Shown one piece after another: positions 1 to 64,000 of a DNA stretch of 64,000 nt. Position numbers and translations under genes: made by a program. Each line of letters begins with the position of its first letter. Position 1 is the first letter of the stretch. The stretch spans positions 248,001 through 312,000 of the forward strand of contig NZ_BAABIA010000002.1 in assembly GCF_039542385.1 (NCBI RefSeq), in the 5' to 3' direction. A model generated the notes under the pieces. The model saw only the letters and a list, made by a program, of their open reading frames with translations. It ran no database searches and had not been told where the DNA came from. This DNA is from Prosthecobacter algae. GTDB lineage: Bacteria > Verrucomicrobiota > Verrucomicrobiia > Verrucomicrobiales > Verrucomicrobiaceae.

Positions 1-1
1 G

Positions 2-1570
2 GCCAAGACGACCAAGAAGCCCAACGAAAGCTTGTTGGACTGCTTGATCAAAACGGGGGTGGTGAGCGATGAACAAGTGGCCCAAACCGTGGCCGTCAAC
101 TCCGGCATGGAGTACATGGACCTTCACGGTTTCCCTGGCAATCCGGCCCTCAAAGGCCTCATCCCCATGGAAGTCGCCAAGCGCTACAAGGTGGCCCCCA
201 TCGGCATGAACGGCAGTTCCATGCAGGTCGTCGTCGCCGATCCCTACGACTTCGAGACGCTCGACGCCCTTCCCCACGTCTTGCAGCCAGACATCGAATT
301 TTACTGCTCCACCCCGGCGCTCATCCAGCTCCTGCAGACCAACATCTACGGCAATGAGTTTGTCACCCCGGCCCCAGGCTCGGGTGGTTCCGACGGCGAT
401 GCCCCGATCATCAAGCTGGTGACCAACATCCTGCTGGAAGCCTTCAAAAACCGCGCTTCCGACATTCACATTGAACCGCTGGAAAAAGACGTCCGCGTTC
501 GCCTCCGCATCGACGGCGTGCTCCACGATGTGGAGCACCACCCAAAACGTCTCCACTCCTCCATCATTGCCCGCATCAAGATCATGTGCGGATCCATGAG
601 CATCGATGAAAAGCGCGTCCCCCAGGACGGCCGTATCACGATGGCCTTCAATGACAAGGAGCTGGACATGCGTGTCTCCATCATCCCTACCAACAACGGA
701 GAGAGCGTGGTCATGCGTGTGCTCGACAAGAGCAGCCTCCGCCTCGGTCTCGCAGACCTGGGCTTCCTTTCGGATGACCAAGACACCTTTGAAAAGCTGA
801 TCACTCTCCCGGACGGCATCGTCTTGGTGACGGGGCCTACCGGCTCCGGTAAAACAACGACGCTTTACGCCTGCCTTAACTTCATCAACCGCCCTGATCG
901 CAAGATCATCACCGTGGAAGACCCGGTGGAATACGAGCTCGCCGGGATCAACCAAGTCATGGTTCGCGAAGATGTCGGCATGAGCTTCGGCGCAGCCTTG
1001 AAGGCCATCCTCCGTCAGGCGCCCAACATCATCATGATCGGGGAAATTCGAGATCTCGAGACCGCCTCCATCGCCATCAACGCCTCCCTCACAGGTCACT
1101 TGGTCTTCAGCACCCTGCATACCAATGACGCACCCAGCTCCGTGGCCCGTCTCGCAGACATCGGCGTCAAACCCTTCCTCATCGCCTCCGCCGTCCGCGG
1201 CATTCTCGCCCAGCGTCTCGTCCGCAAACTCTGCGGCGAGTGCAAGCAGCCTTCCGGCCTCAGCGAGCGCGAACTCCGCAGCCTCGGCCTCGAAGCCAGC
1301 CAGCTTTTCAACGCCAACATCATGGGGCCCAAAGGCTGTAACAAGTGCCGCCAGTCCGGCTTCAAAGGCCGAATGGTCATCGCCGAAATCTTCAAGATTG
1401 ACGACGAAGTTCGCAACATGGTCAACCAGCAGCTCACCACCCCGCAGATCCGCAAGCGCGCCCGTGAACTGGGCATGCGCACCCTGCGCGAAGACGGCGT
1501 GCGCAAGGTCCTCGCCGGCCTGACCACCGCCGAAGAAGTGATCGAGGCCACCATGGCAGATGCTGACTGA
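2..1570 (+). CDS. GspE/PilB-type secretion ATPase (first copy, 5' partial)
   Basis: Cytoplasmic hexameric ATPase of the GspE/PilB family, which powers pseudopilus or pilus assembly. The frame is open to the left window edge, so the true start lies outside; the first start-like codon is TTG at 32. Counting from that TTG: an MshEN/T2SSE N-terminal domain in residues 1-110, Walker A GPTGSGKTTT near 268, an Asp-box with EDPVEYE just after, a degenerate Walker B IIMIGEIRD near 333, and the His-box STLHTNDA near 363. Towards the C-terminus two CxxC pairs (CGEC and CNKC) form the zinc knuckle typical of the family. A second paralogue starts 49 bp downstream, followed by gspF- and gspG-like genes. 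Whether it serves secretion, pili or both cannot be told from sequence. Confidence 0.93.
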   Translation, partial: AKTTKKPNESLLDCLIKTGVVSDEQVAQTVAVNSGMEYMDLHGFPGNPALKGLIPMEVAKRYKVAPIGMNGSSMQVVVADPYDFETLDALPHVLQPDIEFYCSTPALIQLLQTNIYGNEFVTPAPGSGGSDGDAPIIKLVTNILLEAFKNRASDIHIEPLEKDVRVRLRIDGVLHDVEHHPKRLHSSIIARIKIMCGSMSIDEKRVPQDGRITMAFNDKELDMRVSIIPTNNGESVVMRVLDKSSLRLGLADLGFLSDDQDTFEKLITLPDGIVLVTGPTGSGKTTTLYACLNFINRPDRKIITVEDPVEYELAGINQVMVREDVGMSFGAALKAILRQAPNIIMIGEIRDLETASIAINASLTGHLVFSTLHTNDAPSSVARLADIGVKPFLIASAVRGILAQRLVRKLCGECKQPSGLSERELRSLGLEASQLFNANIMGPKGCNKCRQSGFKGRMVIAEIFKIDDEVRNMVNQQLTTPQIRKRARELGMRTLREDGVRKVLAGLTTAEEVIEATMADAD

Positions 1571-1619
1571 TGCGCCTGCGCCCCTGCGAATTAAAACTTA
1601 GAACGACTGACTCCCCCCT

Positions 1620-3278
1620 ATGACTCCCCAGAATGTGGTAGATATGCTCGAAGCCCGGGGCCTGATTGACAATGGCCAGGCTTATGACATTACCCAGGAC
1701 GCCGTCCACAATGGCAAAGAAATCCTCCAGGTGGTTCTCGATTACGGCATCTTCACGGGTGAAGATGAATTTTGGGCCCTCGTCGCCGAAGAACTCGGTG
1801 CCGACCACTTTGACCTGACCGAATTCGAACCGCCATCCTCCGTCATCGGCCTCATCCCCGCCGGCATGGCCCGCCTTTATGGGGCTTTTCCGATCACCCT
1901 CGATGGCCGCGGCCTTCACGTCGCCTTTACCGACCCGCTCAATCCCCAGTTGGTCGAGGACCTCCGCTTCGGTCTGGACAAGACCGTCGTTCCCGTCGTT
2001 GCACGCCGCAGCCAGGTCCAAAATCTCATCGACAAGCACTACGGCACCGGTGCCCCGAGCATTGACGAGATTTTTGGTAACCTCAAGGACGCCGGTAAGA
2101 ACTCCCCTGAAATCGAGGCCAACTCCGCACCCATCGTCAAGTTCGTTGACCTGGTGATGACCCAGGCCATCAAGGAACGCGCCTCCGACATTCACTTCGA
2201 GCCCTTCGAGCACGAATTCAAAATCCGTTACCGTGTGGATGGAGCCCTTTATGAAATGGCACCACCGCCCGTTCATCTGGCCACCAGCATCATTTCCCGT
2301 ATCAAAGTCATGTCCAACATGAACATCGCCGAAAGGCGTGTTCCCCAGGACGGACGCATCATGACCTCCGTCAACGGAAAGCCGGTGGACATGCGTGTCA
2401 GTTCCCTGCCCACTCAGCATGGAGAGTCCGTCGTGCTTCGTGTGCTTGACCGCAGTTCCGTGAATCTCGACCTCGAGCAGTTGGGCATGCCGCCCCCACT
2501 CTTCAATTACATCACCGAGACCATCAACAAACCGAACGGCATCTTCATCGTCACCGGCCCCACCGGTGCTGGCAAGACCACCACGCTTTACGCCTGCCTC
2601 CGCCGTATCAATACCATTGATACCAAGCTTCTTACCGCCGAAGACCCGGTGGAATACGAACTGGACGGTGTCATGCAGGTTCCTGTTAACGATGCCGTCG
2701 GCCTCACCTTCGCCCGCGCTCTCCGCGCCTTCCTCCGTCAGGATCCGGACCGCATCATGGTCGGGGAAATGCGTGACAAGGAAACCGCCCAGATCGCCAT
2801 CCAGGCCTCCCTCACGGGACACTTGGTGCTCAGCACCCTGCACACCAACGATGCCGCCGGTGCCGTCACCCGTCTTGTCGACATGGGCGTGGAACCGTTC
2901 CTCGTCGCTGCTACCCTCGAAGGCGTGCTCGCTCAGCGCCTTCTGCGCACCATCTGCAAAAACTGCCGCGTGGCCTACGAGCCCAGCCTCTCGATCCTTA
3001 ACCAGCTCAACCTCAGTTCCTCGGACATCGGCGGTAAGCAGTTCTACACCGGCAACGGCTGTGAAAAATGCGGCGGCAGCGGTTACAAAGGCCGCAAAGG
3101 TCTCTACGAACTGCTCCACGTGAACGATCCTATCCGCGAGCTCATCACCCAACGAGCTCCTACTCTTGTTCTCAAACAGAAAGCCATCGAACTCGGCATG
3201 GTGACCCTTCGCGAAGACGGTCTTCGCAACATCTATGACGGAGAAACCACCATTGAAGAAGTGCTGAAATACACCTGA
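1620..3278 (+). CDS. GspE/PilB-type secretion ATPase (second copy)
   Basis: Complete 552-aa paralogue of the preceding ATPase. It has an N-terminal MshEN-type domain (residues 1-150), Walker A GPTGAGKTTT near 312, EDPVEYE near 341, Walker B RIMVGEMRD near 378, His-box STLHTNDA near 406, and two CxxC zinc-binding pairs (ICKNC and CEKC) near 445-485. All catalytic motifs are intact in both copies, so neither looks like a relic. ATG start at 1620. A small hairpin separates it from the gspF-like gene. Family knowledge: PilB/GspE drives assembly and PilT drives retraction. This protein has the long N-terminal domain and lacks the short PilT form, so two assembly ATPases are the simplest reading. 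Confidence 0.93.
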   Translation: MTPQNVVDMLEARGLIDNGQAYDITQDAVHNGKEILQVVLDYGIFTGEDEFWALVAEELGADHFDLTEFEPPSSVIGLIPAGMARLYGAFPITLDGRGLHVAFTDPLNPQLVEDLRFGLDKTVVPVVARRSQVQNLIDKHYGTGAPSIDEIFGNLKDAGKNSPEIEANSAPIVKFVDLVMTQAIKERASDIHFEPFEHEFKIRYRVDGALYEMAPPPVHLATSIISRIKVMSNMNIAERRVPQDGRIMTSVNGKPVDMRVSSLPTQHGESVVLRVLDRSSVNLDLEQLGMPPPLFNYITETINKPNGIFIVTGPTGAGKTTTLYACLRRINTIDTKLLTAEDPVEYELDGVMQVPVNDAVGLTFARALRAFLRQDPDRIMVGEMRDKETAQIAIQASLTGHLVLSTLHTNDAAGAVTRLVDMGVEPFLVAATLEGVLAQRLLRTICKNCRVAYEPSLSILNQLNLSSSDIGGKQFYTGNGCEKCGGSGYKGRKGLYELLHVNDPIRELITQRAPTLVLKQKAIELGMVTLREDGLRNIYDGETTIEEVLKYT

Positions 3279-3287
3279 TCCCAGGCT

Positions 3288-3312
3288 CAGAAACGGTTCA
3301 TTGTCGTTTCTG
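3288..3312 (+). other. Hairpin between the second ATPase gene and the gspF-like gene
   Basis: Perfect 8-bp inverted repeat, CAGAAACG at 3288-3295 and CGTTTCTG at 3305-3312, with a 9-nt loop. No clear T-run follows, so it may be an attenuator or RNA-processing site inside the operon rather than a full terminator. Confidence 0.4.
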
Positions 3313-3394
3313 GCACCATTTATTTGTTGGACATTCTCCCTCCTGACCCGGTAATCTCAAAAACGCCCCAGAACCCCCGCAGCGCCCATTTTCT

Positions 3395-4672
3395 ATGCCG
3401 AAGTTCCACTACATCGCCCTCGATCAAAACGGTCAAGAAGTCGCCGGTGAACTCGATGCCTCCACCGAAGCCGAGGCCATCAACCTCCTCCGTCAGAGCC
3501 AGCTTTACCCAACTCAGGTCGCCCAGGAGGGCAAGGGTGACGCGGCGGTGAAAAAACGCGCCAAGTCCACTGCCGCCCCCAAGGGCAAAGGCAAGGCCGT
3601 CAAAGCCGGGGCTAACGCCAAGATCAAGGCCAAGGTCCTCATGATCTTCACCCGCCAGCTCGCCACACTGATCGATTCCGGCCTCCCTCTGCTTCGCGGT
3701 CTCACCGTTCTGGCACGTCAGGAGCCGAATCCAGTGATGAAGAGCACCGTCTCCACCATTGCTGAAAACGTCCAGACCGGCAGCACCTTCTCCGAGACGC
3801 TTTCCCAATACCCCAAGATCTTCAACAAGCTTTACATCAACATGGTGAAGGCTGGCGAACTGGGCGGTGTGCTCGAAGTCGTCCTCAACCGTCTTGCTGA
3901 ATACCAGGAAAAAGCCCAAAAGCTGAAGAATAAGGTCGTCGCGGCGATGGTTTACCCCATCATTGTGATGATCATTGCCGTGCTCATCATGGTCTTCCTC
4001 ATGCTCGTCATCGTCCCGCGCTTCGAGAAGATCTTCGAAGACATGCTGGGTTCTGCAGACAAGCTCCCGGAACTGACCAAACTCGTCATCGGATTCAGCC
4101 GCTGGATGCAGGGAAATTTCCTCTACCTCGTCGCTGGCGGTATCGTCTTCACCGTCGCTTGGAAGCTTTATGCTGCCACTGTGGGCGGACGCCGTGTCAT
4201 TGACGGCCTCAAGCTCAAGCTTCCCCTCTTCGGCGATGTGCAGCGCAAAACGGCCATCTCCCGTTTCAGCCGCACCCTCGGCACCCTCGTCACCTCCGGT
4301 GTGCCCATCCTTCAGGCCCTTAACATCACCCGTGAAACTGCCGGCAACGTCGTTGTCTCCGACGCCATCACCAAGGTGCATGACGCCGTGAAAGAAGGTG
4401 AGTCCATGGTTGCCCCGCTGGAGTCGAGCAGTGTCTTCCCGCCGATGGTGATCTCCATGGTGGACGTCGGTGAAGAAACTGGTCAGCTCCCTGAAATGCT
4501 TCTCAAGATCGCCGACGTGTATGAGGATGAAGTGGACAACGCCGTTGCTGGCCTCACTTCTATGCTCGAACCTCTCATGATCGTGATGTTGGCCGTCGTC
4601 GTCGGTGTCATCGTTATGGCCCTCTTCCTTCCGCTCATCGAAGTCATCAAAGGCCTCAGCGGCGGCTCATAG
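3395..4672 (+). CDS. GspF/PilC-type inner-membrane platform protein
   Basis: 425-aa polytopic membrane protein that couples the ATPase to the pseudopilus. The N-terminal segment is the family-typical FHYIALDQNGQ region with alternating charged helices. A Lys/Ala/Pro-rich low-complexity linker lies near residues 50-75. Two T2SSF domains follow, with membrane segments near 181-208, 239-263 and 391-417. The PKIFNKLYINMVKAGE motif in the first domain and FPPMVISMVDVGEETG in the second are the repeated family signatures. It follows two ATPase genes and precedes a pseudopilin, as in gsp and pil operons. ATG start at 3395. Confidence 0.92.
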   Translation: MPKFHYIALDQNGQEVAGELDASTEAEAINLLRQSQLYPTQVAQEGKGDAAVKKRAKSTAAPKGKGKAVKAGANAKIKAKVLMIFTRQLATLIDSGLPLLRGLTVLARQEPNPVMKSTVSTIAENVQTGSTFSETLSQYPKIFNKLYINMVKAGELGGVLEVVLNRLAEYQEKAQKLKNKVVAAMVYPIIVMIIAVLIMVFLMLVIVPRFEKIFEDMLGSADKLPELTKLVIGFSRWMQGNFLYLVAGGIVFTVAWKLYAATVGGRRVIDGLKLKLPLFGDVQRKTAISRFSRTLGTLVTSGVPILQALNITRETAGNVVVSDAITKVHDAVKEGESMVAPLESSSVFPPMVISMVDVGEETGQLPEMLLKIADVYEDEVDNAVAGLTSMLEPLMIVMLAVVVGVIVMALFLPLIEVIKGLSGGS

Positions 4673-4694
4673 TAACCCTCCATCCCCCCAACCT

Positions 4695-5345
4695 ATGAAA
4701 AGTCATTCCCGGAAGCTTGCCCCGGCAGGCTTTACAGTGATCGAGCTTCTCGTCGTCATCACGATCATCGCCCTTCTCTTTGCCCTGACCATCGGCGGCT
4801 TCACCTATGCCCAAAAATCGGCGGCTCGCAGCCGTACGACGGCGGCCATGAGTGCCATGAAGAGCGCCCTCGAACGGTATAACAACGAGTTTGGTGAATA
4901 CCCTGCCCCGCAGAACCCTGGTGACACGGTTGCTGTTGGCGACAAGACCTATGAAGTTGGTGCCGCAGCCATGCTTTACCAGGCCCTGAGCGGCGATGGC
5001 TACGACAACATCCTCTTGGCTCAGACCCCCAGCAACGGCGGCCCGGCATCATCCGATGGCTCGCTCGATGAGACCGAGTCCAAGAACGTCATGCTCACCG
5101 ACATGCCGAAGGAGTTCTACATCAACCGTGACGGACGCTATTACATGACAGACGGCTTTGGCCGCCCCTTCCAATATGTCAAAGCTGCCCCGCAGGTTGC
5201 AGGTGAGCAACCCACCACCGTCAACTCTACCTATGACCTTTGGTCTTTCGGGGATGACGAAGAAAACACCAGCGCCCGTTCCATCGATACCATTGCACCT
5301 GGAGCCGTCAAAGACGCAAGCCAGCGATGGATCAAGAATTGGTAA
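4695..5345 (+). CDS. GspG-like major pseudopilin
   Basis: 216-aa protein starting at the ATG at 4695, 22 bp after the gspF-like gene. The short basic leader ends in the prepilin peptidase site AG/FTVIELLVV, with Glu at +5 and a hydrophobic helix to about residue 42. The following ARSRTTAAMSAMKSALERY helix and FGEYPAP motif match the GspG N-terminal helix. The C-terminal YDLWSFGDDEE segment resembles the calcium-loop end of GspG (DxWSxG). The middle is longer than in a standard GspG of about 145 aa. Family knowledge: GspG forms the shaft of the type II secretion pseudopilus after cleavage and methylation by a prepilin peptidase, which is not in this window. Confidence 0.85.
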   Translation: MKSHSRKLAPAGFTVIELLVVITIIALLFALTIGGFTYAQKSAARSRTTAAMSAMKSALERYNNEFGEYPAPQNPGDTVAVGDKTYEVGAAAMLYQALSGDGYDNILLAQTPSNGGPASSDGSLDETESKNVMLTDMPKEFYINRDGRYYMTDGFGRPFQYVKAAPQVAGEQPTTVNSTYDLWSFGDDEENTSARSIDTIAPGAVKDASQRWIKNW

Positions 5346-5352
5346 ACTCCGA

Positions 5353-5371
5353 GGGCAGAAAGTCTCTGCCC
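5353..5371 (+). terminator. Hairpin after the pseudopilin gene
   Basis: Perfect 7-bp stem, GGGCAGA at 5353-5359 and TCTGCCC at 5365-5371, with a 5-nt loop, 8 bp after the pseudopilin stop codon. The downstream sequence is A/T-rich but has no pure T-run, so termination is likely but not certain. Confidence 0.5.
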
Positions 5372-5452
5372 AAAGAATTTGTTAAATAACTCATTTTTCA
5401 GTTGAGAAACAGTTGGGGTGACCGATTATTTCCACCCCGACCCAAGGCGTTT

Positions 5453-5537
5453 GCGCGCGTGGCGGAATTGGTAGACGCGCTAGATTCAGGTTCTAGTGAG
5501 TAACATCGTGGAGGTTCGAGTCCTCTCGCGCGCACCA
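5453..5537 (+). tRNA. tRNA-Leu (CAG)
   Basis: 85-nt class II tRNA with a long variable arm. The acceptor stem GCGCGCG (5453-5459) pairs with CGCGCGC (5527-5533). The anticodon arm CTAGA/TCTAG encloses loop TTCAGGT with anticodon CAG. The T-loop TTCGAGT is present and the terminal CCA is encoded at 5535-5537. Confidence 0.97.
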
Positions 5538-5569
5538 CCTCAACAACTTGTTGGGGTGCCGTTAAAAAA

Positions 5570-6250
5570 ATGCAGGACGCCGGTTATGTCAAAAAAGCCT
5601 TCGCAGGCATCGCCCGGCGATACATGCTGGCGAATCATGTGCTGAGCCTCGGCATTGACGTCCTCTGGCGCCGCAAAACGTCCGGCCTCGTCGCTGAAAC
5701 CCGGCCCCGTTTGATCCTCGACCTCGCCACTGGCAGCGGCGACCTCGCCCGCGAACTCGAGAGACGCTGCCCCGATGCAAAAGTGCTGGGGGCCGACTTT
5801 TCCATCCCGATGATGCGCGAAGCCCAGGTTCATCGGTCCACCCACCTCGTGGCGGCGGATGGTATGCAGTTGCCCTTCCAATCCGGTGCATTCGATGCCC
5901 TTACCGTCGCCTTCGGCCTTCGCAACATGGCCTCCTGGCCAGGAGCCTTGCAGGAGATGAGCCGGGTGCTGAAGGTTGCAGGCAGGCTCTACGTCCTGGA
6001 CTTTTCACTGCCCACCCTGCCGCTTATCCGGCCCATGTACTTGTTCTACTTGAAGAACGTCATGCCCAGAATCGCCGGCTGGATCACAGGAGAACGGGCC
6101 GCCTACGAATACCTGTGCAGCTCCGTGGAGCGTTTCCCTTCAGGACCAGCCATGGAGAAGCTGATCCGTGAAGCTGGATTCGATCAGGTCAAAACATACC
6201 GTTTATCGCTGGGCATCGCCTCCCTCTACATCGGCACCAAGAGTGCCTGA
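5570..6250 (+). CDS. ubiE: Menaquinone/ubiquinone C-methyltransferase, MenG/UbiE family
   Basis: 226-aa class I SAM-dependent methyltransferase of the UbiE/MenG family, which adds the ring C-methyl group in the last or penultimate step of quinone synthesis. It shows the N-terminal YDxxN-like ARRYMLANHVLSLG region and SAM motif I LDLATGSGDLA near residues 47-57. The acidic motif VLGADFS follows, then FGLRNMASW and the LKVAGRLYVLDFSLP region, and the C-terminal GIASLYIGTK matches the family's conserved end. ATG start 32 bp after the tRNA. Menaquinone is the more likely product precursor in this phylum, but sequence alone does not separate MenG from UbiE. It converges on the next gene with only 6 bp between stop codons. 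Confidence 0.88.
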   Translation: MQDAGYVKKAFAGIARRYMLANHVLSLGIDVLWRRKTSGLVAETRPRLILDLATGSGDLARELERRCPDAKVLGADFSIPMMREAQVHRSTHLVAADGMQLPFQSGAFDALTVAFGLRNMASWPGALQEMSRVLKVAGRLYVLDFSLPTLPLIRPMYLFYLKNVMPRIAGWITGERAAYEYLCSSVERFPSGPAMEKLIREAGFDQVKTYRLSLGIASLYIGTKSA

Positions 6251-6256
6251 TAGCAG

Positions 6257-7177
6257 TTATTTTCGATAAGCCGACGCCACCTTGAAGGGATTGTAAGGTT
6301 TACGACCATTGGGATCGGCATAAACAAAGCCGAAGCGGTCCTTCTTCTCATCCACAGTCTCGAGGAGGAGACCGCGCAAGTTCGCCGTATCCCTGTATTC
6401 CATCAGGACTCGCGCGGTGCCATTGACGCCCCACATCTTGAAACCGGTGCCAAAGATCCCGCCATTGGGATAGAGATCATACAGCCCTGCCATGGCGTGG
6501 AAACAGTTGATGGCCGACCTGTTCTTTCGATAAAGGCGGTCATCTGCACGATACATGATGGCACCGCTTTCGAGTAGACGCAGGCGCTGCACACCGAGGT
6601 CGAATCCTCCCTGGCTGATCTCATAGGGCCCCCACATGCAGACCGCGTTTTTGGCATTCACGGCCAGTTGGATGGTTTCTGCGAGGTTGAAGTCCCTGCC
6701 CACAGACAGCGGGCAGGCGTTCATCTTGGGAAAGAGGCGGCTGCCAAAACCCTTGAAGACACACAGATGAGGGTTGGTCGAAAAATCGTGGGGCAGCCAG
6801 CTAATGGTAAACGCCTCAAACTCCCGGTGTTTGTAGGTCCCCTTGGTGAGTCCGGCCGTCAGGTGACGCTGCCGATGGTCAGCCAAAACCCGGATGACTG
6901 ACATGAAGGAATGCGAAAACTCGGGGGCGTTGCCTTTGTTTTGATAGGCAAACGGGATGATGAAGTAGCGGTCGCGGGTGTTTGTCCCTTCGCCTAAACG
7001 GGCCAGGATCTTGGCTCTGATCCGGTTGGTGATCTGCTCGTAAAGAGGCACATCGTAATCGGTATAATCAGGTTTGCGGTCCAACACTCCGGCCTGGGCC
7101 GCCAGTGAAAGCATGAAGAACAAGGCAGCAATCAGCCTAACAAAAAGTAATTTATTAACAACCCGATGCTGCCGCAT
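6257..7177 (-). CDS. Secreted protein of unknown function
   Basis: Not recognised. The frame runs up to a start at 7228, but the ATG at 7177 gives a compact signal peptide (basic start, hydrophobic LIAALFFMLSLAAQA) and is preferred, for a 306-aa precursor. The mature part has no membrane segment. It is rich in Trp/Tyr/Phe and Gly, with notable segments such as CFHAMAGLYDLYPNGG and MWGVNGTARVLMEYR in the C-terminal third. The Cys/His in the first segment could be catalytic or structural, but no family motif is clear. It follows the giant operon after a gap of about 260 bp, so it may be separately expressed. Confidence 0.7.
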   Translation of the reverse strand: MRQHRVVNKLLFVRLIAALFFMLSLAAQAGVLDRKPDYTDYDVPLYEQITNRIRAKILARLGEGTNTRDRYFIIPFAYQNKGNAPEFSHSFMSVIRVLADHRQRHLTAGLTKGTYKHREFEAFTISWLPHDFSTNPHLCVFKGFGSRLFPKMNACPLSVGRDFNLAETIQLAVNAKNAVCMWGPYEISQGGFDLGVQRLRLLESGAIMYRADDRLYRKNRSAINCFHAMAGLYDLYPNGGIFGTGFKMWGVNGTARVLMEYRDTANLRGLLLETVDEKKDRFGFVYADPNGRKPYNPFKVASAYRK

Positions 7178-7437
7178 GACCGCTAAGTTCGGTTCAATGC
7201 CCTGAGACGGTGAAGAATGCTCGCCCATAAAACCTCGGAATAGATTTTAGTTGTTCGGCTGCTCACGTCGGGAACTGCCGTTGACCGCCGAGATACTTCA
7301 CTTGAACCGGGAATCAAGTTGAGATGCAGCCTAGGCAAGCATCCAAAAGAATATTTGAGGACACGATTCTGCGCCTCATACTATTCTCATCTCCAGGCCC
7401 GGTGAGGTTGCGGAACTAACCGCAGAGTCCTGAGATC

Positions 7438-8190
7438 TTACTGAACATCGTTGCGCATCGGAGCTTGCTTGAGGGTGCCGTCATCGCCAGTGAAGAAGAC
7501 GACAAGCTGGTCCGCAGGAAACTTGAAGTTGAGCAGGCTAACGGGCTTATTCTGATAGTGCACCTCTGGGAAAGCGCCCATGGCGCGGGTGATGGGAACG
7601 CGCACGGGCTTTGCCGCAGGAACGGTCGCGGGTGTGCCTGAGACTTTGAAGTCCATCTCGTCGGCGGAGGTCAGTTGGACGAGTGTCAAGCTAGGCTGTT
7701 TCAGGTCCGGCGGGCTCGTGGGCGACTGATCCAAGTGCCAGGCAAGACGGGGGCCTTTTTTTTCAGCTTCACCTTTTGCAGGCTTTTTGGTCTTGGGGTC
7801 CAGGGCTGGCTTTTCCGTCATGTAAGCAATGACCGTGGTGATCTGCCCGGTCTGCAACGGAACCTCAAGGGTTTCCTTCCCCAACGTCTCATGTTCCAGT
7901 TCCACCGGATAGGACTTGGGAGCCAGGCCCACAGCTCCCGTAGCATCTCCCTGCTGAAAGCCTGCGGGATCGGCCTCATTGCCATTGATGCGCACCTTCA
8001 GCCTACCGGGCAGGCCGACGGCATTGACCAGCCGGATAAAGGCCAAATCTGGCGGCACCTCTAGGCCTGGGGCCTCCTGGGCCGGCAGCGGAAGCCAGGC
8101 TGTGAGCAGCAAGGCGGCACCCGCAAGGATGAAGCGACGAGATTGAAAGGGGGAGGTTTTCACGAAAGCGTTCATGGCAGATTTCAACAA
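7438..8190 (-). CDS. Small secreted protein at the end of the giant-protein operon
   Basis: 250 aa (245 if the ATG at 8175 is used). A basic, hydrophobic signal peptide ends near LPLPAQ. Residues 45-130 (FIRLVNAVGLPGRLKVRING, then a segment ending in TGQITTVIAYM) resemble the beta-sandwich layout of DUF4397 domains, but weakly. A Lys/Glu/Pro-rich linker follows, then a second domain. It begins 26 bp after cassette gene C and is the last gene of the operon. Its constant company could make it an accessory of the A-D proteins; the function is unknown. Confidence 0.7.
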   Translation of the reverse strand: MLKSAMNAFVKTSPFQSRRFILAGAALLLTAWLPLPAQEAPGLEVPPDLAFIRLVNAVGLPGRLKVRINGNEADPAGFQQGDATGAVGLAPKSYPVELEHETLGKETLEVPLQTGQITTVIAYMTEKPALDPKTKKPAKGEAEKKGPRLAWHLDQSPTSPPDLKQPSLTLVQLTSADEMDFKVSGTPATVPAAKPVRVPITRAMGAFPEVHYQNKPVSLLNFKFPADQLVVFFTGDDGTLKQAPMRNDVQ

Positions 8191-8216
8191 AACAGGGCAG
8201 ACAACGCCGGAGGGAA

Positions 8217-9176
8217 TTACAAGGCGACGGGAGGCAGGCGCAGGCGCATGGAGAAGGTGCGCACTTCAGCATCGTCCTCGTAAACTTCCGGTGTGCCATT
8301 GGTGATGGCTGCCGCACGGACTCCTTCACCGCGCCAATCCTGCGCACTCTTGAGCAAGCGACCCGTCTGCCGATTGGTGACACGCAGGGTGACTTCCACC
8401 CACTTGGGAAGCTGCTCCGTGGGCCAGGGCTGCGGCACCGGCTGGCCAGGCATCAGGCTTTCTAGGGCCTTGCATTCAAAGCGGATGACGTCATGCGCGA
8501 GCACTGCATTGCGGGCTGAAGGAGGAGCTGCCGCAGGGGTCTCTTCTCCCGTGGTGGGTTTGGGCAGACTTTCCAGTTCCTTCCAGTCTTCTTCAAAGAC
8601 CATGGGCTGGCCGCCAATGCGGTGGCCTTCCAGCCTGCGGTAGGTTTCCGCAGGTGAAAACTCGCGGCGCACCAGCTTCTGGCTGCTGGCATCTTCCTCC
8701 ACCCCGCTGGCACCTCCATCGGGCGTAAGGGCGATGCCATAGAGTACCAACTGCAAATCTCCCCGACCACTGTCGGTTCCCTTGCTTGCACGCTTCACAG
8801 TCCGCAAAAAGGCCATTCGCGAAGTGGAGGTGGAAGTAGGCGTGCCTGACTGGAGCAGAAAGCGCATCGGCTGCTTCCCGGCCACCGCCTGCGGATCATC
8901 TGCCAGAGGCCCTCCTGCCGGGATGACAGCAATGGAGGCCAGATCATCCGTCAACAGGCGCAAGGCGGCGCGGCCTTCCCGCTGGCTAGAGAACTGCTTA
9001 TCCTGTTTGGTCCAGGAATCCAGAGTGGCGACCATGCTCTGCATGAGCGCGGTAATGACGATGAAGGCCACCGAGATGGTGACAAGAAGCTCCACCAGCG
9101 AAAATCCACGCGGGGCCGCCACACGCGCAGCAGAGCCAGAAGATAGAGGCGTTTTCTTTTTCAGAGTTCCTCGCAT
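8217..9176 (-). CDS. Verru_Chthon cassette protein C (GspJ-like minor pseudopilin)
   Basis: 319-aa prepilin-like protein. A long basic leader ends at RG/FSLVELLV, with Glu at +5 of the mature form, followed by a hydrophobic helix to about residue 50. The N-terminal helix continues as DSWTKQDKQFSSQREGRAALRLLTDDLASI, which is the kind of sequence seen in GspJ/PilW. I recognise it as cassette protein C of the Verru_Chthon set. The start lies 6 bp after the stop of cassette gene B. Family knowledge gives only its co-occurrence with A, B and D. The GspJ equivalence is my inference from N-terminal sequence and gene order. Confidence 0.82.
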   Translation of the reverse strand: MRGTLKKKTPLSSGSAARVAAPRGFSLVELLVTISVAFIVITALMQSMVATLDSWTKQDKQFSSQREGRAALRLLTDDLASIAVIPAGGPLADDPQAVAGKQPMRFLLQSGTPTSTSTSRMAFLRTVKRASKGTDSGRGDLQLVLYGIALTPDGGASGVEEDASSQKLVRREFSPAETYRRLEGHRIGGQPMVFEEDWKELESLPKPTTGEETPAAAPPSARNAVLAHDVIRFECKALESLMPGQPVPQPWPTEQLPKWVEVTLRVTNRQTGRLLKSAQDWRGEGVRAAAITNGTPEVYEDDAEVRTFSMRLRLPPVAL

Positions 9177-9182
9177 GTTGGA

Positions 9183-9695
9183 TTATTTCGGGCTCAGGGC
9201 GGCGTAACGACGCACCGTGCGAATGGCAGCAGGGGCAGCCGCAGGGGATTCGACACGGATGATGATACGGTCCATGAGCGGATCCTCGGGATTGGGCACA
9301 CGATCAATCCGTGCGAAGGAGGCGGCCGATGCCTGGGAAGCACCGGAGTCATACATTTCCCGCACGCTGCTACCCTCGAAGCGGCTGTGCTCCAAAATCT
9401 TCATGGACTCATCCATGAGCAGGATCACTGGCTGAGGTTCGGCATCGGGCAAGGTGGGTGCCTGCATCTCCCGAATTTCACCTGCCAATTGACGGAGAAG
9501 GACGCCGGAAGTGGTCTCCACCTTGGAATCTTTGGCCACACCGAGGGTACCCATCAGCATGCCAATGATGGCGAGCAGACTGGTGGCGGTGACGGCCACC
9601 GAGAGGATGCACTCGACCAGACTGAAACCTTTGAATGAAGGCCGACGGTGTGTGCGGTTAGCAGACGGAGAAAAAGATGAGAAGTGAACAATCAT
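9183..9695 (-). CDS. Verru_Chthon cassette protein B (GspI-like minor pseudopilin)
   Basis: 170 aa from the ATG at 9695, which overlaps the stop codon of gene D as ATGA and so indicates translational coupling; an upstream in-frame start at 9746 would overlap D by 55 bp and is less likely. The leader ends at KG/FSLVECIL with Glu at +5, followed by a hydrophobic helix (SVAVTATSLLAIIGML). The globular part is short (about 120 aa), as in GspI. It is assigned to cassette protein B by N-terminal pattern, size and position between D and C. Confidence 0.8.
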   Translation of the reverse strand: MIVHFSSFSPSANRTHRRPSFKGFSLVECILSVAVTATSLLAIIGMLMGTLGVAKDSKVETTSGVLLRQLAGEIREMQAPTLPDAEPQPVILLMDESMKILEHSRFEGSSVREMYDSGASQASAASFARIDRVPNPEDPLMDRIIIRVESPAAAPAAIRTVRRYAALSPK

Positions 9696-10387
9696 GGCAG
9701 AATCATGGGGGATCCGGAATTTCGGCGGACGGCGAGCCAGCGGCACTCGTCTGGGCGATGTACCTCGCCTTTTTTCGACAGCGGCCCGCTGGAGCTGGCC
9801 TGGCCTTCCGCGATGGCGATCAACAGCGAGTCCAAAGAATTGGCATCAGCCTCAGGAAACACCACCTCTCCCAGAGATCCAAAACCCACGCAGGGGAGTT
9901 CGACGCTCGGACCATTGCCAGGCAATCTGACACGGCGAGTCGCATTGGGAGCTGTCAGCACGTTGGCGCCCGCATTGGGAGAGGCTGCGCCCACATTGGT
10001 AAAGACATAACCTTGGGGAAGATGGAACCATTCCGAGATAGCGGCATAGTCATCAGGATCCTCCGTGGTGACATCTTCGGCACAAAGAACGACGGAACGA
10101 TAAGGCTCACCTGTGAGGCCGCCATTCACTGTCGCAAAGGCCATGAGAACAGTGCCGTCACCACGCAGTGAACGCGCCCTGGCGAGGTCGCACATGGCGG
10201 TGACCTGATGCATGGCAGTCATGCCCTGGGTGCCGCTGATCGCTCCAGATTTGCCGAGAACGAGACCGATCATGATGGTCATGATGCTAATCACGACGAG
10301 GATTTCCAGCAGAGTGAAACCGCCAGAACGTAGCTTCAACTGACGGAAGGGGCTTTGTCGCCGCATGAATGAGGGGGGGATCAACAT
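9692..10387 (-). CDS. Verru_Chthon cassette protein D (GspH-like minor pseudopilin)
   Basis: 231 aa. The prepilin site is GG/FTLLEILVV with Glu at +5 and a hydrophobic helix to about residue 45. Then comes DLARARSLRGDGTVLMAFAT, resembling the GspH/FimT pattern in which a post-helix Ala/Arg stretch leads into a beta-sheet domain. A C7 run sits at codons 3-5, and a second in-frame ATG (codon 8) lies just after it. The 232-bp gap upstream holds a small hairpin. Its stop overlaps the start of gene B. Confidence 0.8.
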   Translation of the reverse strand: MLIPPSFMRRQSPFRQLKLRSGGFTLLEILVVISIMTIMIGLVLGKSGAISGTQGMTAMHQVTAMCDLARARSLRGDGTVLMAFATVNGGLTGEPYRSVVLCAEDVTTEDPDDYAAISEWFHLPQGYVFTNVGAASPNAGANVLTAPNATRRVRLPGNGPSVELPCVGFGSLGEVVFPEADANSLDSLLIAIAEGQASSSGPLSKKGEVHRPDECRWLAVRRNSGSPMILP

Positions 10388-10524
10388 GGTTTTAAGACAG
10401 CTTTCGTGGTCACTTCAGTTCACTGATAAGTGCTGACGAACAACCAATGCCGTGTGTCAATTTTGTGAGACAAGGGTTGGTTATACCGATTTCCCAATCT
10501 TTGTCTTAAATGATCTGCCGAATG

Positions 10525-10543
10525 AAGAGACTGACGGTCTCTT
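10525..10543 (-). other. Hairpin in the gap between cassette genes A and D
   Basis: Perfect 7-bp stem (AAGAGAC at 10525-10531, GTCTCTT at 10537-10543) with a 5-nt loop, in the 232-bp non-coding gap. There is no T-run on the minus strand. It could be an mRNA-processing or stability element that sets the relative levels of A and D-B-C. The rest of the gap shows nothing else recognisable. Confidence 0.35.
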
Positions 10544-10619
10544 ATCCGCGACCAAGATTGCAAACGGCACTCTTGTCACTTCGGTCAGACGATTTTGGAA
10601 AACGATATGGGCGGTGAAA

Positions 10620-13600
10620 TTAAAGGGCGCGTGAATAAGTTACCTCGACCACCTGGCGTTCCAGGGTGCCATCAGCATTGCGGACAGGCCTAACAAAAAG
10701 ATGATACAGACGCGAGCGGGTGGCCACGACATTTGCCTTGCCATCACGTCCCATCTTGACGGCTTGGCCGCAGACGATCACCTGAAAGTGCCGACTGCGC
10801 ACCGTGCTGTTGTTCCAGAGGCGGCTGAAGAGTTCTTCTGCCGCCGCATCGCTCCATTCCGGGCGCACACGCCGGGGTTCCGCCTCATCCCGCTTGGTGT
10901 AGCCAAAGACGGGCATATTCGCCTCCAGCGGCGGCAGTTCGGGATCTTCTTGTAGGGTCGCCGCATCAGCCTGGGAGAGCACGGCTTTTTCAGCCACTTC
11001 CGCCGGGGTAACATAAGGACGGTTCTGGATGATGGCCGAAGCGATAATGTCCGCCTGCGCCTTGGTTCGGCTGGTGGAGGCAGGCAGCAGGACGACGGGC
11101 TTCTCGGCGGTGGGTTCGGCATCGTTGCTGTCTTTTTTGAGCAAGGGATCCGAAGACAGCCTGCCCGCGATGAGTGCCCGCAGCGTTTCGCGGCTGGCCG
11201 TGTTGACATTCACATGACCATCAATGCGCACGAGCGGCCCGGTAATGCGCGCAGCCTCGAGGGAGTTGCTGTCCCCACAATGGAACAGGTCTAACAAAGA
11301 GGAGGATGCCAGCCCGCGATGGACGGGGCGACCCGAATCCGGCTGCGCGCGATAGTCAGGACGGAAGAGGCTGTGCTCCATACGGCCAATGCGTAGCGTG
11401 TTGCCACCGCAGAATCGTTTATGGGCATCAAGTTCGTTGGAGCTGGGATCAATTTTAACCTCACCTGGCCGGATGTCGGCATGCTCATCATATTCAAGGA
11501 GGTCGCCCTTGGGCATGTTGGAGTCGCTCCAGGTGGTGCCACGGGGGCTCCACATGACGGGATCGAAAATGTGCCCCAGTTCGGTGGTGCTGTAAAAGCG
11601 TCCGGCATTGGAAATGCGCTGCACAAACTTCTGCCGTTCCGCCAGGCTGTTGGTGGGATTGACAGGCGATTGCATGGTGATGTCATCCGGATTTCGGTCG
11701 AAAGAGCCGATGCGTGTGGGGCAAGGGAGGCTGTTGTGACCGCCATCGGGCCAGAGGTAAGTGCGCGACTCCCCGGCCAAGTTTTCAAAGCGGCGGAAGT
11801 TGCGGCCCCAGGGGCTGGAACCGTCATCGTAGTCAATGACTTCCTGATGATAGTCAATATAGTAGGCAGCGCGGGTATCGCCGACATTGAAGGCCCAGTC
11901 TTTGTCGCGCAGGCGGTAGGAGAGCCCAGGCTGGTTGACATTGAACCGCTGGCGCACACTGAGGTTGGAACTCATCTGATAACGTTCCAGCGGAGCAAAG
12001 GGCATGTCCACGACGGTGTAGTCGGTGGTGCCGGATGGGCGGAAGGCGAGACGATAACGACTTTCGCGGTCATCGTTGCCGTTGGCGGGCTGGCCAAAAT
12101 ACTGCACCCCGGTGACATTGCCCTCAGCACCACCATCCAGCTTGAATCGCACGGGATCAAAGGCGATGACACGGATTTCGTTAGGCTTGAGGGTGATGGT
12201 CTGTGGAGTGAACCACAGCCCGTTCAACCCGGAGATTTCCTCAGGCTTGCCGGAGACAGTCAGGCCGAGTGAGGACATGACGGGGTAGCTGCGTAAGCCC
12301 ACGGAGAAACGACCGCGATATTCAAAGCAGCAAGTTATCTCACCCGTGATCTCTTGGTTCGTCGGATTCCAGAGTTCCACATAGTCGGTCAAGGAACATT
12401 CCACCTCACGTGAGAGGAAACGCTCGAACCGATGGCGTTGCCAGTATTCGTTCACCAGGGGGTGGGCGTCGGTTCCCCGGTACTCAATGTTAGCTTCGTC
12501 CGATTCGCTGCCAGCGCCGCCGAAAGCGACGTTGATGGAGGGGAGGGCATCTTTGTCCGCATAATCGATCATGCCTGCTGCCAAGTTTTTGAGGTAGGCC
12601 ATCTGGTGTTCATCACGCTGGGTGAGCGCCACCCGGCGAGGCAGCGTGTATCCGCCCCCACGTTGGCTGAATTCTGGTAGATAACGGTCAATGTGCCTGG
12701 CCATACGATCCACCTCCGTGGACATGGTGTTATGGGTCGTGGGGCCCACGTCCGCGCCGATCTTGTTCAAGACCTCGTTGAGATTGATCTTGCGCTCGCC
12801 GCCGTAGGCGAAGCCTGGTCCATGAGGCACGAGGGCGAGTTCATCATAGGGAGCAAGGTAACCGGTGGTGTTTTCCTCAAGCGCCCGCAGTTGCTCATCA
12901 ACCAGGGAGCCATTGGCAAGACGGGCCGTCGGGCCACTCAACCGCGCCGGGTCCAGGCCGGGCCAGTCCGTGAGAGGATCGGGCGCGATCAGCAATTCCC
13001 GCCACATGTCTGGACTGAAAGAGAGACGCTTGGAATTGATGGCGGTCAGCCGCCTGTGCATGGCATTGATGCTCTGGGGGGTGCCGCCGGAGGTGAGTGG
13101 CTCCACATCCGGTCGCAGGAGAGTCCAGACGGAAGAGGGGCTCCGCCGCCAGCGGCCACCGGGATCAATGAACAGGCCTGGCACAAAAGGAACCGGCCCG
13201 GGCACCACTTCATTCACCAAGTCAGTGGCGTGATAAGGCAGGTCCTTGTCGCGATCATGGATGCCCGCATTGGCCAGGCTGAGCTTGCCCTGTAGATCCT
13301 CCACATAGAAGGAATAACGGGCGACCAATTTCTCCTCACCTTCCTCTCCCTCAGCCGAGTCTTCACCTTCCGACTCAGATTTTCCAGGGTCTGAAGGGAG
13401 GCGAAGCTGCATCCAATAACGAGGGACACGGGCCATCCAAGGGGCCGGTGCAGGAAGCTTTCGCGCCTCTAATTCGCTGGCCTCCACTGAAGGTCCGACG
13501 GCGGGATCCGTGGAAGGTTTCTTTTCAAACTCGGAAGCCGGCATTTGCAACTTGTCACCCGCTGGCGGGCTGGCCACCCCTGAGGCCAGGGGCTGGTATT

Positions 13601-14015
13601 TCCACTGCTTGGCCGTGGCATCGTAGTTGGCCACCATGAGCATTTCGCGCGGGCGTTGCTTCTCATCCAGCGCTGGCGAAAGGGGGGCGGAAAAGACCAC
13701 CCCCAGCTCATCGGCCAAGGCCCCTTGCAGGATGAGACCGACACGGTCGAGCCCGGATTGCACGGCAAGATCTGCCTGCTCCACGGCATCGTAGCTGGCG
13801 GAGGTCTGACTTTCACGCGAGACAATCCCGTAGAGACCCACCACCAGGATGGTCACTGCGGCGAGGATGACCAAGGTCACCACCAGGGTAAAACCCCGCC
13901 TCGGAGGGCGACCGGGGCCACCCCCATCACCATTCAATGTTAGACTTCGCAAGCAGTGCGCGGCGGCAGTACCTGAAGGATGACCAAGAGGAACGTGGGG
14001 GGGGGAAGTAAACAT
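10620..14015 (-). CDS. Verru_Chthon cassette protein A (GspK-like)
   Basis: 1131-aa protein with a prepilin-type N-terminus after a long basic leader: PPRRG/FTLVVTLVIL, with Val instead of Glu at +5. That substitution is the hallmark of GspK in type II secretion. Other GspK-like signs are the segment YSFYVEDLQGKLSLANAGI near residue 230 and, near residue 980, HVNVNTASRETLRALIAG, which corresponds to the INVNTAxxxxLxAL signature of GspK. Between them is a very long insertion, so it is about three times the usual GspK length. The gene starts 9 bp after the 2939-aa giant protein. A C9 tract covers codons 4-7 and a C6 tract lies just upstream of the ATG. The name 'cassette A' is family recognition; the GspK role is inference. 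Confidence 0.82.
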   Translation of the reverse strand: MFTSPPHVPLGHPSGTAAAHCLRSLTLNGDGGGPGRPPRRGFTLVVTLVILAAVTILVVGLYGIVSRESQTSASYDAVEQADLAVQSGLDRVGLILQGALADELGVVFSAPLSPALDEKQRPREMLMVANYDATAKQWKYQPLASGVASPPAGDKLQMPASEFEKKPSTDPAVGPSVEASELEARKLPAPAPWMARVPRYWMQLRLPSDPGKSESEGEDSAEGEEGEEKLVARYSFYVEDLQGKLSLANAGIHDRDKDLPYHATDLVNEVVPGPVPFVPGLFIDPGGRWRRSPSSVWTLLRPDVEPLTSGGTPQSINAMHRRLTAINSKRLSFSPDMWRELLIAPDPLTDWPGLDPARLSGPTARLANGSLVDEQLRALEENTTGYLAPYDELALVPHGPGFAYGGERKINLNEVLNKIGADVGPTTHNTMSTEVDRMARHIDRYLPEFSQRGGGYTLPRRVALTQRDEHQMAYLKNLAAGMIDYADKDALPSINVAFGGAGSESDEANIEYRGTDAHPLVNEYWQRHRFERFLSREVECSLTDYVELWNPTNQEITGEITCCFEYRGRFSVGLRSYPVMSSLGLTVSGKPEEISGLNGLWFTPQTITLKPNEIRVIAFDPVRFKLDGGAEGNVTGVQYFGQPANGNDDRESRYRLAFRPSGTTDYTVVDMPFAPLERYQMSSNLSVRQRFNVNQPGLSYRLRDKDWAFNVGDTRAAYYIDYHQEVIDYDDGSSPWGRNFRRFENLAGESRTYLWPDGGHNSLPCPTRIGSFDRNPDDITMQSPVNPTNSLAERQKFVQRISNAGRFYSTTELGHIFDPVMWSPRGTTWSDSNMPKGDLLEYDEHADIRPGEVKIDPSSNELDAHKRFCGGNTLRIGRMEHSLFRPDYRAQPDSGRPVHRGLASSSLLDLFHCGDSNSLEAARITGPLVRIDGHVNVNTASRETLRALIAGRLSSDPLLKKDSNDAEPTAEKPVVLLPASTSRTKAQADIIASAIIQNRPYVTPAEVAEKAVLSQADAATLQEDPELPPLEANMPVFGYTKRDEAEPRRVRPEWSDAAAEELFSRLWNNSTVRSRHFQVIVCGQAVKMGRDGKANVVATRSRLYHLFVRPVRNADGTLERQVVEVTYSRAL

Positions 14016-14024
14016 CCGGGGGGA

Positions 14025-17000
14025 TTATTTTTCAATCAGCAGGGAGGAAGTTCGGAACTGACCTTTCTTGCCAGGGACAGGCACGCGGATGAGACCGGCA
14101 CCGACCGTTTCACCTGAAGGAAGGCCCTGAAGAAGGACCGCACTGGCCGCCGCTTTACCGGCCAGGGTGCCATCACTGGCTGGCAGTGTGAGCGTGCCGG
14201 TGAGGCTGCCATCGGCCTTGTTGACCTTGCCCGTCCATGCGGCGGGAGGTCCACTGACCGGGGCCGAGGTCGTCAGGGAAAAGTTAGAAGCGAGCGTGAA
14301 AGCAGTGGGCAGGACGATGGGCACACCGGTGGTGCTGCTGAGGCCCGCGCCCTCGATTTCCACATTCAAGGTCGAAGCCGTCAGGCCCAGGGCGGTTTCC
14401 AGCTCCGTGGTTGTTTTGACGGTATCGAATGCCGCCGCGACAGGCGTGACTGGCAGCGGGGCTGCAAAGCCTGCATCATAGCTCAGTTCTTTGGCATCGG
14501 CGGCCTTGAACCACCAAGTGCCAGGCACAAGCTGCTCGATGGTGGCTTCCGGCTGCCCCAAGTTTGGCAGCGGCATGACGCCGCCAAAGTAGGAGTCCAC
14601 CTTGTTTTTATAAGGCTGGGTCCAGACGAGGGCCTGACCAGTCACGCCCAGATTGGCCGTAAGGACAAGGGCCTGAGTGTCTCCCAACTGGCCTTTGAGA
14701 GAGACAGCGCCTTTGGTGGTGACGGAGCCCTTTGCCCAACCGAACCCGGCGGGGTATGCCACGCCATCCTGCACGCCTGCATCCAGAACGAGGTTCAGCT
14801 TACGAATGGCGGGTGGGCTGCCGCCCAGAGAAGCGAGGCGGAAGCCACGCAGGTCGCCAGTCACCGTTCCAGAAGCAAAGGTACCCGTCACCAGTGCGGA
14901 CTCCGCATTGATGGTCACAGTGACATTGGCCTGTGGGACAGTCGCAGAACCCTTGAAGACCATTTGGATTTCAGCCCGCTGACGGCCGGGGACCAACACA
15001 AAGCTGCCTGTGCCGGCACGGCGGCCCTGACCGATGACTTCTAAAGATCCCGTCCACAAGCTAGGCCGCGTCGCGGTCAGCCGCAGGATGCCTTTGGGCA
15101 GGCCATTGGCATCCACCAGCAGTGCCTCATAACTGGCGAGCAGACGAGCAGGGAATGCCTCGACCGTGAGCTGCAGGTTAAAGGATTTGAGCGGGATGGT
15201 TCCCTGCATGACCAGCAATTGCAGATCATAAAGCGACGCTGTGCCAGTAAGCACACCGCTGAGGCGGCCCGTGATTGCATTGAACGTTAGGCCAGCCGGT
15301 AGACGGCCCACGATTTTCAGCGTCTGACCTGCGGAAGCAAAAGCACCGAGATTCAGGTCCACATAGTCACCGACGCGCAGCAACGTATTGTCCCCGATGC
15401 CGAGAAGGACTTCCTCGATATCAGTGAGGCCGTCGCCATCGCTGTCGGCTCCGGTCACCGGTGGCACTGTATCCGCCCGCACGTTCACGTTCTGCGTCCT
15501 CGTGTCCTGCTGCGCTCCGCTCTCTTCCACTCGGTACGCCTGCGCCAAGTTCCCATGACGGTTCTGCACATGCTCCGCCAACGATTCCTGCTCGCTCAGT
15601 CCATTGACCGGCACCTGGGCGACGGCTGCAAAGTCCAGCCCTTCGGACACCACTGCTCCCAGCGTTCCGTCTCCCAGCACATACCGGAAGTTTTCTCCGT
15701 TCGCTTTCATCGGGTACCCGGCTTCGCCATTCGCCAGGCCGTTCAATGTCACCACCTGGATCACCGAGGGTGCTCCGGGTAGTAGTCCGCTGCCCAGGTT
15801 CCCTGCTTTGTAGATCGGTGTTCCGGCGCTCCCGTCATCCTTCAGCAACGCGATCGACAGCACCCGCGATCCCACCGCCAAGTCTGGATCCCACGCGAAC
15901 TGCACCCCGCCCAACTGTGGGAACTGCGCCTGATTGGTCCCCTGCGACACGCCGTGTTCAAGGATCGCCTTCAGCCCTGCGGGTGTCGTTTCAAACACCA
16001 TCAGCTTCTGGTTCCCTCTCAATGCGTTTTCGATGTCCAGCTTCGAGATCGCTCCCGCTGGTTTGCCGACGGCTGCATTGGCCAACGTCGGGCCTTTTTC
16101 GGCCACGCCTCCCTGGCCGTTGATCGATCCCACCGGACCTGTGATGCCTCCGGCGTGCTTGAGCGATACGATGGCTTCGCTCCCTCCCACGATTTCTCTC
16201 ACCGCCTGCTGGTTGGCATCGGTCACCAGGTTCCCCAGGTTTGTTTCCTGGCTGCGCACGTTCGGGGCTGCTCCTTCCAGATACACAGCACTGTAGCCAT
16301 ACACGATGCTGTCCTTCGCTGTCATCACGGCCTGCACGGCATCGGTCACCTGCTTCACCTGCGCGCCTTTGGTTCCGGCAGCGAAGGCTGTTGTTGTGAG
16401 GTTGGCTTCCGTCACTCCCCAGGCGGCGGCCACATTGGCTGCCGTCGCAGCAAAGGCACCGTTTTCAGGCAAGCGGTCCGGCAGCGAGCTGGTGATCAGC
16501 CTTCCTTCCAGGTCGAAGTCCACCACCAGGCGGCCCAGGTAGCTGTATTCGCTGTCGGTATTGACGATGAGCAGCGGGGTGCCGTTGCGGTCTTCGGCCA
16601 GCAGCGGGTAGGTGTCTTCAAAGGTCGCCTCGTGGCCAGGGAAGACCACGGCGGTGTCGTCGCTGTCGCCCAGGCGGGTTTCGGATCCGGCGGCCACGAT
16701 GATGTCCACGTCGGCCAGTTTCACGGCCAGGGCGCGTTCCAGGGCCAGGTCGTTGAGGTGGGACAGCAGCACGATCTTGCTGACGCCTTCGCTGCTCAGC
16801 TCGTTGATGCTGGGCTGGATCTGCGCGGCGAGGACATCGAGGTTCACGGCGTTGCCGCCTTTGACCACGGTGCCTTCCAGGTTGGTCAGGGAGGCGAGCA
16901 ACTGGGTGGTGACGCCGATCAGGCCGATTTTTTCACCGCCTTTGTTCACCACGGTCACGGGCACCAGGCGGCCCTTCACGGAGGAAGCTTCGGGCACGGG

Positions 17001-20000
17001 GCTGTCGTCGGTGTCCAGTGGGATGGGGGTCACCAGTCCGGAGAGCTGGCTGTCGGCGCTGAAGTCGAGGTTCAGGGAGAGCAGTGGGAACTGGGCACCG
17101 GCCCAGGCTCCGGCGGGCTGTAGGGCGCTGGCCAGGACGGCGGAGCCGAGGTCCCATTCGTGGTGGCCGAGGATGGCGGCTTCCACACCGATGAGGTTGT
17201 GGATGGCGAGGTCCGGGCGACCGGTGGCGGTGGCGGCGACGGAGGCCACGGCATTGAGGGCGGGGTCTGCCCCGGCGCTGAGGAAGGAGCCGGGCAGGAA
17301 GCTGTCGCCACCGGAGACGATCAGGGTGTTGGCGTAGTCCTGGTCAAAGGCATCCACCAGGGCGGCGAGGTTCGGCGCTGTTTGCGGCGCTAGCAAACCG
17401 CCCTGCGCATCCGAGAAATGCAAGAGCTGTAGGGTGTAACGGCTGACGTTGTAGAGGCTGAGCGTGTTGCTCGTCTCATTGGTGACTGCGATCATGGGCT
17501 GGCCATTGGGTGACTGGGCACCTGTGATGAAGGTGATGCCTTCAGGATTCTGATCTGAAGGTAGACTGACAAATCCTGCCTGGGCGACACGGGCGGGATC
17601 CGTGATGTCAAAGACCATGACGCCACGGGCACGCTCCAGGCCAACGAAGGCATACAAGCGACCTTCGATTTCACCGATGGCCACGCCTTCGGGCTCTGCG
17701 GCCTTGTTGTCACTGCGGCCATCGTCAAACCAAGGTTGACCAAGGCTGGAGACCAGGCGCTCCATGAGATCTGCACTGTCGTAGACGATTTCGCCAGCCG
17801 CATTCAGGATGGAGATGGAACGTCCGCCGTAAGCCAGGATGCGATCCACATCGCCATCATTGTCGGTGTCACCGCGAAGGCCCGCCGAATTGGACACCGT
17901 GAGGCGACCCAACTTATTGTTAGCCTTCAGCTCTGCGGCATTTGGAAACACGGTGGGATCGAGCGTATAACCACCGGCGCCGACGCGGATGGTTTCCGTC
18001 TGAAAGTCATCGCGGTCATCGCCTTCGTTCGCGGTCACATAATAGGTTTGGCCCTTGGCCTGAAAGGCGGTGATGGCATCGGGCATGTAGAGGCCGAAGA
18101 CCGGATTACCCGTGGTCAGGAGGTTGGCACCGGTGCTGCCGCCCTCGGCATCGCGGTCACTGAAGTCAGCCAGCAAGGTGCTGAAGTCTTTTTCGCCCAG
18201 AGGTCTGATGGAGGTGAAGGCTTTGGCAGTCAGATCCAGAATGGCCACCGCATTGGCTTCCTGCAAGACCACCATGGCGGTGAGATTGTCTGGAGCTACG
18301 GCGATGTATTCCGGCTCAAAATCGAGCGAAGGCAGGCGTAGGATGCCAGAACCGGGAGGGCTTTCAAAAATCCGCACGCCTGCAGCTTTGAGCGCGGCGG
18401 CCTGGGCATCAAAGGCGGTGAAGCCGACGGTGGTCACGGTCGGGGCGGCGAAACCACCAGCGACTTCGATGATGGAAACCGAGCCTGGAGCGGTATCTGC
18501 GCCACCGGCCTGCATTTCGCCTTCATTGGCGGTGAGAACCCGGGCCCCGTTGGGGGTGAAGGTGATCATGTCTGGAAGCACGCCGACGGTCACGATGCTG
18601 AGAAGTGCGCCACTGGCGGCATTGAGGAAGACGACGCGGCCGGGCTGATCCTTGACGGCATTCGGCACGGCCACAGCCACCACGCCATTGCGGACGGCGA
18701 CGCTGGTGATGTCGGTGGAGGTGAGATTGAAAGGAGCCTGGGTGAAATTGACCGTGCCGAGATTCACCGGGAAGGCGGGATCATTCATCGCCAGGATCTG
18801 CAAGCCGACACTGCTGGTGACAAAGAGGCGCTTGCTGGCAGCGTCATAGGCGGAGATTTCCGAGCCAGCCAGGGGCACGGTGGAAACATGGGTGAACTGC
18901 AAAGGCCCACGCGTGGTGATGGCAGGTGCAGGCGGGGTGACCGACGCGCCATTGATGACACCGGGAGAGCCGACATCCGTGCCGACTGTGGCGAAACGGC
19001 CGCCGAGGCGGTAGCCATTGGCCGCCAGGTAACGCGGTGCCTGCGCGGTGGAAGCAGGGTCATAAACCAGGGCGATGAAATCGCTGGCTGCGCCTGCTGA
19101 GGGCCCTGCTTGGCCACCTAAGGAAGGCAGGCCAAAGGTGCGGGTGAAGGCATTGGCAGCATAACCAAAAGTAAAGACTTCGACTTGGCTCTCTGTGTAA
19201 AGGGTGATGCTGTCATCGGCATCCAGGGTGGGCGCGCCGGGTGTCTGGAGCACCTGCACCGTCGGAGCGAGGCCCCACCAGGCACGGAAGGCCGCCGGAT
19301 CTGCGGTGGTGATGATGACGGATTCACCGATCGCCATGGTGATGCCCGCAGGGAGCTTCCAGGCTTGGGCCGCAGTCACATCGCGACGGCTGTCATCCCA
19401 AGTATAATTTTCTAGCGACACCACGCGGTTGCTGAAGTTGGTCAGCTCCCAGTAATCTGCGGCACCCGCCGGGGCTTCTGGGGACTGGCTGGACTGGACT
19501 TCGGTCACACGCAGATCGGGCGGTGGCAGATCGCCATCATCCAGGACGGTCAGTTCCTGCCGGGCCAAGGTGGCACCTGGAGCCAGGGCGGAGACCTGAA
19601 CGGTCTGTGCTGCATCCACAAGGAAATCATTCACCGCCGTCACCGCAAAGGTCACCGATGCCTGGCCAGCAGGAATCGTTACGAGTGCTGGCACGGTGAC
19701 TTCGGAGACGTCACTGGAAAGAAGGGAGACATCCAGAGCAGCGGTGATATCGCCACTGCGGAACAGAGTTCCAACCGACGCCGGATTGACGGAGCTTTCA
19801 AGGAAGACCTTCGGAGCGATGGCCAGAGAAAGGACCACCGCAGGTTCCTGCGCTGGGCCCCCGCCGTTGCCAGGGGAACCGACATCGCTCCCTGTGACAG
19901 CGGTGACACCACCGTTGGTGCCTGCACCTGCAAAAGCATATCGAGGCTGGATGTAGCCGGAGGCAGCTTCCCAAACCAGCGCTGCCGTTGCCGCACCGCC

Positions 20001-22844
20001 TGCGGATTCACCTGCATGTCCGCCGAGTGAAGGCAGACCGTTGCTGCGATTGAACCCCGACTGAGCATAGGACAGGGAAGTTACCACCGTGCCGACACTG
20101 TCGTAGAGGGTGATGCTGTCATTGGCATCCAAGTCTGGAGCGCCAAGGCTCTGGATCACCTGCACCGTCGGCTGAAGGCCCCACCAGGCGCGGAATGTGG
20201 CAGGATCCGCCTTGGTGAAAATCACCGATTCACCGGCGGCGATGGTGGTGTCAGCAGGGATGGCCCAGGCCAGTGCGGCGCTGAAGCTGCGGCGGGAATC
20301 GTCCCAGCGGTATCCGGACAGTGAGATAGGTGCTGCGCCCGCATTGGTCAGCTCCCAATAGTCCCCTGCCCCGACCGGGGCCGTGGCGGACTGGCTGGAC
20401 TGCGCTTCGGAGATGATGAGAGGAGACACATCCACCACCTGTACCACCACGACATCGGAGGTCGTCACCAAGCCGGAGGCATCAGTCGCCACGGCGGTGA
20501 GGGAATAAGACCCAGCGGCAACAGCAGTCCACTCAAACACGAACGGTGAAGCGGTGACTTCGCCAATTTTGTTAGCCCCTTCGAAGAACTCGACTTTCGT
20601 CACGTTGCCATCCAGATCGGCGGCAGCCGCAGCCAGGAAAACGGATGTGCCGGGCAGGAAGCGGTCTCCTGCGAGTGGCCGTGTCAGGGCGACCTGAGGG
20701 GCCTGCCCAATCATAGGCGCACCATTGACCCAAACAGGACCGTTCACGAGAGTACCACGGGTGCGTTTACCCGCGCTACTGGAAGTCTGAGCGCCGCGAC
20801 CATCATCCAGGCCCAGCCGGCCCACCAATCCGCCGGCATCCAGGACGAACGCATCGCGATGGCTGAGGATGTCTGTGGCCGAGCGGGCATAGTTCCAAAT
20901 GCGCACCTCATCAATCACGCCTGGGAAGGCCCCCTGAGGAGCACCGTCCGAAGTGAAGGCCGTGGCAATGCCAAAAGGCTGAATGCTGTCATAACGAGGC
21001 AGTGCCCCGGGTGTGCCCACCACGGTGCCTGCGGGTGCACCATCCAGGTAAAACTCCCAGGTGCCCGTCGTGCCATTGTAGGTGACGGCAGCGTGGTGCC
21101 ATTGGCCATCCACCACCGGCGTATGCGTGGCCGTTGCCGAGAAGTCGGCCCCGCCTGCGACCCCATTGACCGGGAAGGCTTCAAATTGGGCGCTCAGAAG
21201 TCCACCCGCCGTCAGGCCCAAACCATAGTTGATATCGAGCGTGCTGTTATCCGCCTGGCCGCGCCCTTTGCTGATGAGAGGCAGCAGGTTCCCCAGGCCA
21301 CCGGCTACCACGCCCTGGCCTTCCTTGCGGAACCAGCACTCGAGGGTAAAGCCGTTGGAAGGAGGGCCGCCCACGCCGAGTTCTGGCGCTGTGCCCAGGG
21401 TCACGTGATCATTCACACCGTCAAACCACAGAGCAGTATTGGCCACAGGCACGTTGGGATCCAAGGTAACAGACATCTGCACGGTGGCACTGGCCGTGAG
21501 GCCGTTGATATCCACAGCACGTGCCGTGTAACGATAGCTACCTGCAGGCAGGGCATTTTGCGGCAGCTCGAAAGGGGCCGTGGTATCCGTGGCTGCCAGC
21601 ACACCGTTGATCAAAAACTCAACCCGGCTGATGCCGTCATCTTCGTCGATGGCCTCGGCTTCTACCGTGAAGGTGGCAGGACCCACCAGGGAGGTTCCTT
21701 CCAGAGGAGCCTTGATGGAAACAGAGGGAGCCTTGAGCGCACGAAAGAAGGCAAAACTGAACATGTCTTCCGTTGCTGCACCGTTTTGAAGACCAGGTAG
21801 GGGTAGCGGCGCGTCCGGGTCGGGACGAGGCTGGATGTCCCGGCTTTCAATGATGTAGCGGTTGTTCGCCGCATCCCACTGATAGCTGACAATGTTGTCA
21901 ATGTTGTTGGCAGCACCACCTTCGGGACTGACGAGAAGTGTACCCGTCTCAGGGCTGTGTCCTTCAATCTTCAAGTACCAGCGTCCTGTGGGACCTTTGG
22001 TAATTTGGGCAGGGCCAGCCAGCACGTCAGTCGTGGCATTGCTATTCACCCGGCCTAGGGCGATCAGACCATCGGTATTGAGTGAGGTTGTTGGCAGGTA
22101 AACAAAAGCAATCGGGTCCTGCTCATTGGCAATGCTCGTGGCATTGTTGCCTCGCACAAATAGGTTGAAGGTGCCATCTGGATTGGCGCGGGAAGTGGCG
22201 TAGTTCGCTTCGTTTTTGGCATGTGTGACCAGCAACACACCATTCAAAGGAGAATACCCCCCTGCGGCAGGAGACTGGAGGTCCAGAAGGAACACACCGG
22301 AACCCAGCGTGCGAAATTCCGTCCCCAAGCGGATACTCGCATGAGAACGCAACTGGTTTGTAAGCGCACCATTGTCCCCAGCCGCGTTGCGGGCGTAGCC
22401 CCCGAGCCAACGACTGTAAGGGAAGAAGCCCGCAGCGACGTTCATGTTCACCTCTCCCTCGCGCGCGCTGTCATTGACAGGAATGTAGAAATTGGTGCCG
22501 GTGATTTCAGCACTGGAGGTCGCATAGAATAGCCCAATGGTGTCACCGAAGGCCGTATTGTCCCGTCCGTTCTCAGCCACAGAAGTGATAAGGGTGCCAG
22601 CGGCGACATTGTCGGTGTTTTCAAACCTCAAAACAAAGTCTCCCCGGCTTGAACCAGTCGCGACCGGAGTAAAGAAGGAGGAACTGCCAGCCGAGCGTGT
22701 CAGCGTCACTGAGGTGACGGCATTACCAGCATCATTTTGCTGCACCAAGATGGTGCCGACTTGAGTTGTCTGCGCCACGGCGCTGGACAAGGGCAAGGCC
22801 GCGAGGCTGAACAGCACCAGGAGAAGGGGGGATCTAACTTTCAT
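14025..22844 (-). CDS. Giant secreted multidomain protein with choice-of-anchor I propeller and 5'-nucleotidase-like module (2939 aa)
   Basis: The signal peptide ends near residue 24 (SSAVAQ). Approximate modules: N-terminal domain shared with the neighbour 25-368; Ig-like 370-460; LamG-like 463-688 with FTLECWFRKEG and IDEVRIWNYARS; Ig-like 715-801; lamin-tail (LTD) 808-990; Calx-beta-like 998-1108; second LTD 1110-1293; choice-of-anchor I beta-propeller 1311-1801; calcineurin-type phosphoesterase plus 5'-nucleotidase C-terminal domain 1801-2465; a calcium loop DSDGDGLTDIEE; a putative Ig fold; and a C-terminal module of about 400 aa shared with the neighbour. Metal-site motifs are altered: HFSDAQGG where typical enzymes have DxHG, GHHEWD instead of GNHE, and GSET in place of GHSH. 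It may be a surface nucleotidase, an adhesin or a non-catalytic scaffold. No LPxTG or autotransporter end is visible. Confidence 0.85.
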   Translation of the reverse strand: MKVRSPLLLVLFSLAALPLSSAVAQTTQVGTILVQQNDAGNAVTSVTLTRSAGSSSFFTPVATGSSRGDFVLRFENTDNVAAGTLITSVAENGRDNTAFGDTIGLFYATSSAEITGTNFYIPVNDSAREGEVNMNVAAGFFPYSRWLGGYARNAAGDNGALTNQLRSHASIRLGTEFRTLGSGVFLLDLQSPAAGGYSPLNGVLLVTHAKNEANYATSRANPDGTFNLFVRGNNATSIANEQDPIAFVYLPTTSLNTDGLIALGRVNSNATTDVLAGPAQITKGPTGRWYLKIEGHSPETGTLLVSPEGGAANNIDNIVSYQWDAANNRYIIESRDIQPRPDPDAPLPLPGLQNGAATEDMFSFAFFRALKAPSVSIKAPLEGTSLVGPATFTVEAEAIDEDDGISRVEFLINGVLAATDTTAPFELPQNALPAGSYRYTARAVDINGLTASATVQMSVTLDPNVPVANTALWFDGVNDHVTLGTAPELGVGGPPSNGFTLECWFRKEGQGVVAGGLGNLLPLISKGRGQADNSTLDINYGLGLTAGGLLSAQFEAFPVNGVAGGADFSATATHTPVVDGQWHHAAVTYNGTTGTWEFYLDGAPAGTVVGTPGALPRYDSIQPFGIATAFTSDGAPQGAFPGVIDEVRIWNYARSATDILSHRDAFVLDAGGLVGRLGLDDGRGAQTSSSAGKRTRGTLVNGPVWVNGAPMIGQAPQVALTRPLAGDRFLPGTSVFLAAAAADLDGNVTKVEFFEGANKIGEVTASPFVFEWTAVAAGSYSLTAVATDASGLVTTSDVVVVQVVDVSPLIISEAQSSQSATAPVGAGDYWELTNAGAAPISLSGYRWDDSRRSFSAALAWAIPADTTIAAGESVIFTKADPATFRAWWGLQPTVQVIQSLGAPDLDANDSITLYDSVGTVVTSLSYAQSGFNRSNGLPSLGGHAGESAGGAATAALVWEAASGYIQPRYAFAGAGTNGGVTAVTGSDVGSPGNGGGPAQEPAVVLSLAIAPKVFLESSVNPASVGTLFRSGDITAALDVSLLSSDVSEVTVPALVTIPAGQASVTFAVTAVNDFLVDAAQTVQVSALAPGATLARQELTVLDDGDLPPPDLRVTEVQSSQSPEAPAGAADYWELTNFSNRVVSLENYTWDDSRRDVTAAQAWKLPAGITMAIGESVIITTADPAAFRAWWGLAPTVQVLQTPGAPTLDADDSITLYTESQVEVFTFGYAANAFTRTFGLPSLGGQAGPSAGAASDFIALVYDPASTAQAPRYLAANGYRLGGRFATVGTDVGSPGVINGASVTPPAPAITTRGPLQFTHVSTVPLAGSEISAYDAASKRLFVTSSVGLQILAMNDPAFPVNLGTVNFTQAPFNLTSTDITSVAVRNGVVAVAVPNAVKDQPGRVVFLNAASGALLSIVTVGVLPDMITFTPNGARVLTANEGEMQAGGADTAPGSVSIIEVAGGFAAPTVTTVGFTAFDAQAAALKAAGVRIFESPPGSGILRLPSLDFEPEYIAVAPDNLTAMVVLQEANAVAILDLTAKAFTSIRPLGEKDFSTLLADFSDRDAEGGSTGANLLTTGNPVFGLYMPDAITAFQAKGQTYYVTANEGDDRDDFQTETIRVGAGGYTLDPTVFPNAAELKANNKLGRLTVSNSAGLRGDTDNDGDVDRILAYGGRSISILNAAGEIVYDSADLMERLVSSLGQPWFDDGRSDNKAAEPEGVAIGEIEGRLYAFVGLERARGVMVFDITDPARVAQAGFVSLPSDQNPEGITFITGAQSPNGQPMIAVTNETSNTLSLYNVSRYTLQLLHFSDAQGGLLAPQTAPNLAALVDAFDQDYANTLIVSGGDSFLPGSFLSAGADPALNAVASVAATATGRPDLAIHNLIGVEAAILGHHEWDLGSAVLASALQPAGAWAGAQFPLLSLNLDFSADSQLSGLVTPIPLDTDDSPVPEASSVKGRLVPVTVVNKGGEKIGLIGVTTQLLASLTNLEGTVVKGGNAVNLDVLAAQIQPSINELSSEGVSKIVLLSHLNDLALERALAVKLADVDIIVAAGSETRLGDSDDTAVVFPGHEATFEDTYPLLAEDRNGTPLLIVNTDSEYSYLGRLVVDFDLEGRLITSSLPDRLPENGAFAATAANVAAAWGVTEANLTTTAFAAGTKGAQVKQVTDAVQAVMTAKDSIVYGYSAVYLEGAAPNVRSQETNLGNLVTDANQQAVREIVGGSEAIVSLKHAGGITGPVGSINGQGGVAEKGPTLANAAVGKPAGAISKLDIENALRGNQKLMVFETTPAGLKAILEHGVSQGTNQAQFPQLGGVQFAWDPDLAVGSRVLSIALLKDDGSAGTPIYKAGNLGSGLLPGAPSVIQVVTLNGLANGEAGYPMKANGENFRYVLGDGTLGAVVSEGLDFAAVAQVPVNGLSEQESLAEHVQNRHGNLAQAYRVEESGAQQDTRTQNVNVRADTVPPVTGADSDGDGLTDIEEVLLGIGDNTLLRVGDYVDLNLGAFASAGQTLKIVGRLPAGLTFNAITGRLSGVLTGTASLYDLQLLVMQGTIPLKSFNLQLTVEAFPARLLASYEALLVDANGLPKGILRLTATRPSLWTGSLEVIGQGRRAGTGSFVLVPGRQRAEIQMVFKGSATVPQANVTVTINAESALVTGTFASGTVTGDLRGFRLASLGGSPPAIRKLNLVLDAGVQDGVAYPAGFGWAKGSVTTKGAVSLKGQLGDTQALVLTANLGVTGQALVWTQPYKNKVDSYFGGVMPLPNLGQPEATIEQLVPGTWWFKAADAKELSYDAGFAAPLPVTPVAAAFDTVKTTTELETALGLTASTLNVEIEGAGLSSTTGVPIVLPTAFTLASNFSLTTSAPVSGPPAAWTGKVNKADGSLTGTLTLPASDGTLAGKAAASAVLLQGLPSGETVGAGLIRVPVPGKKGQFRTSSLLIEK
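15411..17438. repeat. 2-kb near-identical direct repeat, copy 1 (in the 2939-aa gene)
   Basis: This block aligns without gaps to 24269-26296 at a constant offset of 8858 bp, with only scattered, mostly silent changes in the lines I compared by eye. It covers exactly the 5'-nucleotidase-like module, from the calcium loop to the first residues YTLQLLHFSD. Sequence on both sides diverges sharply. Recent gene conversion or duplication of one domain is the simplest explanation. Confidence 0.93.
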
Positions 22845-22885
22845 CTTTCAGGAGATTCAATAAAGGGTTGGTGGTCAGCAAAGGA

Positions 22886-25800
22886 TCAGCGTTGCAGCAG
22901 CAGGGACGCGGTTCGGAATTGCCCTTTCTTGCCAGGCACAGGCACACGGACGATGCCGCCGCCGACAGTGCCATCCGTCAGGCCACGGAGGAGGATGCCT
23001 GTCGCGGCCGCCTTGCCTGGGAGGGTGTTTGCACTGGCTGGCAAAGTCAGCGCGCCGGTGAGGCCGCCGTCCGCCTTGTTAATCTTGCCTGTCCATGGGA
23101 CAGGGGGGCCATTGACCGGAGCAAAGGTCGTCAGCGAGAAGGTCGTGGCCAGCTTGAAAGCGGTTGGCAGGACGATCGGCACTCCGGTGGTGGAGCTCAA
23201 GCCAGCGCCCTCTATTTCCACATTCAAGGTCGAAGCCGTCAGGCCTAACAGCGTCTCAAGCTCGACTACGGTTTTCACAGGATCGAAAGCCGTGGCGATG
23301 ACACTGACAGGCAGAGGGGCTGCAAAGCCGGTGTCGTAGCTCAACTCCTTGGCATCTGCCGCTTTGAACCAGATGGTGCCGGACTCCAAAGCCGGCGTCA
23401 TGGCCGCAGGCTGGCCGACATTCGGCACAGGCAACACACCGCCAAAGTAAGAGTCCACTTTGTTTTTGTAAGGCTGCACCCAGGCCAGGGACTGGCCGGT
23501 CACACCGAGGCGCAAGGAGAGCGTCATCTTCTGTCCATCGCCCAATTCACCCGCCAGGTTCACGGCACCCTTGTTTGTCACCGTGCCTTTGGCCCAGCCT
23601 AGGCCAGCCGGATAGGCCACACCATCCTGGGTGCCAGCATCCAGCACCACATTCATGCGGCGAGTCGTCGGTGGGCTGGCCCCGAAGGTGGCCATGCGCA
23701 TGCCACGCACAGCACCATTGGAAGCGGTGCCGGCATGCGTGCCAGTCACCTGCGGGCTGTCAATGTCCAGAATCATCTGCACCGTGACTTCTGGCGTGGT
23801 GCGGCTGCTCTTGAAAACCATCGGCAGGCTCACCTGACGGCTGCCCGACATCAGTTCAAAACTTCCCTTCGAGGAACGGCGGGCCGTGCCGCGCAGATCC
23901 AGTGTGGCAGACCACAGACCCGACTGTGTCACTGTCACCCGCACGATGCCCTGAGGCAGATCCGTGGCCGTTTCCAGCAAAGCTTCATAGCTACCGAGCA
24001 GACGGGCAGGGAAGGCCTCGACAACCAGAGGCACAATGATCGTCTTGACGATCTTGCCACCGACCAGTACCTGCAGTTGCAGATCATAAAGTGCGGCGGT
24101 TCCACCGAGTACACCTGTGAGGCGACCCGTGGTTGCATTGAATGTTAGTCCTGGCGGCAGGCGACCCACCATCTTCAGCGTCTGGCCAGCCTGAGCATAC
24201 AGACCCAGGTTCAAATTCACCCGTTCACCCACCCGAAGACGTGTGGTGGGATTTCCTCCCAGCATGATTTCCTCGATATCAGTGAGGCCGTCGCCATCGC
24301 TGTCGGCTCCCGTCACCGGTGGCACCGTATCCGCACGCACGTTCACGTTCTGCGTCCTTGTGTCCTGCTGCGCTCCGCTCTCTTCCACTCGGTATGCCTG
24401 CGCCAAGTTCCCATGACGGTTCTGCACATGCTCCGCCAACGATTCCTGCTCGCTCAGTCCATTGACCGGCACCTGGGCGACGGCTGTATAGTCCAGCCCT
24501 TCGGACACCACCGCTCCCAGCGTCCCGTCTCCCAGCACATACCGGAAGTTTTCTCCGTTCGCTTTCATCGGGTACCCGGCTTCGCCATTGGCCAAGCCGT
24601 TCAATGTCACCACCTGGATCACCGAGGGTGCTCCCGGCAGCAGTCCGCTGCCCAGGTTCCCTGCCTTGTAGATCGGTGTTCCGGCGCTCCCGTCATCCTT
24701 CAGCAACGCGATCGACAGCACCCGTGATCCCACCGCCAAGTCTGGATCCCACGCGAACTGCACCCCGCCCAACTGTGGGAACTGCACCTGATTGGTCCCC
24801 TGCGACACGCCGTGTTCAAGGATCGCCTTCAGCCCTGCGGGTGTCGTTTCAAACACCATCAGTTTCTGGTTCCCTCTCAATGCGTTTTCGATGTCCAGCT
24901 TCGAGATCGCTCCCGCTGGTTTGCCGACGGCTGCATTGGCCAACGTCGGGCCTTTTTCAGCAACGCCTCCCTGGCCGTTGATCGATCCCACCGGACCTGT
25001 GATGCCTCCGGCGTGCTTGAGCGATACGATGGCTTCGTTCCCTCCCACGATCCCTCTCACGGCCTGCTGGTTGGCATCGGCCACCAGGTTCCCCAGGTTC
25101 GTTTCCTGGCTGCGCACGCTCGGGGCTGCTCCTTCCAGATACACGGCACTGTAGCCATACACGATGCTGTCCTTCGCTGTCATCACGGCCTGCACGGCAT
25201 CGGTCACCTGCTTCACCTGCGCGCCTTTGGTTCCGGCGGCAAAGGCGGTTGTTGTGAGGTTCGCCTCGGCCACGCCCCAAGCAGCGGCCACGTTGGCGGC
25301 GGTTGCGGCATACGCACCGTTTTCGGGCAGCCGGTCTGGCAGCGAGCTGGTGATCAGCCTGCCTTCCAGGTCGAAGTCCACCACCAGGCGGCCCAGGTAG
25401 CTGTATTCGCTGTCCGTATTGACGATGAGCAGCGGCGTGCCGTTGCGGTCTTCGGCCAGCAGCGGGTAAGTGTCTTCAAAGGTCGCCTCGTGGCCAGGGA
25501 AGACCACGGCGGTGTCGTCGCTGTCGCCCAGGCGGGTTTCGGATCCGGCGGCCACGATGATGTCCACGTCGGCCAGTTTCACGGCCAGGGCGCGTTCCAG
25601 GGCCAGGTCGTTGAGGTGGGACAGCAGCACGATCTTGCTGACCCCTTCGCTGCTCAGCTCGTTGATGCTGGGCTGGATCTGCGCGGCGAGGACGTCGAGG
25701 TTCACGCTGTTGCCGCCTTTGACTACGGTGCCTTCCAGGTTGGTCAGGGAGGCGAGCAGTTGGGTGGTGACGCCGATCAGGCCGATTTTTTCACCGCCTT

Positions 25801-28800
25801 TGTTCACCACAGTCACGGGCACCAAGCGGCCCTTCACGGTGGAGGCTTCCGGCACGAGGCTGTCGTCGGTGTCCAGCGGGATGGTGGTCACCAGCCCGGA
25901 GAGCTGGCTGTCGGCGCTGAAGTCGAGGTTCAGGGACAGCAGCGGGAACTGGGCGCCCACCCAGGCACCGGCGGGCTGCAGGGCATTGGCCAGGACGGCG
26001 GAGCCGAGGTCCCATTCGTGGTGGCCGAGGATGGCGGCTTCCACACCGATGAGGTTGTGGATGGCGAGGTCCGGGCGACCTGTGGCGGTGGCGGCGACGG
26101 AGGCCACGGCGTTGAGGGCGGGGTCTGCCCCGGCGCTGAGAAAGGAGCCGGGCAGGAAGCTGTCGCCACCGGAGACGATCAGGGTGTTGGCGTAGTCCTG
26201 GTCAAAGGCATCCACCAAGGCGGCGAGGTTCGGCGCTGTTTGCGGGGCTAGCAAGCTGCCCTGTGCATCCGAGAAGTGCAAGAGCTGCAGGGTGTATGAT
26301 ACCGGCACGGTGGCTGCACCACGGCCAGGGGAACCGATATCGGTCGCACCCGGCGCCTGGAAAGCCTGATAAGTGCCGACACGAGCCGACACGTAACGAG
26401 GAGAAATGACGCCCGAAGGCACATCCCAGACGAGCGCATCCGTCGTGGCACCGCCACCCGAAACACCCGCGTGACCACCCAGCGCAGCCGAGCCATCCGG
26501 CCGCAGGAAGCCCTGTGCCGCGTAGCTAACAAAAAACAGTTCACGGCCCGTATTATCAAACAAGGCAATGCCATCATTCTGGCCCAGCCCTGGAGCATCC
26601 ACCGTCTGCACGACCTGCACCGTGGGCTCCAGCCCCCACCAAGTGCGGAAAGCGGCCGGATCTGCCGTGGTAATGATGATGGACTCACCCGCAGCGATGC
26701 TGGTTCCGTTCGGGAATGCCCAAGCCTGACCTTCCACAAAAGAGCGGCTTTCATCATCCCAAGTGTAGCCACTCAGGTTGACTGTGGCTGTTCCATGATT
26801 GGTCAGTTCCCAATAGTCTGCCGCGCCGAGAGCATCCGAAGGGCTGGAGTGAATCTCGGTAACAAAGAGTGTGGGCGGAGCCACGTCACCATCGTCTTGG
26901 ACGGAGAGGGTGGCAGAGGCCAAGGACACACCCGGAGCCGTTGCAGTCAGCAAGACCTGCTGAGTGCCATCTGCAAGAATGTCATTCACGGCGCTGACCT
27001 CAAAGGTGGCAGCAGACTGCCCAGCTTGAATGACTACGGACACTGGCACGGTCGCTTCAGAAGCATCGCCAGAAACGATTTGGACGGTGAGATCAGCCGC
27101 CACATCGCCATAACGCTCGACGGTCCCGACAGCGGCAGCCGCACCTGCACCTTCACTGAAAGTGGCAGGTGCAACCTTCAGCAGCAGCAATGTCGCAGGA
27201 TCGACGCCTGTGCCACCGGAGCCGCCTGGGGAACCCACATCGGTTCCCGCGGAGGCCTGAACGCCACCATTCACGCCCGAACTGGCGGCCATGTAACGAG
27301 GCAATCCACGACCCGAGTTTGGATCCCAAACCAAGGCTTCCGTGGCCAAACCGCCGGCCGAGGCCCCCGCATGGCCGCCGAGGGATGGCTGACCATTGGA
27401 ACGGGTGAACCCGCCTGCGGCATAACTGAAGTAAAAGACCTCAGCACCGGCACTGTCGTAAAGCACAACGCCATCATTCAGTCCCAAACCAGGAGCCCCG
27501 ACAGACTGCAGAACGCGGGTGGTCGGTGGCAGGCCCCACCAAGTTCTAAACACAGCGGAATCTGCCGGAGTGAAGACGATCGATTCACCTGGGGCGAGGC
27601 TGGTGCCTTCAGGGAAAGCCCAGGCAAGAGCAGCATTGCGATTGCGACCGGAATCATGCCAGGTGTATCCAGCCAGGGAGATGGTGGTGGAACCAAAATT
27701 GGTCAGCTCCCAATAGTCACCCACTCCCACAGGAGCGGTGCCAGAAGGATTCGAATGCAACTCCGTCAGCAGAAGATCTGAAGGCGTGATGACGGTGATG
27801 TTCACCATTTGTGCAGCGACGGCACCATCGTCATCGGTAGCAACAGCCCGGATCACACGCGTACCAGCCTGGGCTGGAGACCACAGGAACTGATAAGGTG
27901 CGCTAGTCAACTCGGCCAGTTTGGTTTCGTCATCGAAGAACTCCACCTTCACGACATTGCCGTCCAGGTCACCAGCGGTGGCGGAGATCAGAATCGGCGT
28001 TGCACTGCGGAATACTTGATTGGACTTGGGCGTGTTAAGGACCAGTGAAGGGGCCTGATTCGTCAGTGGTGCGCCGGCTACCCACAGTGGCTGCCAGCCT
28101 GCGACCGGCAGGCCACCTCCGTCTACGGGGCCTCTCACCTGACCGACAAGGCCATCCACCGAACTGGTGACATTGACACCTGTGGCTTCATCCAGACCGA
28201 AACGCCCCACCAGACCAGCAGCCGTGACCACCGAGGAATCTTTCGTCGAAGCAATGTCTGCCGCACTGCGGGCATAGTTCCACACACGCACCTCATCAAT
28301 GGCCCCAAAGAAGGAGCCTGCGCGCTGGCCGGCTGTGTTCAACGCCGCTCCGATGGCGAACCGATGATTGCTGTCATAACGTGGCATGGCACCAGGGGGG
28401 GTGCTGCGGGTGGCGACTTGCACACCATCCAAAAAGAGCTTCCAGCCACCAACTTCGCCATCGTAAGTCACCGCCGCGTGGTACCAGCGCCCATCCTGAA
28501 CAGGCTCATGCGTACCGAAGATCGGGAAGTTTGCCCCGCCAGCGACCACTCCCGGTGTCGGGAAAGCCTCGAAGTCGGCGCATAGCAGGCCATCTTGCGT
28601 GATGCCAACCAGATAGTTCGTATCCGTGTTGTTGTTGTCGGACTCACCGCGCCCCTTGGCAAAAAGCGGCTGCACCACAATCCCGCCCACACCGGAACTG
28701 GCCGTGGCCCCAAGACCCTCCTTGCGGAACCAGCATTCGAGCGTCAGCCCTTTCGTTGGAGGACCGCCCACGCCCAGTTGCGGAGCTGGATTGGTCGCCA

Positions 28801-30343
28801 CATGCTCCACCAAGCCGTCGAAGAACAATGCCGTTTGAATCGGGGGGTTGACCGGATCCATCTGTACTACAGCCGTCACAGGCGAACTGCGGGGAGCCAG
28901 GCCGTCATTGTCCGTGGCGCGTGCCGTATAAATATAACGGCCACCGGCAAGATCTGTCTCCTGGACGGAATAAGGGGCCTCAGTATCCACCCCAATGTAG
29001 GTGCCGTTCCGGAAGAACTCCACCTGGGCCACATTGCCATTAAAGTCAGAGGCATCGGCCGTCACCGCGAAGGTAGCAGGACTGGTATAGACCTGCCCCT
29101 CCGTCGGTGAGGTCACAAACACTTCAGGCAGGACAGGGGCGGCAAAAAATGCAAAGCTGAACATGTCCTCTTTAGCGGCTGCACCGCCCTGGAGCACAGG
29201 CAGAGTCGAATCATTGATGATGTCCCGGCTCTCAATCACATACCGGCTGTTCGCCGCATCCCACTGATAGGACACGATGTTGTCCATGTTGTTCAAGGCA
29301 CCGCCTTCGGGACTGATGAGCAGCGTCCCTGTGGCCGGGCTGCCTCCGGTAATCTTCAGATACCACCGCCCGTCTACAGTGACACCGTCAACAACGCTCC
29401 TTTCAATCTGAAAAACACCCCCAGCAACATCGGTGGTTGCGTCATTGTTCACACGGCCCAGCGCCAGCAAGCCATCCGTGCCCACCTTGTTCACCGGCAA
29501 ATAGACAAAGGTCACAGGGTCTTGCTCCGTCTCAGGACGGGCGAGACTCGGACTACTGGTACCGTTGTCACGGATGTGAAGACGCCAGTTGACCGGCTCT
29601 CCCGTAATTTCGTCATTCTGCACCACAGAGGAGGCGTAATTGTCCTCGTTTTTGGCATGGTTCACCAGCACGATGCCATTGGCAGGCGTGGCGGTGGGAT
29701 CCACCGTGCGCAGGTCCAACTGAGTCACCCCAGAACCGATGTCAACGAGGTTGGCACTGAGACCCAGGCCCGGACTGCCATTGAAACGGTTCAGTGGCAG
29801 GCCATTGCCGCGGTCGCCGATCCACCCCGTGCCTCCCAGCCACTTGTCATAAGGGAAGTAACCAAAAGAGACGTTTGCATTGACCTCCGAACCCTGCGCG
29901 GCCCGCGCCATGGCGAAGAAATATGCAGTCGGAGGATCTGTCCCCGTCGCCGTAGCCACTGAAACGGTGGGATAAAAAATGCCGAATGCATCGCCCACAG
30001 AACTGTTGTCGCGACCATTTTCAGACACGGAAGCGATGAGAGTCCCTGAGGTAAAATCGTTCTCATTGAGAAAGCTGATGCCGTAATCCCCACGATTGGA
30101 GGCAAAAGTCACCGGCTCCCAGCGCAGCGTGCTGCCAGGGCCACGGGTCATCGTGATCGAGGTAGTCGTGTTCAGGTTGTCATTCTGGCGGATCTGCAAA
30201 GTGCCAAACTGCGTGGATGGCGGCGGCGGCAGATCCTGAGCCACCGAAGATGATGGCAACAAAGCCAGAAGGACTGCCATCGCCAGCCAGAAGGCAAGGC
30301 ATACACGGGTTTCAGCAGCGATCGAAGTTCTTGGGGGGCTCAT
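22886..30343 (-). CDS. Giant secreted multidomain protein with 5'-nucleotidase-like module (2485 aa)
   Basis: Paralogue of the next gene and probably first gene of the operon. Signal peptide to about residue 35 (SSSVAQ). Modules: shared N-terminal domain 36-400; Ig-like 401-498; LamG-like 500-745; Ig-like 763-852; LTD 853-1030; Calx-beta-like 1044-1155; LTD 1155-1340; 5'-nucleotidase-like 1350-2012; calcium loop DSDGDGLTDIEE; putative Ig fold 2034-2115; conserved C-terminal module to 2485. It lacks the choice-of-anchor I propeller found in the 2939-aa protein: the second LTD passes straight into the phosphoesterase. It carries the same altered metal-site motifs (DAQG, GHHE, GSET). Separated by 41 bp from the downstream giant gene. 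Probably exported across both membranes; function unproven. Confidence 0.85.
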   Translation of the reverse strand: MSPPRTSIAAETRVCLAFWLAMAVLLALLPSSSVAQDLPPPPSTQFGTLQIRQNDNLNTTTSITMTRGPGSTLRWEPVTFASNRGDYGISFLNENDFTSGTLIASVSENGRDNSSVGDAFGIFYPTVSVATATGTDPPTAYFFAMARAAQGSEVNANVSFGYFPYDKWLGGTGWIGDRGNGLPLNRFNGSPGLGLSANLVDIGSGVTQLDLRTVDPTATPANGIVLVNHAKNEDNYASSVVQNDEITGEPVNWRLHIRDNGTSSPSLARPETEQDPVTFVYLPVNKVGTDGLLALGRVNNDATTDVAGGVFQIERSVVDGVTVDGRWYLKITGGSPATGTLLISPEGGALNNMDNIVSYQWDAANSRYVIESRDIINDSTLPVLQGGAAAKEDMFSFAFFAAPVLPEVFVTSPTEGQVYTSPATFAVTADASDFNGNVAQVEFFRNGTYIGVDTEAPYSVQETDLAGGRYIYTARATDNDGLAPRSSPVTAVVQMDPVNPPIQTALFFDGLVEHVATNPAPQLGVGGPPTKGLTLECWFRKEGLGATASSGVGGIVVQPLFAKGRGESDNNNTDTNYLVGITQDGLLCADFEAFPTPGVVAGGANFPIFGTHEPVQDGRWYHAAVTYDGEVGGWKLFLDGVQVATRSTPPGAMPRYDSNHRFAIGAALNTAGQRAGSFFGAIDEVRVWNYARSAADIASTKDSSVVTAAGLVGRFGLDEATGVNVTSSVDGLVGQVRGPVDGGGLPVAGWQPLWVAGAPLTNQAPSLVLNTPKSNQVFRSATPILISATAGDLDGNVVKVEFFDDETKLAELTSAPYQFLWSPAQAGTRVIRAVATDDDGAVAAQMVNITVITPSDLLLTELHSNPSGTAPVGVGDYWELTNFGSTTISLAGYTWHDSGRNRNAALAWAFPEGTSLAPGESIVFTPADSAVFRTWWGLPPTTRVLQSVGAPGLGLNDGVVLYDSAGAEVFYFSYAAGGFTRSNGQPSLGGHAGASAGGLATEALVWDPNSGRGLPRYMAASSGVNGGVQASAGTDVGSPGGSGGTGVDPATLLLLKVAPATFSEGAGAAAAVGTVERYGDVAADLTVQIVSGDASEATVPVSVVIQAGQSAATFEVSAVNDILADGTQQVLLTATAPGVSLASATLSVQDDGDVAPPTLFVTEIHSSPSDALGAADYWELTNHGTATVNLSGYTWDDESRSFVEGQAWAFPNGTSIAAGESIIITTADPAAFRTWWGLEPTVQVVQTVDAPGLGQNDGIALFDNTGRELFFVSYAAQGFLRPDGSAALGGHAGVSGGGATTDALVWDVPSGVISPRYVSARVGTYQAFQAPGATDIGSPGRGAATVPVSYTLQLLHFSDAQGSLLAPQTAPNLAALVDAFDQDYANTLIVSGGDSFLPGSFLSAGADPALNAVASVAATATGRPDLAIHNLIGVEAAILGHHEWDLGSAVLANALQPAGAWVGAQFPLLSLNLDFSADSQLSGLVTTIPLDTDDSLVPEASTVKGRLVPVTVVNKGGEKIGLIGVTTQLLASLTNLEGTVVKGGNSVNLDVLAAQIQPSINELSSEGVSKIVLLSHLNDLALERALAVKLADVDIIVAAGSETRLGDSDDTAVVFPGHEATFEDTYPLLAEDRNGTPLLIVNTDSEYSYLGRLVVDFDLEGRLITSSLPDRLPENGAYAATAANVAAAWGVAEANLTTTAFAAGTKGAQVKQVTDAVQAVMTAKDSIVYGYSAVYLEGAAPSVRSQETNLGNLVADANQQAVRGIVGGNEAIVSLKHAGGITGPVGSINGQGGVAEKGPTLANAAVGKPAGAISKLDIENALRGNQKLMVFETTPAGLKAILEHGVSQGTNQVQFPQLGGVQFAWDPDLAVGSRVLSIALLKDDGSAGTPIYKAGNLGSGLLPGAPSVIQVVTLNGLANGEAGYPMKANGENFRYVLGDGTLGAVVSEGLDYTAVAQVPVNGLSEQESLAEHVQNRHGNLAQAYRVEESGAQQDTRTQNVNVRADTVPPVTGADSDGDGLTDIEEIMLGGNPTTRLRVGERVNLNLGLYAQAGQTLKMVGRLPPGLTFNATTGRLTGVLGGTAALYDLQLQVLVGGKIVKTIIVPLVVEAFPARLLGSYEALLETATDLPQGIVRVTVTQSGLWSATLDLRGTARRSSKGSFELMSGSRQVSLPMVFKSSRTTPEVTVQMILDIDSPQVTGTHAGTASNGAVRGMRMATFGASPPTTRRMNVVLDAGTQDGVAYPAGLGWAKGTVTNKGAVNLAGELGDGQKMTLSLRLGVTGQSLAWVQPYKNKVDSYFGGVLPVPNVGQPAAMTPALESGTIWFKAADAKELSYDTGFAAPLPVSVIATAFDPVKTVVELETLLGLTASTLNVEIEGAGLSSTTGVPIVLPTAFKLATTFSLTTFAPVNGPPVPWTGKINKADGGLTGALTLPASANTLPGKAAATGILLRGLTDGTVGGGIVRVPVPGKKGQFRTASLLLQR
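24269..26296. repeat. 2-kb near-identical direct repeat, copy 2 (in the 2485-aa gene)
   Basis: Partner of the block at 15411-17438, same orientation, 2028 bp, no net insertions or deletions. Outside the block the two genes are clearly homologous only at protein level, so the block is younger than, or has been homogenised since, the gene duplication. Confidence 0.93.
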
Positions 30344-30785
30344 AGTGACGAGCCGCCATACAAAGCACCACGAAAGCCTTTGGCGATGTGATTAGCGTGA
30401 CGAAATTGACGATCAACAGGTTACAGTTTTTTCACACTTCATGTTAACGTGTTGGCACCACCCAAACCTAACAAACTATGCAACATGATAACATTCTGTT
30501 TCCGCCGATTCTGCCAGGGTGTTTTGTCTCTGGGTCACATCACCTGCGGATGACTCTTTGTGTTCCTACCTCGCTGCCGCTGCACAGTATTGCGCCCGTC
30601 ATTACTTCTCAGACCCGCTTTTTACAATCGGTCTGGCCACTCCTTCGAGTTCCATTTGCAATTTCTTTGGCAGAGATGCTGTCCTCTCACCAAAAAAAAC
30701 GCGCCGATGATTTTAATCCGCAGCGTTCCCGCTTGAAGTGATGCAGCCCGTTTTCCTGCCTTTTGTCTCCCCCTGATTTTCAAGG
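30344..30785. other. 442-bp non-coding region upstream of the giant-protein operon
   Basis: Locally AT-richer than its surroundings. It should contain the promoter for the operon starting at 30343 (minus strand) within about 30344-30480, but I see no convincing -35/-10 pair. An 87-codon open frame on the plus strand (30478-30741) has no coding character and was rejected. The part next to the tRNA genes shows no clear terminator. Confidence 0.5.
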
Positions 30786-30860
<75 letters not shown>

Positions 30861-30874
30861 GTGTGTTATTTTTA

Positions 30875-30949
30875 TGGCTCCTGAGGTAGGGTTCGAACCT
30901 ACGACCTAGTGGTTAACAGCCACCCGCTCTACCGCTGAGCTACTCAGGA
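30875..30949 (-). tRNA. tRNA-Asn (GTT)
   Basis: 75 nt. Acceptor TCCTGAG/CTCAGGA, discriminator G, encoded CCA, D-arm GCTC/GAGC, anticodon GTT within CTGTTAA, and T-loop TTCGAAC. It lies 14 bp upstream of tRNA-Met on the same strand, so both are probably one transcript. The metal-transport operon ends about 100 bp before it on the same strand. Confidence 0.96.
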
Positions 30950-31053
30950 GTGTGGTTCCGTTCTTGTGAAACGGGCCGCCATTCTGCACTGCCAGGGCGC
31001 ATCTGGCAAGCGATTGTTTTATGTTTCACGCTTCTGGGGAAGGATGACCAGAT

Positions 31054-31899
31054 TCAGGCCTCCCTGCCCCGAAGTCCCCTCCGGCTGGCGATCAATCCAT
31101 GCCGGGGCGCAAAAATGAAGGCCAGGACGAAAAACAGGGCCTGGGCCAGCACGATGCAGGCACCAGTAGAGCCATTGATGAAAAAACTCACGTAAACGCC
31201 CAGGCAGCTCGCCAGCACGGAGGAGGCGGCCGCGAGGGTGAGCATCCAGTCGAAACGATCCGTCAGCAGCCGGGCGGTGCAGCCGGGGGTCACCAGCATG
31301 GCCACCACCAGAATGATGCCCACCGCCTGCATGGAGGCCACAATGGTGGCGGCCAGTAGAGAGAGAAAGACATAGTAGATGGCCCGCGTGTTCAGGCCGA
31401 TGGCGCTGGCATGCGAGGGATCGAAACAAAAAAGCAGCAGGTCTTTTCGCAAAAGCAGGAGGATGATCAGCGTGAGCGAGGCGGTGACCACAGTCTGGAT
31501 CATGTCATCGCGCTCGATGCCGAGCACGTTGCCGAACAAGATGTGATTCAAATGCAACTCGGACTGCACTTTGGAAAACATCACCAAGCCGAGGGCAAAG
31601 AGGCCAGTGAAGACGATGCCCATGACGGTGTCCTCCTTGATGCGGCTGTTGGCCTTGATCCAGCCGGTGGCCGTAGCACAGAGCAGGCCCGAGGCGAAGG
31701 CCCCGATAGGCAACGGCAGCCCAGCTAGGTAGGCCAGTACCACTCCGGGAAGGACGGCGTGAGAGATGGCATCCCCCATCAGCGACCAGCCCTTGAGCAC
31801 TAGGTAGCAGGACAGCACGGCGCAAACGGCCCCGACGAGCGCCGCGACCAGCAGCGCCTCGTTCATGAAGCTGTAAAGAAAGGGCTCGTACCAGCTCAT
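31054..31899 (-). CDS. Metal ABC transporter permease (second, MntD/TroD-like)
   Basis: 281-aa polytopic permease of the ABC-3 family that imports Mn, Zn or Fe. The start at 31899 (MSWYEPF) overlaps the stop of the upstream permease gene as ATGA; the frame extends further upstream but that part lies inside the other gene. Family motifs include [19 protein letters not shown] near residue 35 and the conserved GLNTR and VAMLVTPG segments. About eight hydrophobic helices. It is homologous to the upstream permease, and the two probably form a heterodimer. Last gene of the operon. Confidence 0.92.
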   Translation of the reverse strand: MSWYEPFLYSFMNEALLVAALVGAVCAVLSCYLVLKGWSLMGDAISHAVLPGVVLAYLAGLPLPIGAFASGLLCATATGWIKANSRIKEDTVMGIVFTGLFALGLVMFSKVQSELHLNHILFGNVLGIERDDMIQTVVTASLTLIILLLLRKDLLLFCFDPSHASAIGLNTRAIYYVFLSLLAATIVASMQAVGIILVVAMLVTPGCTARLLTDRFDWMLTLAAASSVLASCLGVYVSFFINGSTGACIVLAQALFFVLAFIFAPRHGLIASRRGLRGREA

Positions 31900-32747
31900 G
31901 ACAGGGAGGCTAGTTGACGTTGTGTGCGGGCAGCCAGCAGACCATGCTTGGGGGCCAGGACGAGAGCGGTCAGAAACACGGCCGTCTGCAATACGACGAT
32001 GCAGCCACCGGTGGAGCCATTCAGGTAATAGCTGGCATAGGCCCCAGTGACGCCGCAGAAAACACCCGTGCCGGTGGCGATGCCTAGCATTTTGCCAAAG
32101 CGATCCGTCAGCAGATAAGCCGTGGCACCTGGGGTCACGAGCATGGCCACGACTAGACATGCGCCCACGGTTTGCAGGGCCGCGACGGCGGTGGCCGAAA
32201 GCAGGGCGAGAAGGAGGAAGTGCAGAAAGCGGGTATTCAGCCCGATGCTGCGCGCGTGGGTTTCATCAAAGCAGTAGAGCAGCAGGTCCTTCCACTTCAG
32301 TCCCAGGATCAGAATGGCAATGGCTGAGATGATGAGTACCTGAAGGATGTCCGGATCCGAGATGGCAAGGATATTGCCAAAGATGATGGTGCGTAGATTG
32401 AGGTTGCTCGGGTAAAGCGTGAGCAGCAGCAGGCCCGCCGCAAAGAAGGTGGTGAAGACGACGCCAATGACGGCATCCTCCCGCAAGCGCGAATTGGCCT
32501 TCACCCAGCCCATGCCCAGGGCGGCCAGCACCCCTGCGATGAATGCACCGACAGAGAAAGGCAGCCCGGCCATCCAGGCCAGCGAAACACCCGGCACCAC
32601 CGCATGGGAAAGGGCATCCCCCATCAGCGACCAGCCTTTGAGCGTGATGAAGCAGGACAGAAAAGCGCACACCCCGCCGATGAGGCCGCTGACGAGGATG
32701 GCCTTGACCATGTACTCGTAGTGAAAGGGGGTGAGGAGTTCGTTCAT
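31896..32747 (-). CDS. Metal ABC transporter permease (first, MntC/TroC-like)
   Basis: 283-aa ABC-3 family permease with the same landmarks: [19 protein letters not shown] near residue 37, GLNTR near 190 and [17 protein letters not shown] near 215. Its start overlaps the stop of the ATPase gene (ATGA) and its stop overlaps the next permease start, so ATPase and both permeases are translationally coupled. Two different permeases plus one ATPase is the arrangement of TroABCD/MntABCD and PsaABC-like manganese systems. Confidence 0.93.
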
Positions 32748-33652
32748 TCCCCCACCTCCTTGGCCCGTTCCCGCACGAGGTTTTCGCGCCCCTGGCGGTC
32801 AGTGTATTCCAGGTGCCCATCTTTGCCAAAGACGAGCGGGCGCTCATCATCGGAGAGGAGCTTCACCGTGCGGCCGTCGTGCTCCTGAATGGTGGACTGT
32901 TCGAAGTGGAACTGGCGCAGCACACCACCAAAGGCATGAGTGAGATTTTTCTCTGTGAAGACTTGGTCTGTCGGCCCGTAGGCAAGGACGGTGCGGTTGA
33001 TGAGGACGACCTGGTCGCAAAATTCAGGCACGCTGCCCAAGTTGTGCGTGGAGACCAGGATGATGTGCCCTTCCTCACGCAAAGAGCGCAGCAGTTCTAT
33101 AATGGCAGTCTCTGTTTGCACATCCACGCCGGTGAAGGGCTCGTCCAGCATCATGATGCGCCCCTTCTGGGCGAGGGCGCGGGCCAGGAAGACACGCTTT
33201 TTCTGCCCGCCGGAGAGCTCGCCGATCTGGCGTTCCTTGAATCCCTCCATGCCCACACGCTCCAGGCTTTCCTGGACGATGCGCTTGTCCTCCGCCCGGG
33301 GGATGCGCATGAAGTTCATGTGGCCGTAACGTCCCATCATCACCACATCCCAAACGCTGACGGGGAAAGTCCAGTCCACCTCCTCACTCTGGGGCACATA
33401 GGCCACCAGCTTGTTGCGGCGGGCCACGGCGACGCTGTCCCCGGCGATGCGCACCTGTCCTTTGGCTGGCTTGAGGAAGCCCATGATGGACTTGAAAAGC
33501 GTGCTCTTGCCGCTGCCATTCACCCCCACCAGCGCGCAGATGGTCCCGGCCTGGAGAGTGAAGGAGGCATCCCGCAGCGCAATGTGCCCGTTTGCGTAGG
33601 CCACGGTGACATCGGCAACTTCGACAGAGATCGGCGGGGGGACGGCAGACAT
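32744..33652 (-). CDS. Metal ABC transporter ATP-binding protein (MntB/TroB-like)
   Basis: 302-aa ABC ATPase. Walker [10 protein letters not shown] at residues 43-51, Q-loop [13 protein letters not shown] near 90, signature LSGGQKKRV near 144, Walker [10 protein letters not shown] near 165, and switch His in STHNLG near 200. The [20 protein letters not shown] stretch is typical of Mn/Fe (TroB/SitB) ATPases rather than ZnuC. The C-terminal extension of about 60 aa is longer than usual. The gene starts 6 bp after the receptor gene. Confidence 0.93.
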
Positions 33653-33658
33653 GGAGGA

Positions 33659-34558
33659 TCAGGGAGCGGTGAATGCCTTCACGATGGTGTCGGCATTGTA
33701 TTGCAGCAATTTCAGATACGTGGGTGCCGGACCTTCGTTGCCTGTCAATGAATCCACATAGAGCACGCCGCCATAACGTGCACCCGTTTCCTTGGCCACT
33801 TGGCGCATGGCTTTATCACTGACGGTGCTTTCGGAAAAGACCACGGGGATGCGCTTGGCACGCACGGTGTCCATGACCTTCTGCACCTGCTGGGGGGTGC
33901 CTTCTTCATCGGCATTGATGGGCCAGAGATAGAGCTCTTTCATGGCGTAGTTGCGGGTCAGATAAGAGAAGGCTCCCTCGCAGCTTACGAGCCAGCGTTG
34001 CTCCGCAGGCAGGGTCTCCAGCTTTTTTCGCACGGGTTCGTCCACCGCCTTCAGCTTTTCAGTGTAGGCAGCGGCATTGGCATTGTAAGCTGCCTCGTTG
34101 GAGGGGTCGATTTTCACCAGGGCCCGGCGGATGTTCTCGACATAAACCACGGCGTTGGCAGGGGACATCCAGGAATGCGGGTTGGGCTTGCCCGTGTAGG
34201 GGCCTTCACCGATGCCGATGGGCTCGATGCCCTCGGTGAGCACCGCACTAGGCACGTCCTTCACCTGCTGGAGGAATTTTTCAAACCAGCGTTCCAGCCC
34301 CATGCCGTTCCACAGCACCAGATCGGCGCGCTGGGCCTTCACCAGGTCCAGAGGGGTAGGCTCATAGTCATGGATCTCCGCACCCGGTTTGGTGATGGAT
34401 TCCACGATGGCCACATCCCCGGCCACATTTTGGGCCATGTCCTGGATGATGGTGAAGGTGGTGAGGATGCGTTTGGGACCACCCTTGGCCGGTGTGGAGG
34501 AGGGACCGCAGGAAGCCAGAGAGGCTGCCAAGAGAAGGAGGAAGAAGCGATGTTTCAT
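33659..34558 (-). CDS. Metal-binding lipoprotein receptor (ZnuA/PsaA/MntC family)
   Basis: 299-aa cluster A-I solute-binding protein. Lipobox LASC with Cys17 gives membrane anchoring. The four metal ligands of the Mn/Fe receptors are all present: H63 (EIHDYEP), H128 (NPHSWMSP), E194 (CEGAFSYL) and D269 (YVDSLTG). The Glu at the third position and the absence of a His-rich loop favour manganese or iron over zinc. Located between the outer-membrane protein gene and the ATPase gene. Confidence 0.93.
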   Translation of the reverse strand: MKHRFFLLLLAASLASCGPSSTPAKGGPKRILTTFTIIQDMAQNVAGDVAIVESITKPGAEIHDYEPTPLDLVKAQRADLVLWNGMGLERWFEKFLQQVKDVPSAVLTEGIEPIGIGEGPYTGKPNPHSWMSPANAVVYVENIRRALVKIDPSNEAAYNANAAAYTEKLKAVDEPVRKKLETLPAEQRWLVSCEGAFSYLTRNYAMKELYLWPINADEEGTPQQVQKVMDTVRAKRIPVVFSESTVSDKAMRQVAKETGARYGGVLYVDSLTGNEGPAPTYLKLLQYNADTIVKAFTAP

Positions 34559-34569
34559 GGTGGCAAAAA

Positions 34570-35409
34570 TTAGAAGCGGAAGCTCACGCCGGAAAAGACG
34601 CCAAAGTCAGGGGCAGGACGGTTCAACCCGATGCGTACGCCCGCATCGAAGACCAGATTATCTGTCACGGCCAGGGTCAGCCCCGCATCAAAAAGGGCCA
34701 TGTAATTGGCATCCTCTCCAGCGATGCCGACCAGCTCCAGGTACATGCCCAGAATCTCCGTGAGGCCGAAACCGAGGGTGGCGGAATGCAGGAATTCCAG
34801 ATCCTGGCCTCCCGTCTCCACGTCATGCACGATGTCCATCTGCGCCATCAGGCCGAGATTCAGGCGCTCGGTGAGGCTCACAGAAAAGGGGACAATCAAG
34901 CCGCCCTCCCAGACTTCGGAACTCAGCTCCGACCCGGTGGGAATGGTGACATAAGGCATCAGGGCCAGGGCAGTCTGCCCGGAATCGTTGCCCCAGAGGT
35001 TTTTCTTCAGCCGCACGGTCACATCCCCGAAACCTGAGAACCGATCCGACTGGGAGCCTGACTTCAGCCGCACTTCCTGATAGCTGTTGAAGACGACCTG
35101 GAGATCCACATCTGGAGAAAGACCCGCCTTGAGATTCATCTGCCCCAGCACCCAGGATTCCACCTGCTCCCCCTCAAAGCTGTCGCGCTCGTAATCGAAG
35201 AAGCTCATCTCCACCTGAAACATCCCGGCTGGCACGGTGATGGGAGACTCGGTCGTGTCGGGGCGGTCCGTGCTCATAGGCCGGATCTCGGTCGCGGAGG
35301 GCGAAAGCAGCGGCGGCGAACCCGCGTGACCGAAGGCTGCCGTGAGCAGCAGGAGTGAGATGCGAACGATATTGGCTGACATGATAATGTTAGGTGTGAC
35401 TAATTTCAT
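34570..35409 (-). CDS. Outer-membrane beta-barrel protein in the metal-import operon
   Basis: 279 aa from 35409; an ATG at 35382 gives a shorter, cleaner signal peptide ending near FGHAG and is equally possible. The mature protein starts with RPDTTESPITVPAG and continues as alternating amphipathic beta strands to a C-terminal Phe (SGVSFRF), like the 'transporter' barrels related to the phenol-degradation MetA family. It is the promoter-proximal gene, directly behind the putative MntR operator. I infer that it passes Mn2+ or a Mn complex across the outer membrane. The barrel prediction is from residue pattern only. Confidence 0.75.
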   Translation of the reverse strand: MKLVTPNIIMSANIVRISLLLLTAAFGHAGSPPLLSPSATEIRPMSTDRPDTTESPITVPAGMFQVEMSFFDYERDSFEGEQVESWVLGQMNLKAGLSPDVDLQVVFNSYQEVRLKSGSQSDRFSGFGDVTVRLKKNLWGNDSGQTALALMPYVTIPTGSELSSEVWEGGLIVPFSVSLTERLNLGLMAQMDIVHDVETGGQDLEFLHSATLGFGLTEILGMYLELVGIAGEDANYMALFDAGLTLAVTDNLVFDAGVRIGLNRPAPDFGVFSGVSFRF

Positions 35410-35410
35410 C

Positions 35411-35420
35411 AGCCTAGGCT
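35411..35420. promoter_or_regulatory. 10-bp palindrome next to the start of the metal-import operon
   Basis: AGCCTAGGCT, a perfect palindrome sharing the AGCC...GGCT core with the longer inverted repeat 13 bp further upstream. It could be a second, half-length repressor contact. It overlaps the ribosome-binding region if the upstream start at 35409 is used. Confidence 0.5.
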
Positions 35421-35432
35421 ACTTCACAACTC

Positions 35433-35456
35433 AAAAGTTAGCCCAGGCTAACTTTT
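35433..35456. promoter_or_regulatory. Putative MntR operator
   Basis: Perfect inverted repeat with 11-bp arms (AAAAGTTAGCC / GGCTAACTTTT) around a 2-bp centre. It lies between the metal-import operon (minus strand) and mntR (plus strand). Size, symmetry and the TTAGCC core resemble DtxR/MntR-family operators. It would let MntR with Mn2+ repress both the importer and itself. The binding assignment is inference from position and form. Confidence 0.75.
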
Positions 35457-35516
35457 GTTTCCATGCCTGTCAGAAATCCATTTTTCCTTCCCTCTGCCTG
35501 ATGTATGGGTTTGGCG

Positions 35517-35963
35517 ATGCCCGCCAAGCGCAAAGAAACCACCGCCCACGTCCACTCCCCGGCCATTGAGGACTACCTGGAACAGATCCACAATTTGATC
35601 GAGGGGAAGGGCTATGCACGGGTGGTGGACATCGCGCAAAATCTGAGCATCTCCCAGGCCAGTGTGACCAATATGATCCAGAAACTGGACGCTGAAGGTT
35701 ACCTTGTTTACGAACGTTACCGTGGCGTGGTGCTGACCGAGGAGGGGCGCAAAATCGGCCAGGAGATCGCCCGCCGCCATGAGGTGCTGACCCGTCTTTT
35801 GTCCACCTTTGGCCTGGATGCAGAAACGGTGCACCACGATGTGGAAGGTATGGAGCACCACATCAGCCGCCAGACATTGGACGTGCTGACGCTGCTGATG
35901 GAGGAACTGGAGGGAAACCCAGACTTGCTGAAGAAGCTGAAACGCAAGATGACCCGCCCGTGA
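35517..35963 (+). CDS. mntR: Manganese-responsive repressor MntR (DtxR family)
   Basis: 148 aa from the ATG at 35517 (an in-frame ATG at 35505 adds four residues). Winged helix-turn-helix in residues 15-75 with KGYARVVDIAQNLSISQASVTNM, then a helical dimerisation/metal domain, with no C-terminal SH3-like domain, as in MntR rather than DtxR/IdeR. All six metal ligands of Bacillus subtilis MntR have equivalents at a constant offset of 11: D19, E22, H88, E110, E113 and H114 (motif DVEGMEHH). The regulator senses cytoplasmic Mn2+ and represses import genes; the divergent importer and the inverted repeat fit this role. Confidence 0.94.
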   Translation: MPAKRKETTAHVHSPAIEDYLEQIHNLIEGKGYARVVDIAQNLSISQASVTNMIQKLDAEGYLVYERYRGVVLTEEGRKIGQEIARRHEVLTRLLSTFGLDAETVHHDVEGMEHHISRQTLDVLTLLMEELEGNPDLLKKLKRKMTRP

Positions 35964-36027
35964 AAACGAACTTATTCGTGATGATTTAAGCCTTGGTGTC
36001 TGGCCGCCGCTGTGCATCATAGGAGTC

Positions 36028-36306
36028 ATGAAACTTCCTATCCTCATCCTCATCATCGCGACTGTCGGACTGGCACTGACAAATCCCACGGAGGCTGAAT
36101 TCCGCGAACACGTGCGCCAGAAGGCTGGCATCGCAGGCACGGTGGGCCTGGCCGTGGCAGATATGGTCTCCGGCGGAAAGCAGGGGGCCATTCAGCGCCA
36201 AAACTACATCGTCGCCAGCAAGTTTTATGTGGGCGGTGACGGCGTACTTCCTCGCGAAGAGCTCGCCTGGGGCGTGGCCGGCAAGTTTATCGAGATCAAG
36301 AAGTAG
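36028..36306 (+). CDS. DUF4359-like small secreted or membrane protein
   Basis: 92 aa. One hydrophobic N-terminal helix (LPILILIIATVGLALTNP) acts as signal or anchor. The TNPTEAEFREHV segment directly after it and the C-terminal YVGGDGVLPREELAWGVAGKFI match the layout of DUF4359 proteins, whose function is unknown. The plus-strand gene follows mntR by 64 bp; no functional link to metal regulation is evident. Confidence 0.7.
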   Translation: MKLPILILIIATVGLALTNPTEAEFREHVRQKAGIAGTVGLAVADMVSGGKQGAIQRQNYIVASKFYVGGDGVLPREELAWGVAGKFIEIKK

Positions 36307-36351
36307 TCTCCCTGGACGCAAGAAGTGCCCCTCCAAGCGCGACAGGTTCTG

Positions 36352-37149
36352 ATGCGTCCCTTTTTCGCCCTGCTGGTCCTCACCCTCTGCCCCCTCGTGC
36401 ATGGGGAGGCACCACCTCTCCAGCAATGGATTGATGAAGCCATCCAGGCGGGTGGCGGCATCGTCACAGTGCCTGAAGGGACTCATGTCCTGGACCAGGG
36501 GCTCATCCTCAAAAAGGCCAAAAAACTGGCCTTCCGCGGCGTGAACAAGGAGCGATGCATCCTGAAGCTACGAACCCCGGCAGATCCCTCCACGTCTTCT
36601 GCTCTCATCACCCTCACGGGTACAGGTGAAACGCTGGAAATTGCCAACCTCACCCTGGATGGCTCCTTTGAAAACAAAGGCCAGGTGACCGACCTGATCC
36701 GGTTGGATGGCATGACGGCCCCGGCAAAGGCCGCCTTCAAAGACATCACCATCCGCGACTGTCTGCTGCAAAACTTTTTAGCCAGCGGTGTGCTCTTCCA
36801 CAACACGGAAGGCGGCGGGGTCGAACGCTGCAGCTTCCGGGACGGCGGAGCCCAAGCGGTGGGTTTCTGGAATTTCTCCAAGGACTGCACTGCCCGTGGA
36901 AATCGAATCACCCGAGTCCGCAAGGCCTTTGATCTTCTCAACTCCAGCGCCTGCCTGATCGAAGGCAACGAAGTGGGCGAATGTGAAACCGGCGTGAGCA
37001 TCTTGAACGAACAGCCCGCGACCGACAAGGAACGCCACATCCTCCGCAACAATGGCTTTTCCAACTCGTTCCTTTTTGTCCAACCCGGTAGCACACCGCA
37101 GCCGCTGACCGAGGCCAATGACGGCCTCATCCCCTTCCCCAAGAACTGA
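36352..37149 (+). CDS. Secreted right-handed beta-helix protein
   Basis: 265 aa from the ATG at 36352, with signal peptide ending near LVHGEA; a GTG at 36325 is less likely. The sequence has the short-repeat pattern of parallel beta-helix proteins (pectate-lyase-like/NosD fold): IVTVPEGTHVL, LAFRGVNKERCIL, LEIANLTLDGSF, ITIRDCLLQNF, NRITRVRKAFDL, NEVGECETGVSI. No catalytic site can be assigned. The polysaccharide-lyase fold is common, but a plain structural or glycan-binding role is equally possible. It is followed 27 bp later by an SGNH hydrolase, a plausible partner in carbohydrate modification. Confidence 0.75.
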   Translation: MRPFFALLVLTLCPLVHGEAPPLQQWIDEAIQAGGGIVTVPEGTHVLDQGLILKKAKKLAFRGVNKERCILKLRTPADPSTSSALITLTGTGETLEIANLTLDGSFENKGQVTDLIRLDGMTAPAKAAFKDITIRDCLLQNFLASGVLFHNTEGGGVERCSFRDGGAQAVGFWNFSKDCTARGNRITRVRKAFDLLNSSACLIEGNEVGECETGVSILNEQPATDKERHILRNNGFSNSFLFVQPGSTPQPLTEANDGLIPFPKN

Positions 37150-37176
37150 TCTCTACCAACACCTTTCAGCCTCCTC

Positions 37177-37857
37177 ATGAAGTCCGCGCTTGTTCTCAGC
37201 CTGTTTCTGGCCGCCTCCTGTTTAGTCGCTCAGGAATCCACCCCACGTCCGAACCCGCAGCGTTTTGCCAAGGAAATCGCCGCCTTGGCCGCGAAGCCAG
37301 CCGACAAGGGCGGCATTGTCTTCACCGGTAGTTCCAGCATCCGTCTGTGGAAGACCCTCAACGAAGATTTCCCAGGACTGCCCGTGCTGAACTGCGGCTT
37401 TGGCGGCAGCGTGGCCAATGATCTCATCGTTCACTTCGACACGGTAGTGGCCCGCCATGAACCCAAGCTGCTGGTGACCTACACTGGCAGCAACGACATC
37501 AATGCCAAATTGACGCCGCTGGAGGCTTTGGCAGATTACACCCGATTTCTGGACATGGTGCATGCAAATCTGCCAATGACCCGCGTCATCGTCACCTCCG
37601 TGAAGATCGGTGAAAAACGCATCGCCCAGATTCCGCAAGTAAAGGAACTCAATCGCCTGCTGCAGGCCTGGATTCAGGGCAAAGACTGGGTGCGCTATGT
37701 GGACTGCACCAGCTACTTGGCGGATGAAAAGGGGCACCCCATCCGCAAATATTACGTCAAAGATCTGCTGCACCTCAGCCCTGCTGGCTATGCCAAGTGG
37801 ACCCAAACTCTGGACCCCATCCTGCGTGAAGAATGGGCCAAGGTCTCCCAGCCTTGA
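37177..37857 (+). CDS. Secreted SGNH/GDSL-type hydrolase
   Basis: 226 aa with a signal peptide ending near SCLVAQ. All four SGNH blocks are visible: Ser in FTGSSSIRLW, Gly in NCGFGGS, Asn in YTGSNDI, and Asp-x-x-His in DLLHLSPAGY. This matches the esterase/lipase-like family that removes acyl or acetyl groups from glycans, lipids or peptidoglycan. The Cys near the cleavage site (AASC) could also act as a lipobox, so it may be a lipoprotein. Substrate unknown. Confidence 0.85.
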   Translation: MKSALVLSLFLAASCLVAQESTPRPNPQRFAKEIAALAAKPADKGGIVFTGSSSIRLWKTLNEDFPGLPVLNCGFGGSVANDLIVHFDTVVARHEPKLLVTYTGSNDINAKLTPLEALADYTRFLDMVHANLPMTRVIVTSVKIGEKRIAQIPQVKELNRLLQAWIQGKDWVRYVDCTSYLADEKGHPIRKYYVKDLLHLSPAGYAKWTQTLDPILREEWAKVSQP

Positions 37858-37865
37858 AAGCTAGG

Positions 37866-37896
37866 GGCCGTCCGGGCGGGAGACCGCCGGGTGGCC
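37866..37896. terminator. GC-rich hairpin between convergent genes
   Basis: Interrupted stem: GGCC (37866-37869) with GGCC (37893-37896), and inner GGCGG (37875-37879) with CCGCC (37884-37888). It sits in the 39-bp gap between the SGNH hydrolase gene and ppnP and could end transcripts from both sides. There is no T-run. Confidence 0.35.
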
Positions 37897-38226
37897 TCAG
37901 TCAATGAAGGAACAGATGTACTCGAAGATGCCGGCAGAGACAGCGATTTCGAAGCCTGACTTGGCCGGCACGTCGAAGTACTCACCACCATTGTAAACGA
38001 TCTTTTCGTCGCTGCCGTCGAGCTTGACCTCGCAAGTACCGGCTACGACTTCCATGCGCTCGGCCTTATCAGTGCCGAAGTGGTAGGACCCAGGATAGAT
38101 CAGACCCAGCGTCTTTTTGCTACCATCGGGGAACAGCACGCTATGGCTGACGACTTTGCCGTCAAAATAGATGTTGGCTTTGGTGACGGCGGTGACGTTG
38201 GTAAACTCGGCTGGAATAGCGGACAT
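37897..38226 (-). CDS. ppnP: Pyrimidine/purine nucleoside phosphorylase PpnP (YaiE/UPF0345 family)
   Basis: 109-aa single-domain cupin; the E. coli protein has 94 aa. Landmarks are ANIYFDGKVVSHSV, the LGLIYPGSYHFGTDKAERMEV stretch and the closing GEYFDVPAKSGFEI. The family catalyses reversible phosphorolysis of several nucleosides to the base and ribose-1-phosphate in the cytoplasm. No operon partner; the convergent neighbour is the SGNH hydrolase. Confidence 0.92.
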   Translation of the reverse strand: MSAIPAEFTNVTAVTKANIYFDGKVVSHSVLFPDGSKKTLGLIYPGSYHFGTDKAERMEVVAGTCEVKLDGSDEKIVYNGGEYFDVPAKSGFEIAVSAGIFEYICSFID

Positions 38227-38332
38227 GAGGCGCGCAGAATGGCAAGAGTTCCGCCAGGCTCAAGCTCCACCTTGCCCAATTCTGGGTTATCACCGGGTTT
38301 CTTTCGCCATGAATGGGAGGCTAGGCTCCTCG

Positions 38333-38740
38333 TTACTCCGACAATTCTTTGGGCGAGCGGTGCAACCGAGGTCTGAAGGGCTCAGTCAGTGCCGTTTCAA
38401 AATCATAGCCGCCCGCGAAGTCTTCGAGACTGTCTCCCTCGTTTTTGCCGAAGTAGCTGGTCTCAATCAGGTTATAAACGATGTTTCCTACATCTTCCCC
38501 CTGGTGAAGGCCCCATTCGCTGAGAATGGTGAAGGCCATCGGCCCATATTCAGCGATGGCATGCTGGCGCACCCCTTCTAGGACTTCCTGGCCAGTGACA
38601 TGCTGGTCCTCCTGCCCTTCACGAAAGTGCTTTACCGCAACATGCAGAGCATCCCGCACAAACTCATAAGCATGAGGGTGATAGCGGGGATCTTTCTCTA
38701 CTGCCTGGTGAATGGCATAGTGGAAGGGGAGGTCGGACAT
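38333..38740 (-). CDS. Minf_1886 family (Verrucomicrobia/Planctomycetes-restricted) protein
   Basis: 135 aa from the ATG at 38740; the frame extends 22 codons upstream. Landmarks YHPHAYEFVRDALHVAV near residue 20 and FGKNEGDSLEDFAGGYDFE near 105 are what I associate with the Minf_1886 (TIGR04138-type) family, found essentially in the PVC superphylum. The function is unknown. No signal peptide, no membrane helices; probably cytoplasmic. Confidence 0.75.
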   Translation of the reverse strand: MSDLPFHYAIHQAVEKDPRYHPHAYEFVRDALHVAVKHFREGQEDQHVTGQEVLEGVRQHAIAEYGPMAFTILSEWGLHQGEDVGNIVYNLIETSYFGKNEGDSLEDFAGGYDFETALTEPFRPRLHRSPKELSE

Positions 38741-38794
38741 ACCTGAGATACGAGCGTCACTTGGTAATCTCCGAACCGGAAAGGGACAACTCCA

Positions 38795-38838
38795 AATCAA
38801 ATGCAAACAGCCTGAGAGAGCAAAAGCCTCTCAGGCTG
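38795..38838 (-). terminator. Strong hairpin after the sugar isomerase gene
   Basis: Perfect 11-bp stem (CAGCCTGAGAG at 38808-38818, CTCTCAGGCTG at 38828-38838) with a 9-nt loop, 25 bp beyond the stop of the minus-strand isomerase gene and followed on that strand by a T-rich stretch (TTTGCATTTGATTT). Rho-independent terminator. Confidence 0.75.
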
Positions 38839-38862
38839 CAGGACGGGATCAACCCGGGAAAC

Positions 38863-39894
<1,032 letters not shown>

Positions 39895-40030
39895 AGGATT
39901 TTAAAATCAGAAGTCGATGGTTGTGAAGAATGGACGGAAAAAAGGGAAGTAAAAACGATCCGTCCAAAGATCAAATTGCGCAGTTTATGCAGCCTTTTTC
40001 AGGCAAGGTGCCAAAAGCGGCGGATGGGGA

Positions 40031-42274
40031 TCAGATCTGCTTTTTGGGCTCTTCCTCATCCCAGTTCGCATCGTAGTAACTGGAGGAGTAATAGTAATAG
40101 TGGTAGTGGTTGGCCCTCTTGGTAAAGTCAACACCGTTGAGCACAAAGCCGTAAAAGTGACCGCCGAGTTTTTTCAGGGACTGAACTGCATCCTCGACAT
40201 CCTTACGCAGGGTGACGCCACAGCGCACCACAATGACAATGCCTTCGGCATGATGCTGAAGGAAGGCAGTCTCGCTCAATCCCAGGACAGGCGGAGTGTC
40301 CAGGATGATGCGGTCATACTTCATTTTCAGCTCATCGAGCAGGGCCGCGAATACACCGGAATTCAGCAATTCCGTCGTCCCTGGAACGACGGCACCACGA
40401 GAGATCGTCCACAGATTGTCCGTGGAGGATTTTTTGATGCATTCATCCAGAGTCGCGCGCCCAGTCAGAAGATCGGTCATGCCCACCACATTGGAGGCAC
40501 CGACCACATTGTGAACGCGACCGCGACGAAGATCGCAATCAATCAGCAAAGTGCGATCGCCAAGGGAGGAAAACGCCCAAGAGATGTTGGCTGAGACGGT
40601 CGTTTTGCCTTCACCAGGACGCGCACTGGTGATCATGATGACTCGACCATCCCCTTTGGGGCCTCGGTTGAGTAGGATGCTGCTGCGAATCAGACGGAAG
40701 TTCTCCAGAAGTGCATTGGGCACCGTGGAGCCAATGGCCGGAGACCGGTTCAGTTCCTCAAGAATTTTAGGATCCGTAAGGGGTACCAAGCCAATGCCTG
40801 TGATGCCGAGGCTGCCTTCAAATTCGTTGAGTTCGACCACAGAGCTGTCGAAACGCTTGAGCAGGAAAGGGACGCCACCTGCCAAGCCCAACCCAAGAAG
40901 AGCGCCCATCATCAAGAGTCTGGACTTGTTGGGAGAAATGGGCACGCCATCGCGCAGATTGGTGAATCCGCGGAACTCCAGGGTGAGCGAAGAGCTGTCG
41001 GAATCGAACTCCAGACTTTCCACACGCTGGCTGAGCTTTTCATAAGCCTTGTCCCAGGCAAGCTGGCTTTTTTCCAGGAGGTCGTAATCCTGCTTTTTGA
41101 TATCAAAGGTCTTGGTGGAGAGATGATACTCGGGAAGTTTGCTTTCCAGTTCCTGGACCTTTTCCGCCAAGCGGTCTTTCTCCAAAGCAAAGGCGGATAA
41201 AGCCACTTGCAATTCGATTTCGAGAGCGGCCTCGACCTGCTTGAGCTCATCCACCAGCTTCTGCACCTCGGGATGTCCATCGAGGAATTTGAGGCGGGCA
41301 AAACGAATCTTTTCTTCCAGGGAACGCTTGTTTTTCTCAAGTTCCTGCCAAGGCTTCAGCCCGTCCACCATGTTAGGCTGGACCACTAGCTGGGTTACTT
41401 TTTTGTCGGTGGAAGGGCTGCTGAAGGTGAATGGGGCAGCACCCCCTGCTTTACGAACCACACGTCCCGCTTCCAGCGGGTCTTTTTCACCCTCCGTGAA
41501 ACTGGTCACAAGCGATAGCTTGCCGACGACATCCAGAACACTCTGCTGCTGGCTCAGTACCGCATTGATTTCTTCATGCTCCTTCAGGCGGTATTTCGTC
41601 CTGACAATGTCCACGGGGATGTTACTCAACCGCTCCATTTCAATCTGCGCGCTGGCGAGGGCGCTTTGCTCCTCAAACTTCAACTTGTTGTCCAACTGCT
41701 CCGAGACCTTTTTGCGGACTTCACTGATCTCCTGAGCATAGCGTTTGATGGCCTGCTCGCGATATTCATCACGCATCTTGAGACGGACTTCCTCAAAAAC
41801 CTCAACGAGCGCCTTGGGCATGTCCCGGACAACTTCCGGCGACAAGGAGACGATGAGGATTTCCAGGTGGCTTTGGTCCAGCATCGTGACGCGGCAAACC
41901 CGCAACACCGTATCCCGGAGGTAATCGTAGGTGGTGGTGGAATCTGCGATACCTATCTTCTTGGCCGCTTCCAAAACCAGATAGCCGGACATCATCTGAT
42001 CCGAAAGGGCCCGGAGCTGGCGGTAAGTGCGGTCGCCATCCGGCAGTCCCTGGGCGGCATCATTGGCGACAATGAAGGAATTTACCCGGACGAGCGACTG
42101 GGACTGATAAGCCGCACTGGCATAAACAAAGTAGCAGGTGGCTGCCAGAACCCCGTTCATCATCAGGATGATCATGAGACGCCAATACTCATCGTATCCC
42201 AAAATGATCCGCATGATGGTAGAACCATCGAGCTTCGAAGATTTGGAACTGGAACTGTTTGCTTTAGAATTCAT
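40031..42274 (-). CDS. Wzc-like polysaccharide co-polymerase with BY-kinase domain
   Basis: 747 aa from the ATG at 42274. The N-terminal Wzz domain has membrane helices near residues 25-45 and 455-475, flanking a long periplasmic coiled-coil region. The C-terminal cytoplasmic bacterial tyrosine kinase has Walker A SARPGEGKTTV near 553, Walker A' LLIDCDLRRG near 582 and Walker B ILDTPPVLG near 662, and ends in a Tyr cluster (HYHYYYYSSSYYD) that is the autophosphorylation tail. The family controls chain length and export of capsular or exopolysaccharide with a Wza-type channel, encoded upstream. No glycosyltransferase or flippase genes are in this window. Confidence 0.92.
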   Translation of the reverse strand: MNSKANSSSSKSSKLDGSTIMRIILGYDEYWRLMIILMMNGVLAATCYFVYASAAYQSQSLVRVNSFIVANDAAQGLPDGDRTYRQLRALSDQMMSGYLVLEAAKKIGIADSTTTYDYLRDTVLRVCRVTMLDQSHLEILIVSLSPEVVRDMPKALVEVFEEVRLKMRDEYREQAIKRYAQEISEVRKKVSEQLDNKLKFEEQSALASAQIEMERLSNIPVDIVRTKYRLKEHEEINAVLSQQQSVLDVVGKLSLVTSFTEGEKDPLEAGRVVRKAGGAAPFTFSSPSTDKKVTQLVVQPNMVDGLKPWQELEKNKRSLEEKIRFARLKFLDGHPEVQKLVDELKQVEAALEIELQVALSAFALEKDRLAEKVQELESKLPEYHLSTKTFDIKKQDYDLLEKSQLAWDKAYEKLSQRVESLEFDSDSSSLTLEFRGFTNLRDGVPISPNKSRLLMMGALLGLGLAGGVPFLLKRFDSSVVELNEFEGSLGITGIGLVPLTDPKILEELNRSPAIGSTVPNALLENFRLIRSSILLNRGPKGDGRVIMITSARPGEGKTTVSANISWAFSSLGDRTLLIDCDLRRGRVHNVVGASNVVGMTDLLTGRATLDECIKKSSTDNLWTISRGAVVPGTTELLNSGVFAALLDELKMKYDRIILDTPPVLGLSETAFLQHHAEGIVIVVRCGVTLRKDVEDAVQSLKKLGGHFYGFVLNGVDFTKRANHYHYYYYSSSYYDANWDEEEPKKQI

Positions 42275-42367
42275 AGCATGAAAAGCCACCTGATGCGGGA
42301 AGCCAGCAGCGACAGTCGCAACGGTTCAACATGGCAGCTTGGTGTGCGGAAGCACCCAATAATGTGA

Positions 42368-43072
42368 TTAAAATCCGAAGACTTTTTCAGGCACGTTGAT
42401 GATGTCACCCTCAGCAATGCCTGGGTCTTCAGCCTCACCTTTCATGATGGGGCGCATGTCGATGACCGATTTCTTGCGACGTCCGTTGGCATCGAACCTG
42501 AAAATCTCGACCTTATCCAAAGTCGCAAACTTGCCGAGCCCACCACTAATCAGCAGGGCTTCATAAACACCCACCGTCTTTCCTGGAGGAACAGGGATGG
42601 CATGGCCGCCAGTGCGGGGGACGCTGCCCGTGATGTAAATCAAAACGCGAGGGATGCTGGCCGTCGCTGCACCGCCGCCGCCCACCGCCGTCGAATTAGC
42701 CACACTTGGAGTACGTTCGACGATGACCGTGGCTTCTTTGAGCTGGGTCTTCAGCAGAAACTCCCGAACGCGAGGCTCAGCTTCTTCGCGGGACAGCCCG
42801 GCGACAGTCACCCGGCCAGCACGCGGTATAACGATGTAACCGCCTTCTCTCACCAAATAACTGCCATTGAGAGTGAGGTCTTCCTTCACGAACAGCTCAA
42901 GCTGGTCACCCGCAAGAAACACCGGACGCGCAGGCGCTGGCGGTGCCCCGGAAATCCTTGGGGCCACGGGCATGAGATCTTGAGTAGGCTCGGTTGTACA
43001 TTGCGGAAGCAACGAAATCAGCAGCAGCACCCCGCAGAGTTTCGAGGGAGAATTAAAACGGGTAAACGTCAT
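42368..43072 (-). CDS. Wza-like polysaccharide export lipoprotein
   Basis: 234 aa from the ATG at 43072. Signal peptide with lipobox LLPQC. The Poly_export domain is visible as LAGDQLELFVKEDLTLNGSY, with IPRAGRVTVAGLSREEAE following, then a SLBB-type domain to the C-terminus (SVPRTGGHAIPVPPGKTV, IINVPEKVFGF). It is shorter than E. coli Wza (379 aa) and lacks the C-terminal amphipathic barrel helix, so another outer-membrane protein is needed to form the pore; the barrel gene upstream is a candidate. The downstream kinase gene begins 93 bp later. Confidence 0.88.
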   Translation of the reverse strand: MTFTRFNSPSKLCGVLLLISLLPQCTTEPTQDLMPVAPRISGAPPAPARPVFLAGDQLELFVKEDLTLNGSYLVREGGYIVIPRAGRVTVAGLSREEAEPRVREFLLKTQLKEATVIVERTPSVANSTAVGGGGAATASIPRVLIYITGSVPRTGGHAIPVPPGKTVGVYEALLISGGLGKFATLDKVEIFRFDANGRRKKSVIDMRPIMKGEAEDPGIAEGDIINVPEKVFGF

Positions 43073-43119
43073 CACGGGCAGTCTGGTCTGGTCCTAAATC
43101 GTCTGGCTGGTAAAATACG

Positions 43120-43153
43120 GAGGAGGATTGACAAAAATTTATCAATCCTCCTC
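43120..43153 (-). terminator. 12-bp-stem hairpin inside the polysaccharide operon
   Basis: Perfect stem GAGGAGGATTGA (43120-43131) with TCAATCCTCCTC (43142-43153) and a 10-nt AT-rich loop. It lies 24 bp after the stop of the EF-hand protein gene and 47 bp before the wza-like start, followed on the minus strand by CGTATTTTACC. It acts as a terminator or attenuator that would lower expression of the export genes relative to the two secreted proteins. Confidence 0.65.
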
Positions 43154-43177
43154 GAAACTGAGAAATGCGCTATTTAA

Positions 43178-44092
43178 TTAGTAGCTGCCATTTGGACTGA
43201 TCCAGACGCCTTCGTTGTTGCCGTTGATGAATTCTTTAGGCGACGGGGTTGGCTGCACCGTGAAAAGAATGTGGTCAAAGCTGGTCCGGAAGCTCTTGAA
43301 AAGAGGCTTTTTCTCAGGAGCTGGCTCAGGAGTTTTACCGAAGGTCTTGCCCGATGTTTTGCCGGAGGTCAGATCTGCATAACCAGCTTCACCGATAGCG
43401 CGGTGAGAGCAGGTGATCAGGAGACGGACATCACCCGTGTGGATGGGGGAGGAAGAAACGCCTTCCACGAACACAAAACGAGGGACTTCCAGAGGAAGGT
43501 TGTAAGGGTAGGTCTTGTATTGGGTGGCGAACTCTACCACACGCTTGGCCGGATCTCTGGAATCCAAAAGAAGCTGCTTCTTGGAGGAGTCTTTCCAAAC
43601 GCGAATGTGGCCCATGGAGGCGATTTCCTCGTCAAAAGAAGCAAACTCACCCGTTTTGGCCGAACGATTGATGCCTTCGACTTCAAGGGTGACGACCACT
43701 TCGCCATCGAAATCAATGCGGTATGGGACCAGACGGATCACCACACGGGTGCGCTCGCCCACGCCAAGGATCATTCCAGGAGGGGTGGCTTCGAAAGCAC
43801 CGTTGTCGGCAGGATCGGTATTGCTGATGGTGCCGTCATGGTTCATGTCGGCATCCATATCCATCTTGGCGATCTGACGCTCGCGGTCGCGCCAGCTATT
43901 GACGCGCTGGCCGAAATACTTGTGGAAATCAGCGGGGATGTCCCGGTTGGTTTGCAAAGCAGGAGGGGTCGGCTCGACCACACCTTTAGGATCACCTGCA
44001 AGTGCGGACATGGTGGAACCGAGCACCAGGGCGGAGATCACGTTCGTCAGTCTGTTTGATTTCATGTTGGAATACCGTTTACCTGTTTTCAT
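43178..44092 (-). CDS. Secreted EF-hand protein of the polysaccharide operon, function unknown
   Basis: 304 aa with a signal peptide ending near STMSALA; a start at 44065 would shorten the leader by nine residues. A dockerin/EF-hand-like calcium loop lies at MDADMNHDGTISNTD near residue 80. The following beta-rich domain (residues 100-230) includes VGERTRVVIRLVPYRIDFDG and a closing DVRLLITCSHRA. A short repeat, TSGKTSGKTFGKT, forms a flexible linker before the last 50 residues. Not recognised as a known family. Position between an outer-membrane barrel and Wza/Wzc homologues suggests a role in matrix assembly or anchoring. Confidence 0.75.
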   Translation of the reverse strand: MKTGKRYSNMKSNRLTNVISALVLGSTMSALAGDPKGVVEPTPPALQTNRDIPADFHKYFGQRVNSWRDRERQIAKMDMDADMNHDGTISNTDPADNGAFEATPPGMILGVGERTRVVIRLVPYRIDFDGEVVVTLEVEGINRSAKTGEFASFDEEIASMGHIRVWKDSSKKQLLLDSRDPAKRVVEFATQYKTYPYNLPLEVPRFVFVEGVSSSPIHTGDVRLLITCSHRAIGEAGYADLTSGKTSGKTFGKTPEPAPEKKPLFKSFRTSFDHILFTVQPTPSPKEFINGNNEGVWISPNGSY

Positions 44093-44145
44093 AGATTTCT
44101 CAAGTTTTGGAAGTGCGTTCGGAGCGTCTCGTCGAGGGCGAAAAA

Positions 44146-45819
44146 TTAGAAGTAACGGCGCATGGAGACGCCAAAGAAGTGTTCGGTGAACGGGTTGACG
44201 TCGCTGTTCATCTCCTCGTATTGGTAGAAGACATTGCCAGTCAGGCGGTGGCTGAACTGCTGATTAACTTCCACGCGATACAGCCAGCGGGCGGAATCGT
44301 CGGTAGTGGTCGACTGATCGACCTGGTCATACAAGGCCATAGCCCGGATGGCGGTGAAATCCAGAGGGAGGTAGGTCATGATCATACCAGCGCCGAAACG
44401 ATCACGGATCGGGAAGCGGTTGTTGACCGAAGTTTCGTTTTCTGCGTATTGCACGAAAGCATCAATATTGAAGCGGGAGGTGATTCTCTGATCGATCCCG
44501 TAACGACCATAGGTAGAGCGACGAGTGTCAGCCTGGAACTCATTGTATTGGTAGCCTTGTCCCACAGCCAGGTAATGACGAGTGGAGCGGGTGATGGTGT
44601 GATCCAATTCAAATCTCCAGATGAAGTCGTTGGTTTCTGGAGCATCGCCCGTCCGGAATGCGTAACCAGCAGCACCGAGCCAGTTGAGGTTTTCTGTCAA
44701 ACGGCCCGTAAGCTGCAGTTCGAGCTGATGAAGGAGACTGCGGTAGCCGTCGTTGGAGACGTACTGATAGCTGAAGCGGGGAGCAAAAGGGATGGTGGAA
44801 CCTTCATACTGCATGAACAATTCCAGAAAATCACGCGTGCCGTGGTCATCGAAAGAGAAGCTGGTCCAATAATCCGAATGCTCGATACCAGAGCCGAAAC
44901 GCCACTGATTGTCGAACAACGGCCGGGAAGCCCGGAAACCAACGGTATTAACGAAGAATGCCTGATTACTGCTGTAGAAATCGTTGGAGCGGTCGGACAG
45001 GAAACCAAAATAGTAACGGCCAGCACGATCAACACCGGGGGAATCTGCATCCACAAAAACATCCAAACCGGAACGACCGAGGAATTCGTCAAAGAAGAGA
45101 ATTTCCCATTCCCCGAGTTGCTCATTGAGGTTGAAACGGAAGAGGAGACCTGGATTGGCAGAATTTCCAAGACGGAAGGCCAACTCATTTTCCATAGGAA
45201 GGTAAATGAGATTGGCCGCAACTGACAAGTAGATCGAATCCGAAAGGCGGAGCAGACCACGAACACCCACTTCAACGAAGGCAGCCCAGCCGTCGTCATT
45301 CTGGTCGAGATCTGTGCCGGGCAATTCTCCATTAAAATCCGAAAAGATCACACCCGCACCCGCGAAGAGAACATCAAAATAAAGGGGACCTGCCTTGATG
45401 TGGGCAAGTTCTGGATTGAACTCGCGCGTCAGGATATTGAAGTTGCCATCGACCGTAAAAGAAGCGCGCTGCAATCTGTCGGTCTCGACTGTAAAAGCGT
45501 CATGTCCGGTGAAAACACCCAATCCCTTGTTAATCGGTCGAAAGAAGTCTTGATTCCGCTGATAAAAATCAGGGTTGTTGTCATAGTAACGGAACAGATC
45601 TGTCGCCACCAACCCACGAGTATCGGGACCTTCGACGGAATCAGGAGACAGTCCAATGCCTAAACTTCTTGAATCTGCCGGGCCTCGCAGAAGCGTATCT
45701 TCAGCAATGGTAGGAAAATATCCAACCGTCTGCGTTTCAGTTGCGGGCAAGCCCGGCTCCGCAGCAACGCTATGTTGCGCTGTCACCACAGTGCCGACAA
45801 GTCCAACAAGACCGAGCAA
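44146..45819 (-). CDS. Outer-membrane beta-barrel protein of the polysaccharide operon (start possibly frameshifted)
   Basis: Open frame of 557 aa from a TTG at 45819. The protein ends in SMRRYF, with the C-terminal Phe of outer-membrane barrels, and has many strands with alternating aromatic residues from residue 150 on, for example YYFGFLSDRSNDFY and GAGMIMTYLPLDFTA. The first residues are only the second half of a signal peptide (LVGLVGTVVTAQHSVAA). A well-formed start, ATG at 45862, with basic residues is present upstream but out of frame: an A8 tract (T8 at 45845-45852 on the plus strand) would have to be A7 to join it. Family unclear; analogous to barrels that let polysaccharide pass the outer membrane. 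Confidence 0.75.
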   Translation of the reverse strand: MLGLVGLVGTVVTAQHSVAAEPGLPATETQTVGYFPTIAEDTLLRGPADSRSLGIGLSPDSVEGPDTRGLVATDLFRYYDNNPDFYQRNQDFFRPINKGLGVFTGHDAFTVETDRLQRASFTVDGNFNILTREFNPELAHIKAGPLYFDVLFAGAGVIFSDFNGELPGTDLDQNDDGWAAFVEVGVRGLLRLSDSIYLSVAANLIYLPMENELAFRLGNSANPGLLFRFNLNEQLGEWEILFFDEFLGRSGLDVFVDADSPGVDRAGRYYFGFLSDRSNDFYSSNQAFFVNTVGFRASRPLFDNQWRFGSGIEHSDYWTSFSFDDHGTRDFLELFMQYEGSTIPFAPRFSYQYVSNDGYRSLLHQLELQLTGRLTENLNWLGAAGYAFRTGDAPETNDFIWRFELDHTITRSTRHYLAVGQGYQYNEFQADTRRSTYGRYGIDQRITSRFNIDAFVQYAENETSVNNRFPIRDRFGAGMIMTYLPLDFTAIRAMALYDQVDQSTTTDDSARWLYRVEVNQQFSHRLTGNVFYQYEEMNSDVNPFTEHFFGVSMRRYF

Positions 45820-45896
45820 GCGTTTGGCGGATTGAAAAAAGAGATTTTTTTTGCATTGCCATAAATTTTAGAAGGAATCGAAGCTTGCACTCTGCC

Positions 45897-46172
45897 TCAT
45901 GCAGATCGCTTGGTGAAAAGACCGAATTGTTTCAACGAAGTGAGGTCTGCAAGTGTCAAACTGTGAACACAATGCGCCAAAATCCCAAGGAAAGGAACAA
46001 ACACTACCACTAAAATCCATAAAAAACGAGCCTTACCACTTCGAACGGTGGACCAAACACTGGTGATCGTCACCAGCACACTGAGAACATAGATCGCCAA
46101 GAGAGCCCAGAGGATCTCTGGGATGACGTTTTGCGCATTAAGCGTCAAAAGGCGGATCAAAATGTTAATCAT
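45897..46172 (-). CDS. Small two-helix membrane protein (PLDc_N-like)
   Basis: 91 aa. Two hydrophobic segments at about residues 18-40 and 49-68, with LWALLAIYVLSVLVTITSVW and ARFLWILVVVFVPFLGILAHC, in the spacing of the phospholipase D N-terminal (PLDc_N) domain found alone in many small proteins; the WxxxxxxxPxxG pattern is present. Function unknown. It lies 34 bp upstream of the possible start of the barrel gene, so it may be the first gene of the polysaccharide operon. Confidence 0.65.
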   Translation of the reverse strand: MINILIRLLTLNAQNVIPEILWALLAIYVLSVLVTITSVWSTVRSGKARFLWILVVVFVPFLGILAHCVHSLTLADLTSLKQFGLFTKRSA

Positions 46173-46872
46173 ACTGTGCTGTACGTAGTTTCGCCCACGG
46201 GGTTACAAAACTTGAAAAAAAGGGTGATTTAAGAATCGAAAAACCTTTCGTGGCTGCGCGTATCAAAATTGAAGTGTAGGTAAAATATCTAGGCTTTAGT
46301 TTCTGCTGAATCCCAGGAATGTATTGAACGGAAAAGGAATGTCAAATTTAAGCGTCTCATTTTGTTCAGTACAGCAAAGTTTAAACCAGTTTTCCCCCAA
46401 TTGAATCCCTTGCCATCAAGCGCGGAGAAAAACGGATGAGGAATGGTATTTCCGAATATGAAGGCTTCATTTTGTTATGGAATGTATGGTTTATGCCGAT
46501 GAGGTTAAGCTAGCAAGCAGAAATCATTCCACATGAAGACATCGTCTTTTTGAAAATCGTGTTAAATGCCTGATGCATTTAGCCTGACATGATCTCCCTG
46601 CCCTCCCGTTTTTGTAACGATTTTGGCAAGCTGTTGCTATTTGTTACAGGCCAGCAAAGGAAACACTTACTTTTGAACAAAGGAATTTCTGTTTCTGAGC
46701 AAAGTCCAATTTATTTTATCCGGAAAAACTCGGGTTTCGTGTTTCCTTGATCAGGTGGATCAATTTTTATCCATGTTGATTGGTGCGGAATTTTGACGCC
46801 CAACAAAAGACAGGAAAGACTCTTGGCTCGGACCACGCTTCGTCGTAGCTTGAAACGTCCCCGAACAATCCT
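46173..46872. other. 700-bp AT-rich intergenic region
   Basis: Flanked by divergent genes (PLDc_N-like on the minus strand, PH-domain on the plus strand). It is clearly richer in A/T than the coding sequence around it, without any coding frame. The only structure I see is an inverted repeat TGTAAC (46613-46618) / GTTACA (46643-46648), 24 bp apart. It probably holds the promoters for both directions and may hold a long leader or small RNA. Confidence 0.55.
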
Positions 46873-47394
46873 ATGAGCCTATCTACTGCCGCACCCTCCA
46901 GTGCACCTGATGAGACCACACTTTGGCAGGGACACACCTCCCAGTGGGTCCATTTTTGGTATTATTTTTTCTGCGTGCTGCTCGCCATAGCCTGTGCTGT
47001 GGGAGCCGCTTTCACCGCAGGGTTGTCGGCGATCGGACTCGTGGTTCCCCTGCTGATGTGGGTGGTGCGCTGGTGGGTCACCAAATGCACGTCATATGAG
47101 TTGACGACGCAGCGACTCAAAATCAGCAGCGGCGTTCTAAACCGGAAACTCGATGAACTGGAACTTTTCCGAGTGAAGGACTATGCGATGGATCAGCCTC
47201 TGTTTCTGCGAATCCTCGGCCTGGGTAACCTGACCCTGGTGACCTCTGACGCGAGCAGCCCGCATGTCGCCATCAAGGCGATTCCCCAGGTGGAAAACGT
47301 GCGGGAAAAACTACGTACGGCCGTCCAGGCTGAACGTGACCGGAAACGCGTGCGGGAACTGGATGTGGACGGCAGTGAAGGTGCCCTGACCTGA
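46873..47394 (+). CDS. Bacterial PH-domain (bPH2/YdbS-like) membrane protein
   Basis: 173 aa. Two adjacent hydrophobic segments (about residues 30-50 and 54-75) are followed by a bPH2 (DUF304) domain: YELTTQRLKISSGVLNRKLDELELFRVKDY, then LGLGNLTLVTSDASSPHVAI and a C-terminal helix rich in Arg/Glu. Such proteins sit in the inner membrane with a cytoplasmic PH fold; their role is mostly unknown, with links to envelope stress and lipid handling. A strong terminator follows. Confidence 0.85.
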   Translation: MSLSTAAPSSAPDETTLWQGHTSQWVHFWYYFFCVLLAIACAVGAAFTAGLSAIGLVVPLLMWVVRWWVTKCTSYELTTQRLKISSGVLNRKLDELELFRVKDYAMDQPLFLRILGLGNLTLVTSDASSPHVAIKAIPQVENVREKLRTAVQAERDRKRVRELDVDGSEGALT

Positions 47395-47420
47395 GCCAAA
47401 GCACGCGGGATCCACAGATT

Positions 47421-47448
47421 TGCAGGCTGGTCAATCAGCCTGCATTTT
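47421..47448 (+). terminator. Rho-independent terminator after the PH-domain gene
   Basis: Perfect 9-bp stem TGCAGGCTG (47421-47429) / CAGCCTGCA (47436-47444), 6-nt loop, followed by TTTT. It lies 27 bp downstream of the stop codon. Confidence 0.85.
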
Positions 47449-47505
47449 CAGGATCTGAGAGGACCCAATCCTAAAATGCTTTTTCTGTGCCAGTCATATC
47501 TGGCA

Positions 47506-47540
47506 GCAAAAAGAAAATCTGCCGGGACTTCTCCCGGCAG
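47506..47540 (-). terminator. Rho-independent terminator after the oxidoreductase gene
   Basis: Perfect 9-bp stem CTGCCGGGA (47519-47527) / TCCCGGCAG (47532-47540) with a 4-nt loop. On the minus strand it is followed by ATTTTCTTTTT. It lies 22 bp beyond the stop of the Gfo/Idh gene. Confidence 0.85.
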
Positions 47541-47562
47541 TTCGAGTGTCACCCGACACGCC

Positions 47563-48828
47563 TCAAAGCCCCCAGCCGGCGCGATACTCTCGGGTCCACA
47601 GTTTCTCACCTTCCGGGTTATCAATCATGCGACCTGTTTTAGGATCGCAGCGGACGACGGTGTTGGTGCGATAGGCGATGTTGCCAAGGTGGCAGAGCAT
47701 GGTGCTCTTCTGACCTTCATCAATGGGGCTGTTCAGCTTGGCCTTGCCACGAATGGCATCAAGGAAGTTGCCCATGTGGGCGGGGTCGCCACCGCCGGCC
47801 CCTTTGCCCTGGCTGATTTCCTTGCCCTTGGGATCATAGATTGTCCAGGAATCCCGGCCAATGCCCATGGTGCCGTTGTCTCCGTAAAAGACGACCTCGG
47901 CCAGGGGTTTCTCCGCTGCACGTGGGTGGCAAGAGCTGCACTCCCAGCTCATGCCTGCATGGCCAAAATCATAGACGGCGGTGCCAGTGTCCGGGGTCTC
48001 TTGGACGTCATCATAAAAGTACCGGCCGCCATTGTAGGTGACCTTCAGCGGATAGTCGCCCTTGATGCCCCAGCGTAGGATGTCGAGGGTGTGGATGCCG
48101 TTGTTGCCCAGCTCGCCATTGCCCCAATGCCAGAGCCAGTGCCAGTCGTAGTGGGCGTATTTTTTGATGTCGTGCTTGGCATCGTCCGGCACGGGCCCCT
48201 GCCAGAGGTTCCAGTCCATGTCAGCAGATGCGGGCTGCACAGGTGCGCCGACTTCCTTGCGAGAGTTGTAGTAAAATCCGCGCCCGTAACGGACGGGGCC
48301 AATGACGCCGCCGTGCAGGGCTTCGATGGCCTCTTTCATCCAGGTTCGGCGCTGATTGCCCATCTGCACCACACGGTCGTATTTTTTCATCGCGGCCACC
48401 AGGGCCTCGGCTTCGCCGGGATTCTGACTGCCGGGTTTTTCCACATAGACGTGTTTGCCTGCCTGCATGGCGAGGATGGCCATGGGAGTGTGCCAGAAAT
48501 TCGGCGTGGCGATGAAGACGGCATCCACGGATTTGTCTTCGAGGATTTTGCGAAAATCCTTCACGCCCTGGCAAGAGACGGCCTGCTGGTCCGCCACCAC
48601 TTTGAGGCCCTTTTCCAGGCGATTGGAATCTGTCTCCGCGAGGTAGGCGATCTCGACATCTGGGAGCTTCAGCAGGGCTTGCACATGGGCCATACCACGG
48701 CCCAGGGCCACAACGGCGACCTTGAGCTTTTTGCCCGCCTGGTCCGCAGCGCGCAGCCGAGTGAGTGAGGAAAAGGCAGTGGTGATCCCAAGGGCGGACG
48801 TTTGCTGAAGAAGGGTACGGCGATTCAT
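47563..48828 (-). CDS. Gfo/Idh/MocA-family oxidoreductase with Tat-type leader
   Basis: 421 aa from the ATG at 48828 (in-frame TTG six bases upstream). The leader MNRRTLLQQTSALG carries an RR pair and a hydrophobic segment, consistent with Tat export. The Rossmann domain begins at KLKVAVVALGRG, with ETDSNRLEKGLKV after it and the family motif EKPGSQNPGEAEAL near residue 125. The C-terminal domain contains the WHWLWHWGNGELGNNGIHTLDI stretch seen in the many secreted Verrucomicrobia/Planctomycetes members. These NAD(P)-dependent enzymes oxidise sugars, and some of the family act as glycosidases through redox chemistry; the substrate here is unknown. Terminator directly downstream. Confidence 0.88.
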   Translation of the reverse strand: MNRRTLLQQTSALGITTAFSSLTRLRAADQAGKKLKVAVVALGRGMAHVQALLKLPDVEIAYLAETDSNRLEKGLKVVADQQAVSCQGVKDFRKILEDKSVDAVFIATPNFWHTPMAILAMQAGKHVYVEKPGSQNPGEAEALVAAMKKYDRVVQMGNQRRTWMKEAIEALHGGVIGPVRYGRGFYYNSRKEVGAPVQPASADMDWNLWQGPVPDDAKHDIKKYAHYDWHWLWHWGNGELGNNGIHTLDILRWGIKGDYPLKVTYNGGRYFYDDVQETPDTGTAVYDFGHAGMSWECSSCHPRAAEKPLAEVVFYGDNGTMGIGRDSWTIYDPKGKEISQGKGAGGGDPAHMGNFLDAIRGKAKLNSPIDEGQKSTMLCHLGNIAYRTNTVVRCDPKTGRMIDNPEGEKLWTREYRAGWGL

Positions 48829-48903
48829 GATCAACAGATGAATCGCGCCCCTGGCCCGTGGTCTTTCTCGGTGAAAGGCACGGGCTCTGATACTTTTCGC
48901 ACG

Positions 48904-49317
48904 TTAGCCGTTCCAGACAAACGACACGGGCTTATCAATGTCTGGATGCACGCTGTGATGCACAGGGCAAGCGAGAGCGGTGGCCTCAAGGATCTTGCGA
49001 TCCGGATGGGATTCGGGAAAAGGGATTTCGATGACGATGGGGAGGCGCACGATGCGGCGAGGGGAGTCCTCACTCATGTGTTTCTCCACGCTGACTTTCA
49101 TGCCCACGAGGTCATAGCCTTTTTGCTGGGCCTTGATGTTCATGACGGTGGCCATGCAGGTGGCCAGCGCGGTGGCAACAAGGTCCGTGGGAGAAAAGGA
49201 TTCGCCTTTGCCGTGATTGTCCACGGGAGCATCCGTGACAAACTGGTTCTGGGAAGGACCGTGGGTGGCGCGGCAACGAAGTCCGCCTTCATAATCAACA
49301 GTGATGGAAACAGCCAT
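48904..49317 (-). CDS. OsmC/Ohr-family protein
   Basis: 137-aa cytoplasmic protein of the OsmC family. Conserved pieces: GGLRCRATHGPS, the helix FSPTDLVATALATCMATVM with the first redox Cys, and LACPVHHSV with the second. Family members reduce organic hydroperoxides with thiols, using the two cysteines. The two-Cys pattern is intact, so activity is plausible. It is transcribed away from the oxidoreductase gene's start region on the same strand, with 75 bp between. Confidence 0.9.
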   Translation of the reverse strand: MAVSITVDYEGGLRCRATHGPSQNQFVTDAPVDNHGKGESFSPTDLVATALATCMATVMNIKAQQKGYDLVGMKVSVEKHMSEDSPRRIVRLPIVIEIPFPESHPDRKILEATALACPVHHSVHPDIDKPVSFVWNG

Positions 49318-49326
49318 GCGGTTGAA

Positions 49327-49953
49327 TTACCTGAGCGATGCTGAAAAGGAAAGTCTGGATGTGAGAGACTTGCGCCAGAGCCAGAGGCCCAGTCCTACCA
49401 TGACGAATGCGCTGCCCGCCAGCGAGAGCCAGGGGGTGGATCTAGGGATGAAGATCGGGGGGGTGTTTTCACCTTCGATGAGCATCATCCACTTGGCCTG
49501 TTTACCAGGCAGGTGCTCATCGCGGGTCCACAGCAAGACGTCGTGAAGGTTGCCCTCCGGCACGGCCAGGGAGAACTCACCCACATCCGCCCGCCATTGC
49601 CAAAGGGCGGTGAGGAGCTGATGAGGCTGCCCATCGGGAGCAGGAGCGAAGGCGGTGGGTGCCTGGGGATCCCATTCAGCACGGCGTTCCATCTTCAGCG
49701 GTGCCAGTTCTTCCAGGGTTCTCCCCTGCCCTTTTGAGCGGACCTGGAGGATTTTGCGCAATGCCTCACGCGCGGCGGCTTCATCGGCTATGAGTGGGTT
49801 GCCACCATAGTCCGCCGTGATTTCCAACTGAAGGGTATCCGCTTGGATCTCCATCCGTGCGACGAGGAACTCGCAGGCATGGCCAAAAGCAAACAGGGGG
49901 GCCATGACGGCTCCCCCTGAGAGAATGAAAAGAATGAGAGACCGACGGCTCAT
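49327..49953 (-). CDS. Secreted, C-terminally membrane-anchored protein of unknown function
   Basis: 208 aa from the ATG at 49953, which overlaps the stop of the NHL-repeat gene as ATGA; the frame extends 13 codons upstream inside that gene. The signal peptide ends near AFGHA. The body of about 140 aa is beta-rich (EFLVARMEIQADTLQLEITA at its start). A single C-terminal transmembrane helix (WLSLAGSAFVMVGLGLWLW) is followed by Arg/Lys/Ser, giving a periplasmic domain anchored in the inner membrane. Not recognised. Translational coupling to the NHL-propeller gene suggests they work together. Confidence 0.75.
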   Translation of the reverse strand: MSRRSLILFILSGGAVMAPLFAFGHACEFLVARMEIQADTLQLEITADYGGNPLIADEAAAREALRKILQVRSKGQGRTLEELAPLKMERRAEWDPQAPTAFAPAPDGQPHQLLTALWQWRADVGEFSLAVPEGNLHDVLLWTRDEHLPGKQAKWMMLIEGENTPPIFIPRSTPWLSLAGSAFVMVGLGLWLWRKSLTSRLSFSASLR

Positions 49954-50927
49954 TTCTTGTTCCAGCGCAGCACACGACCAAAGACATTCCACTCGGTCTC
50001 CAGGATGTTACCCTGGTTGTCAAAGGTGATGCCGTGAGGAGAAGTGACGGTTCCCTGCTTCCAATCTGGTGGGGTCACTTTGGGGGTATTCGTCTGGCCA
50101 GGAGTGTCATTGACACCGAGCACAGCGACCTGCTTGCCCTCTTTGTCCCAGACACTCACACGCCCGGCGATTTCCGCCACGCACATGAGGTCGCCATGGA
50201 AGGAGGCACTGCTGGGGCGGCGAAGGCCTTCACTGGCGATGACGCTGATGAGGTTGCCAGCAAGGTCCAGATGCAAAAGGCGGTTGTTGCCACGGTCACA
50301 GGCCAGGATGCGGGCAGGTTCAAAACGACGATCAATGAAAATCTTGTGGGTGTTGGCCAGCTTCAAAGGCTCCACAGGGCCACCAAACACGGTCTTGTAC
50401 TTGCCTGCGCGGTCAAAGACAAAGATCCAGCTCTGGCCGTAGCCGTCCACCACGTAGATGTCGCCATTGGGGGCCACATCACAATTGGTTAGGGCGAGCC
50501 CTTTCGGGCCAGCTTTGCCCTCGGGGAAGGCGCTGGTGGGGATTTCCAGGACGATGCTGCCATCCAGCTTGGCCTTGATGACTTTTTTCTCGCCCAGGAC
50601 GGCCGCGAAAATGTATTCTTCGCCCTCATCCTTGCGGATGACAAAACCGTGGAGGGAATTGGGCAGCTTGAGAGCCTTGATGAACTTGCCATCGGCCCCA
50701 TACACCTGCACGCCGGCATCTTTGTTTTCCGGACCCTGGACGCTCACGTAAAAGTTACCGGCGCTGTCACAAGCGATTTCGCCGTGGCCATTGCCAATGG
50801 TTTCCTTGCCAGGAGGCGGGGTGATAAAATTGGGGGCGAATTCATAGGCCACTTCAGCAGCGGCGGTGCTGCCCATGGCGAGGGCAGTGAGGAGAGAAAG
50901 GATGGGATGACGCATAACGCAGGCCAT
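49950..50927 (-). CDS. Secreted NHL-repeat beta-propeller protein
   Basis: 325 aa, or 321 from the ATG at 50915, which gives a clean signal peptide ending near STAAA. Six NHL/SMP-30-like blades are visible through repeating patterns such as IACDSAGNFYVSV, CDVAPNGDIYVVDGYG, ILACDRGNNRLLHLDLAGN and SPHGITFDNQGNILETEW. Such propellers bind ligands or partner proteins and some are lactonases or lyases; no catalytic residues can be assigned. It shares a 4-bp overlap with the anchored protein downstream. Confidence 0.82.
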   Translation of the reverse strand: MACVMRHPILSLLTALAMGSTAAAEVAYEFAPNFITPPPGKETIGNGHGEIACDSAGNFYVSVQGPENKDAGVQVYGADGKFIKALKLPNSLHGFVIRKDEGEEYIFAAVLGEKKVIKAKLDGSIVLEIPTSAFPEGKAGPKGLALTNCDVAPNGDIYVVDGYGQSWIFVFDRAGKYKTVFGGPVEPLKLANTHKIFIDRRFEPARILACDRGNNRLLHLDLAGNLISVIASEGLRRPSSASFHGDLMCVAEIAGRVSVWDKEGKQVAVLGVNDTPGQTNTPKVTPPDWKQGTVTSPHGITFDNQGNILETEWNVFGRVLRWNKK

Positions 50928-50987
50928 TCCAAACGAAGCCAGACCCCAGGGTCAATCATCAAGACATGATGTATTCGGTTTTATCCT

Positions 50988-52628
50988 GTGTGTCATCCTG
51001 CGGCGCATGCCCTTGCTTGCAATGCGGTTCTCCTGCCCCACCTTGGCCCTGTGCTCCGCCTGCTGCTGCCTTTCGCCCTTAGCGTATGCCTGATCTCAGG
51101 CCTGCGGGCGCAGACGTTTGAGGAGACGCTGGGGCTACAGCCGAGCTACCTGACGATGGAGGAGGCGCTGCACAAGGTGCTGGAAAAGAGCCTGGATGTG
51201 AAGATCGAGTGGCTGAACTGGGCAGTGGCGGATGCGCAAACGGATGCGGCCTGGGGCAAGTTTGAGCCAGCGTATTTTCTGAGTTCCACCTGGAGGGAAT
51301 CCAACCTACCGCAGAATGCGCTGGAGTATGTGCAGACGGGCGGCAGCTTCGTGCCTCTGGATGAGCCGAACATGTTCAAACAGCAGAGCTTTCTGAGCCA
51401 GACGGGCATCGAAGGGCTGCTGCCGCTGGGCACGCAATATCGTCTCTTTGCCAGCCTGGGTGAATTCCGCAATGACCTGAACCGCCAGCAGCCACCAGCC
51501 ATCTTTTACCCCGAATATGCAGCGGCTGTGGGGGTGACGCTGACCCAGCCCCTGCTGCGAGGCTTTGGCCCCAGCGTGAATCTGGCCGAGGTACGGGTGA
51601 GCCGGAGGAATGAGGCCATCGCCGATCACCAATGGGAAGTGCGGCTGCAGCGGTCCATTGCCCAGGTGATGCTGGAGTATTACGATCTCATCTTCGCGGT
51701 GGAGAATCTGGCGGTGCGGCGAGATGTGGTGATCTTTGCCCAAAAGCTGGTGGCGGAGAATGAAAAGCGGCTGGAGGCAGGGCAGCTCTCTCCGGCGGAT
51801 GTGCAGGAGGCGGAAGTGGCCGTGGCCGTGGCGCGGGAGGAAGTGATCGCCGCCCTCAGTTTTGCGGTGGAAAAACAGCGCAACATCAAGGGCCAGATTC
51901 TCAGCTCTCTCGATGAAGGTGGCGGCCTGATCTTTCTGCCACGAGACTCGCTGCCGATGATCGCTCCGCGCACCGAGCGGAACACGCTTTTGCAATCGGC
52001 GCTGGCACGGCGGCCCGATCACCGGGCAGCCATCGAGGAGGCCGAAAAACAGGCCATCATTGTCAAATACACCCGCAACCAACTCCTGCCCCGGCTGGAT
52101 CTCCAGGCGACGCTGACGGCGAATGGGCTGAGCGGTGACCGCAGCGGGGCGTATCAGCGTGCCTTTGAACGCCAAGGCTACGATACCCAGGTGGGATTTC
52201 AGTTTTCCATTCCGTTAGGCAACCGCACGGCCAAGGCGAACAGCGCGGTGGCGGAAAGTCGCGAACAGCAGGCGATCCTGAACATTGCGAGGTCCGAACT
52301 GAATGTATCGGTGGAGATTGATACCGTCATCGCACAGGTGAAGGCGGCCAAGGCAAGACTGGACTCAACCCGCGAATCCGTGCGCCTGGGTGAACGGCTG
52401 CTGGAGACCGAACAGAAGCGGCTGGGCGAAGGCGTGGCGCGCACCTTTGATGTCCTGAAAGCTCGGCGCGACGTGGCGGATGCACGCACGCGCCAGATCG
52501 CGGCGCTGGCGGATTACAACAAGGCGGCCACGCAACTGGCCCTGGTGAGCGGCAGCCTGCTGGAGCGGCAAGGCATCCGCATTGACCGCACCCACCGCCA
52601 ACCCCAGGCCGTGAAAAACCGACCTTAA
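50988..52628 (+). CDS. TolC-family outer-membrane efflux channel
   Basis: 546 aa from a GTG at 50988; the in-frame GTG at 51051 gives a better signal peptide (about 20 residues, ending SGLRAQ) and may be the real start. Two outer-membrane efflux domains: residues 60-290 with LTMEEALHKVLEKSLDVKIE, and 320-530 with DHRAAIEEAEKQAIIVKYTRNQLLPRLDL and the long alpha helix ending LGEGVARTFDVLKARRDVADA. It forms the outer-membrane channel-tunnel of a tripartite exporter. The adaptor gene follows after 8 bp, but no inner-membrane pump gene is adjacent. Confidence 0.92.
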   Translation: MCHPAAHALACNAVLLPHLGPVLRLLLPFALSVCLISGLRAQTFEETLGLQPSYLTMEEALHKVLEKSLDVKIEWLNWAVADAQTDAAWGKFEPAYFLSSTWRESNLPQNALEYVQTGGSFVPLDEPNMFKQQSFLSQTGIEGLLPLGTQYRLFASLGEFRNDLNRQQPPAIFYPEYAAAVGVTLTQPLLRGFGPSVNLAEVRVSRRNEAIADHQWEVRLQRSIAQVMLEYYDLIFAVENLAVRRDVVIFAQKLVAENEKRLEAGQLSPADVQEAEVAVAVAREEVIAALSFAVEKQRNIKGQILSSLDEGGGLIFLPRDSLPMIAPRTERNTLLQSALARRPDHRAAIEEAEKQAIIVKYTRNQLLPRLDLQATLTANGLSGDRSGAYQRAFERQGYDTQVGFQFSIPLGNRTAKANSAVAESREQQAILNIARSELNVSVEIDTVIAQVKAAKARLDSTRESVRLGERLLETEQKRLGEGVARTFDVLKARRDVADARTRQIAALADYNKAATQLALVSGSLLERQGIRIDRTHRQPQAVKNRP

Positions 52629-52636
52629 ATCTGTCC

Positions 52637-54586
52637 ATGCCGCCCCCTTCCCAAGAACGTCAGCAGGCGCTGCAGGCCCTCTCCGCCGAGCTGTCCCGGA
52701 TCGCCGGACAAAATGCCAGTGAAGCGGACATCTATCAGGCCATTCTGCAGCGGCTGGCTGGCTCCACCGAGGCTCTGGGCGGGGCCATCTGGCTGGTGGC
52801 GCAGCGATCGGGCCAAGAGATCTCCTTTCGGTTAGGCGCAGGTCTCCAAGTGGAGGCCGCAGCGGGCGCACCGGACACAGAGCAGCGCCAGCAGACACTG
52901 CGGGCGGCGACGGAAATCATCCTCTCTTCACAGCCTCTGGTGCTGATGCCATCTCCACCGGATCAAGGCCCGGTGACTCCAGGAGTACTAGTGAACCTGG
53001 GGCCGCATGCCATCATCGGTGCGCCATTGCGCAGTGGCGATGATCATTTAGGCGCGGTGCAACTGTGGTTCCCAGCCCAGAGCGACCCGAAGAAACTGGC
53101 CGAGCTGGTGCTGATGATTCAGGCGCTGATGACAGAGCTGGGGCCGCGCCTGCGCTCGCGCCAATTGCGCGAACTGGGAGCCCAAAGCCAGCGCCAGCAA
53201 CGGCTGCTGCAACTGGCCTCCGATTTGACCGGGGTGCTGGATGCGGAGACGGGGGCCAAGCTGGCCACGGCGCACGCACGTGAGTTGTTAGGCATCAACC
53301 GCGTGAGCATCCTGGTGCGCGAAGGAGATCGCTGGCGGGTGGTGGCGATCTCGGGGCAGGAATCGGTGGATAAACGCAGCCGACTGGTGTCCGAGATGCT
53401 GGCCTTCGTCGCCCGCCATGCCCAGGATCAGCCCTGGGTCGTCCTCCAGGGAGCGGAGGAAGCTTACTTTCTCGACAGCCAGATGCAGTCTGCGGCGCTG
53501 GTTCCCCTGCGGGATGGGGCCGAAGGACGGGTGCTGGGCACGCTGCTGTGCGAAAGCACGGATCCAGCCAGCTTCGGCACTGCCGGGGCCCCCGGAGATC
53601 CCCGCCCCCCTGCCCTGGTGCTGGCTCAGTGGCTGGCCAACTTGGCCGGGAAGTCGCTGAATGCGGCGCTAGCGCATCAGGCGATGCCTTTTGGCAAATC
53701 CCTGGCCAAAGTGGGCCGCTGGCAGCAGGAAGTCTCGGCCACACGCAAACGGCGTTGGTTCTTCAAAACAGCGCTCTTTACCGGCCTGGTGATTCTCGCG
53801 GCCCTGTGGCCGATGAAGGTCCGGGTGGAGGGTGACTGTACTTTGCTGCCGCTGAAACGGGCGCTGGTGACAGCCGAGGCACCGGGGCGGATCGAAGAAG
53901 TGCTGGTGCGTGAAGGCGACCGCCTAACCAAAAATCAAATCATCGCGCGCCTCGACATTCGGCGGCTGCAAAACGAGCTGGACACCACCACGCAGACGCG
54001 CAAGCGCCTGGAAGCTGAGGCTGAGCGGCAGCGCGGCCAGGGCAAAGAAGCGCTGGCACGGATGGCCACGCTGGAGGCGCAGGCCCAGGCCGAGATGGAA
54101 AAACGGCTGCAGATGGAGATCGAACTGGCGCAACTGCGCTCCCCCCTGGACGGCATCGTAATGACCAAGGATGTCCACTTGAAAAATGGCACCTTCCTGC
54201 AAGCCGGAGAAGTGATGGCGGAGGTGGCCAGAGTGGATGCCTGGGATCTGCGCATCGAAATCGCCGAGGCAGACATCAGCCTGATCGAAGAATCTCTGGA
54301 TGGGAACACACCCCTGCCTGTGGACTACCTGCTCTACACCCAGAGTGCCCGCGAACTGCACGGCCAGCTCACCAGCAAGCAGCAGATCAGCCCCGCCCTG
54401 CAGTCAGGTCCGGATGGAGGCCGCTTCAGCCTCACTCTGCCGAAAGTGGAGATTCCCGAACCCTTGCAGCCGCTGATGCGCCCCGGCCTAACCGGACGTG
54501 CAAAAGTAGAGCTTGGGCGCAAGCCCGCAGGGGCGGTGCTGCTGCGCAAATTCACCCGCTGGCTGCGGATGCGCTGGTGGATCTAG
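52637..54586 (+). CDS. GAF-domain/HlyD fusion adaptor protein
   Basis: 649 aa of unusual architecture. Residues 1-360 are cytoplasmic and contain two GAF-like domains (SELSRIAGQNASEADIYQAI near 15; LLQLASDLTGVLDAETGA near 193, followed by GINRVSILVREGDRWRVVAI). A single transmembrane helix (TALFTGLVILAALWPM) lies near 378-393. Then comes a periplasmic HlyD/RND adaptor with lipoyl motif APGRIEEVLVREGDRLTKNQ, coiled coil 440-495 and the second lipoyl half LRSPLDGIVMTKDV. An adaptor with a cytoplasmic sensory part could gate export in response to a small molecule. Related GAF-HlyD proteins in planctomycetes often sit beside a peptidase M50 gene, absent here. The stop abuts the stop of the convergent gene with no gap. 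Confidence 0.85.
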   Translation: MPPPSQERQQALQALSAELSRIAGQNASEADIYQAILQRLAGSTEALGGAIWLVAQRSGQEISFRLGAGLQVEAAAGAPDTEQRQQTLRAATEIILSSQPLVLMPSPPDQGPVTPGVLVNLGPHAIIGAPLRSGDDHLGAVQLWFPAQSDPKKLAELVLMIQALMTELGPRLRSRQLRELGAQSQRQQRLLQLASDLTGVLDAETGAKLATAHARELLGINRVSILVREGDRWRVVAISGQESVDKRSRLVSEMLAFVARHAQDQPWVVLQGAEEAYFLDSQMQSAALVPLRDGAEGRVLGTLLCESTDPASFGTAGAPGDPRPPALVLAQWLANLAGKSLNAALAHQAMPFGKSLAKVGRWQQEVSATRKRRWFFKTALFTGLVILAALWPMKVRVEGDCTLLPLKRALVTAEAPGRIEEVLVREGDRLTKNQIIARLDIRRLQNELDTTTQTRKRLEAEAERQRGQGKEALARMATLEAQAQAEMEKRLQMEIELAQLRSPLDGIVMTKDVHLKNGTFLQAGEVMAEVARVDAWDLRIEIAEADISLIEESLDGNTPLPVDYLLYTQSARELHGQLTSKQQISPALQSGPDGGRFSLTLPKVEIPEPLQPLMRPGLTGRAKVELGRKPAGAVLLRKFTRWLRMRWWI

Positions 54587-55396
54587 TTATTTGACGGGTC
54601 GTACTTCGAGCGCACTGAATTCGGCCCAGCAGGGCTTCTTTGGAGCCCAGGAGGCGTCACCGCCGCCATGGAAGGTCTCAAAATAAAGGCTGTCCACTCC
54701 GAAGGTGTCGGCGCTGCGCCATTCCATGTCCGTTTGCTCCACCATGAGTTTTTCCGACTGGTCTAGCAGGGTGATCCAGACACGCAGCGTGCCGTCTTTT
54801 TTCCCAGGCTGATTCATCGTGACGGCGAGGCGCACCTGCACAGGCTGGTCCGTGGGAAAGCGAAAATCGGCGGGGAAGGGAAAACTGTGGCCGTAATCTT
54901 CAGGCTGGTTTTTGTGGTAGATGTAGGCCTCGCCCCGGCCATCGCGCCGCCACATGAGCCGGGCAGAAAAGCCGTTCGTCCCATCGGCACGACGCCCGCC
55001 GCTGACATTGTCCGGGCCGCCGCAGAGTCCGGGCAGCTTGCCACCTTTAATGAACTCAAAGTGGGGACTGAAACGCAAAGTGTAGCGCAGCTCTGCCGCC
55101 TCATGCGTGCCGATGGGCCAGCGCCAGCCTGCACCGCCTTTCTCCGGGCCGATCTGGCCGGGGGCAAAGTTCACACGCAGGGCCGGAGCCGAATCCGTTT
55201 TAACCAACTCCACCCGCCCTGGGGCAATGCCGCCTTCAAAAGCACAACCGGGCCAGTCTTTTTTCCACTGGGCTTTGGTATAAATGCCAGGAGAGCCAGC
55301 CAAACTGACTACAAGCGGTAGTTCAGCGCCCATAGTGCAGATTGAGCAGGCAATGAGGAGAAAGACGGGGAGACGAAAGTTCACTTCCCCACACAA
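54587..55396 (-). CDS. Secreted PL14-like polysaccharide lyase
   Basis: 269 aa from a TTG at 55396; the GTG at 55384 is a good alternative. The signal peptide ends near TMGAE. The jelly-roll body shows the pattern I associate with polysaccharide lyase family 14: ELRYTLRFSPHFEFIKGG, KLPGLCGG, FSARLMWRRDG and AYIYHKNQ. The family cleaves alginate, glucuronan or similar uronates by beta-elimination. The family call rests on motif memory. It may act on its own matrix polysaccharide or on algal material. Confidence 0.6.
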   Translation of the reverse strand: MCGEVNFRLPVFLLIACSICTMGAELPLVVSLAGSPGIYTKAQWKKDWPGCAFEGGIAPGRVELVKTDSAPALRVNFAPGQIGPEKGGAGWRWPIGTHEAAELRYTLRFSPHFEFIKGGKLPGLCGGPDNVSGGRRADGTNGFSARLMWRRDGRGEAYIYHKNQPEDYGHSFPFPADFRFPTDQPVQVRLAVTMNQPGKKDGTLRVWITLLDQSEKLMVEQTDMEWRSADTFGVDSLYFETFHGGGDASWAPKKPCWAEFSALEVRPVK

Positions 55397-55555
55397 GGCC
55401 TAACCTGCAACGAGGGAAAGGGCGGAATTGCAGCTTTTTGTGGTCTCATCCGATAATGATAATCACAAAAAAGTTCTTCCATCTCTATGAAGGAATCGGA
55501 CGTTGACACCCGTTTCCCTCAAGACAAAGTCTGAATTATCCAGAGAAAAAATCTT

Positions 55556-56281
55556 ATGCACCTCAACCTTCATTTTACGCCTCTAAGGATCTCGGCTTTC
55601 ATGGCCCTGGCACTGGCCGCGAACCTGCAGGCTGAGCCACGCACCTTCACCAGCCCGGATGGGCGCACCCTGCAGGCAGACGTCCAGTCTGCCACGGCCG
55701 ATTTGGTGACCCTGAAGCTGGCCAATGGCACTCCCTTGACGGTGCAGATCAGCAAATTCAGCGCGGCCGACCAGACCTACATCGCGGAATGGCGCAAAGC
55801 GAACCCGATGGCGATCAAGTACAACTTCGCGGCGAGCTTCACCAAGGACAAGCGGGACAGCAGCAAAACGAGCCGCAACAACGAAGAGATCACCACGGAT
55901 ACCTGGGCCTGCAACGTCAAGCTGGCCAACCGATCCAACCAAACGCTGGATGGGCTCAAAATGGATTATGAAATCTACTACACCCAGGTGGCCGGAAAAC
56001 AGGCAGTGACGCGCAAGATGACCGGCAAAGCCGATGTGCCCAGCATCAAGCATCTGGAGGAACTGGTCGTGCAGACCCGTGAACTGAAACTCACTACATC
56101 GAAGCTGGAAGGCGGTTTTTATTATCTAGATGGGTCACGCTCCCGCCAGAAAGACGCCATCGAAGGTGTGGCAATCAAGCTGACCCACGACGGTAAAATG
56201 GTCTATGAATGGGCCTCCGCCGGGGTGCCTAAAGACCGAGGCGCAACCGCCGAGGGAACCAGCAGCTCGCTTGCCAAGTAG
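55556..56281 (+). CDS. Secreted SHD1-domain protein
   Basis: 241 aa with signal peptide ending near NLQA. Residues 28-78 (RTFTSPDGRTLQADV, LKLANGTPLTVQISKFSAADQ, YIAEWR) form an SHD1 (SLA1 homology 1) domain, very common in secreted proteins of Verrucomicrobia and Planctomycetes. The remaining 150 residues (CNVKLANRSNQTLDGLKMDYEIYY and onward) look like one beta-sandwich domain. Exact role unknown; probably protein or peptide binding at the envelope. Confidence 0.82.
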   Translation: MHLNLHFTPLRISAFMALALAANLQAEPRTFTSPDGRTLQADVQSATADLVTLKLANGTPLTVQISKFSAADQTYIAEWRKANPMAIKYNFAASFTKDKRDSSKTSRNNEEITTDTWACNVKLANRSNQTLDGLKMDYEIYYTQVAGKQAVTRKMTGKADVPSIKHLEELVVQTRELKLTTSKLEGGFYYLDGSRSRQKDAIEGVAIKLTHDGKMVYEWASAGVPKDRGATAEGTSSSLAK

Positions 56282-56310
56282 TCAACCCTTCTCCAACTCC
56301 TGACGCGGGC

Positions 56311-57069
56311 TCAGATTTTTTTGACGGGGTCAGGGATGCGGGAGGCAGCAGGAATCTTGAGCTTTTCTTCCAATTCCTTGAGGGTGTTGATCAGTGAAGG
56401 AGGACGCTGATTTTTGTCATAGGAATCCTTCAACAGACCGTAGGCTTTTTGCCAAAGGGCAGGATCTTCCGTGATGGCGTATTGATAAGCAGCGAGACGG
56501 GCGAAGTGAAGCCTTTGGGTGATGCGATACACCTCCATGTAGGCATCGGCGGCCGACTTGGGTTCCCGCACTCGGCGTTCATACGTTTCCCCGAGGGTCT
56601 TCCAAAGCAAGGCACTGTCCGGCAACAGATGCAGGCCCTGCTTCAGGATGTCCACCCCACGTTGGATGTGGTCCTTGTAAAGCTTCTCCCGCACGGCGGC
56701 GTTGAGCTTGGGATTGTTGCGGTAATTGGAGGCCGCATTGTAGGCCATGTGCCAGGAGGCCTCGTCCCAATAGCGCTCGTAACGCGGCTGGAGACTGGTG
56801 GTGAGGGTGAAGTAGGTGTCCACCTTGGCCCAGTCCACATTTGTCCAGGCGGTGTAGGCCTGCAGGTAGGTGATGCTGGCCACGAGAGATCGCAGGCCGC
56901 CAAGCGAGGCGGCAAAACCCATCTGGCCGATGCTGTCCCGGACACCCATGTCCAGAGGCAGGCTGAGCAGCTTGGCCTCACGCAGGTAACGGGTGGCCGC
57001 CTGCTCGACGGGTAATTTCAGCCCGCCCAGGATGAGCAGAAGGAGGAGCGCTTGGAGTTTGCGTTTCAT
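56311..57069 (-). CDS. TPR-like protein partner of the ABC-2 exporter
   Basis: 252 aa. The N-terminal hydrophobic segment (LQALLLLLILGGLKLPVE) is a signal or anchor. The body is helical with a TPR-like array: YWDEASWHMAYNAASNYRNN, GVDILKQGLHLLPDSALLWKTLGETYERR, SAADAYMEVYRITQRLHFARLAAYQYAI and ALWQKAYGLLKDSY. It starts directly after the permease stop codon with no gap, so it is cotranscribed with the ABC genes. Probably a periplasmic scaffold or assembly factor. Confidence 0.78.
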   Translation of the reverse strand: MKRKLQALLLLLILGGLKLPVEQAATRYLREAKLLSLPLDMGVRDSIGQMGFAASLGGLRSLVASITYLQAYTAWTNVDWAKVDTYFTLTTSLQPRYERYWDEASWHMAYNAASNYRNNPKLNAAVREKLYKDHIQRGVDILKQGLHLLPDSALLWKTLGETYERRVREPKSAADAYMEVYRITQRLHFARLAAYQYAITEDPALWQKAYGLLKDSYDKNQRPPSLINTLKELEEKLKIPAASRIPDPVKKI

Positions 57070-57948
57070 TTACAGCTCCTTTTCGACGAACAACAGGTGT
57101 GACACCACGCAGTAGCCCACCACATACATGGCCGAGGTACCTAGCATGACCTGCACCGCTCCCCAGGTGACGGCTTCCCCCTGGATGACGTTTTCAACGA
57201 TGTCGAAAACAGCCAAGTCCGGGGTCAGGATGGCAAGCAGGGCAGAGAGGGCTTGCTCCATCCATGCGGTCATTTTGCCATTGAGGAAAAACTCCCGCAT
57301 GAGCGTCTGCCCATGGCCGATGATGACCACACAACAGCTGATGACCACGGTGAAGAGGGTGCTGCTGGCGAAGCAGGACACCATAAGGGCAAGGGCTGAG
57401 ACCACGGCGGCTTTGAGGAAGATGGCCAGGACACCGAGATGGAGATTCCACGTCAGACCTTGCTTGGCCACATAGGCCTCAATCTGAGCCAGGTCTTCGG
57501 GCCGCTGGGCATTGAGGGACTGTACCATTTGGGCGAGCAGCAGTTTCTCGCGCAGCCAGAGCACGACACTGAAGGCGGCATCCATGAGGATGAGACCTCC
57601 CCCGATGAGGAGCAGCACGCCGAGGAGCTTGCCCAGCAGGTATTCGTAACGGGGCACTGGCTTGGACAAGATGGTGTAAAGTGTGCGGTCCTCCAGGTCC
57701 CGAGGCAGGAGCAAGGCGGTGGCGACGATGCCGATGACCACACTAAAAATTTGCAGGGCCCCAAAAGAAACGTCCTTGAGCTGCTTGAGCTGCTGCTCTG
57801 GATTCAGCAGGGGTGAGGCAAAGCTGGCCGCCACGACGATGACGCTGAAGACGCCCAGAAAGGCGAGTATCTTCATGCGCATGAGCTGGGTCACCGTGGC
57901 TGTCGCCAGAGTCCAGATGCGGGCGGGCGAGAAATTGGAATGCGGCAT
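57070..57948 (-). CDS. ABC-2 type transporter permease
   Basis: 292 aa with about six membrane helices. Typical ABC-2 signs: an N-terminal cytoplasmic segment, a first helix (MKILAFLGVFSVIVVAASFASP), LPRDLEDRTLYTILSKPVPRYEYLLGKLLG between helices 2 and 3, and a large loop between helices 3 and 4. The DLEDRTLYTILSKPVPR segment is characteristic of the NosY/GldF-like group. It pairs with the ATPase encoded 48 bp upstream. Substrate unknown. Confidence 0.88.
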   Translation of the reverse strand: MPHSNFSPARIWTLATATVTQLMRMKILAFLGVFSVIVVAASFASPLLNPEQQLKQLKDVSFGALQIFSVVIGIVATALLLPRDLEDRTLYTILSKPVPRYEYLLGKLLGVLLLIGGGLILMDAAFSVVLWLREKLLLAQMVQSLNAQRPEDLAQIEAYVAKQGLTWNLHLGVLAIFLKAAVVSALALMVSCFASSTLFTVVISCCVVIIGHGQTLMREFFLNGKMTAWMEQALSALLAILTPDLAVFDIVENVIQGEAVTWGAVQVMLGTSAMYVVGYCVVSHLLFVEKEL

Positions 57949-57996
57949 AGCGGGGGGAAATTCAGGAGCGGAGACGGTGAACGCAGGACGAGAAAA

Positions 57997-58866
57997 TCAG
58001 CCCTTTTTTTCTTCGGTCGCTTCCAGGAAGAGACGTTCCAGGGTCGTGCGCGGATGGCCGCTGCTCAGGAGTTTGGCGCGGCCATTTTCCTGCACCAGCC
58101 GGCTGATCTGGGCGAGCAATTCGGGGGAAGCATCTTCAAGGACGATTTCCGTATGGTTCTCCACCGCGATGAGATCATCCACCCGGCCTTCACGCATCAT
58201 TTTGCCATGGGCCATGATGCCCACGCGGTCACACACCTCCTGCATCTGTTCGAGCAAATGGCTGGTGACGAGAACGGTGATGCCCTCCTTTTTAAAACCT
58301 AGCACAAGGTCACGGATTTTCCGCGAACCGGCAGGGTCCACCCCGGCGGTGGGTTCATCCAGCACGATGAGGCGTGGCCTGTGCAGCAGAGCCTGCGCCA
58401 GACCCAGGCGCTGGAGCATGCCTTTGGAGTAACCGGCCACACGACGGTCCGCCGCATCTTCCAGGCCGGTGAGGGCCAGCATTTCGCGGGCGCGGTCTTT
58501 CAGCTCCTTGCCTCCCATGCTGCACAGGCGGCCATAAAACAGCAGTGTCTCCAGGCCATTGAGATGCTTGTAAAAGTAAGGGTTCTCCGGCAGGAAGCCC
58601 ACCTCGCGACGGCTGGCCACCTCGGTGCTGGAACGGCCAAAGATGGTGGTCTTTCCCTGCGTGGGTGCCAGAAGTCCCAATATGGCCTTCATGGTCGTGG
58701 ATTTGCCAGAGCCATTGGGGCCGATGAGGCCATAGACCTCCCCAGGTTGCACCTGCAGTGAGAGATCCCGCACGGCCACAAATGCCTTTTTGCCCAAGCC
58801 CGCCTTGAAAACCTTGGTCAGGTTTTCGACGGTCACGGCTGGAGTGGGGGGAACAGATTCAGGCAT
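57997..58866 (-). CDS. ABC transporter ATP-binding protein (ABC-2 partner)
   Basis: 289 aa from the ATG at 58866 (preceded by AAAGGAACT, a fair ribosome site); the frame extends 24 codons upstream. Walker A GPNGSGKST, Q-loop FLPENPYFY, signature YSKGMLQRL (SKGMxQR form, typical of NatA/NosF-type ATPases), Walker B LIVLDEPTAGVDP and switch LVTSHLLEQ. The C-terminal domain is that of ABC-2 ATPases. Together with the permease and TPR genes it makes an operon of three. Confidence 0.92.
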   Translation of the reverse strand: MPESVPPTPAVTVENLTKVFKAGLGKKAFVAVRDLSLQVQPGEVYGLIGPNGSGKSTTMKAILGLLAPTQGKTTIFGRSSTEVASRREVGFLPENPYFYKHLNGLETLLFYGRLCSMGGKELKDRAREMLALTGLEDAADRRVAGYSKGMLQRLGLAQALLHRPRLIVLDEPTAGVDPAGSRKIRDLVLGFKKEGITVLVTSHLLEQMQEVCDRVGIMAHGKMMREGRVDDLIAVENHTEIVLEDASPELLAQISRLVQENGRAKLLSSGHPRTTLERLFLEATEEKKG

Positions 58867-58951
58867 GGTCAGTTCCTTTAATGAAGGAAAGGCGGGGGGT
58901 GTGTCAATCGGCATCCGCTGCCGAGAGACACACGACACGGCAAAGCCAGTC

Positions 58952-59323
58952 TCAAGCCTCAGGTGTGAGTTGCCAAAAGGTCACGCGATTGCCGAAAGGA
59001 TCCGGCACAGTGAGGTCATCGGTACCCCAGGGCATGGACTGAATGGCGGGACGCGAATACTTGTATGCCTGGCTGTGCAACAGGGCATGGAATTCACGCA
59101 GGCCGACCGTCTCGATGCGCACCGCCGCGCCTGGGCAGGCATCGCCGTGATGCTCCGAAAGATGCAGCACGCAGCCGTCTTTGGAGATCTGGCAATAAAG
59201 GGGACCGTCCTCACTCTGGCGATTTTCCCAGTCCAACTGGAAGCCGAGGAAGGACAGATAGTGATCCTTGGCGCGCGTGACGTCGAAGATGCGAAGAATG
59301 GGAACCGGGGCTGAGAAGGTCAT
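58952..59323 (-). CDS. Glyoxalase/bleomycin-resistance (VOC) fold protein
   Basis: 123-aa VOC-superfamily protein with two beta-alpha-beta-beta-beta units: PILRIFDVTRAKDHYLSFLGF with VLHLSEHHGD, then the second half ending in LTVPDPFGNRVTFWQ. This is close to the small bleomycin-resistance-like subgroup, which binds hydrophobic or glycopeptide ligands, but many members have unrelated roles. It lies 14 bp after the alpha-2-macroglobulin gene on the same strand. Confidence 0.85.
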   Translation of the reverse strand: MTFSAPVPILRIFDVTRAKDHYLSFLGFQLDWENRQSEDGPLYCQISKDGCVLHLSEHHGDACPGAAVRIETVGLREFHALLHSQAYKYSRPAIQSMPWGTDDLTVPDPFGNRVTFWQLTPEA

Positions 59324-59337
59324 GAGAAACGTGAAGC

Positions 59338-62300
59338 TTATTTTCCTGCCACCTGTCCCGCGCCGGATGGCAGCGTGCGAAGGCGCTGGCTGGGGCTGAG
59401 GCCGTATTTGTTAGGCTCATACATGGCCTCAATGCGGGCTGGGGGGGCGATGGTGTCCCCTTCCCCGATCACCCGGGCCAGGTAACGGAGCTGGAACTTG
59501 CCCTTCTCAGGAGCGAAGTCGGTGAAGAAGAGCGCTCGATCGGCACGGACTTCGCGATGGTCGCAGAACCAGGCATCCACGCCTTCTGGCAACTGGTCGC
59601 CTTCGCGCTCGCTTTGGGAATCGAACTCCGGATTGATCGCCTCCAGGACGCTTGGCAGCGGGTCATTGATGGCGAGGTAACGGTCACCACCGCCGATTTC
59701 GATCTGGAGGGTCACCACGACCATGTCGCCCACACGTAGGTTGTCCAAGGGCAGGAGGGTGCCGTCATCGGCCAGCTTTTGATAGCTGCGCTCAATGGCA
59801 TAGCCTTTGTTTTCACCCGCAAAGTCACGCGCAGGCGGGTAGGCACTGGCCTGGATGCGAGAGAAGGCTTCACGGCCTGCGGGCAGCTCCACCTTCAGCG
59901 GTGCTGCGGCCAGCTTGTCATTGAGGGCAAAGGAGACCTGGGCCGTCCCTGGGTGAGCCGGAATGTTCAGAGGCTGCTCCTGGGCATCCCACAGCACCTT
60001 GGCCAGCAGAGGTTCCGAAGTGGACTTCAGACTGCGCTCATAGGCAGCCAGGGATGTCAGCGTCCAGGCATTGGTGAAGGTGTTGCCCCACTCGCCACGG
60101 CCATTGCGGCTTTGCAGCATGGAGGTGGCCAGAATTTCCGCGTCCTGTTTCAGGCCGAGGTGGGTATAAACGATGAGGCGCAGGGCCTTATTGACGCCAT
60201 TGCCTGCCCAGTGTGACCACACCGGAGCCGCAGGGCGGGCAGGTGTGACGACTTTTTTCTTGGCGGTCGCTTTTTTGGCATTGGGCTTCTCCGGCGGTGG
60301 AGGTGGTGCCCAGCCCACCATTTCCTGAATCTGCTGGCTGGGGGCATCCGTCAGACACATGGAGAGCGCCGTGTAAAGGCGGGCGGTCTCAGGCAGGCGA
60401 TCACGTTTCCCATGAAGCAAATTTTGGTAGGCCGGCTCCGCCTTCTTCCCCTTGGCCAAGGTATAGAGGGCAAGGGCGCAATCCGTGATGTTGTAGAAGT
60501 CCTTTTCCTCTTCCAGGCCACGCAGTTTTTTGGAGAGGTATTCGAGGAGCTTATCCACAACTTCCGGAGGCACCGCTGCACCGGCATCGCGAGCACGCAA
60601 CAGCATGAGACCACCGTAGGCACTGGCCCACATGGAGGGCTCACTGCCCCCTGGCCAATAGGCCAGACCGCCTTCGTCCGTAGTCATTTGCAGAAGCCGG
60701 TTCACCCCTGTCTGGATGGCGTCCTTGGTCTTGTCCGGGCTGATAAGGTCCGGAAACAGCGGCTGGTAACCGCCCAGGGCCAGCCAGGGCATGGTGGCGG
60801 AGGTGGTCTGTTCGGCACAGCCATAGGGATACTTGAGGATGTATTCGAGGGCATCCTTTGCCTCCGAAAGGCGGGAGGTGCTGATGCTCACCTGCACGCT
60901 GCCTTCGCCTTCCAGCAACGCCGGATTGATCTGCTTGGCCAGATTCTCCACCGGGGTCGCGGCGCTGAGGCGGGCATAGCGCACTTCCTTCAGTTCCGGC
61001 ACCGGATGGGTAACTTCAAAGGTGGAGACCGTGGCGTCATTGAGCGCTGGAGCGCCGGTTGTCCACTTCACCGTTTTGGCCGACCATTTCCACTGGGCCG
61101 TGCCCAGCTTGGCAAACCGAACGGGGAAAGCCACGGCGGTGGTTTCGCCCGCCTTGATGGAAACGGTCTGCAACCATACTTTTGGTTCGGCAGAAGCCGC
61201 AGGCTTCAGGCTGGCAGGAATGAAGGTACGCTCTTCGCGAATGAAGTCCGTGGTGGCATCCAGTTCCAGGCGCACTTCCACATCCCCCGAATGAGGGGTG
61301 GTATTGTGGATGACGGCCTTCAGCAGGGTCTCATCCTCCAGGCGCGCAAAGCGTGGGACCACGGGCTCGACCATGAGGGGCTTGTTGATTTTGAAAGCGG
61401 ATTCACCGCTGCCAAAACGATCTGCGCCACTGCTGGCAATGGCCATCAGGCGGTAGCGGGTGAGATTGTCCGGAGCTTTCACCGTGGTGCTGATCTTGCC
61501 CTGGGCGTCCGTCACCACCGTGGCCAGCCAAAGAGGAGTGGCCACGAAGTTTTTGCGCACCGGCAGGGCACTTTCATCCATCTCCCCACCACCGCCGATG
61601 ACGAAACCTTTGTTACCACGTTCGCGAGCTGCGAACTCTTCCGGTAGCAGGTCATCAAAGGAGGTGTAGTTGTCAATGGCCAGCGGCTGAGCCTCATGGA
61701 AGTAGGCCGAAGGATCCGGCGTCTCATGCTTCATGAGACTGAGCACGCCTTCATCCACGGCATAAAGCGTGACCTCACTGCCGATGACGGGCTTACCTTG
61801 GAAATCGGTGATGGTGCCAGTCACTGCAAAGGACTCAGCGGGCTTCACCTCTGGCTTTTCAGGAGCGATGGCCACAGTGAGTTCCTTGGCCTTTGAGTCC
61901 ACTTCGAGCTGGCAGTAGCCGACCTTGTATTCCGGCATCTTGTGCTGTTTCGGGCTGCTATCACTGCCACGCACGAGCACCACGGAGACAAACACGTTCG
62001 GGGCTTCCTCATCCTGCACCGGCACCCGGATCACGGGCTGCTCCGGCGAGATTTGGGTGACAAAATGACGGTGCACTTTGTTGCGCTCCACCGTGACCAG
62101 GGCCGTCCCGGCGATGGGGGTTTTCACCACGATCACGGCCTCTTCACCGGGCTTCAGCTTCTTCTTTTCAGGCTGGAGATTGATGCGCGCGCCATCTTCC
62201 ATGGCCCACGGGAACTCGCCGCCGCCAAGGATGTAAACTGGGAGGCGTGAGAGCATCTTCTTGCCCTTGGCATCTGTAGATTCGGCCGTCACAAAATAGA

Positions 62301-64000
62301 CTCCGCCACGGGTGGGCTTGAAGCTGACCAGTGCCGTCGGGGCACTGTTGGCCGCCGGAGATTTCAGCTCGACGGTTTGTTTCAGTTCTTCACGCAGGAT
62401 GACTTGGTCCTTGGTGGTCGAGCCTCCGCCTGCCGTGGCGATTTTCAGCGTGTGGTATTCCTGGCGTTCCACCTTCACTTCCACGCTCACACGGCCTGCG
62501 GCGGGCTGGCCTTTGGAATCGATGGCCAACACATCCACCCGCACGTCCTGCCCGGCAGCACCAAAGAACTGCGGCCCTTTCAACCCCAGAATGTAGTCCG
62601 CACCCGGCACCTCAAACTCAGTGGCCGCACTGATCGTCTGCTGGTTGATATCCGTCACCTCCGCCGTAACGCGCACCTGCTGCGGCAGGGCCGCTCGGTC
62701 TGGAGGTGGCATGGGCATTTCCAGGGTGGCCGTGCCCTCATCGCTGAGGAAAACATCGCCATTCACCCACCACTCACCTTCTTCCTCAGAGTCGCTGTCG
62801 TCGTAGTGCCCGTCGGCATCTCGGTCCTTGGCATACTGCGCCCATCGAGGCGCATCTCCGAAGTGGTAATCATCGTAGCCCTGCGGCGATGTGAAGGCGC
62901 GGGAAGAGGAAGCTGTCCAGCTCGCCTTGGCCCGGCTGAGGGACTTGCCCATGTAATAATTCGCGCTCAAAGGCAGCTTCAACCGATCCGCCAGCACATC
63001 CAGTTTCTTGCCGTCCAGCTTCACTTCAAAGCTGTTGGGTTTGTAGTCATCCACGCGGAAGGAATAGAAGCCGCTGGCCCCTTGGTTTTCCTGGCCAGGA
63101 ACATCAAAGTGAACCATGAGTTCATACCAGCCCATGGGGCCTTCAGGGAGTTTGAAATCTTCGTTCCAGGAGCCATTTGGGCTGAAGGTGATCTCCTTCT
63201 CCAAGACCACGCGGTAACGCGGATCTCGAATGACCACGCGGGCCTTGGAGGATTCGGCATCAATGGTTAGGTCATCTGCCATTCTTGTGCGGGTCAGCGC
63301 CTTGACATGAGCGGTGTCACCTGGGCGATACAGGGGACGATCTGAAAACACAAAAGTGCGACGGACAGGCTTCCAGACATCTTCCCAGGCCGTGGGAATG
63401 TCATACGGGACGGCACCGCCAATGTGGGAGTCATCACAATCAAGTGCAGTGCAATCACCTGCCTTTTCCGCCAGCACAAGGGACGGATTGGCCCCTTTCA
63501 AAACGGCAATGCCATTGGCATCCGTATCGGCATAACCGATGAGCTTTTGCTCCGCATCCACCGCCGTCAAGCGCACACCACTCACCGGTTTACCCGTCTG
63601 CAAAGAAGTGACAAAAACCAGTGTCTCGCGCCCATTGCTCTTTTGCATGAGGCCAAGATCTGTGAACTGCACCAGCGTCTGAGTAATGACCCCTTTTTCA
63701 GTCACGCCATCTGCCGCCCGGCCTTCGAATTCCAGGAACAAAGGGGCCGCGACATCACCACCCAGCACCTCGCGCCAGTTGAGCTTTAGCATTTCGCTCT
63801 GATCCAGCGGTTTGGTCACGGGAAAGGTGCGATCAAAAACGACTGTACCAGGATAGGCATCCAGGGGCTCGGGCTTGAACTCCTTCTTCTTTTTCTCGTT
63901 CTGATAAAAGGCACTGCGGTAGGCCTCATACTTTTGCGTGGTTTGCAGCAGTTCAGGGCCGGTCAGCTTCTTCGCCCGCACTCGTACTTCGCGAACATTC
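59338..64000 (-). CDS. Bacterial alpha-2-macroglobulin-family protein (5' partial)
   Basis: At least 1553 aa; the frame runs off the right edge, so signal or lipobox and the first MG domains are missing. Counting from a GTG at 63981: MG domains include the RRTFVFSDRPLYRPGDTAHVKAL hallmark near residue 215. An acidic insert (RDADGHYDDSDSEEEGEW) lies near 390. The ANG/complement-like segment VDEGVLSLMKHETPDP is near 750. The internal thioester site YGCAEQTT has Cys at 1055, and a thioester-domain insert rich in Pro/Lys/Ala lies near 1230-1250. The family traps proteases that reach the periplasm or surface. Usually it is paired with penicillin-binding protein PbpC, not seen in this window. Confidence 0.9.
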   Translation of the reverse strand, partial: NVREVRVRAKKLTGPELLQTTQKYEAYRSAFYQNEKKKKEFKPEPLDAYPGTVVFDRTFPVTKPLDQSEMLKLNWREVLGGDVAAPLFLEFEGRAADGVTEKGVITQTLVQFTDLGLMQKSNGRETLVFVTSLQTGKPVSGVRLTAVDAEQKLIGYADTDANGIAVLKGANPSLVLAEKAGDCTALDCDDSHIGGAVPYDIPTAWEDVWKPVRRTFVFSDRPLYRPGDTAHVKALTRTRMADDLTIDAESSKARVVIRDPRYRVVLEKEITFSPNGSWNEDFKLPEGPMGWYELMVHFDVPGQENQGASGFYSFRVDDYKPNSFEVKLDGKKLDVLADRLKLPLSANYYMGKSLSRAKASWTASSSRAFTSPQGYDDYHFGDAPRWAQYAKDRDADGHYDDSDSEEEGEWWVNGDVFLSDEGTATLEMPMPPPDRAALPQQVRVTAEVTDINQQTISAATEFEVPGADYILGLKGPQFFGAAGQDVRVDVLAIDSKGQPAAGRVSVEVKVERQEYHTLKIATAGGGSTTKDQVILREELKQTVELKSPAANSAPTALVSFKPTRGGVYFVTAESTDAKGKKMLSRLPVYILGGGEFPWAMEDGARINLQPEKKKLKPGEEAVIVVKTPIAGTALVTVERNKVHRHFVTQISPEQPVIRVPVQDEEAPNVFVSVVLVRGSDSSPKQHKMPEYKVGYCQLEVDSKAKELTVAIAPEKPEVKPAESFAVTGTITDFQGKPVIGSEVTLYAVDEGVLSLMKHETPDPSAYFHEAQPLAIDNYTSFDDLLPEEFAARERGNKGFVIGGGGEMDESALPVRKNFVATPLWLATVVTDAQGKISTTVKAPDNLTRYRLMAIASSGADRFGSGESAFKINKPLMVEPVVPRFARLEDETLLKAVIHNTTPHSGDVEVRLELDATTDFIREERTFIPASLKPAASAEPKVWLQTVSIKAGETTAVAFPVRFAKLGTAQWKWSAKTVKWTTGAPALNDATVSTFEVTHPVPELKEVRYARLSAATPVENLAKQINPALLEGEGSVQVSISTSRLSEAKDALEYILKYPYGCAEQTTSATMPWLALGGYQPLFPDLISPDKTKDAIQTGVNRLLQMTTDEGGLAYWPGGSEPSMWASAYGGLMLLRARDAGAAVPPEVVDKLLEYLSKKLRGLEEEKDFYNITDCALALYTLAKGKKAEPAYQNLLHGKRDRLPETARLYTALSMCLTDAPSQQIQEMVGWAPPPPPEKPNAKKATAKKKVVTPARPAAPVWSHWAGNGVNKALRLIVYTHLGLKQDAEILATSMLQSRNGRGEWGNTFTNAWTLTSLAAYERSLKSTSEPLLAKVLWDAQEQPLNIPAHPGTAQVSFALNDKLAAAPLKVELPAGREAFSRIQASAYPPARDFAGENKGYAIERSYQKLADDGTLLPLDNLRVGDMVVVTLQIEIGGGDRYLAINDPLPSVLEAINPEFDSQSEREGDQLPEGVDAWFCDHREVRADRALFFTDFAPEKGKFQLRYLARVIGEGDTIAPPARIEAMYEPNKYGLSPSQRLRTLPSGAGQVAGK

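Follow-up and report, generated by a model that had tools for sequence, protein, structure and literature searches.

Gene organization of the locus

The window, a 64,000-nucleotide stretch of the Prosthecobacter algae genome, carries seven minus-strand genes, spanning 30343 down to 7438 and read in the order giant 1, giant 2, A, D, B, C and X, together with filament machine genes on the plus strand.

22886..30343, minus strand: giant 1, 2,485 aa, exported; Big_7, LamG and two LTD domains, a 5'-nucleotidase-like region with 5_nucleotid_C, then a C-terminal domain
14025..22844, minus strand: giant 2, 2,939 aa, exported; paralogue of giant 1 with an additional choice-of-anchor-I domain
10620..14015, minus strand: A, 1,131 aa; GspK/PilX-type pseudopilin without Glu5
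9692..10387, minus strand: D, 231 aa; GspH-like minor pseudopilin
9183..9746, minus strand: B, GspI/PilV-like minor pseudopilin; 187 aa from GTG, 170 aa from ATG at codon 17
8217..9176, minus strand: C, 319 aa; GspJ/HpsC-like minor pseudopilin
7438..8190, minus strand: X, 250 aa, exported, TTG start; constant fifth member of the window-type cassette family
32..5345, plus strand: filament machine genes; two GspE/PilB ATPases, GspF/PilC and a GspG-like pseudopilin

Recomputed ORFs and spacings agreed with the co-directional run given in a preliminary description of this DNA, with intergenic gaps of 41, 9, 232, -4, 6 and 26 bp. The value of -4, a 4-bp overlap of D and B, applies if B starts at its inner ATG, and becomes -55 from the GTG. 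The ATPase, platform and pseudopilin genes likewise lie about 2 kb off on the other side, separated from X by a UbiE methyltransferase gene and an ORF without family (between 5345 and 7438). The same description had treated the run as an operon. A simple sigma-70 scan of positions 7100-11000 found no second promoter, so that transcription of all seven genes on one transcript is plausible from the sequence, although the 232-bp gap 3' of A provides space enough for one.

Both giants begin with signal-peptide-like N-termini, as judged by eye, and giant 2 shares 84% identity with giant 1 across residues 1349-2484 of the latter. Their C-terminal ends, GKKGQFRTASLLLQR and GKKGQFRTSSLLIEK, lack the PEP-CTERM tail of PEP motif, membrane helix and basic end; the genome contains two exosortase matches. 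Family searches with the giants returned neither a PilY1 domain nor an autotransporter barrel, and the structure model of their C-terminal region was of too low a quality to be used in a fold search (pLDDT 44.5). The C-terminal domain was matched at 12 other sites in the genome, none of them near a cassette. Relatives of the giants also occur away from cassettes: on C6 of the same genome, in nine f2-family genomes carrying both, and as a pair in a genome (G128) with no A match.

Minor-pseudopilin likeness of A, B, C and D

Prepilin-type N-termini were found in all four window proteins (prepilin sites and Glu5, like the PEP-CTERM, GYFLL-tail and signal-peptide calls made outside family searches, rely on our own patterns). 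Among homologues with a recognised site, Glu5 was present in D (17/17), B (16/18) and C (20/20), and in none of the A homologues, either canonical (0/81) or window-type (0/45); four canonical and 11 window-type A homologues had no recognised site. The GspH model matched 13 of 21 D homologues and the GspK model 14 of 16 A homologues. B homologues were matched by XpsI (10/21) or GspI (2/21), and C homologues by HpsC (11/20), GspI (7/20) or GspJ (4/20), C being called GspJ rather than GspI on gene position and not on score. For the window's own proteins every match to a Gsp/Xps-type model fell under the curated cut-off, as with D against GspH (27.4 of 80 bits) and A against GspK (29.6 of 130 bits), both N-terminal matches only; A also matched PilX_N just under its cut-off. 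The earlier reading of the small genes as minor pseudopilins is thus borne out by prepilin starts, the Glu5 pattern and sub-cut-off GspHIJK matches, with D resembling GspH, B GspI, C GspJ and A GspK.

A carries a large insertion, including a beta-rich part around residues 506-734. Its structure model (pLDDT 58.5) aligned in VIA-align with chain T of the Xcp pseudopilus 9a1f, a chain taken as GspK from its length, at Z 8.7 (rmsd 4.6, 219 residues; next row 5.9); the tool cautions that Z values of 7 to 8 also arise between unrelated models. A search by Foldseek alone found nothing for A at E 0.001, and profiles of A, D, B and C searched against solved structures gave just weak matches or ones in the pilin N-terminal region. 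A would be the outermost subunit, enlarged by an additional domain, and its most likely role is to bind an exported protein.

The layout of the window set, a single large A beside three prepilin-like genes B, C and D, is that of the Verru_Chthon families. Scores against these families stayed below the cut-offs (A 21.9 of 332.3, B 24 of 51.4, C 27.6 of 256.5 and D 23.9 of 70 bits), and the window set is therefore a sister cassette to Verru_Chthon A-D.

The window-type cassette family

The analysis covered 57 window-type loci, of which 53 were distinct. The order D-B-C-A-X was found in 40 of the 53, each segment being assigned to its best-scoring model so that a subunit model could not also claim A. 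D-B-C-A is the operon order of gspH-I-J-K. The preliminary description had expected a giant as the cassette's regular neighbour, which fails for this family: the fixed neighbour is X, an exported protein of about 250 aa with weak DUF4397/PEGA likeness in some homologues, which was not found in the canonical Verru_Chthon loci examined. Giants stood upstream of A in three of the 53 distinct loci, exactly the three with A first, and were rejected as a general partner of the family; none was seen before A at the other 50, 14 of which had a flank shorter than 2.5 kb on at least one side. Among the 38 loci with full flanks, four others had an ORF of 1,500 aa or more on the same strand within 8 kb that was not before A; at one of these four, L078, this ORF looks exported, is no shorter than 1,558 aa and lies 3' of X. 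One locus (L085) was left out of 20 window-type stretches because the ORF picker took another frame over its A gene.

A link between the cassette and the adjacent GspE/F/G genes was rejected, as the association was not kept in the relatives examined: among the ORFs of the 57 window-type and the canonical loci, a single GspG-like match was seen, at a place entered twice (L088 and L098). Bearing on the shared machine proposed in the preliminary description, the P. algae genome itself contains seven secretin matches and several GspE/GspF genes. Of the two ATPases near the window cassette, one scores best with PilB and the other with GspE.

Canonical Verru_Chthon cassettes and their upstream genes

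Among 189 genomes from the order, 120 contained Verru_Chthon cassette matches, and three genomes of genus g3 each held 38 to 41 unscored first-look candidates. The canonical sample comprised 80 loci from among the matches listed, mostly the top ones, plus three loci of P. algae itself; it covered 55 genomes with at most three scored candidates per genome, and 41 of its 85 A genes came from one genus. A further site in P. algae with a partial TIGR02600 match (C11:141624) was not counted, having no pseudopilin neighbour in the stretch examined.

Of the 85 canonical A genes, 34 were directly preceded on their strand by an ORF of 2,000 aa or longer, compared with none of 257 control genes from 20 randomly chosen 20-kb stretches in related genomes; sizes are lower limits, since giants are truncated at stretch borders. 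No control gene had a same-strand upstream neighbour of even 1,500 aa or more, and three of the 20 control loci contained an ORF reaching 2,000 aa. Within the cassette loci, one of 706 other ORFs followed a same-strand ORF of 2,000 aa, and 69 of 706 did so at 1,000 aa, a count that includes A itself. The expectation of adjacent giants thus holds in part: they are enriched at canonical cassettes, but no upstream ORF of 2,000 aa was found at 51 of the 85 canonical A genes (50 with the C5 gene of P. algae in full), nor a giant before A at 50 of 53 window-type loci. All 34 giants belong to family f1 (genera g1, g3, g5 and g7), accounting for 34 of 63 A genes there and none of 22 elsewhere, and are spread over 11 of 41 A clusters.

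A PEP-CTERM tail was present on 26 of the 34 upstream giants. Of the 85 canonical upstream genes, 34 carried such a tail by our own pattern, compared with 5 of 274 control ORFs, and most large partners end in a PEP-CTERM-like or short GYFLL-type tail. Seven canonical partners were scanned against domain families; PATR/autotransporter-type repeats (TIGR02601) were found in three, and neither PilY1 nor an autotransporter barrel family in any.

Co-inheritance of A and its partner, a check suggested in the preliminary description, was seen between genera but not throughout. When 19 pairs of closely similar A genes from different genera were compared, 15 had partners on both sides, and all 15 partner pairs were homologous, whereas outer genes matched in 2 of 19. 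Three of the remaining four pairs involve L150, whose upstream gene is 138 aa, and one is partnerless on either side. At successively weaker A similarity, partners matched in 16/29, 22/157 and 19/1,008 pairs and outer genes in 0/44, 6/393 and 14/2,210. Against this, partner turnover occurred within one canonical A clade, and in another a 138-aa gene replaced the approximately 815-aa partner in one of four members (the tree was built from a faster, cruder alignment). The arrangement partner, A, other pseudopilins is present in two diverged cassette families, and the canonical cassettes lend the pairing idea support.

Possible function and alternative explanations

On the reading we prefer, for which the case stands about evenly balanced, D, B, C and A (the GspH, I, J and K class) would form the cap and initiator of a type II-like pseudopilus, a tip on which A bears the exported partner. 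In the window-type family the ancestral partner would be X. In a small Prosthecobacter-like group, where A is the first gene of the set, the two multi-domain, nucleotidase-like giants would have been recruited directly upstream of it, making them a late, local addition. Each tip would assist its neighbour in crossing the outer membrane, or in being displayed beyond it, by way of a machine encoded elsewhere. The window arrangement itself is that of many canonical Verru_Chthon cassettes with large PEP-CTERM partners. Gene content and order, the class of A as opposed to B-D, and the enrichment and co-inheritance of canonical partners were observed; physical binding of partner to A, export via the pseudopilus and a common machine are what we infer beyond them.

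The neighbourhood might instead be one of chance or regulation, the genes sharing a promoter or a site with no link to export, and the giants taking a general export pathway for which their C-terminal domain serves as the mark. The 12 further matches to that domain and the unlinked giant relatives would suit this explanation, as would the presence of giants before A at no more than three of 53 window-type loci, the partner turnover in one canonical clade and the lack of giants at the 22 canonical A genes beyond family f1. We nevertheless consider it rather unlikely, because the same placement before A recurs in two diverged cassette families, giants are enriched at canonical A genes, and partners are retained across genera where outer genes are not.

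A pilus tip resembling PilVWX-PilY1, with the giant or X staying on the filament end as an adhesin and being neither released nor cell-anchored, is also unlikely. It has a precedent in Myxococcus xanthus, for which the available part of one report describes three clusters that each encode PilY1 together with four minor pilins, concludes that they work with a single T4aP machine, and likens PilY1 to the substrates of a T2SS (PMC7541494). The near-threshold PilX_N match of A and the PilB-like neighbouring ATPase would agree with it, the second ATPase being GspE-like. Yet the PilY1 family had no match in the giants or in the seven canonical partners scanned, the PEP-CTERM-like tail on many partners fits cell anchoring better, and the best structural row of A is a T2SS chain. 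Self-export of the giants through a C-terminal barrel might be suggested by the name of the PATR/TIGR02601 repeats in three partners; it is very improbable given that no barrel family was matched in the giants or the seven partners scanned and that most large partners carry a PEP-CTERM-like or GYFLL-type tail, although a barrel of an unfamiliar family may escape both the family searches and the poor model of the giants' C-terminus.

Extending the tip reading to the Verrucomicrobia as a whole is tentative and, on balance, doubtful: a multi-tip type II system in which each HIJK-like cassette loads one adjacent surface protein, often a PEP-CTERM giant, onto common machinery, providing the outer-membrane step for PEP-CTERM proteins and gaining new cargo by placement before A, as in the window. 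Judged from gene neighbourhoods, related sets often have their own exported, sometimes giant, neighbour and may be swappable tips for different surface proteins. If right, this would give the unexplained Verru_Chthon cassettes a function and a reason for their multiplication, offer PEP-CTERM proteins a testable outer-membrane route, and widen the concept of exchangeable tips, so far applied to type IV and Tad pili, to include type II secretion. Should it prove wrong, the order of partner, A and remaining genes in two diverged families would still need explaining.

Comparison with known systems

In the open PMC literature, no paper was found for the Verru_Chthon cassette by name or accessions, topic searches gave no description of it in titles and abstract starts, and none of the papers found by one topic search joined 'PEP-CTERM' with 'pseudopilin'. 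As far as the available text of the 2006 PEP-CTERM description goes, the outer-membrane crossing step was left open (PMC1569441). MYXO-CTERM and GlyGly-CTERM surface proteins carry C-terminal sorting tails and cross the outer membrane by T2SS, and the available parts of these sources describe no dedicated tip cassette per protein (PMC11980579, PMC3237569); the window giants have no such tail.

Among the nearest known systems are the Verru_Chthon cassettes (TIGR02600 A, TIGR02598 B, TIGR02599 C, TIGR02596 D), in which, as in the window set, a large A and three genes for prepilin-like proteins lie side by side and, in many loci, a partner stands directly before A. The window set differs from them in giving N-terminal matches only, under every curated cut-off, and its family in the commonest order D-B-C-A-X, with X as fixed fifth gene. 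Window C also matches HpsC, of hormogonium polysaccharide secretion, over 60 residues near its start and under the curated cut-off; the HpsC system is a cyanobacterial polysaccharide system. With GspH-I-J-K of the T2SS (Xcp U-V-W-X) the window-type sets share subunit classes, Glu5 pattern and the commonest gene order, and the modest model of A may match the fold of a GspK-sized chain, which A exceeds three- to fourfold in size. Window-type sets differ in lying apart from machine genes in relatives, in having several copies per genome and in their exported neighbour.

Exchangeable minor-pilin tips on one filament machine have already been published, as available portions of the reports show, for Myxococcus T4aP (PMC7541494) and Kil/Tad pili (PMC12075869). 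The minor-pilin/PilY1 clusters and the Kil Tad tips resemble the present cassettes in having several tip sets per machine and a large variable partner or domain. They differ in belonging to type IVa and Tad pili, with PilY1 or a modular minor pilin as the partner, whereas the window and canonical partners are nucleotidase-like or beta-repeat/PEP-CTERM giants.

Window locus and its giant proteins

The window occupies positions 248001-312000 of contig C2 in a genome of 6.12 Mb. The preliminary description placed seven genes in one direction with gaps of 41, 9, 232, -4, 6 and 26 bp. All seven were borne out by ORF calls, which put them on the minus strand, and the gaps were reproduced provided that B begins at an inner ATG.

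22886-30343, minus strand: giant 1, exported protein
14025-22844, minus strand: giant 2, exported protein
10620-14015, minus strand: A
9692-10387, minus strand: D
9183-9746, minus strand: B
8217-9176, minus strand: C
7438-8190, minus strand: X
32-3278, plus strand: two tandem GspE/PilB-type ATPases, each with MshEN domains, followed by GspF and a GspG-like gene

The giants are paralogues with 53% identity across giant 1 residues 14-1263 and 84% across residues 1349-2484, the latter stretch comprising the nucleotidase and C-terminal part (giant pair at 14025-30343, minus strand). The excess of this 84% over the 53% of the N-terminal part suggests that the nucleotidase and C-terminal stretch was recently duplicated or underwent gene conversion. 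Both giants contain Big_7, LamG, LTD and, in a 5'-nucleotidase-like region, 5_nucleotid_C; a choice-of-anchor-I domain is additionally present in giant 2. From these domains they look like large extracellular proteins of the phosphatase/nucleotidase type with putative catalysis. A PEP-CTERM tail was absent from the C-termini of both.

Small genes resembling minor pseudopilins

A prepilin-type segment was found at the start of D, B, C and A. Glutamate at position 5 is present in D, B and C and absent in A, a pattern stated for GspK and PilX in a passage of PMC7541494. Matches of the window's own four proteins lay near the N-terminus and below cut-off. Among homologues, NCBIfam models assigned 14/16 A proteins to GspK, 13/21 D proteins to GspH, B proteins to XpsI (10/21) or GspI (2/21), and C proteins to HpsC (11/20), GspI (7/20) or GspJ (4/20). 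A structure was predicted for A with pLDDT 58.5. In VIA-align it matched best to an Xcp pseudopilus model, 9a1f, at chain T, whose length fits GspK; Z was 8.7 over 219 residues spanning 42-1131 and 5.9 in the next row, and Z values of 7 to 8 are common even for models that lack a clear relative. Foldseek alone with the A model returned nothing at 0.001. D, B, C and A can be read as a GspH-I-J-K set whose K is enlarged, gene order deciding which of B and C is GspI and which GspJ.

A five-gene cassette family with a constant X gene

The query P0003 found relatives in 43 of the order's 189 genomes. Named A-family matches were mostly from Verrucomicrobiaceae and Akkermansiaceae; we tentatively label the window genus Prosthecobacter-like and family f2 Akkermansiaceae-like. 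The sample comprised 20 places from the P0003 search, one of which (L085) was dropped at ORF picking, and 37 named loci; after duplicates were merged and the window was added, 53 distinct A loci remained. Their gene order was D-B-C-A-X in 40 and A-D-B-C-X in 3, and 10 were incomplete (AX 4, CAX 2, DBCA 2, BCAX 1, DCAX 1); in seven of these 10, A lies near the end of its contig. The set of D, B, C, A and X is thus broader than the window cassette, which forms a branch of it.

X is exported-looking, mostly of about 225-310 aa, with weak matches to DUF4397 (3/16 members) and PEGA (3/16); at E 0.001 it matched no ORF of the canonical or of the control loci. At L078 in genome G113, an ORF at 1-4674 (minus strand), at least 1,558 aa long and exported-looking, lies on the same strand as two X genes, 479 bp past the second, and could be another recruited partner. 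A 574-aa gene stood near the cassette on the opposite strand at L081, L084, L085, L088, L096 and L105, one family judging by the starts in the first four.

A giant was seen immediately before A at three of the 53 distinct loci: the window, L073/L092 in G029 (a genome counted in the same genus) and L072 in G076, whose contig carries just the final 533 aa of the giant. All three are A-first, and no other locus is. At L092, a third giant-family gene of 2,014 aa lies just beyond X on the opposite strand. The N-terminal domain of the giants occurred in 26/189 genomes of the order. Judging from coordinates, nine f2 genomes contained both A and a giant relative, on separate contigs or 2 Mb apart, and G128 had two giants in a row with no A match at 1e-10. 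In the window's own genome, a third family member lies on contig C6, where no A was found, and the C-terminal domain matched 12 further places, none near a cassette. This domain, which received no family name in this analysis and ends GYFLL-like in some proteins, may be a general surface-sorting module. The proposal that a giant is the cassette's own partner was not supported for this family: giants precede A at 3/53 loci, and X was found in 37 of the 38 loci flanked by 2.5 kb or more on each side. From this placement, the unlinked giant relatives and the near-constant X, the giants therefore look like a recent addition and X like an old partner.

Upstream partners of canonical cassettes

Canonical (Verru_Chthon) cassettes, with A genes of TIGR02600, occurred in 120/189 genomes of the order. 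Eighty fetched loci and three own-genome loci yielded 85 A genes from 55 genomes; 20 random loci from the same genomes (257 genes) served as control. The expectation of adjacent giants, not supported in the window-type family, gained support here: the immediate upstream same-strand ORF had at least 2,000 aa for 34/85 A genes versus 0/257 control genes, and at least 1,000 aa for 43/85 versus 3/257. All 34 giants fell within family f1 (34/63 there, 0/22 elsewhere). The partner of the own-genome cassette on contig C5, of 5,884 aa, entered the count as 1,533 aa, where the fetched stretch ended. In this canonical cassette (C5:93399-111053; L018, L019), the protein lies between B and A and has a signal-peptide-like start.

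By pattern, a PEP-CTERM tail was present in 34/85 upstream genes versus 5/274 control ORFs, and in 26/34 upstream giants; nine further upstream genes of at least 900 aa had a GYFLL-type tail. The other A genes among the 85 were preceded by a prepilin gene (8, D-B-C-A order), an opposite-strand gene (9), another gene (24) or none seen (1). Seven scanned partners showed PATR/TIGR02601 repeats (three), He_PIG (one), a solute-binding-like match (one), PEP-CTERM models only (one) and a sub-cut-off T5SS/PEP-CTERM repeat match only (one).

Association of partner and tip

Close cross-genus pairs (A at least half of self score, n=19) were compared for partners of at least 250 aa directly upstream of A. 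Partners were homologous in 15/15 pairs with one on both sides, and any outer flank gene in 2/19. The 15 pairs represent three A lineages, with giants of 2,433-2,491 aa (three genera), partners of about 815 aa (two) and of about 285 aa (two). In the four omitted pairs, one or both members had no qualifying partner; three involved L150, where a 138-aa gene replaces the relatives' partner of about 815 aa. At 0.35-0.5 of self score, partners were homologous in 16/29 comparisons versus 0/44 for outer genes. Among 24 pairs of paralogous A within one genome, partners had no match in 14 and matched at 46-150 bits in 10. Within the genus to which the window belongs, the genes upstream of the six A genes of the C8-type clade lacked mutual BLAST matches, which counts against tight coupling. 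An A tree, built quickly, served for orientation only. Across genera the partner mostly tracks A, with partner turnover in this clade.

Possible mechanism and comparison with known systems

Because partner and A are adjacent in two diverged families, the simplest reading is that the tip would bind its exported neighbour, which may then stay at the tip, be anchored or be released. The PEP-CTERM tails favour anchoring after export. The own genome has four cassettes, counted by A genes, with 7 secretin matches, several GspF and six strong GspE/PilB ATPase matches; a single machine serving all of them, as first envisaged, is hypothetical.

The PEP-CTERM tail of canonical partners is similar to the MYXO-CTERM tail, whose proteins cross the outer membrane by type II secretion according to part of PMC11980579. 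Exchangeable tips are described for the T4aP and Tad pili of Myxococcus in sections of PMC7541494 and PMC12075869. For another verrucomicrobial genome, a portion of PMC13274419 reports 67 homologues of one pulG-like pseudopilin and suggests that its T2SS could export alginases. The Verru_Chthon cassette is named in NCBIfam; searches by name or accession found no publications on it. Against this background, three features appear to be new: HIJK-like sets are linked with giant and PEP-CTERM neighbours, window-type cassettes have X as a constant gene, and the A-first order comes together with giants.
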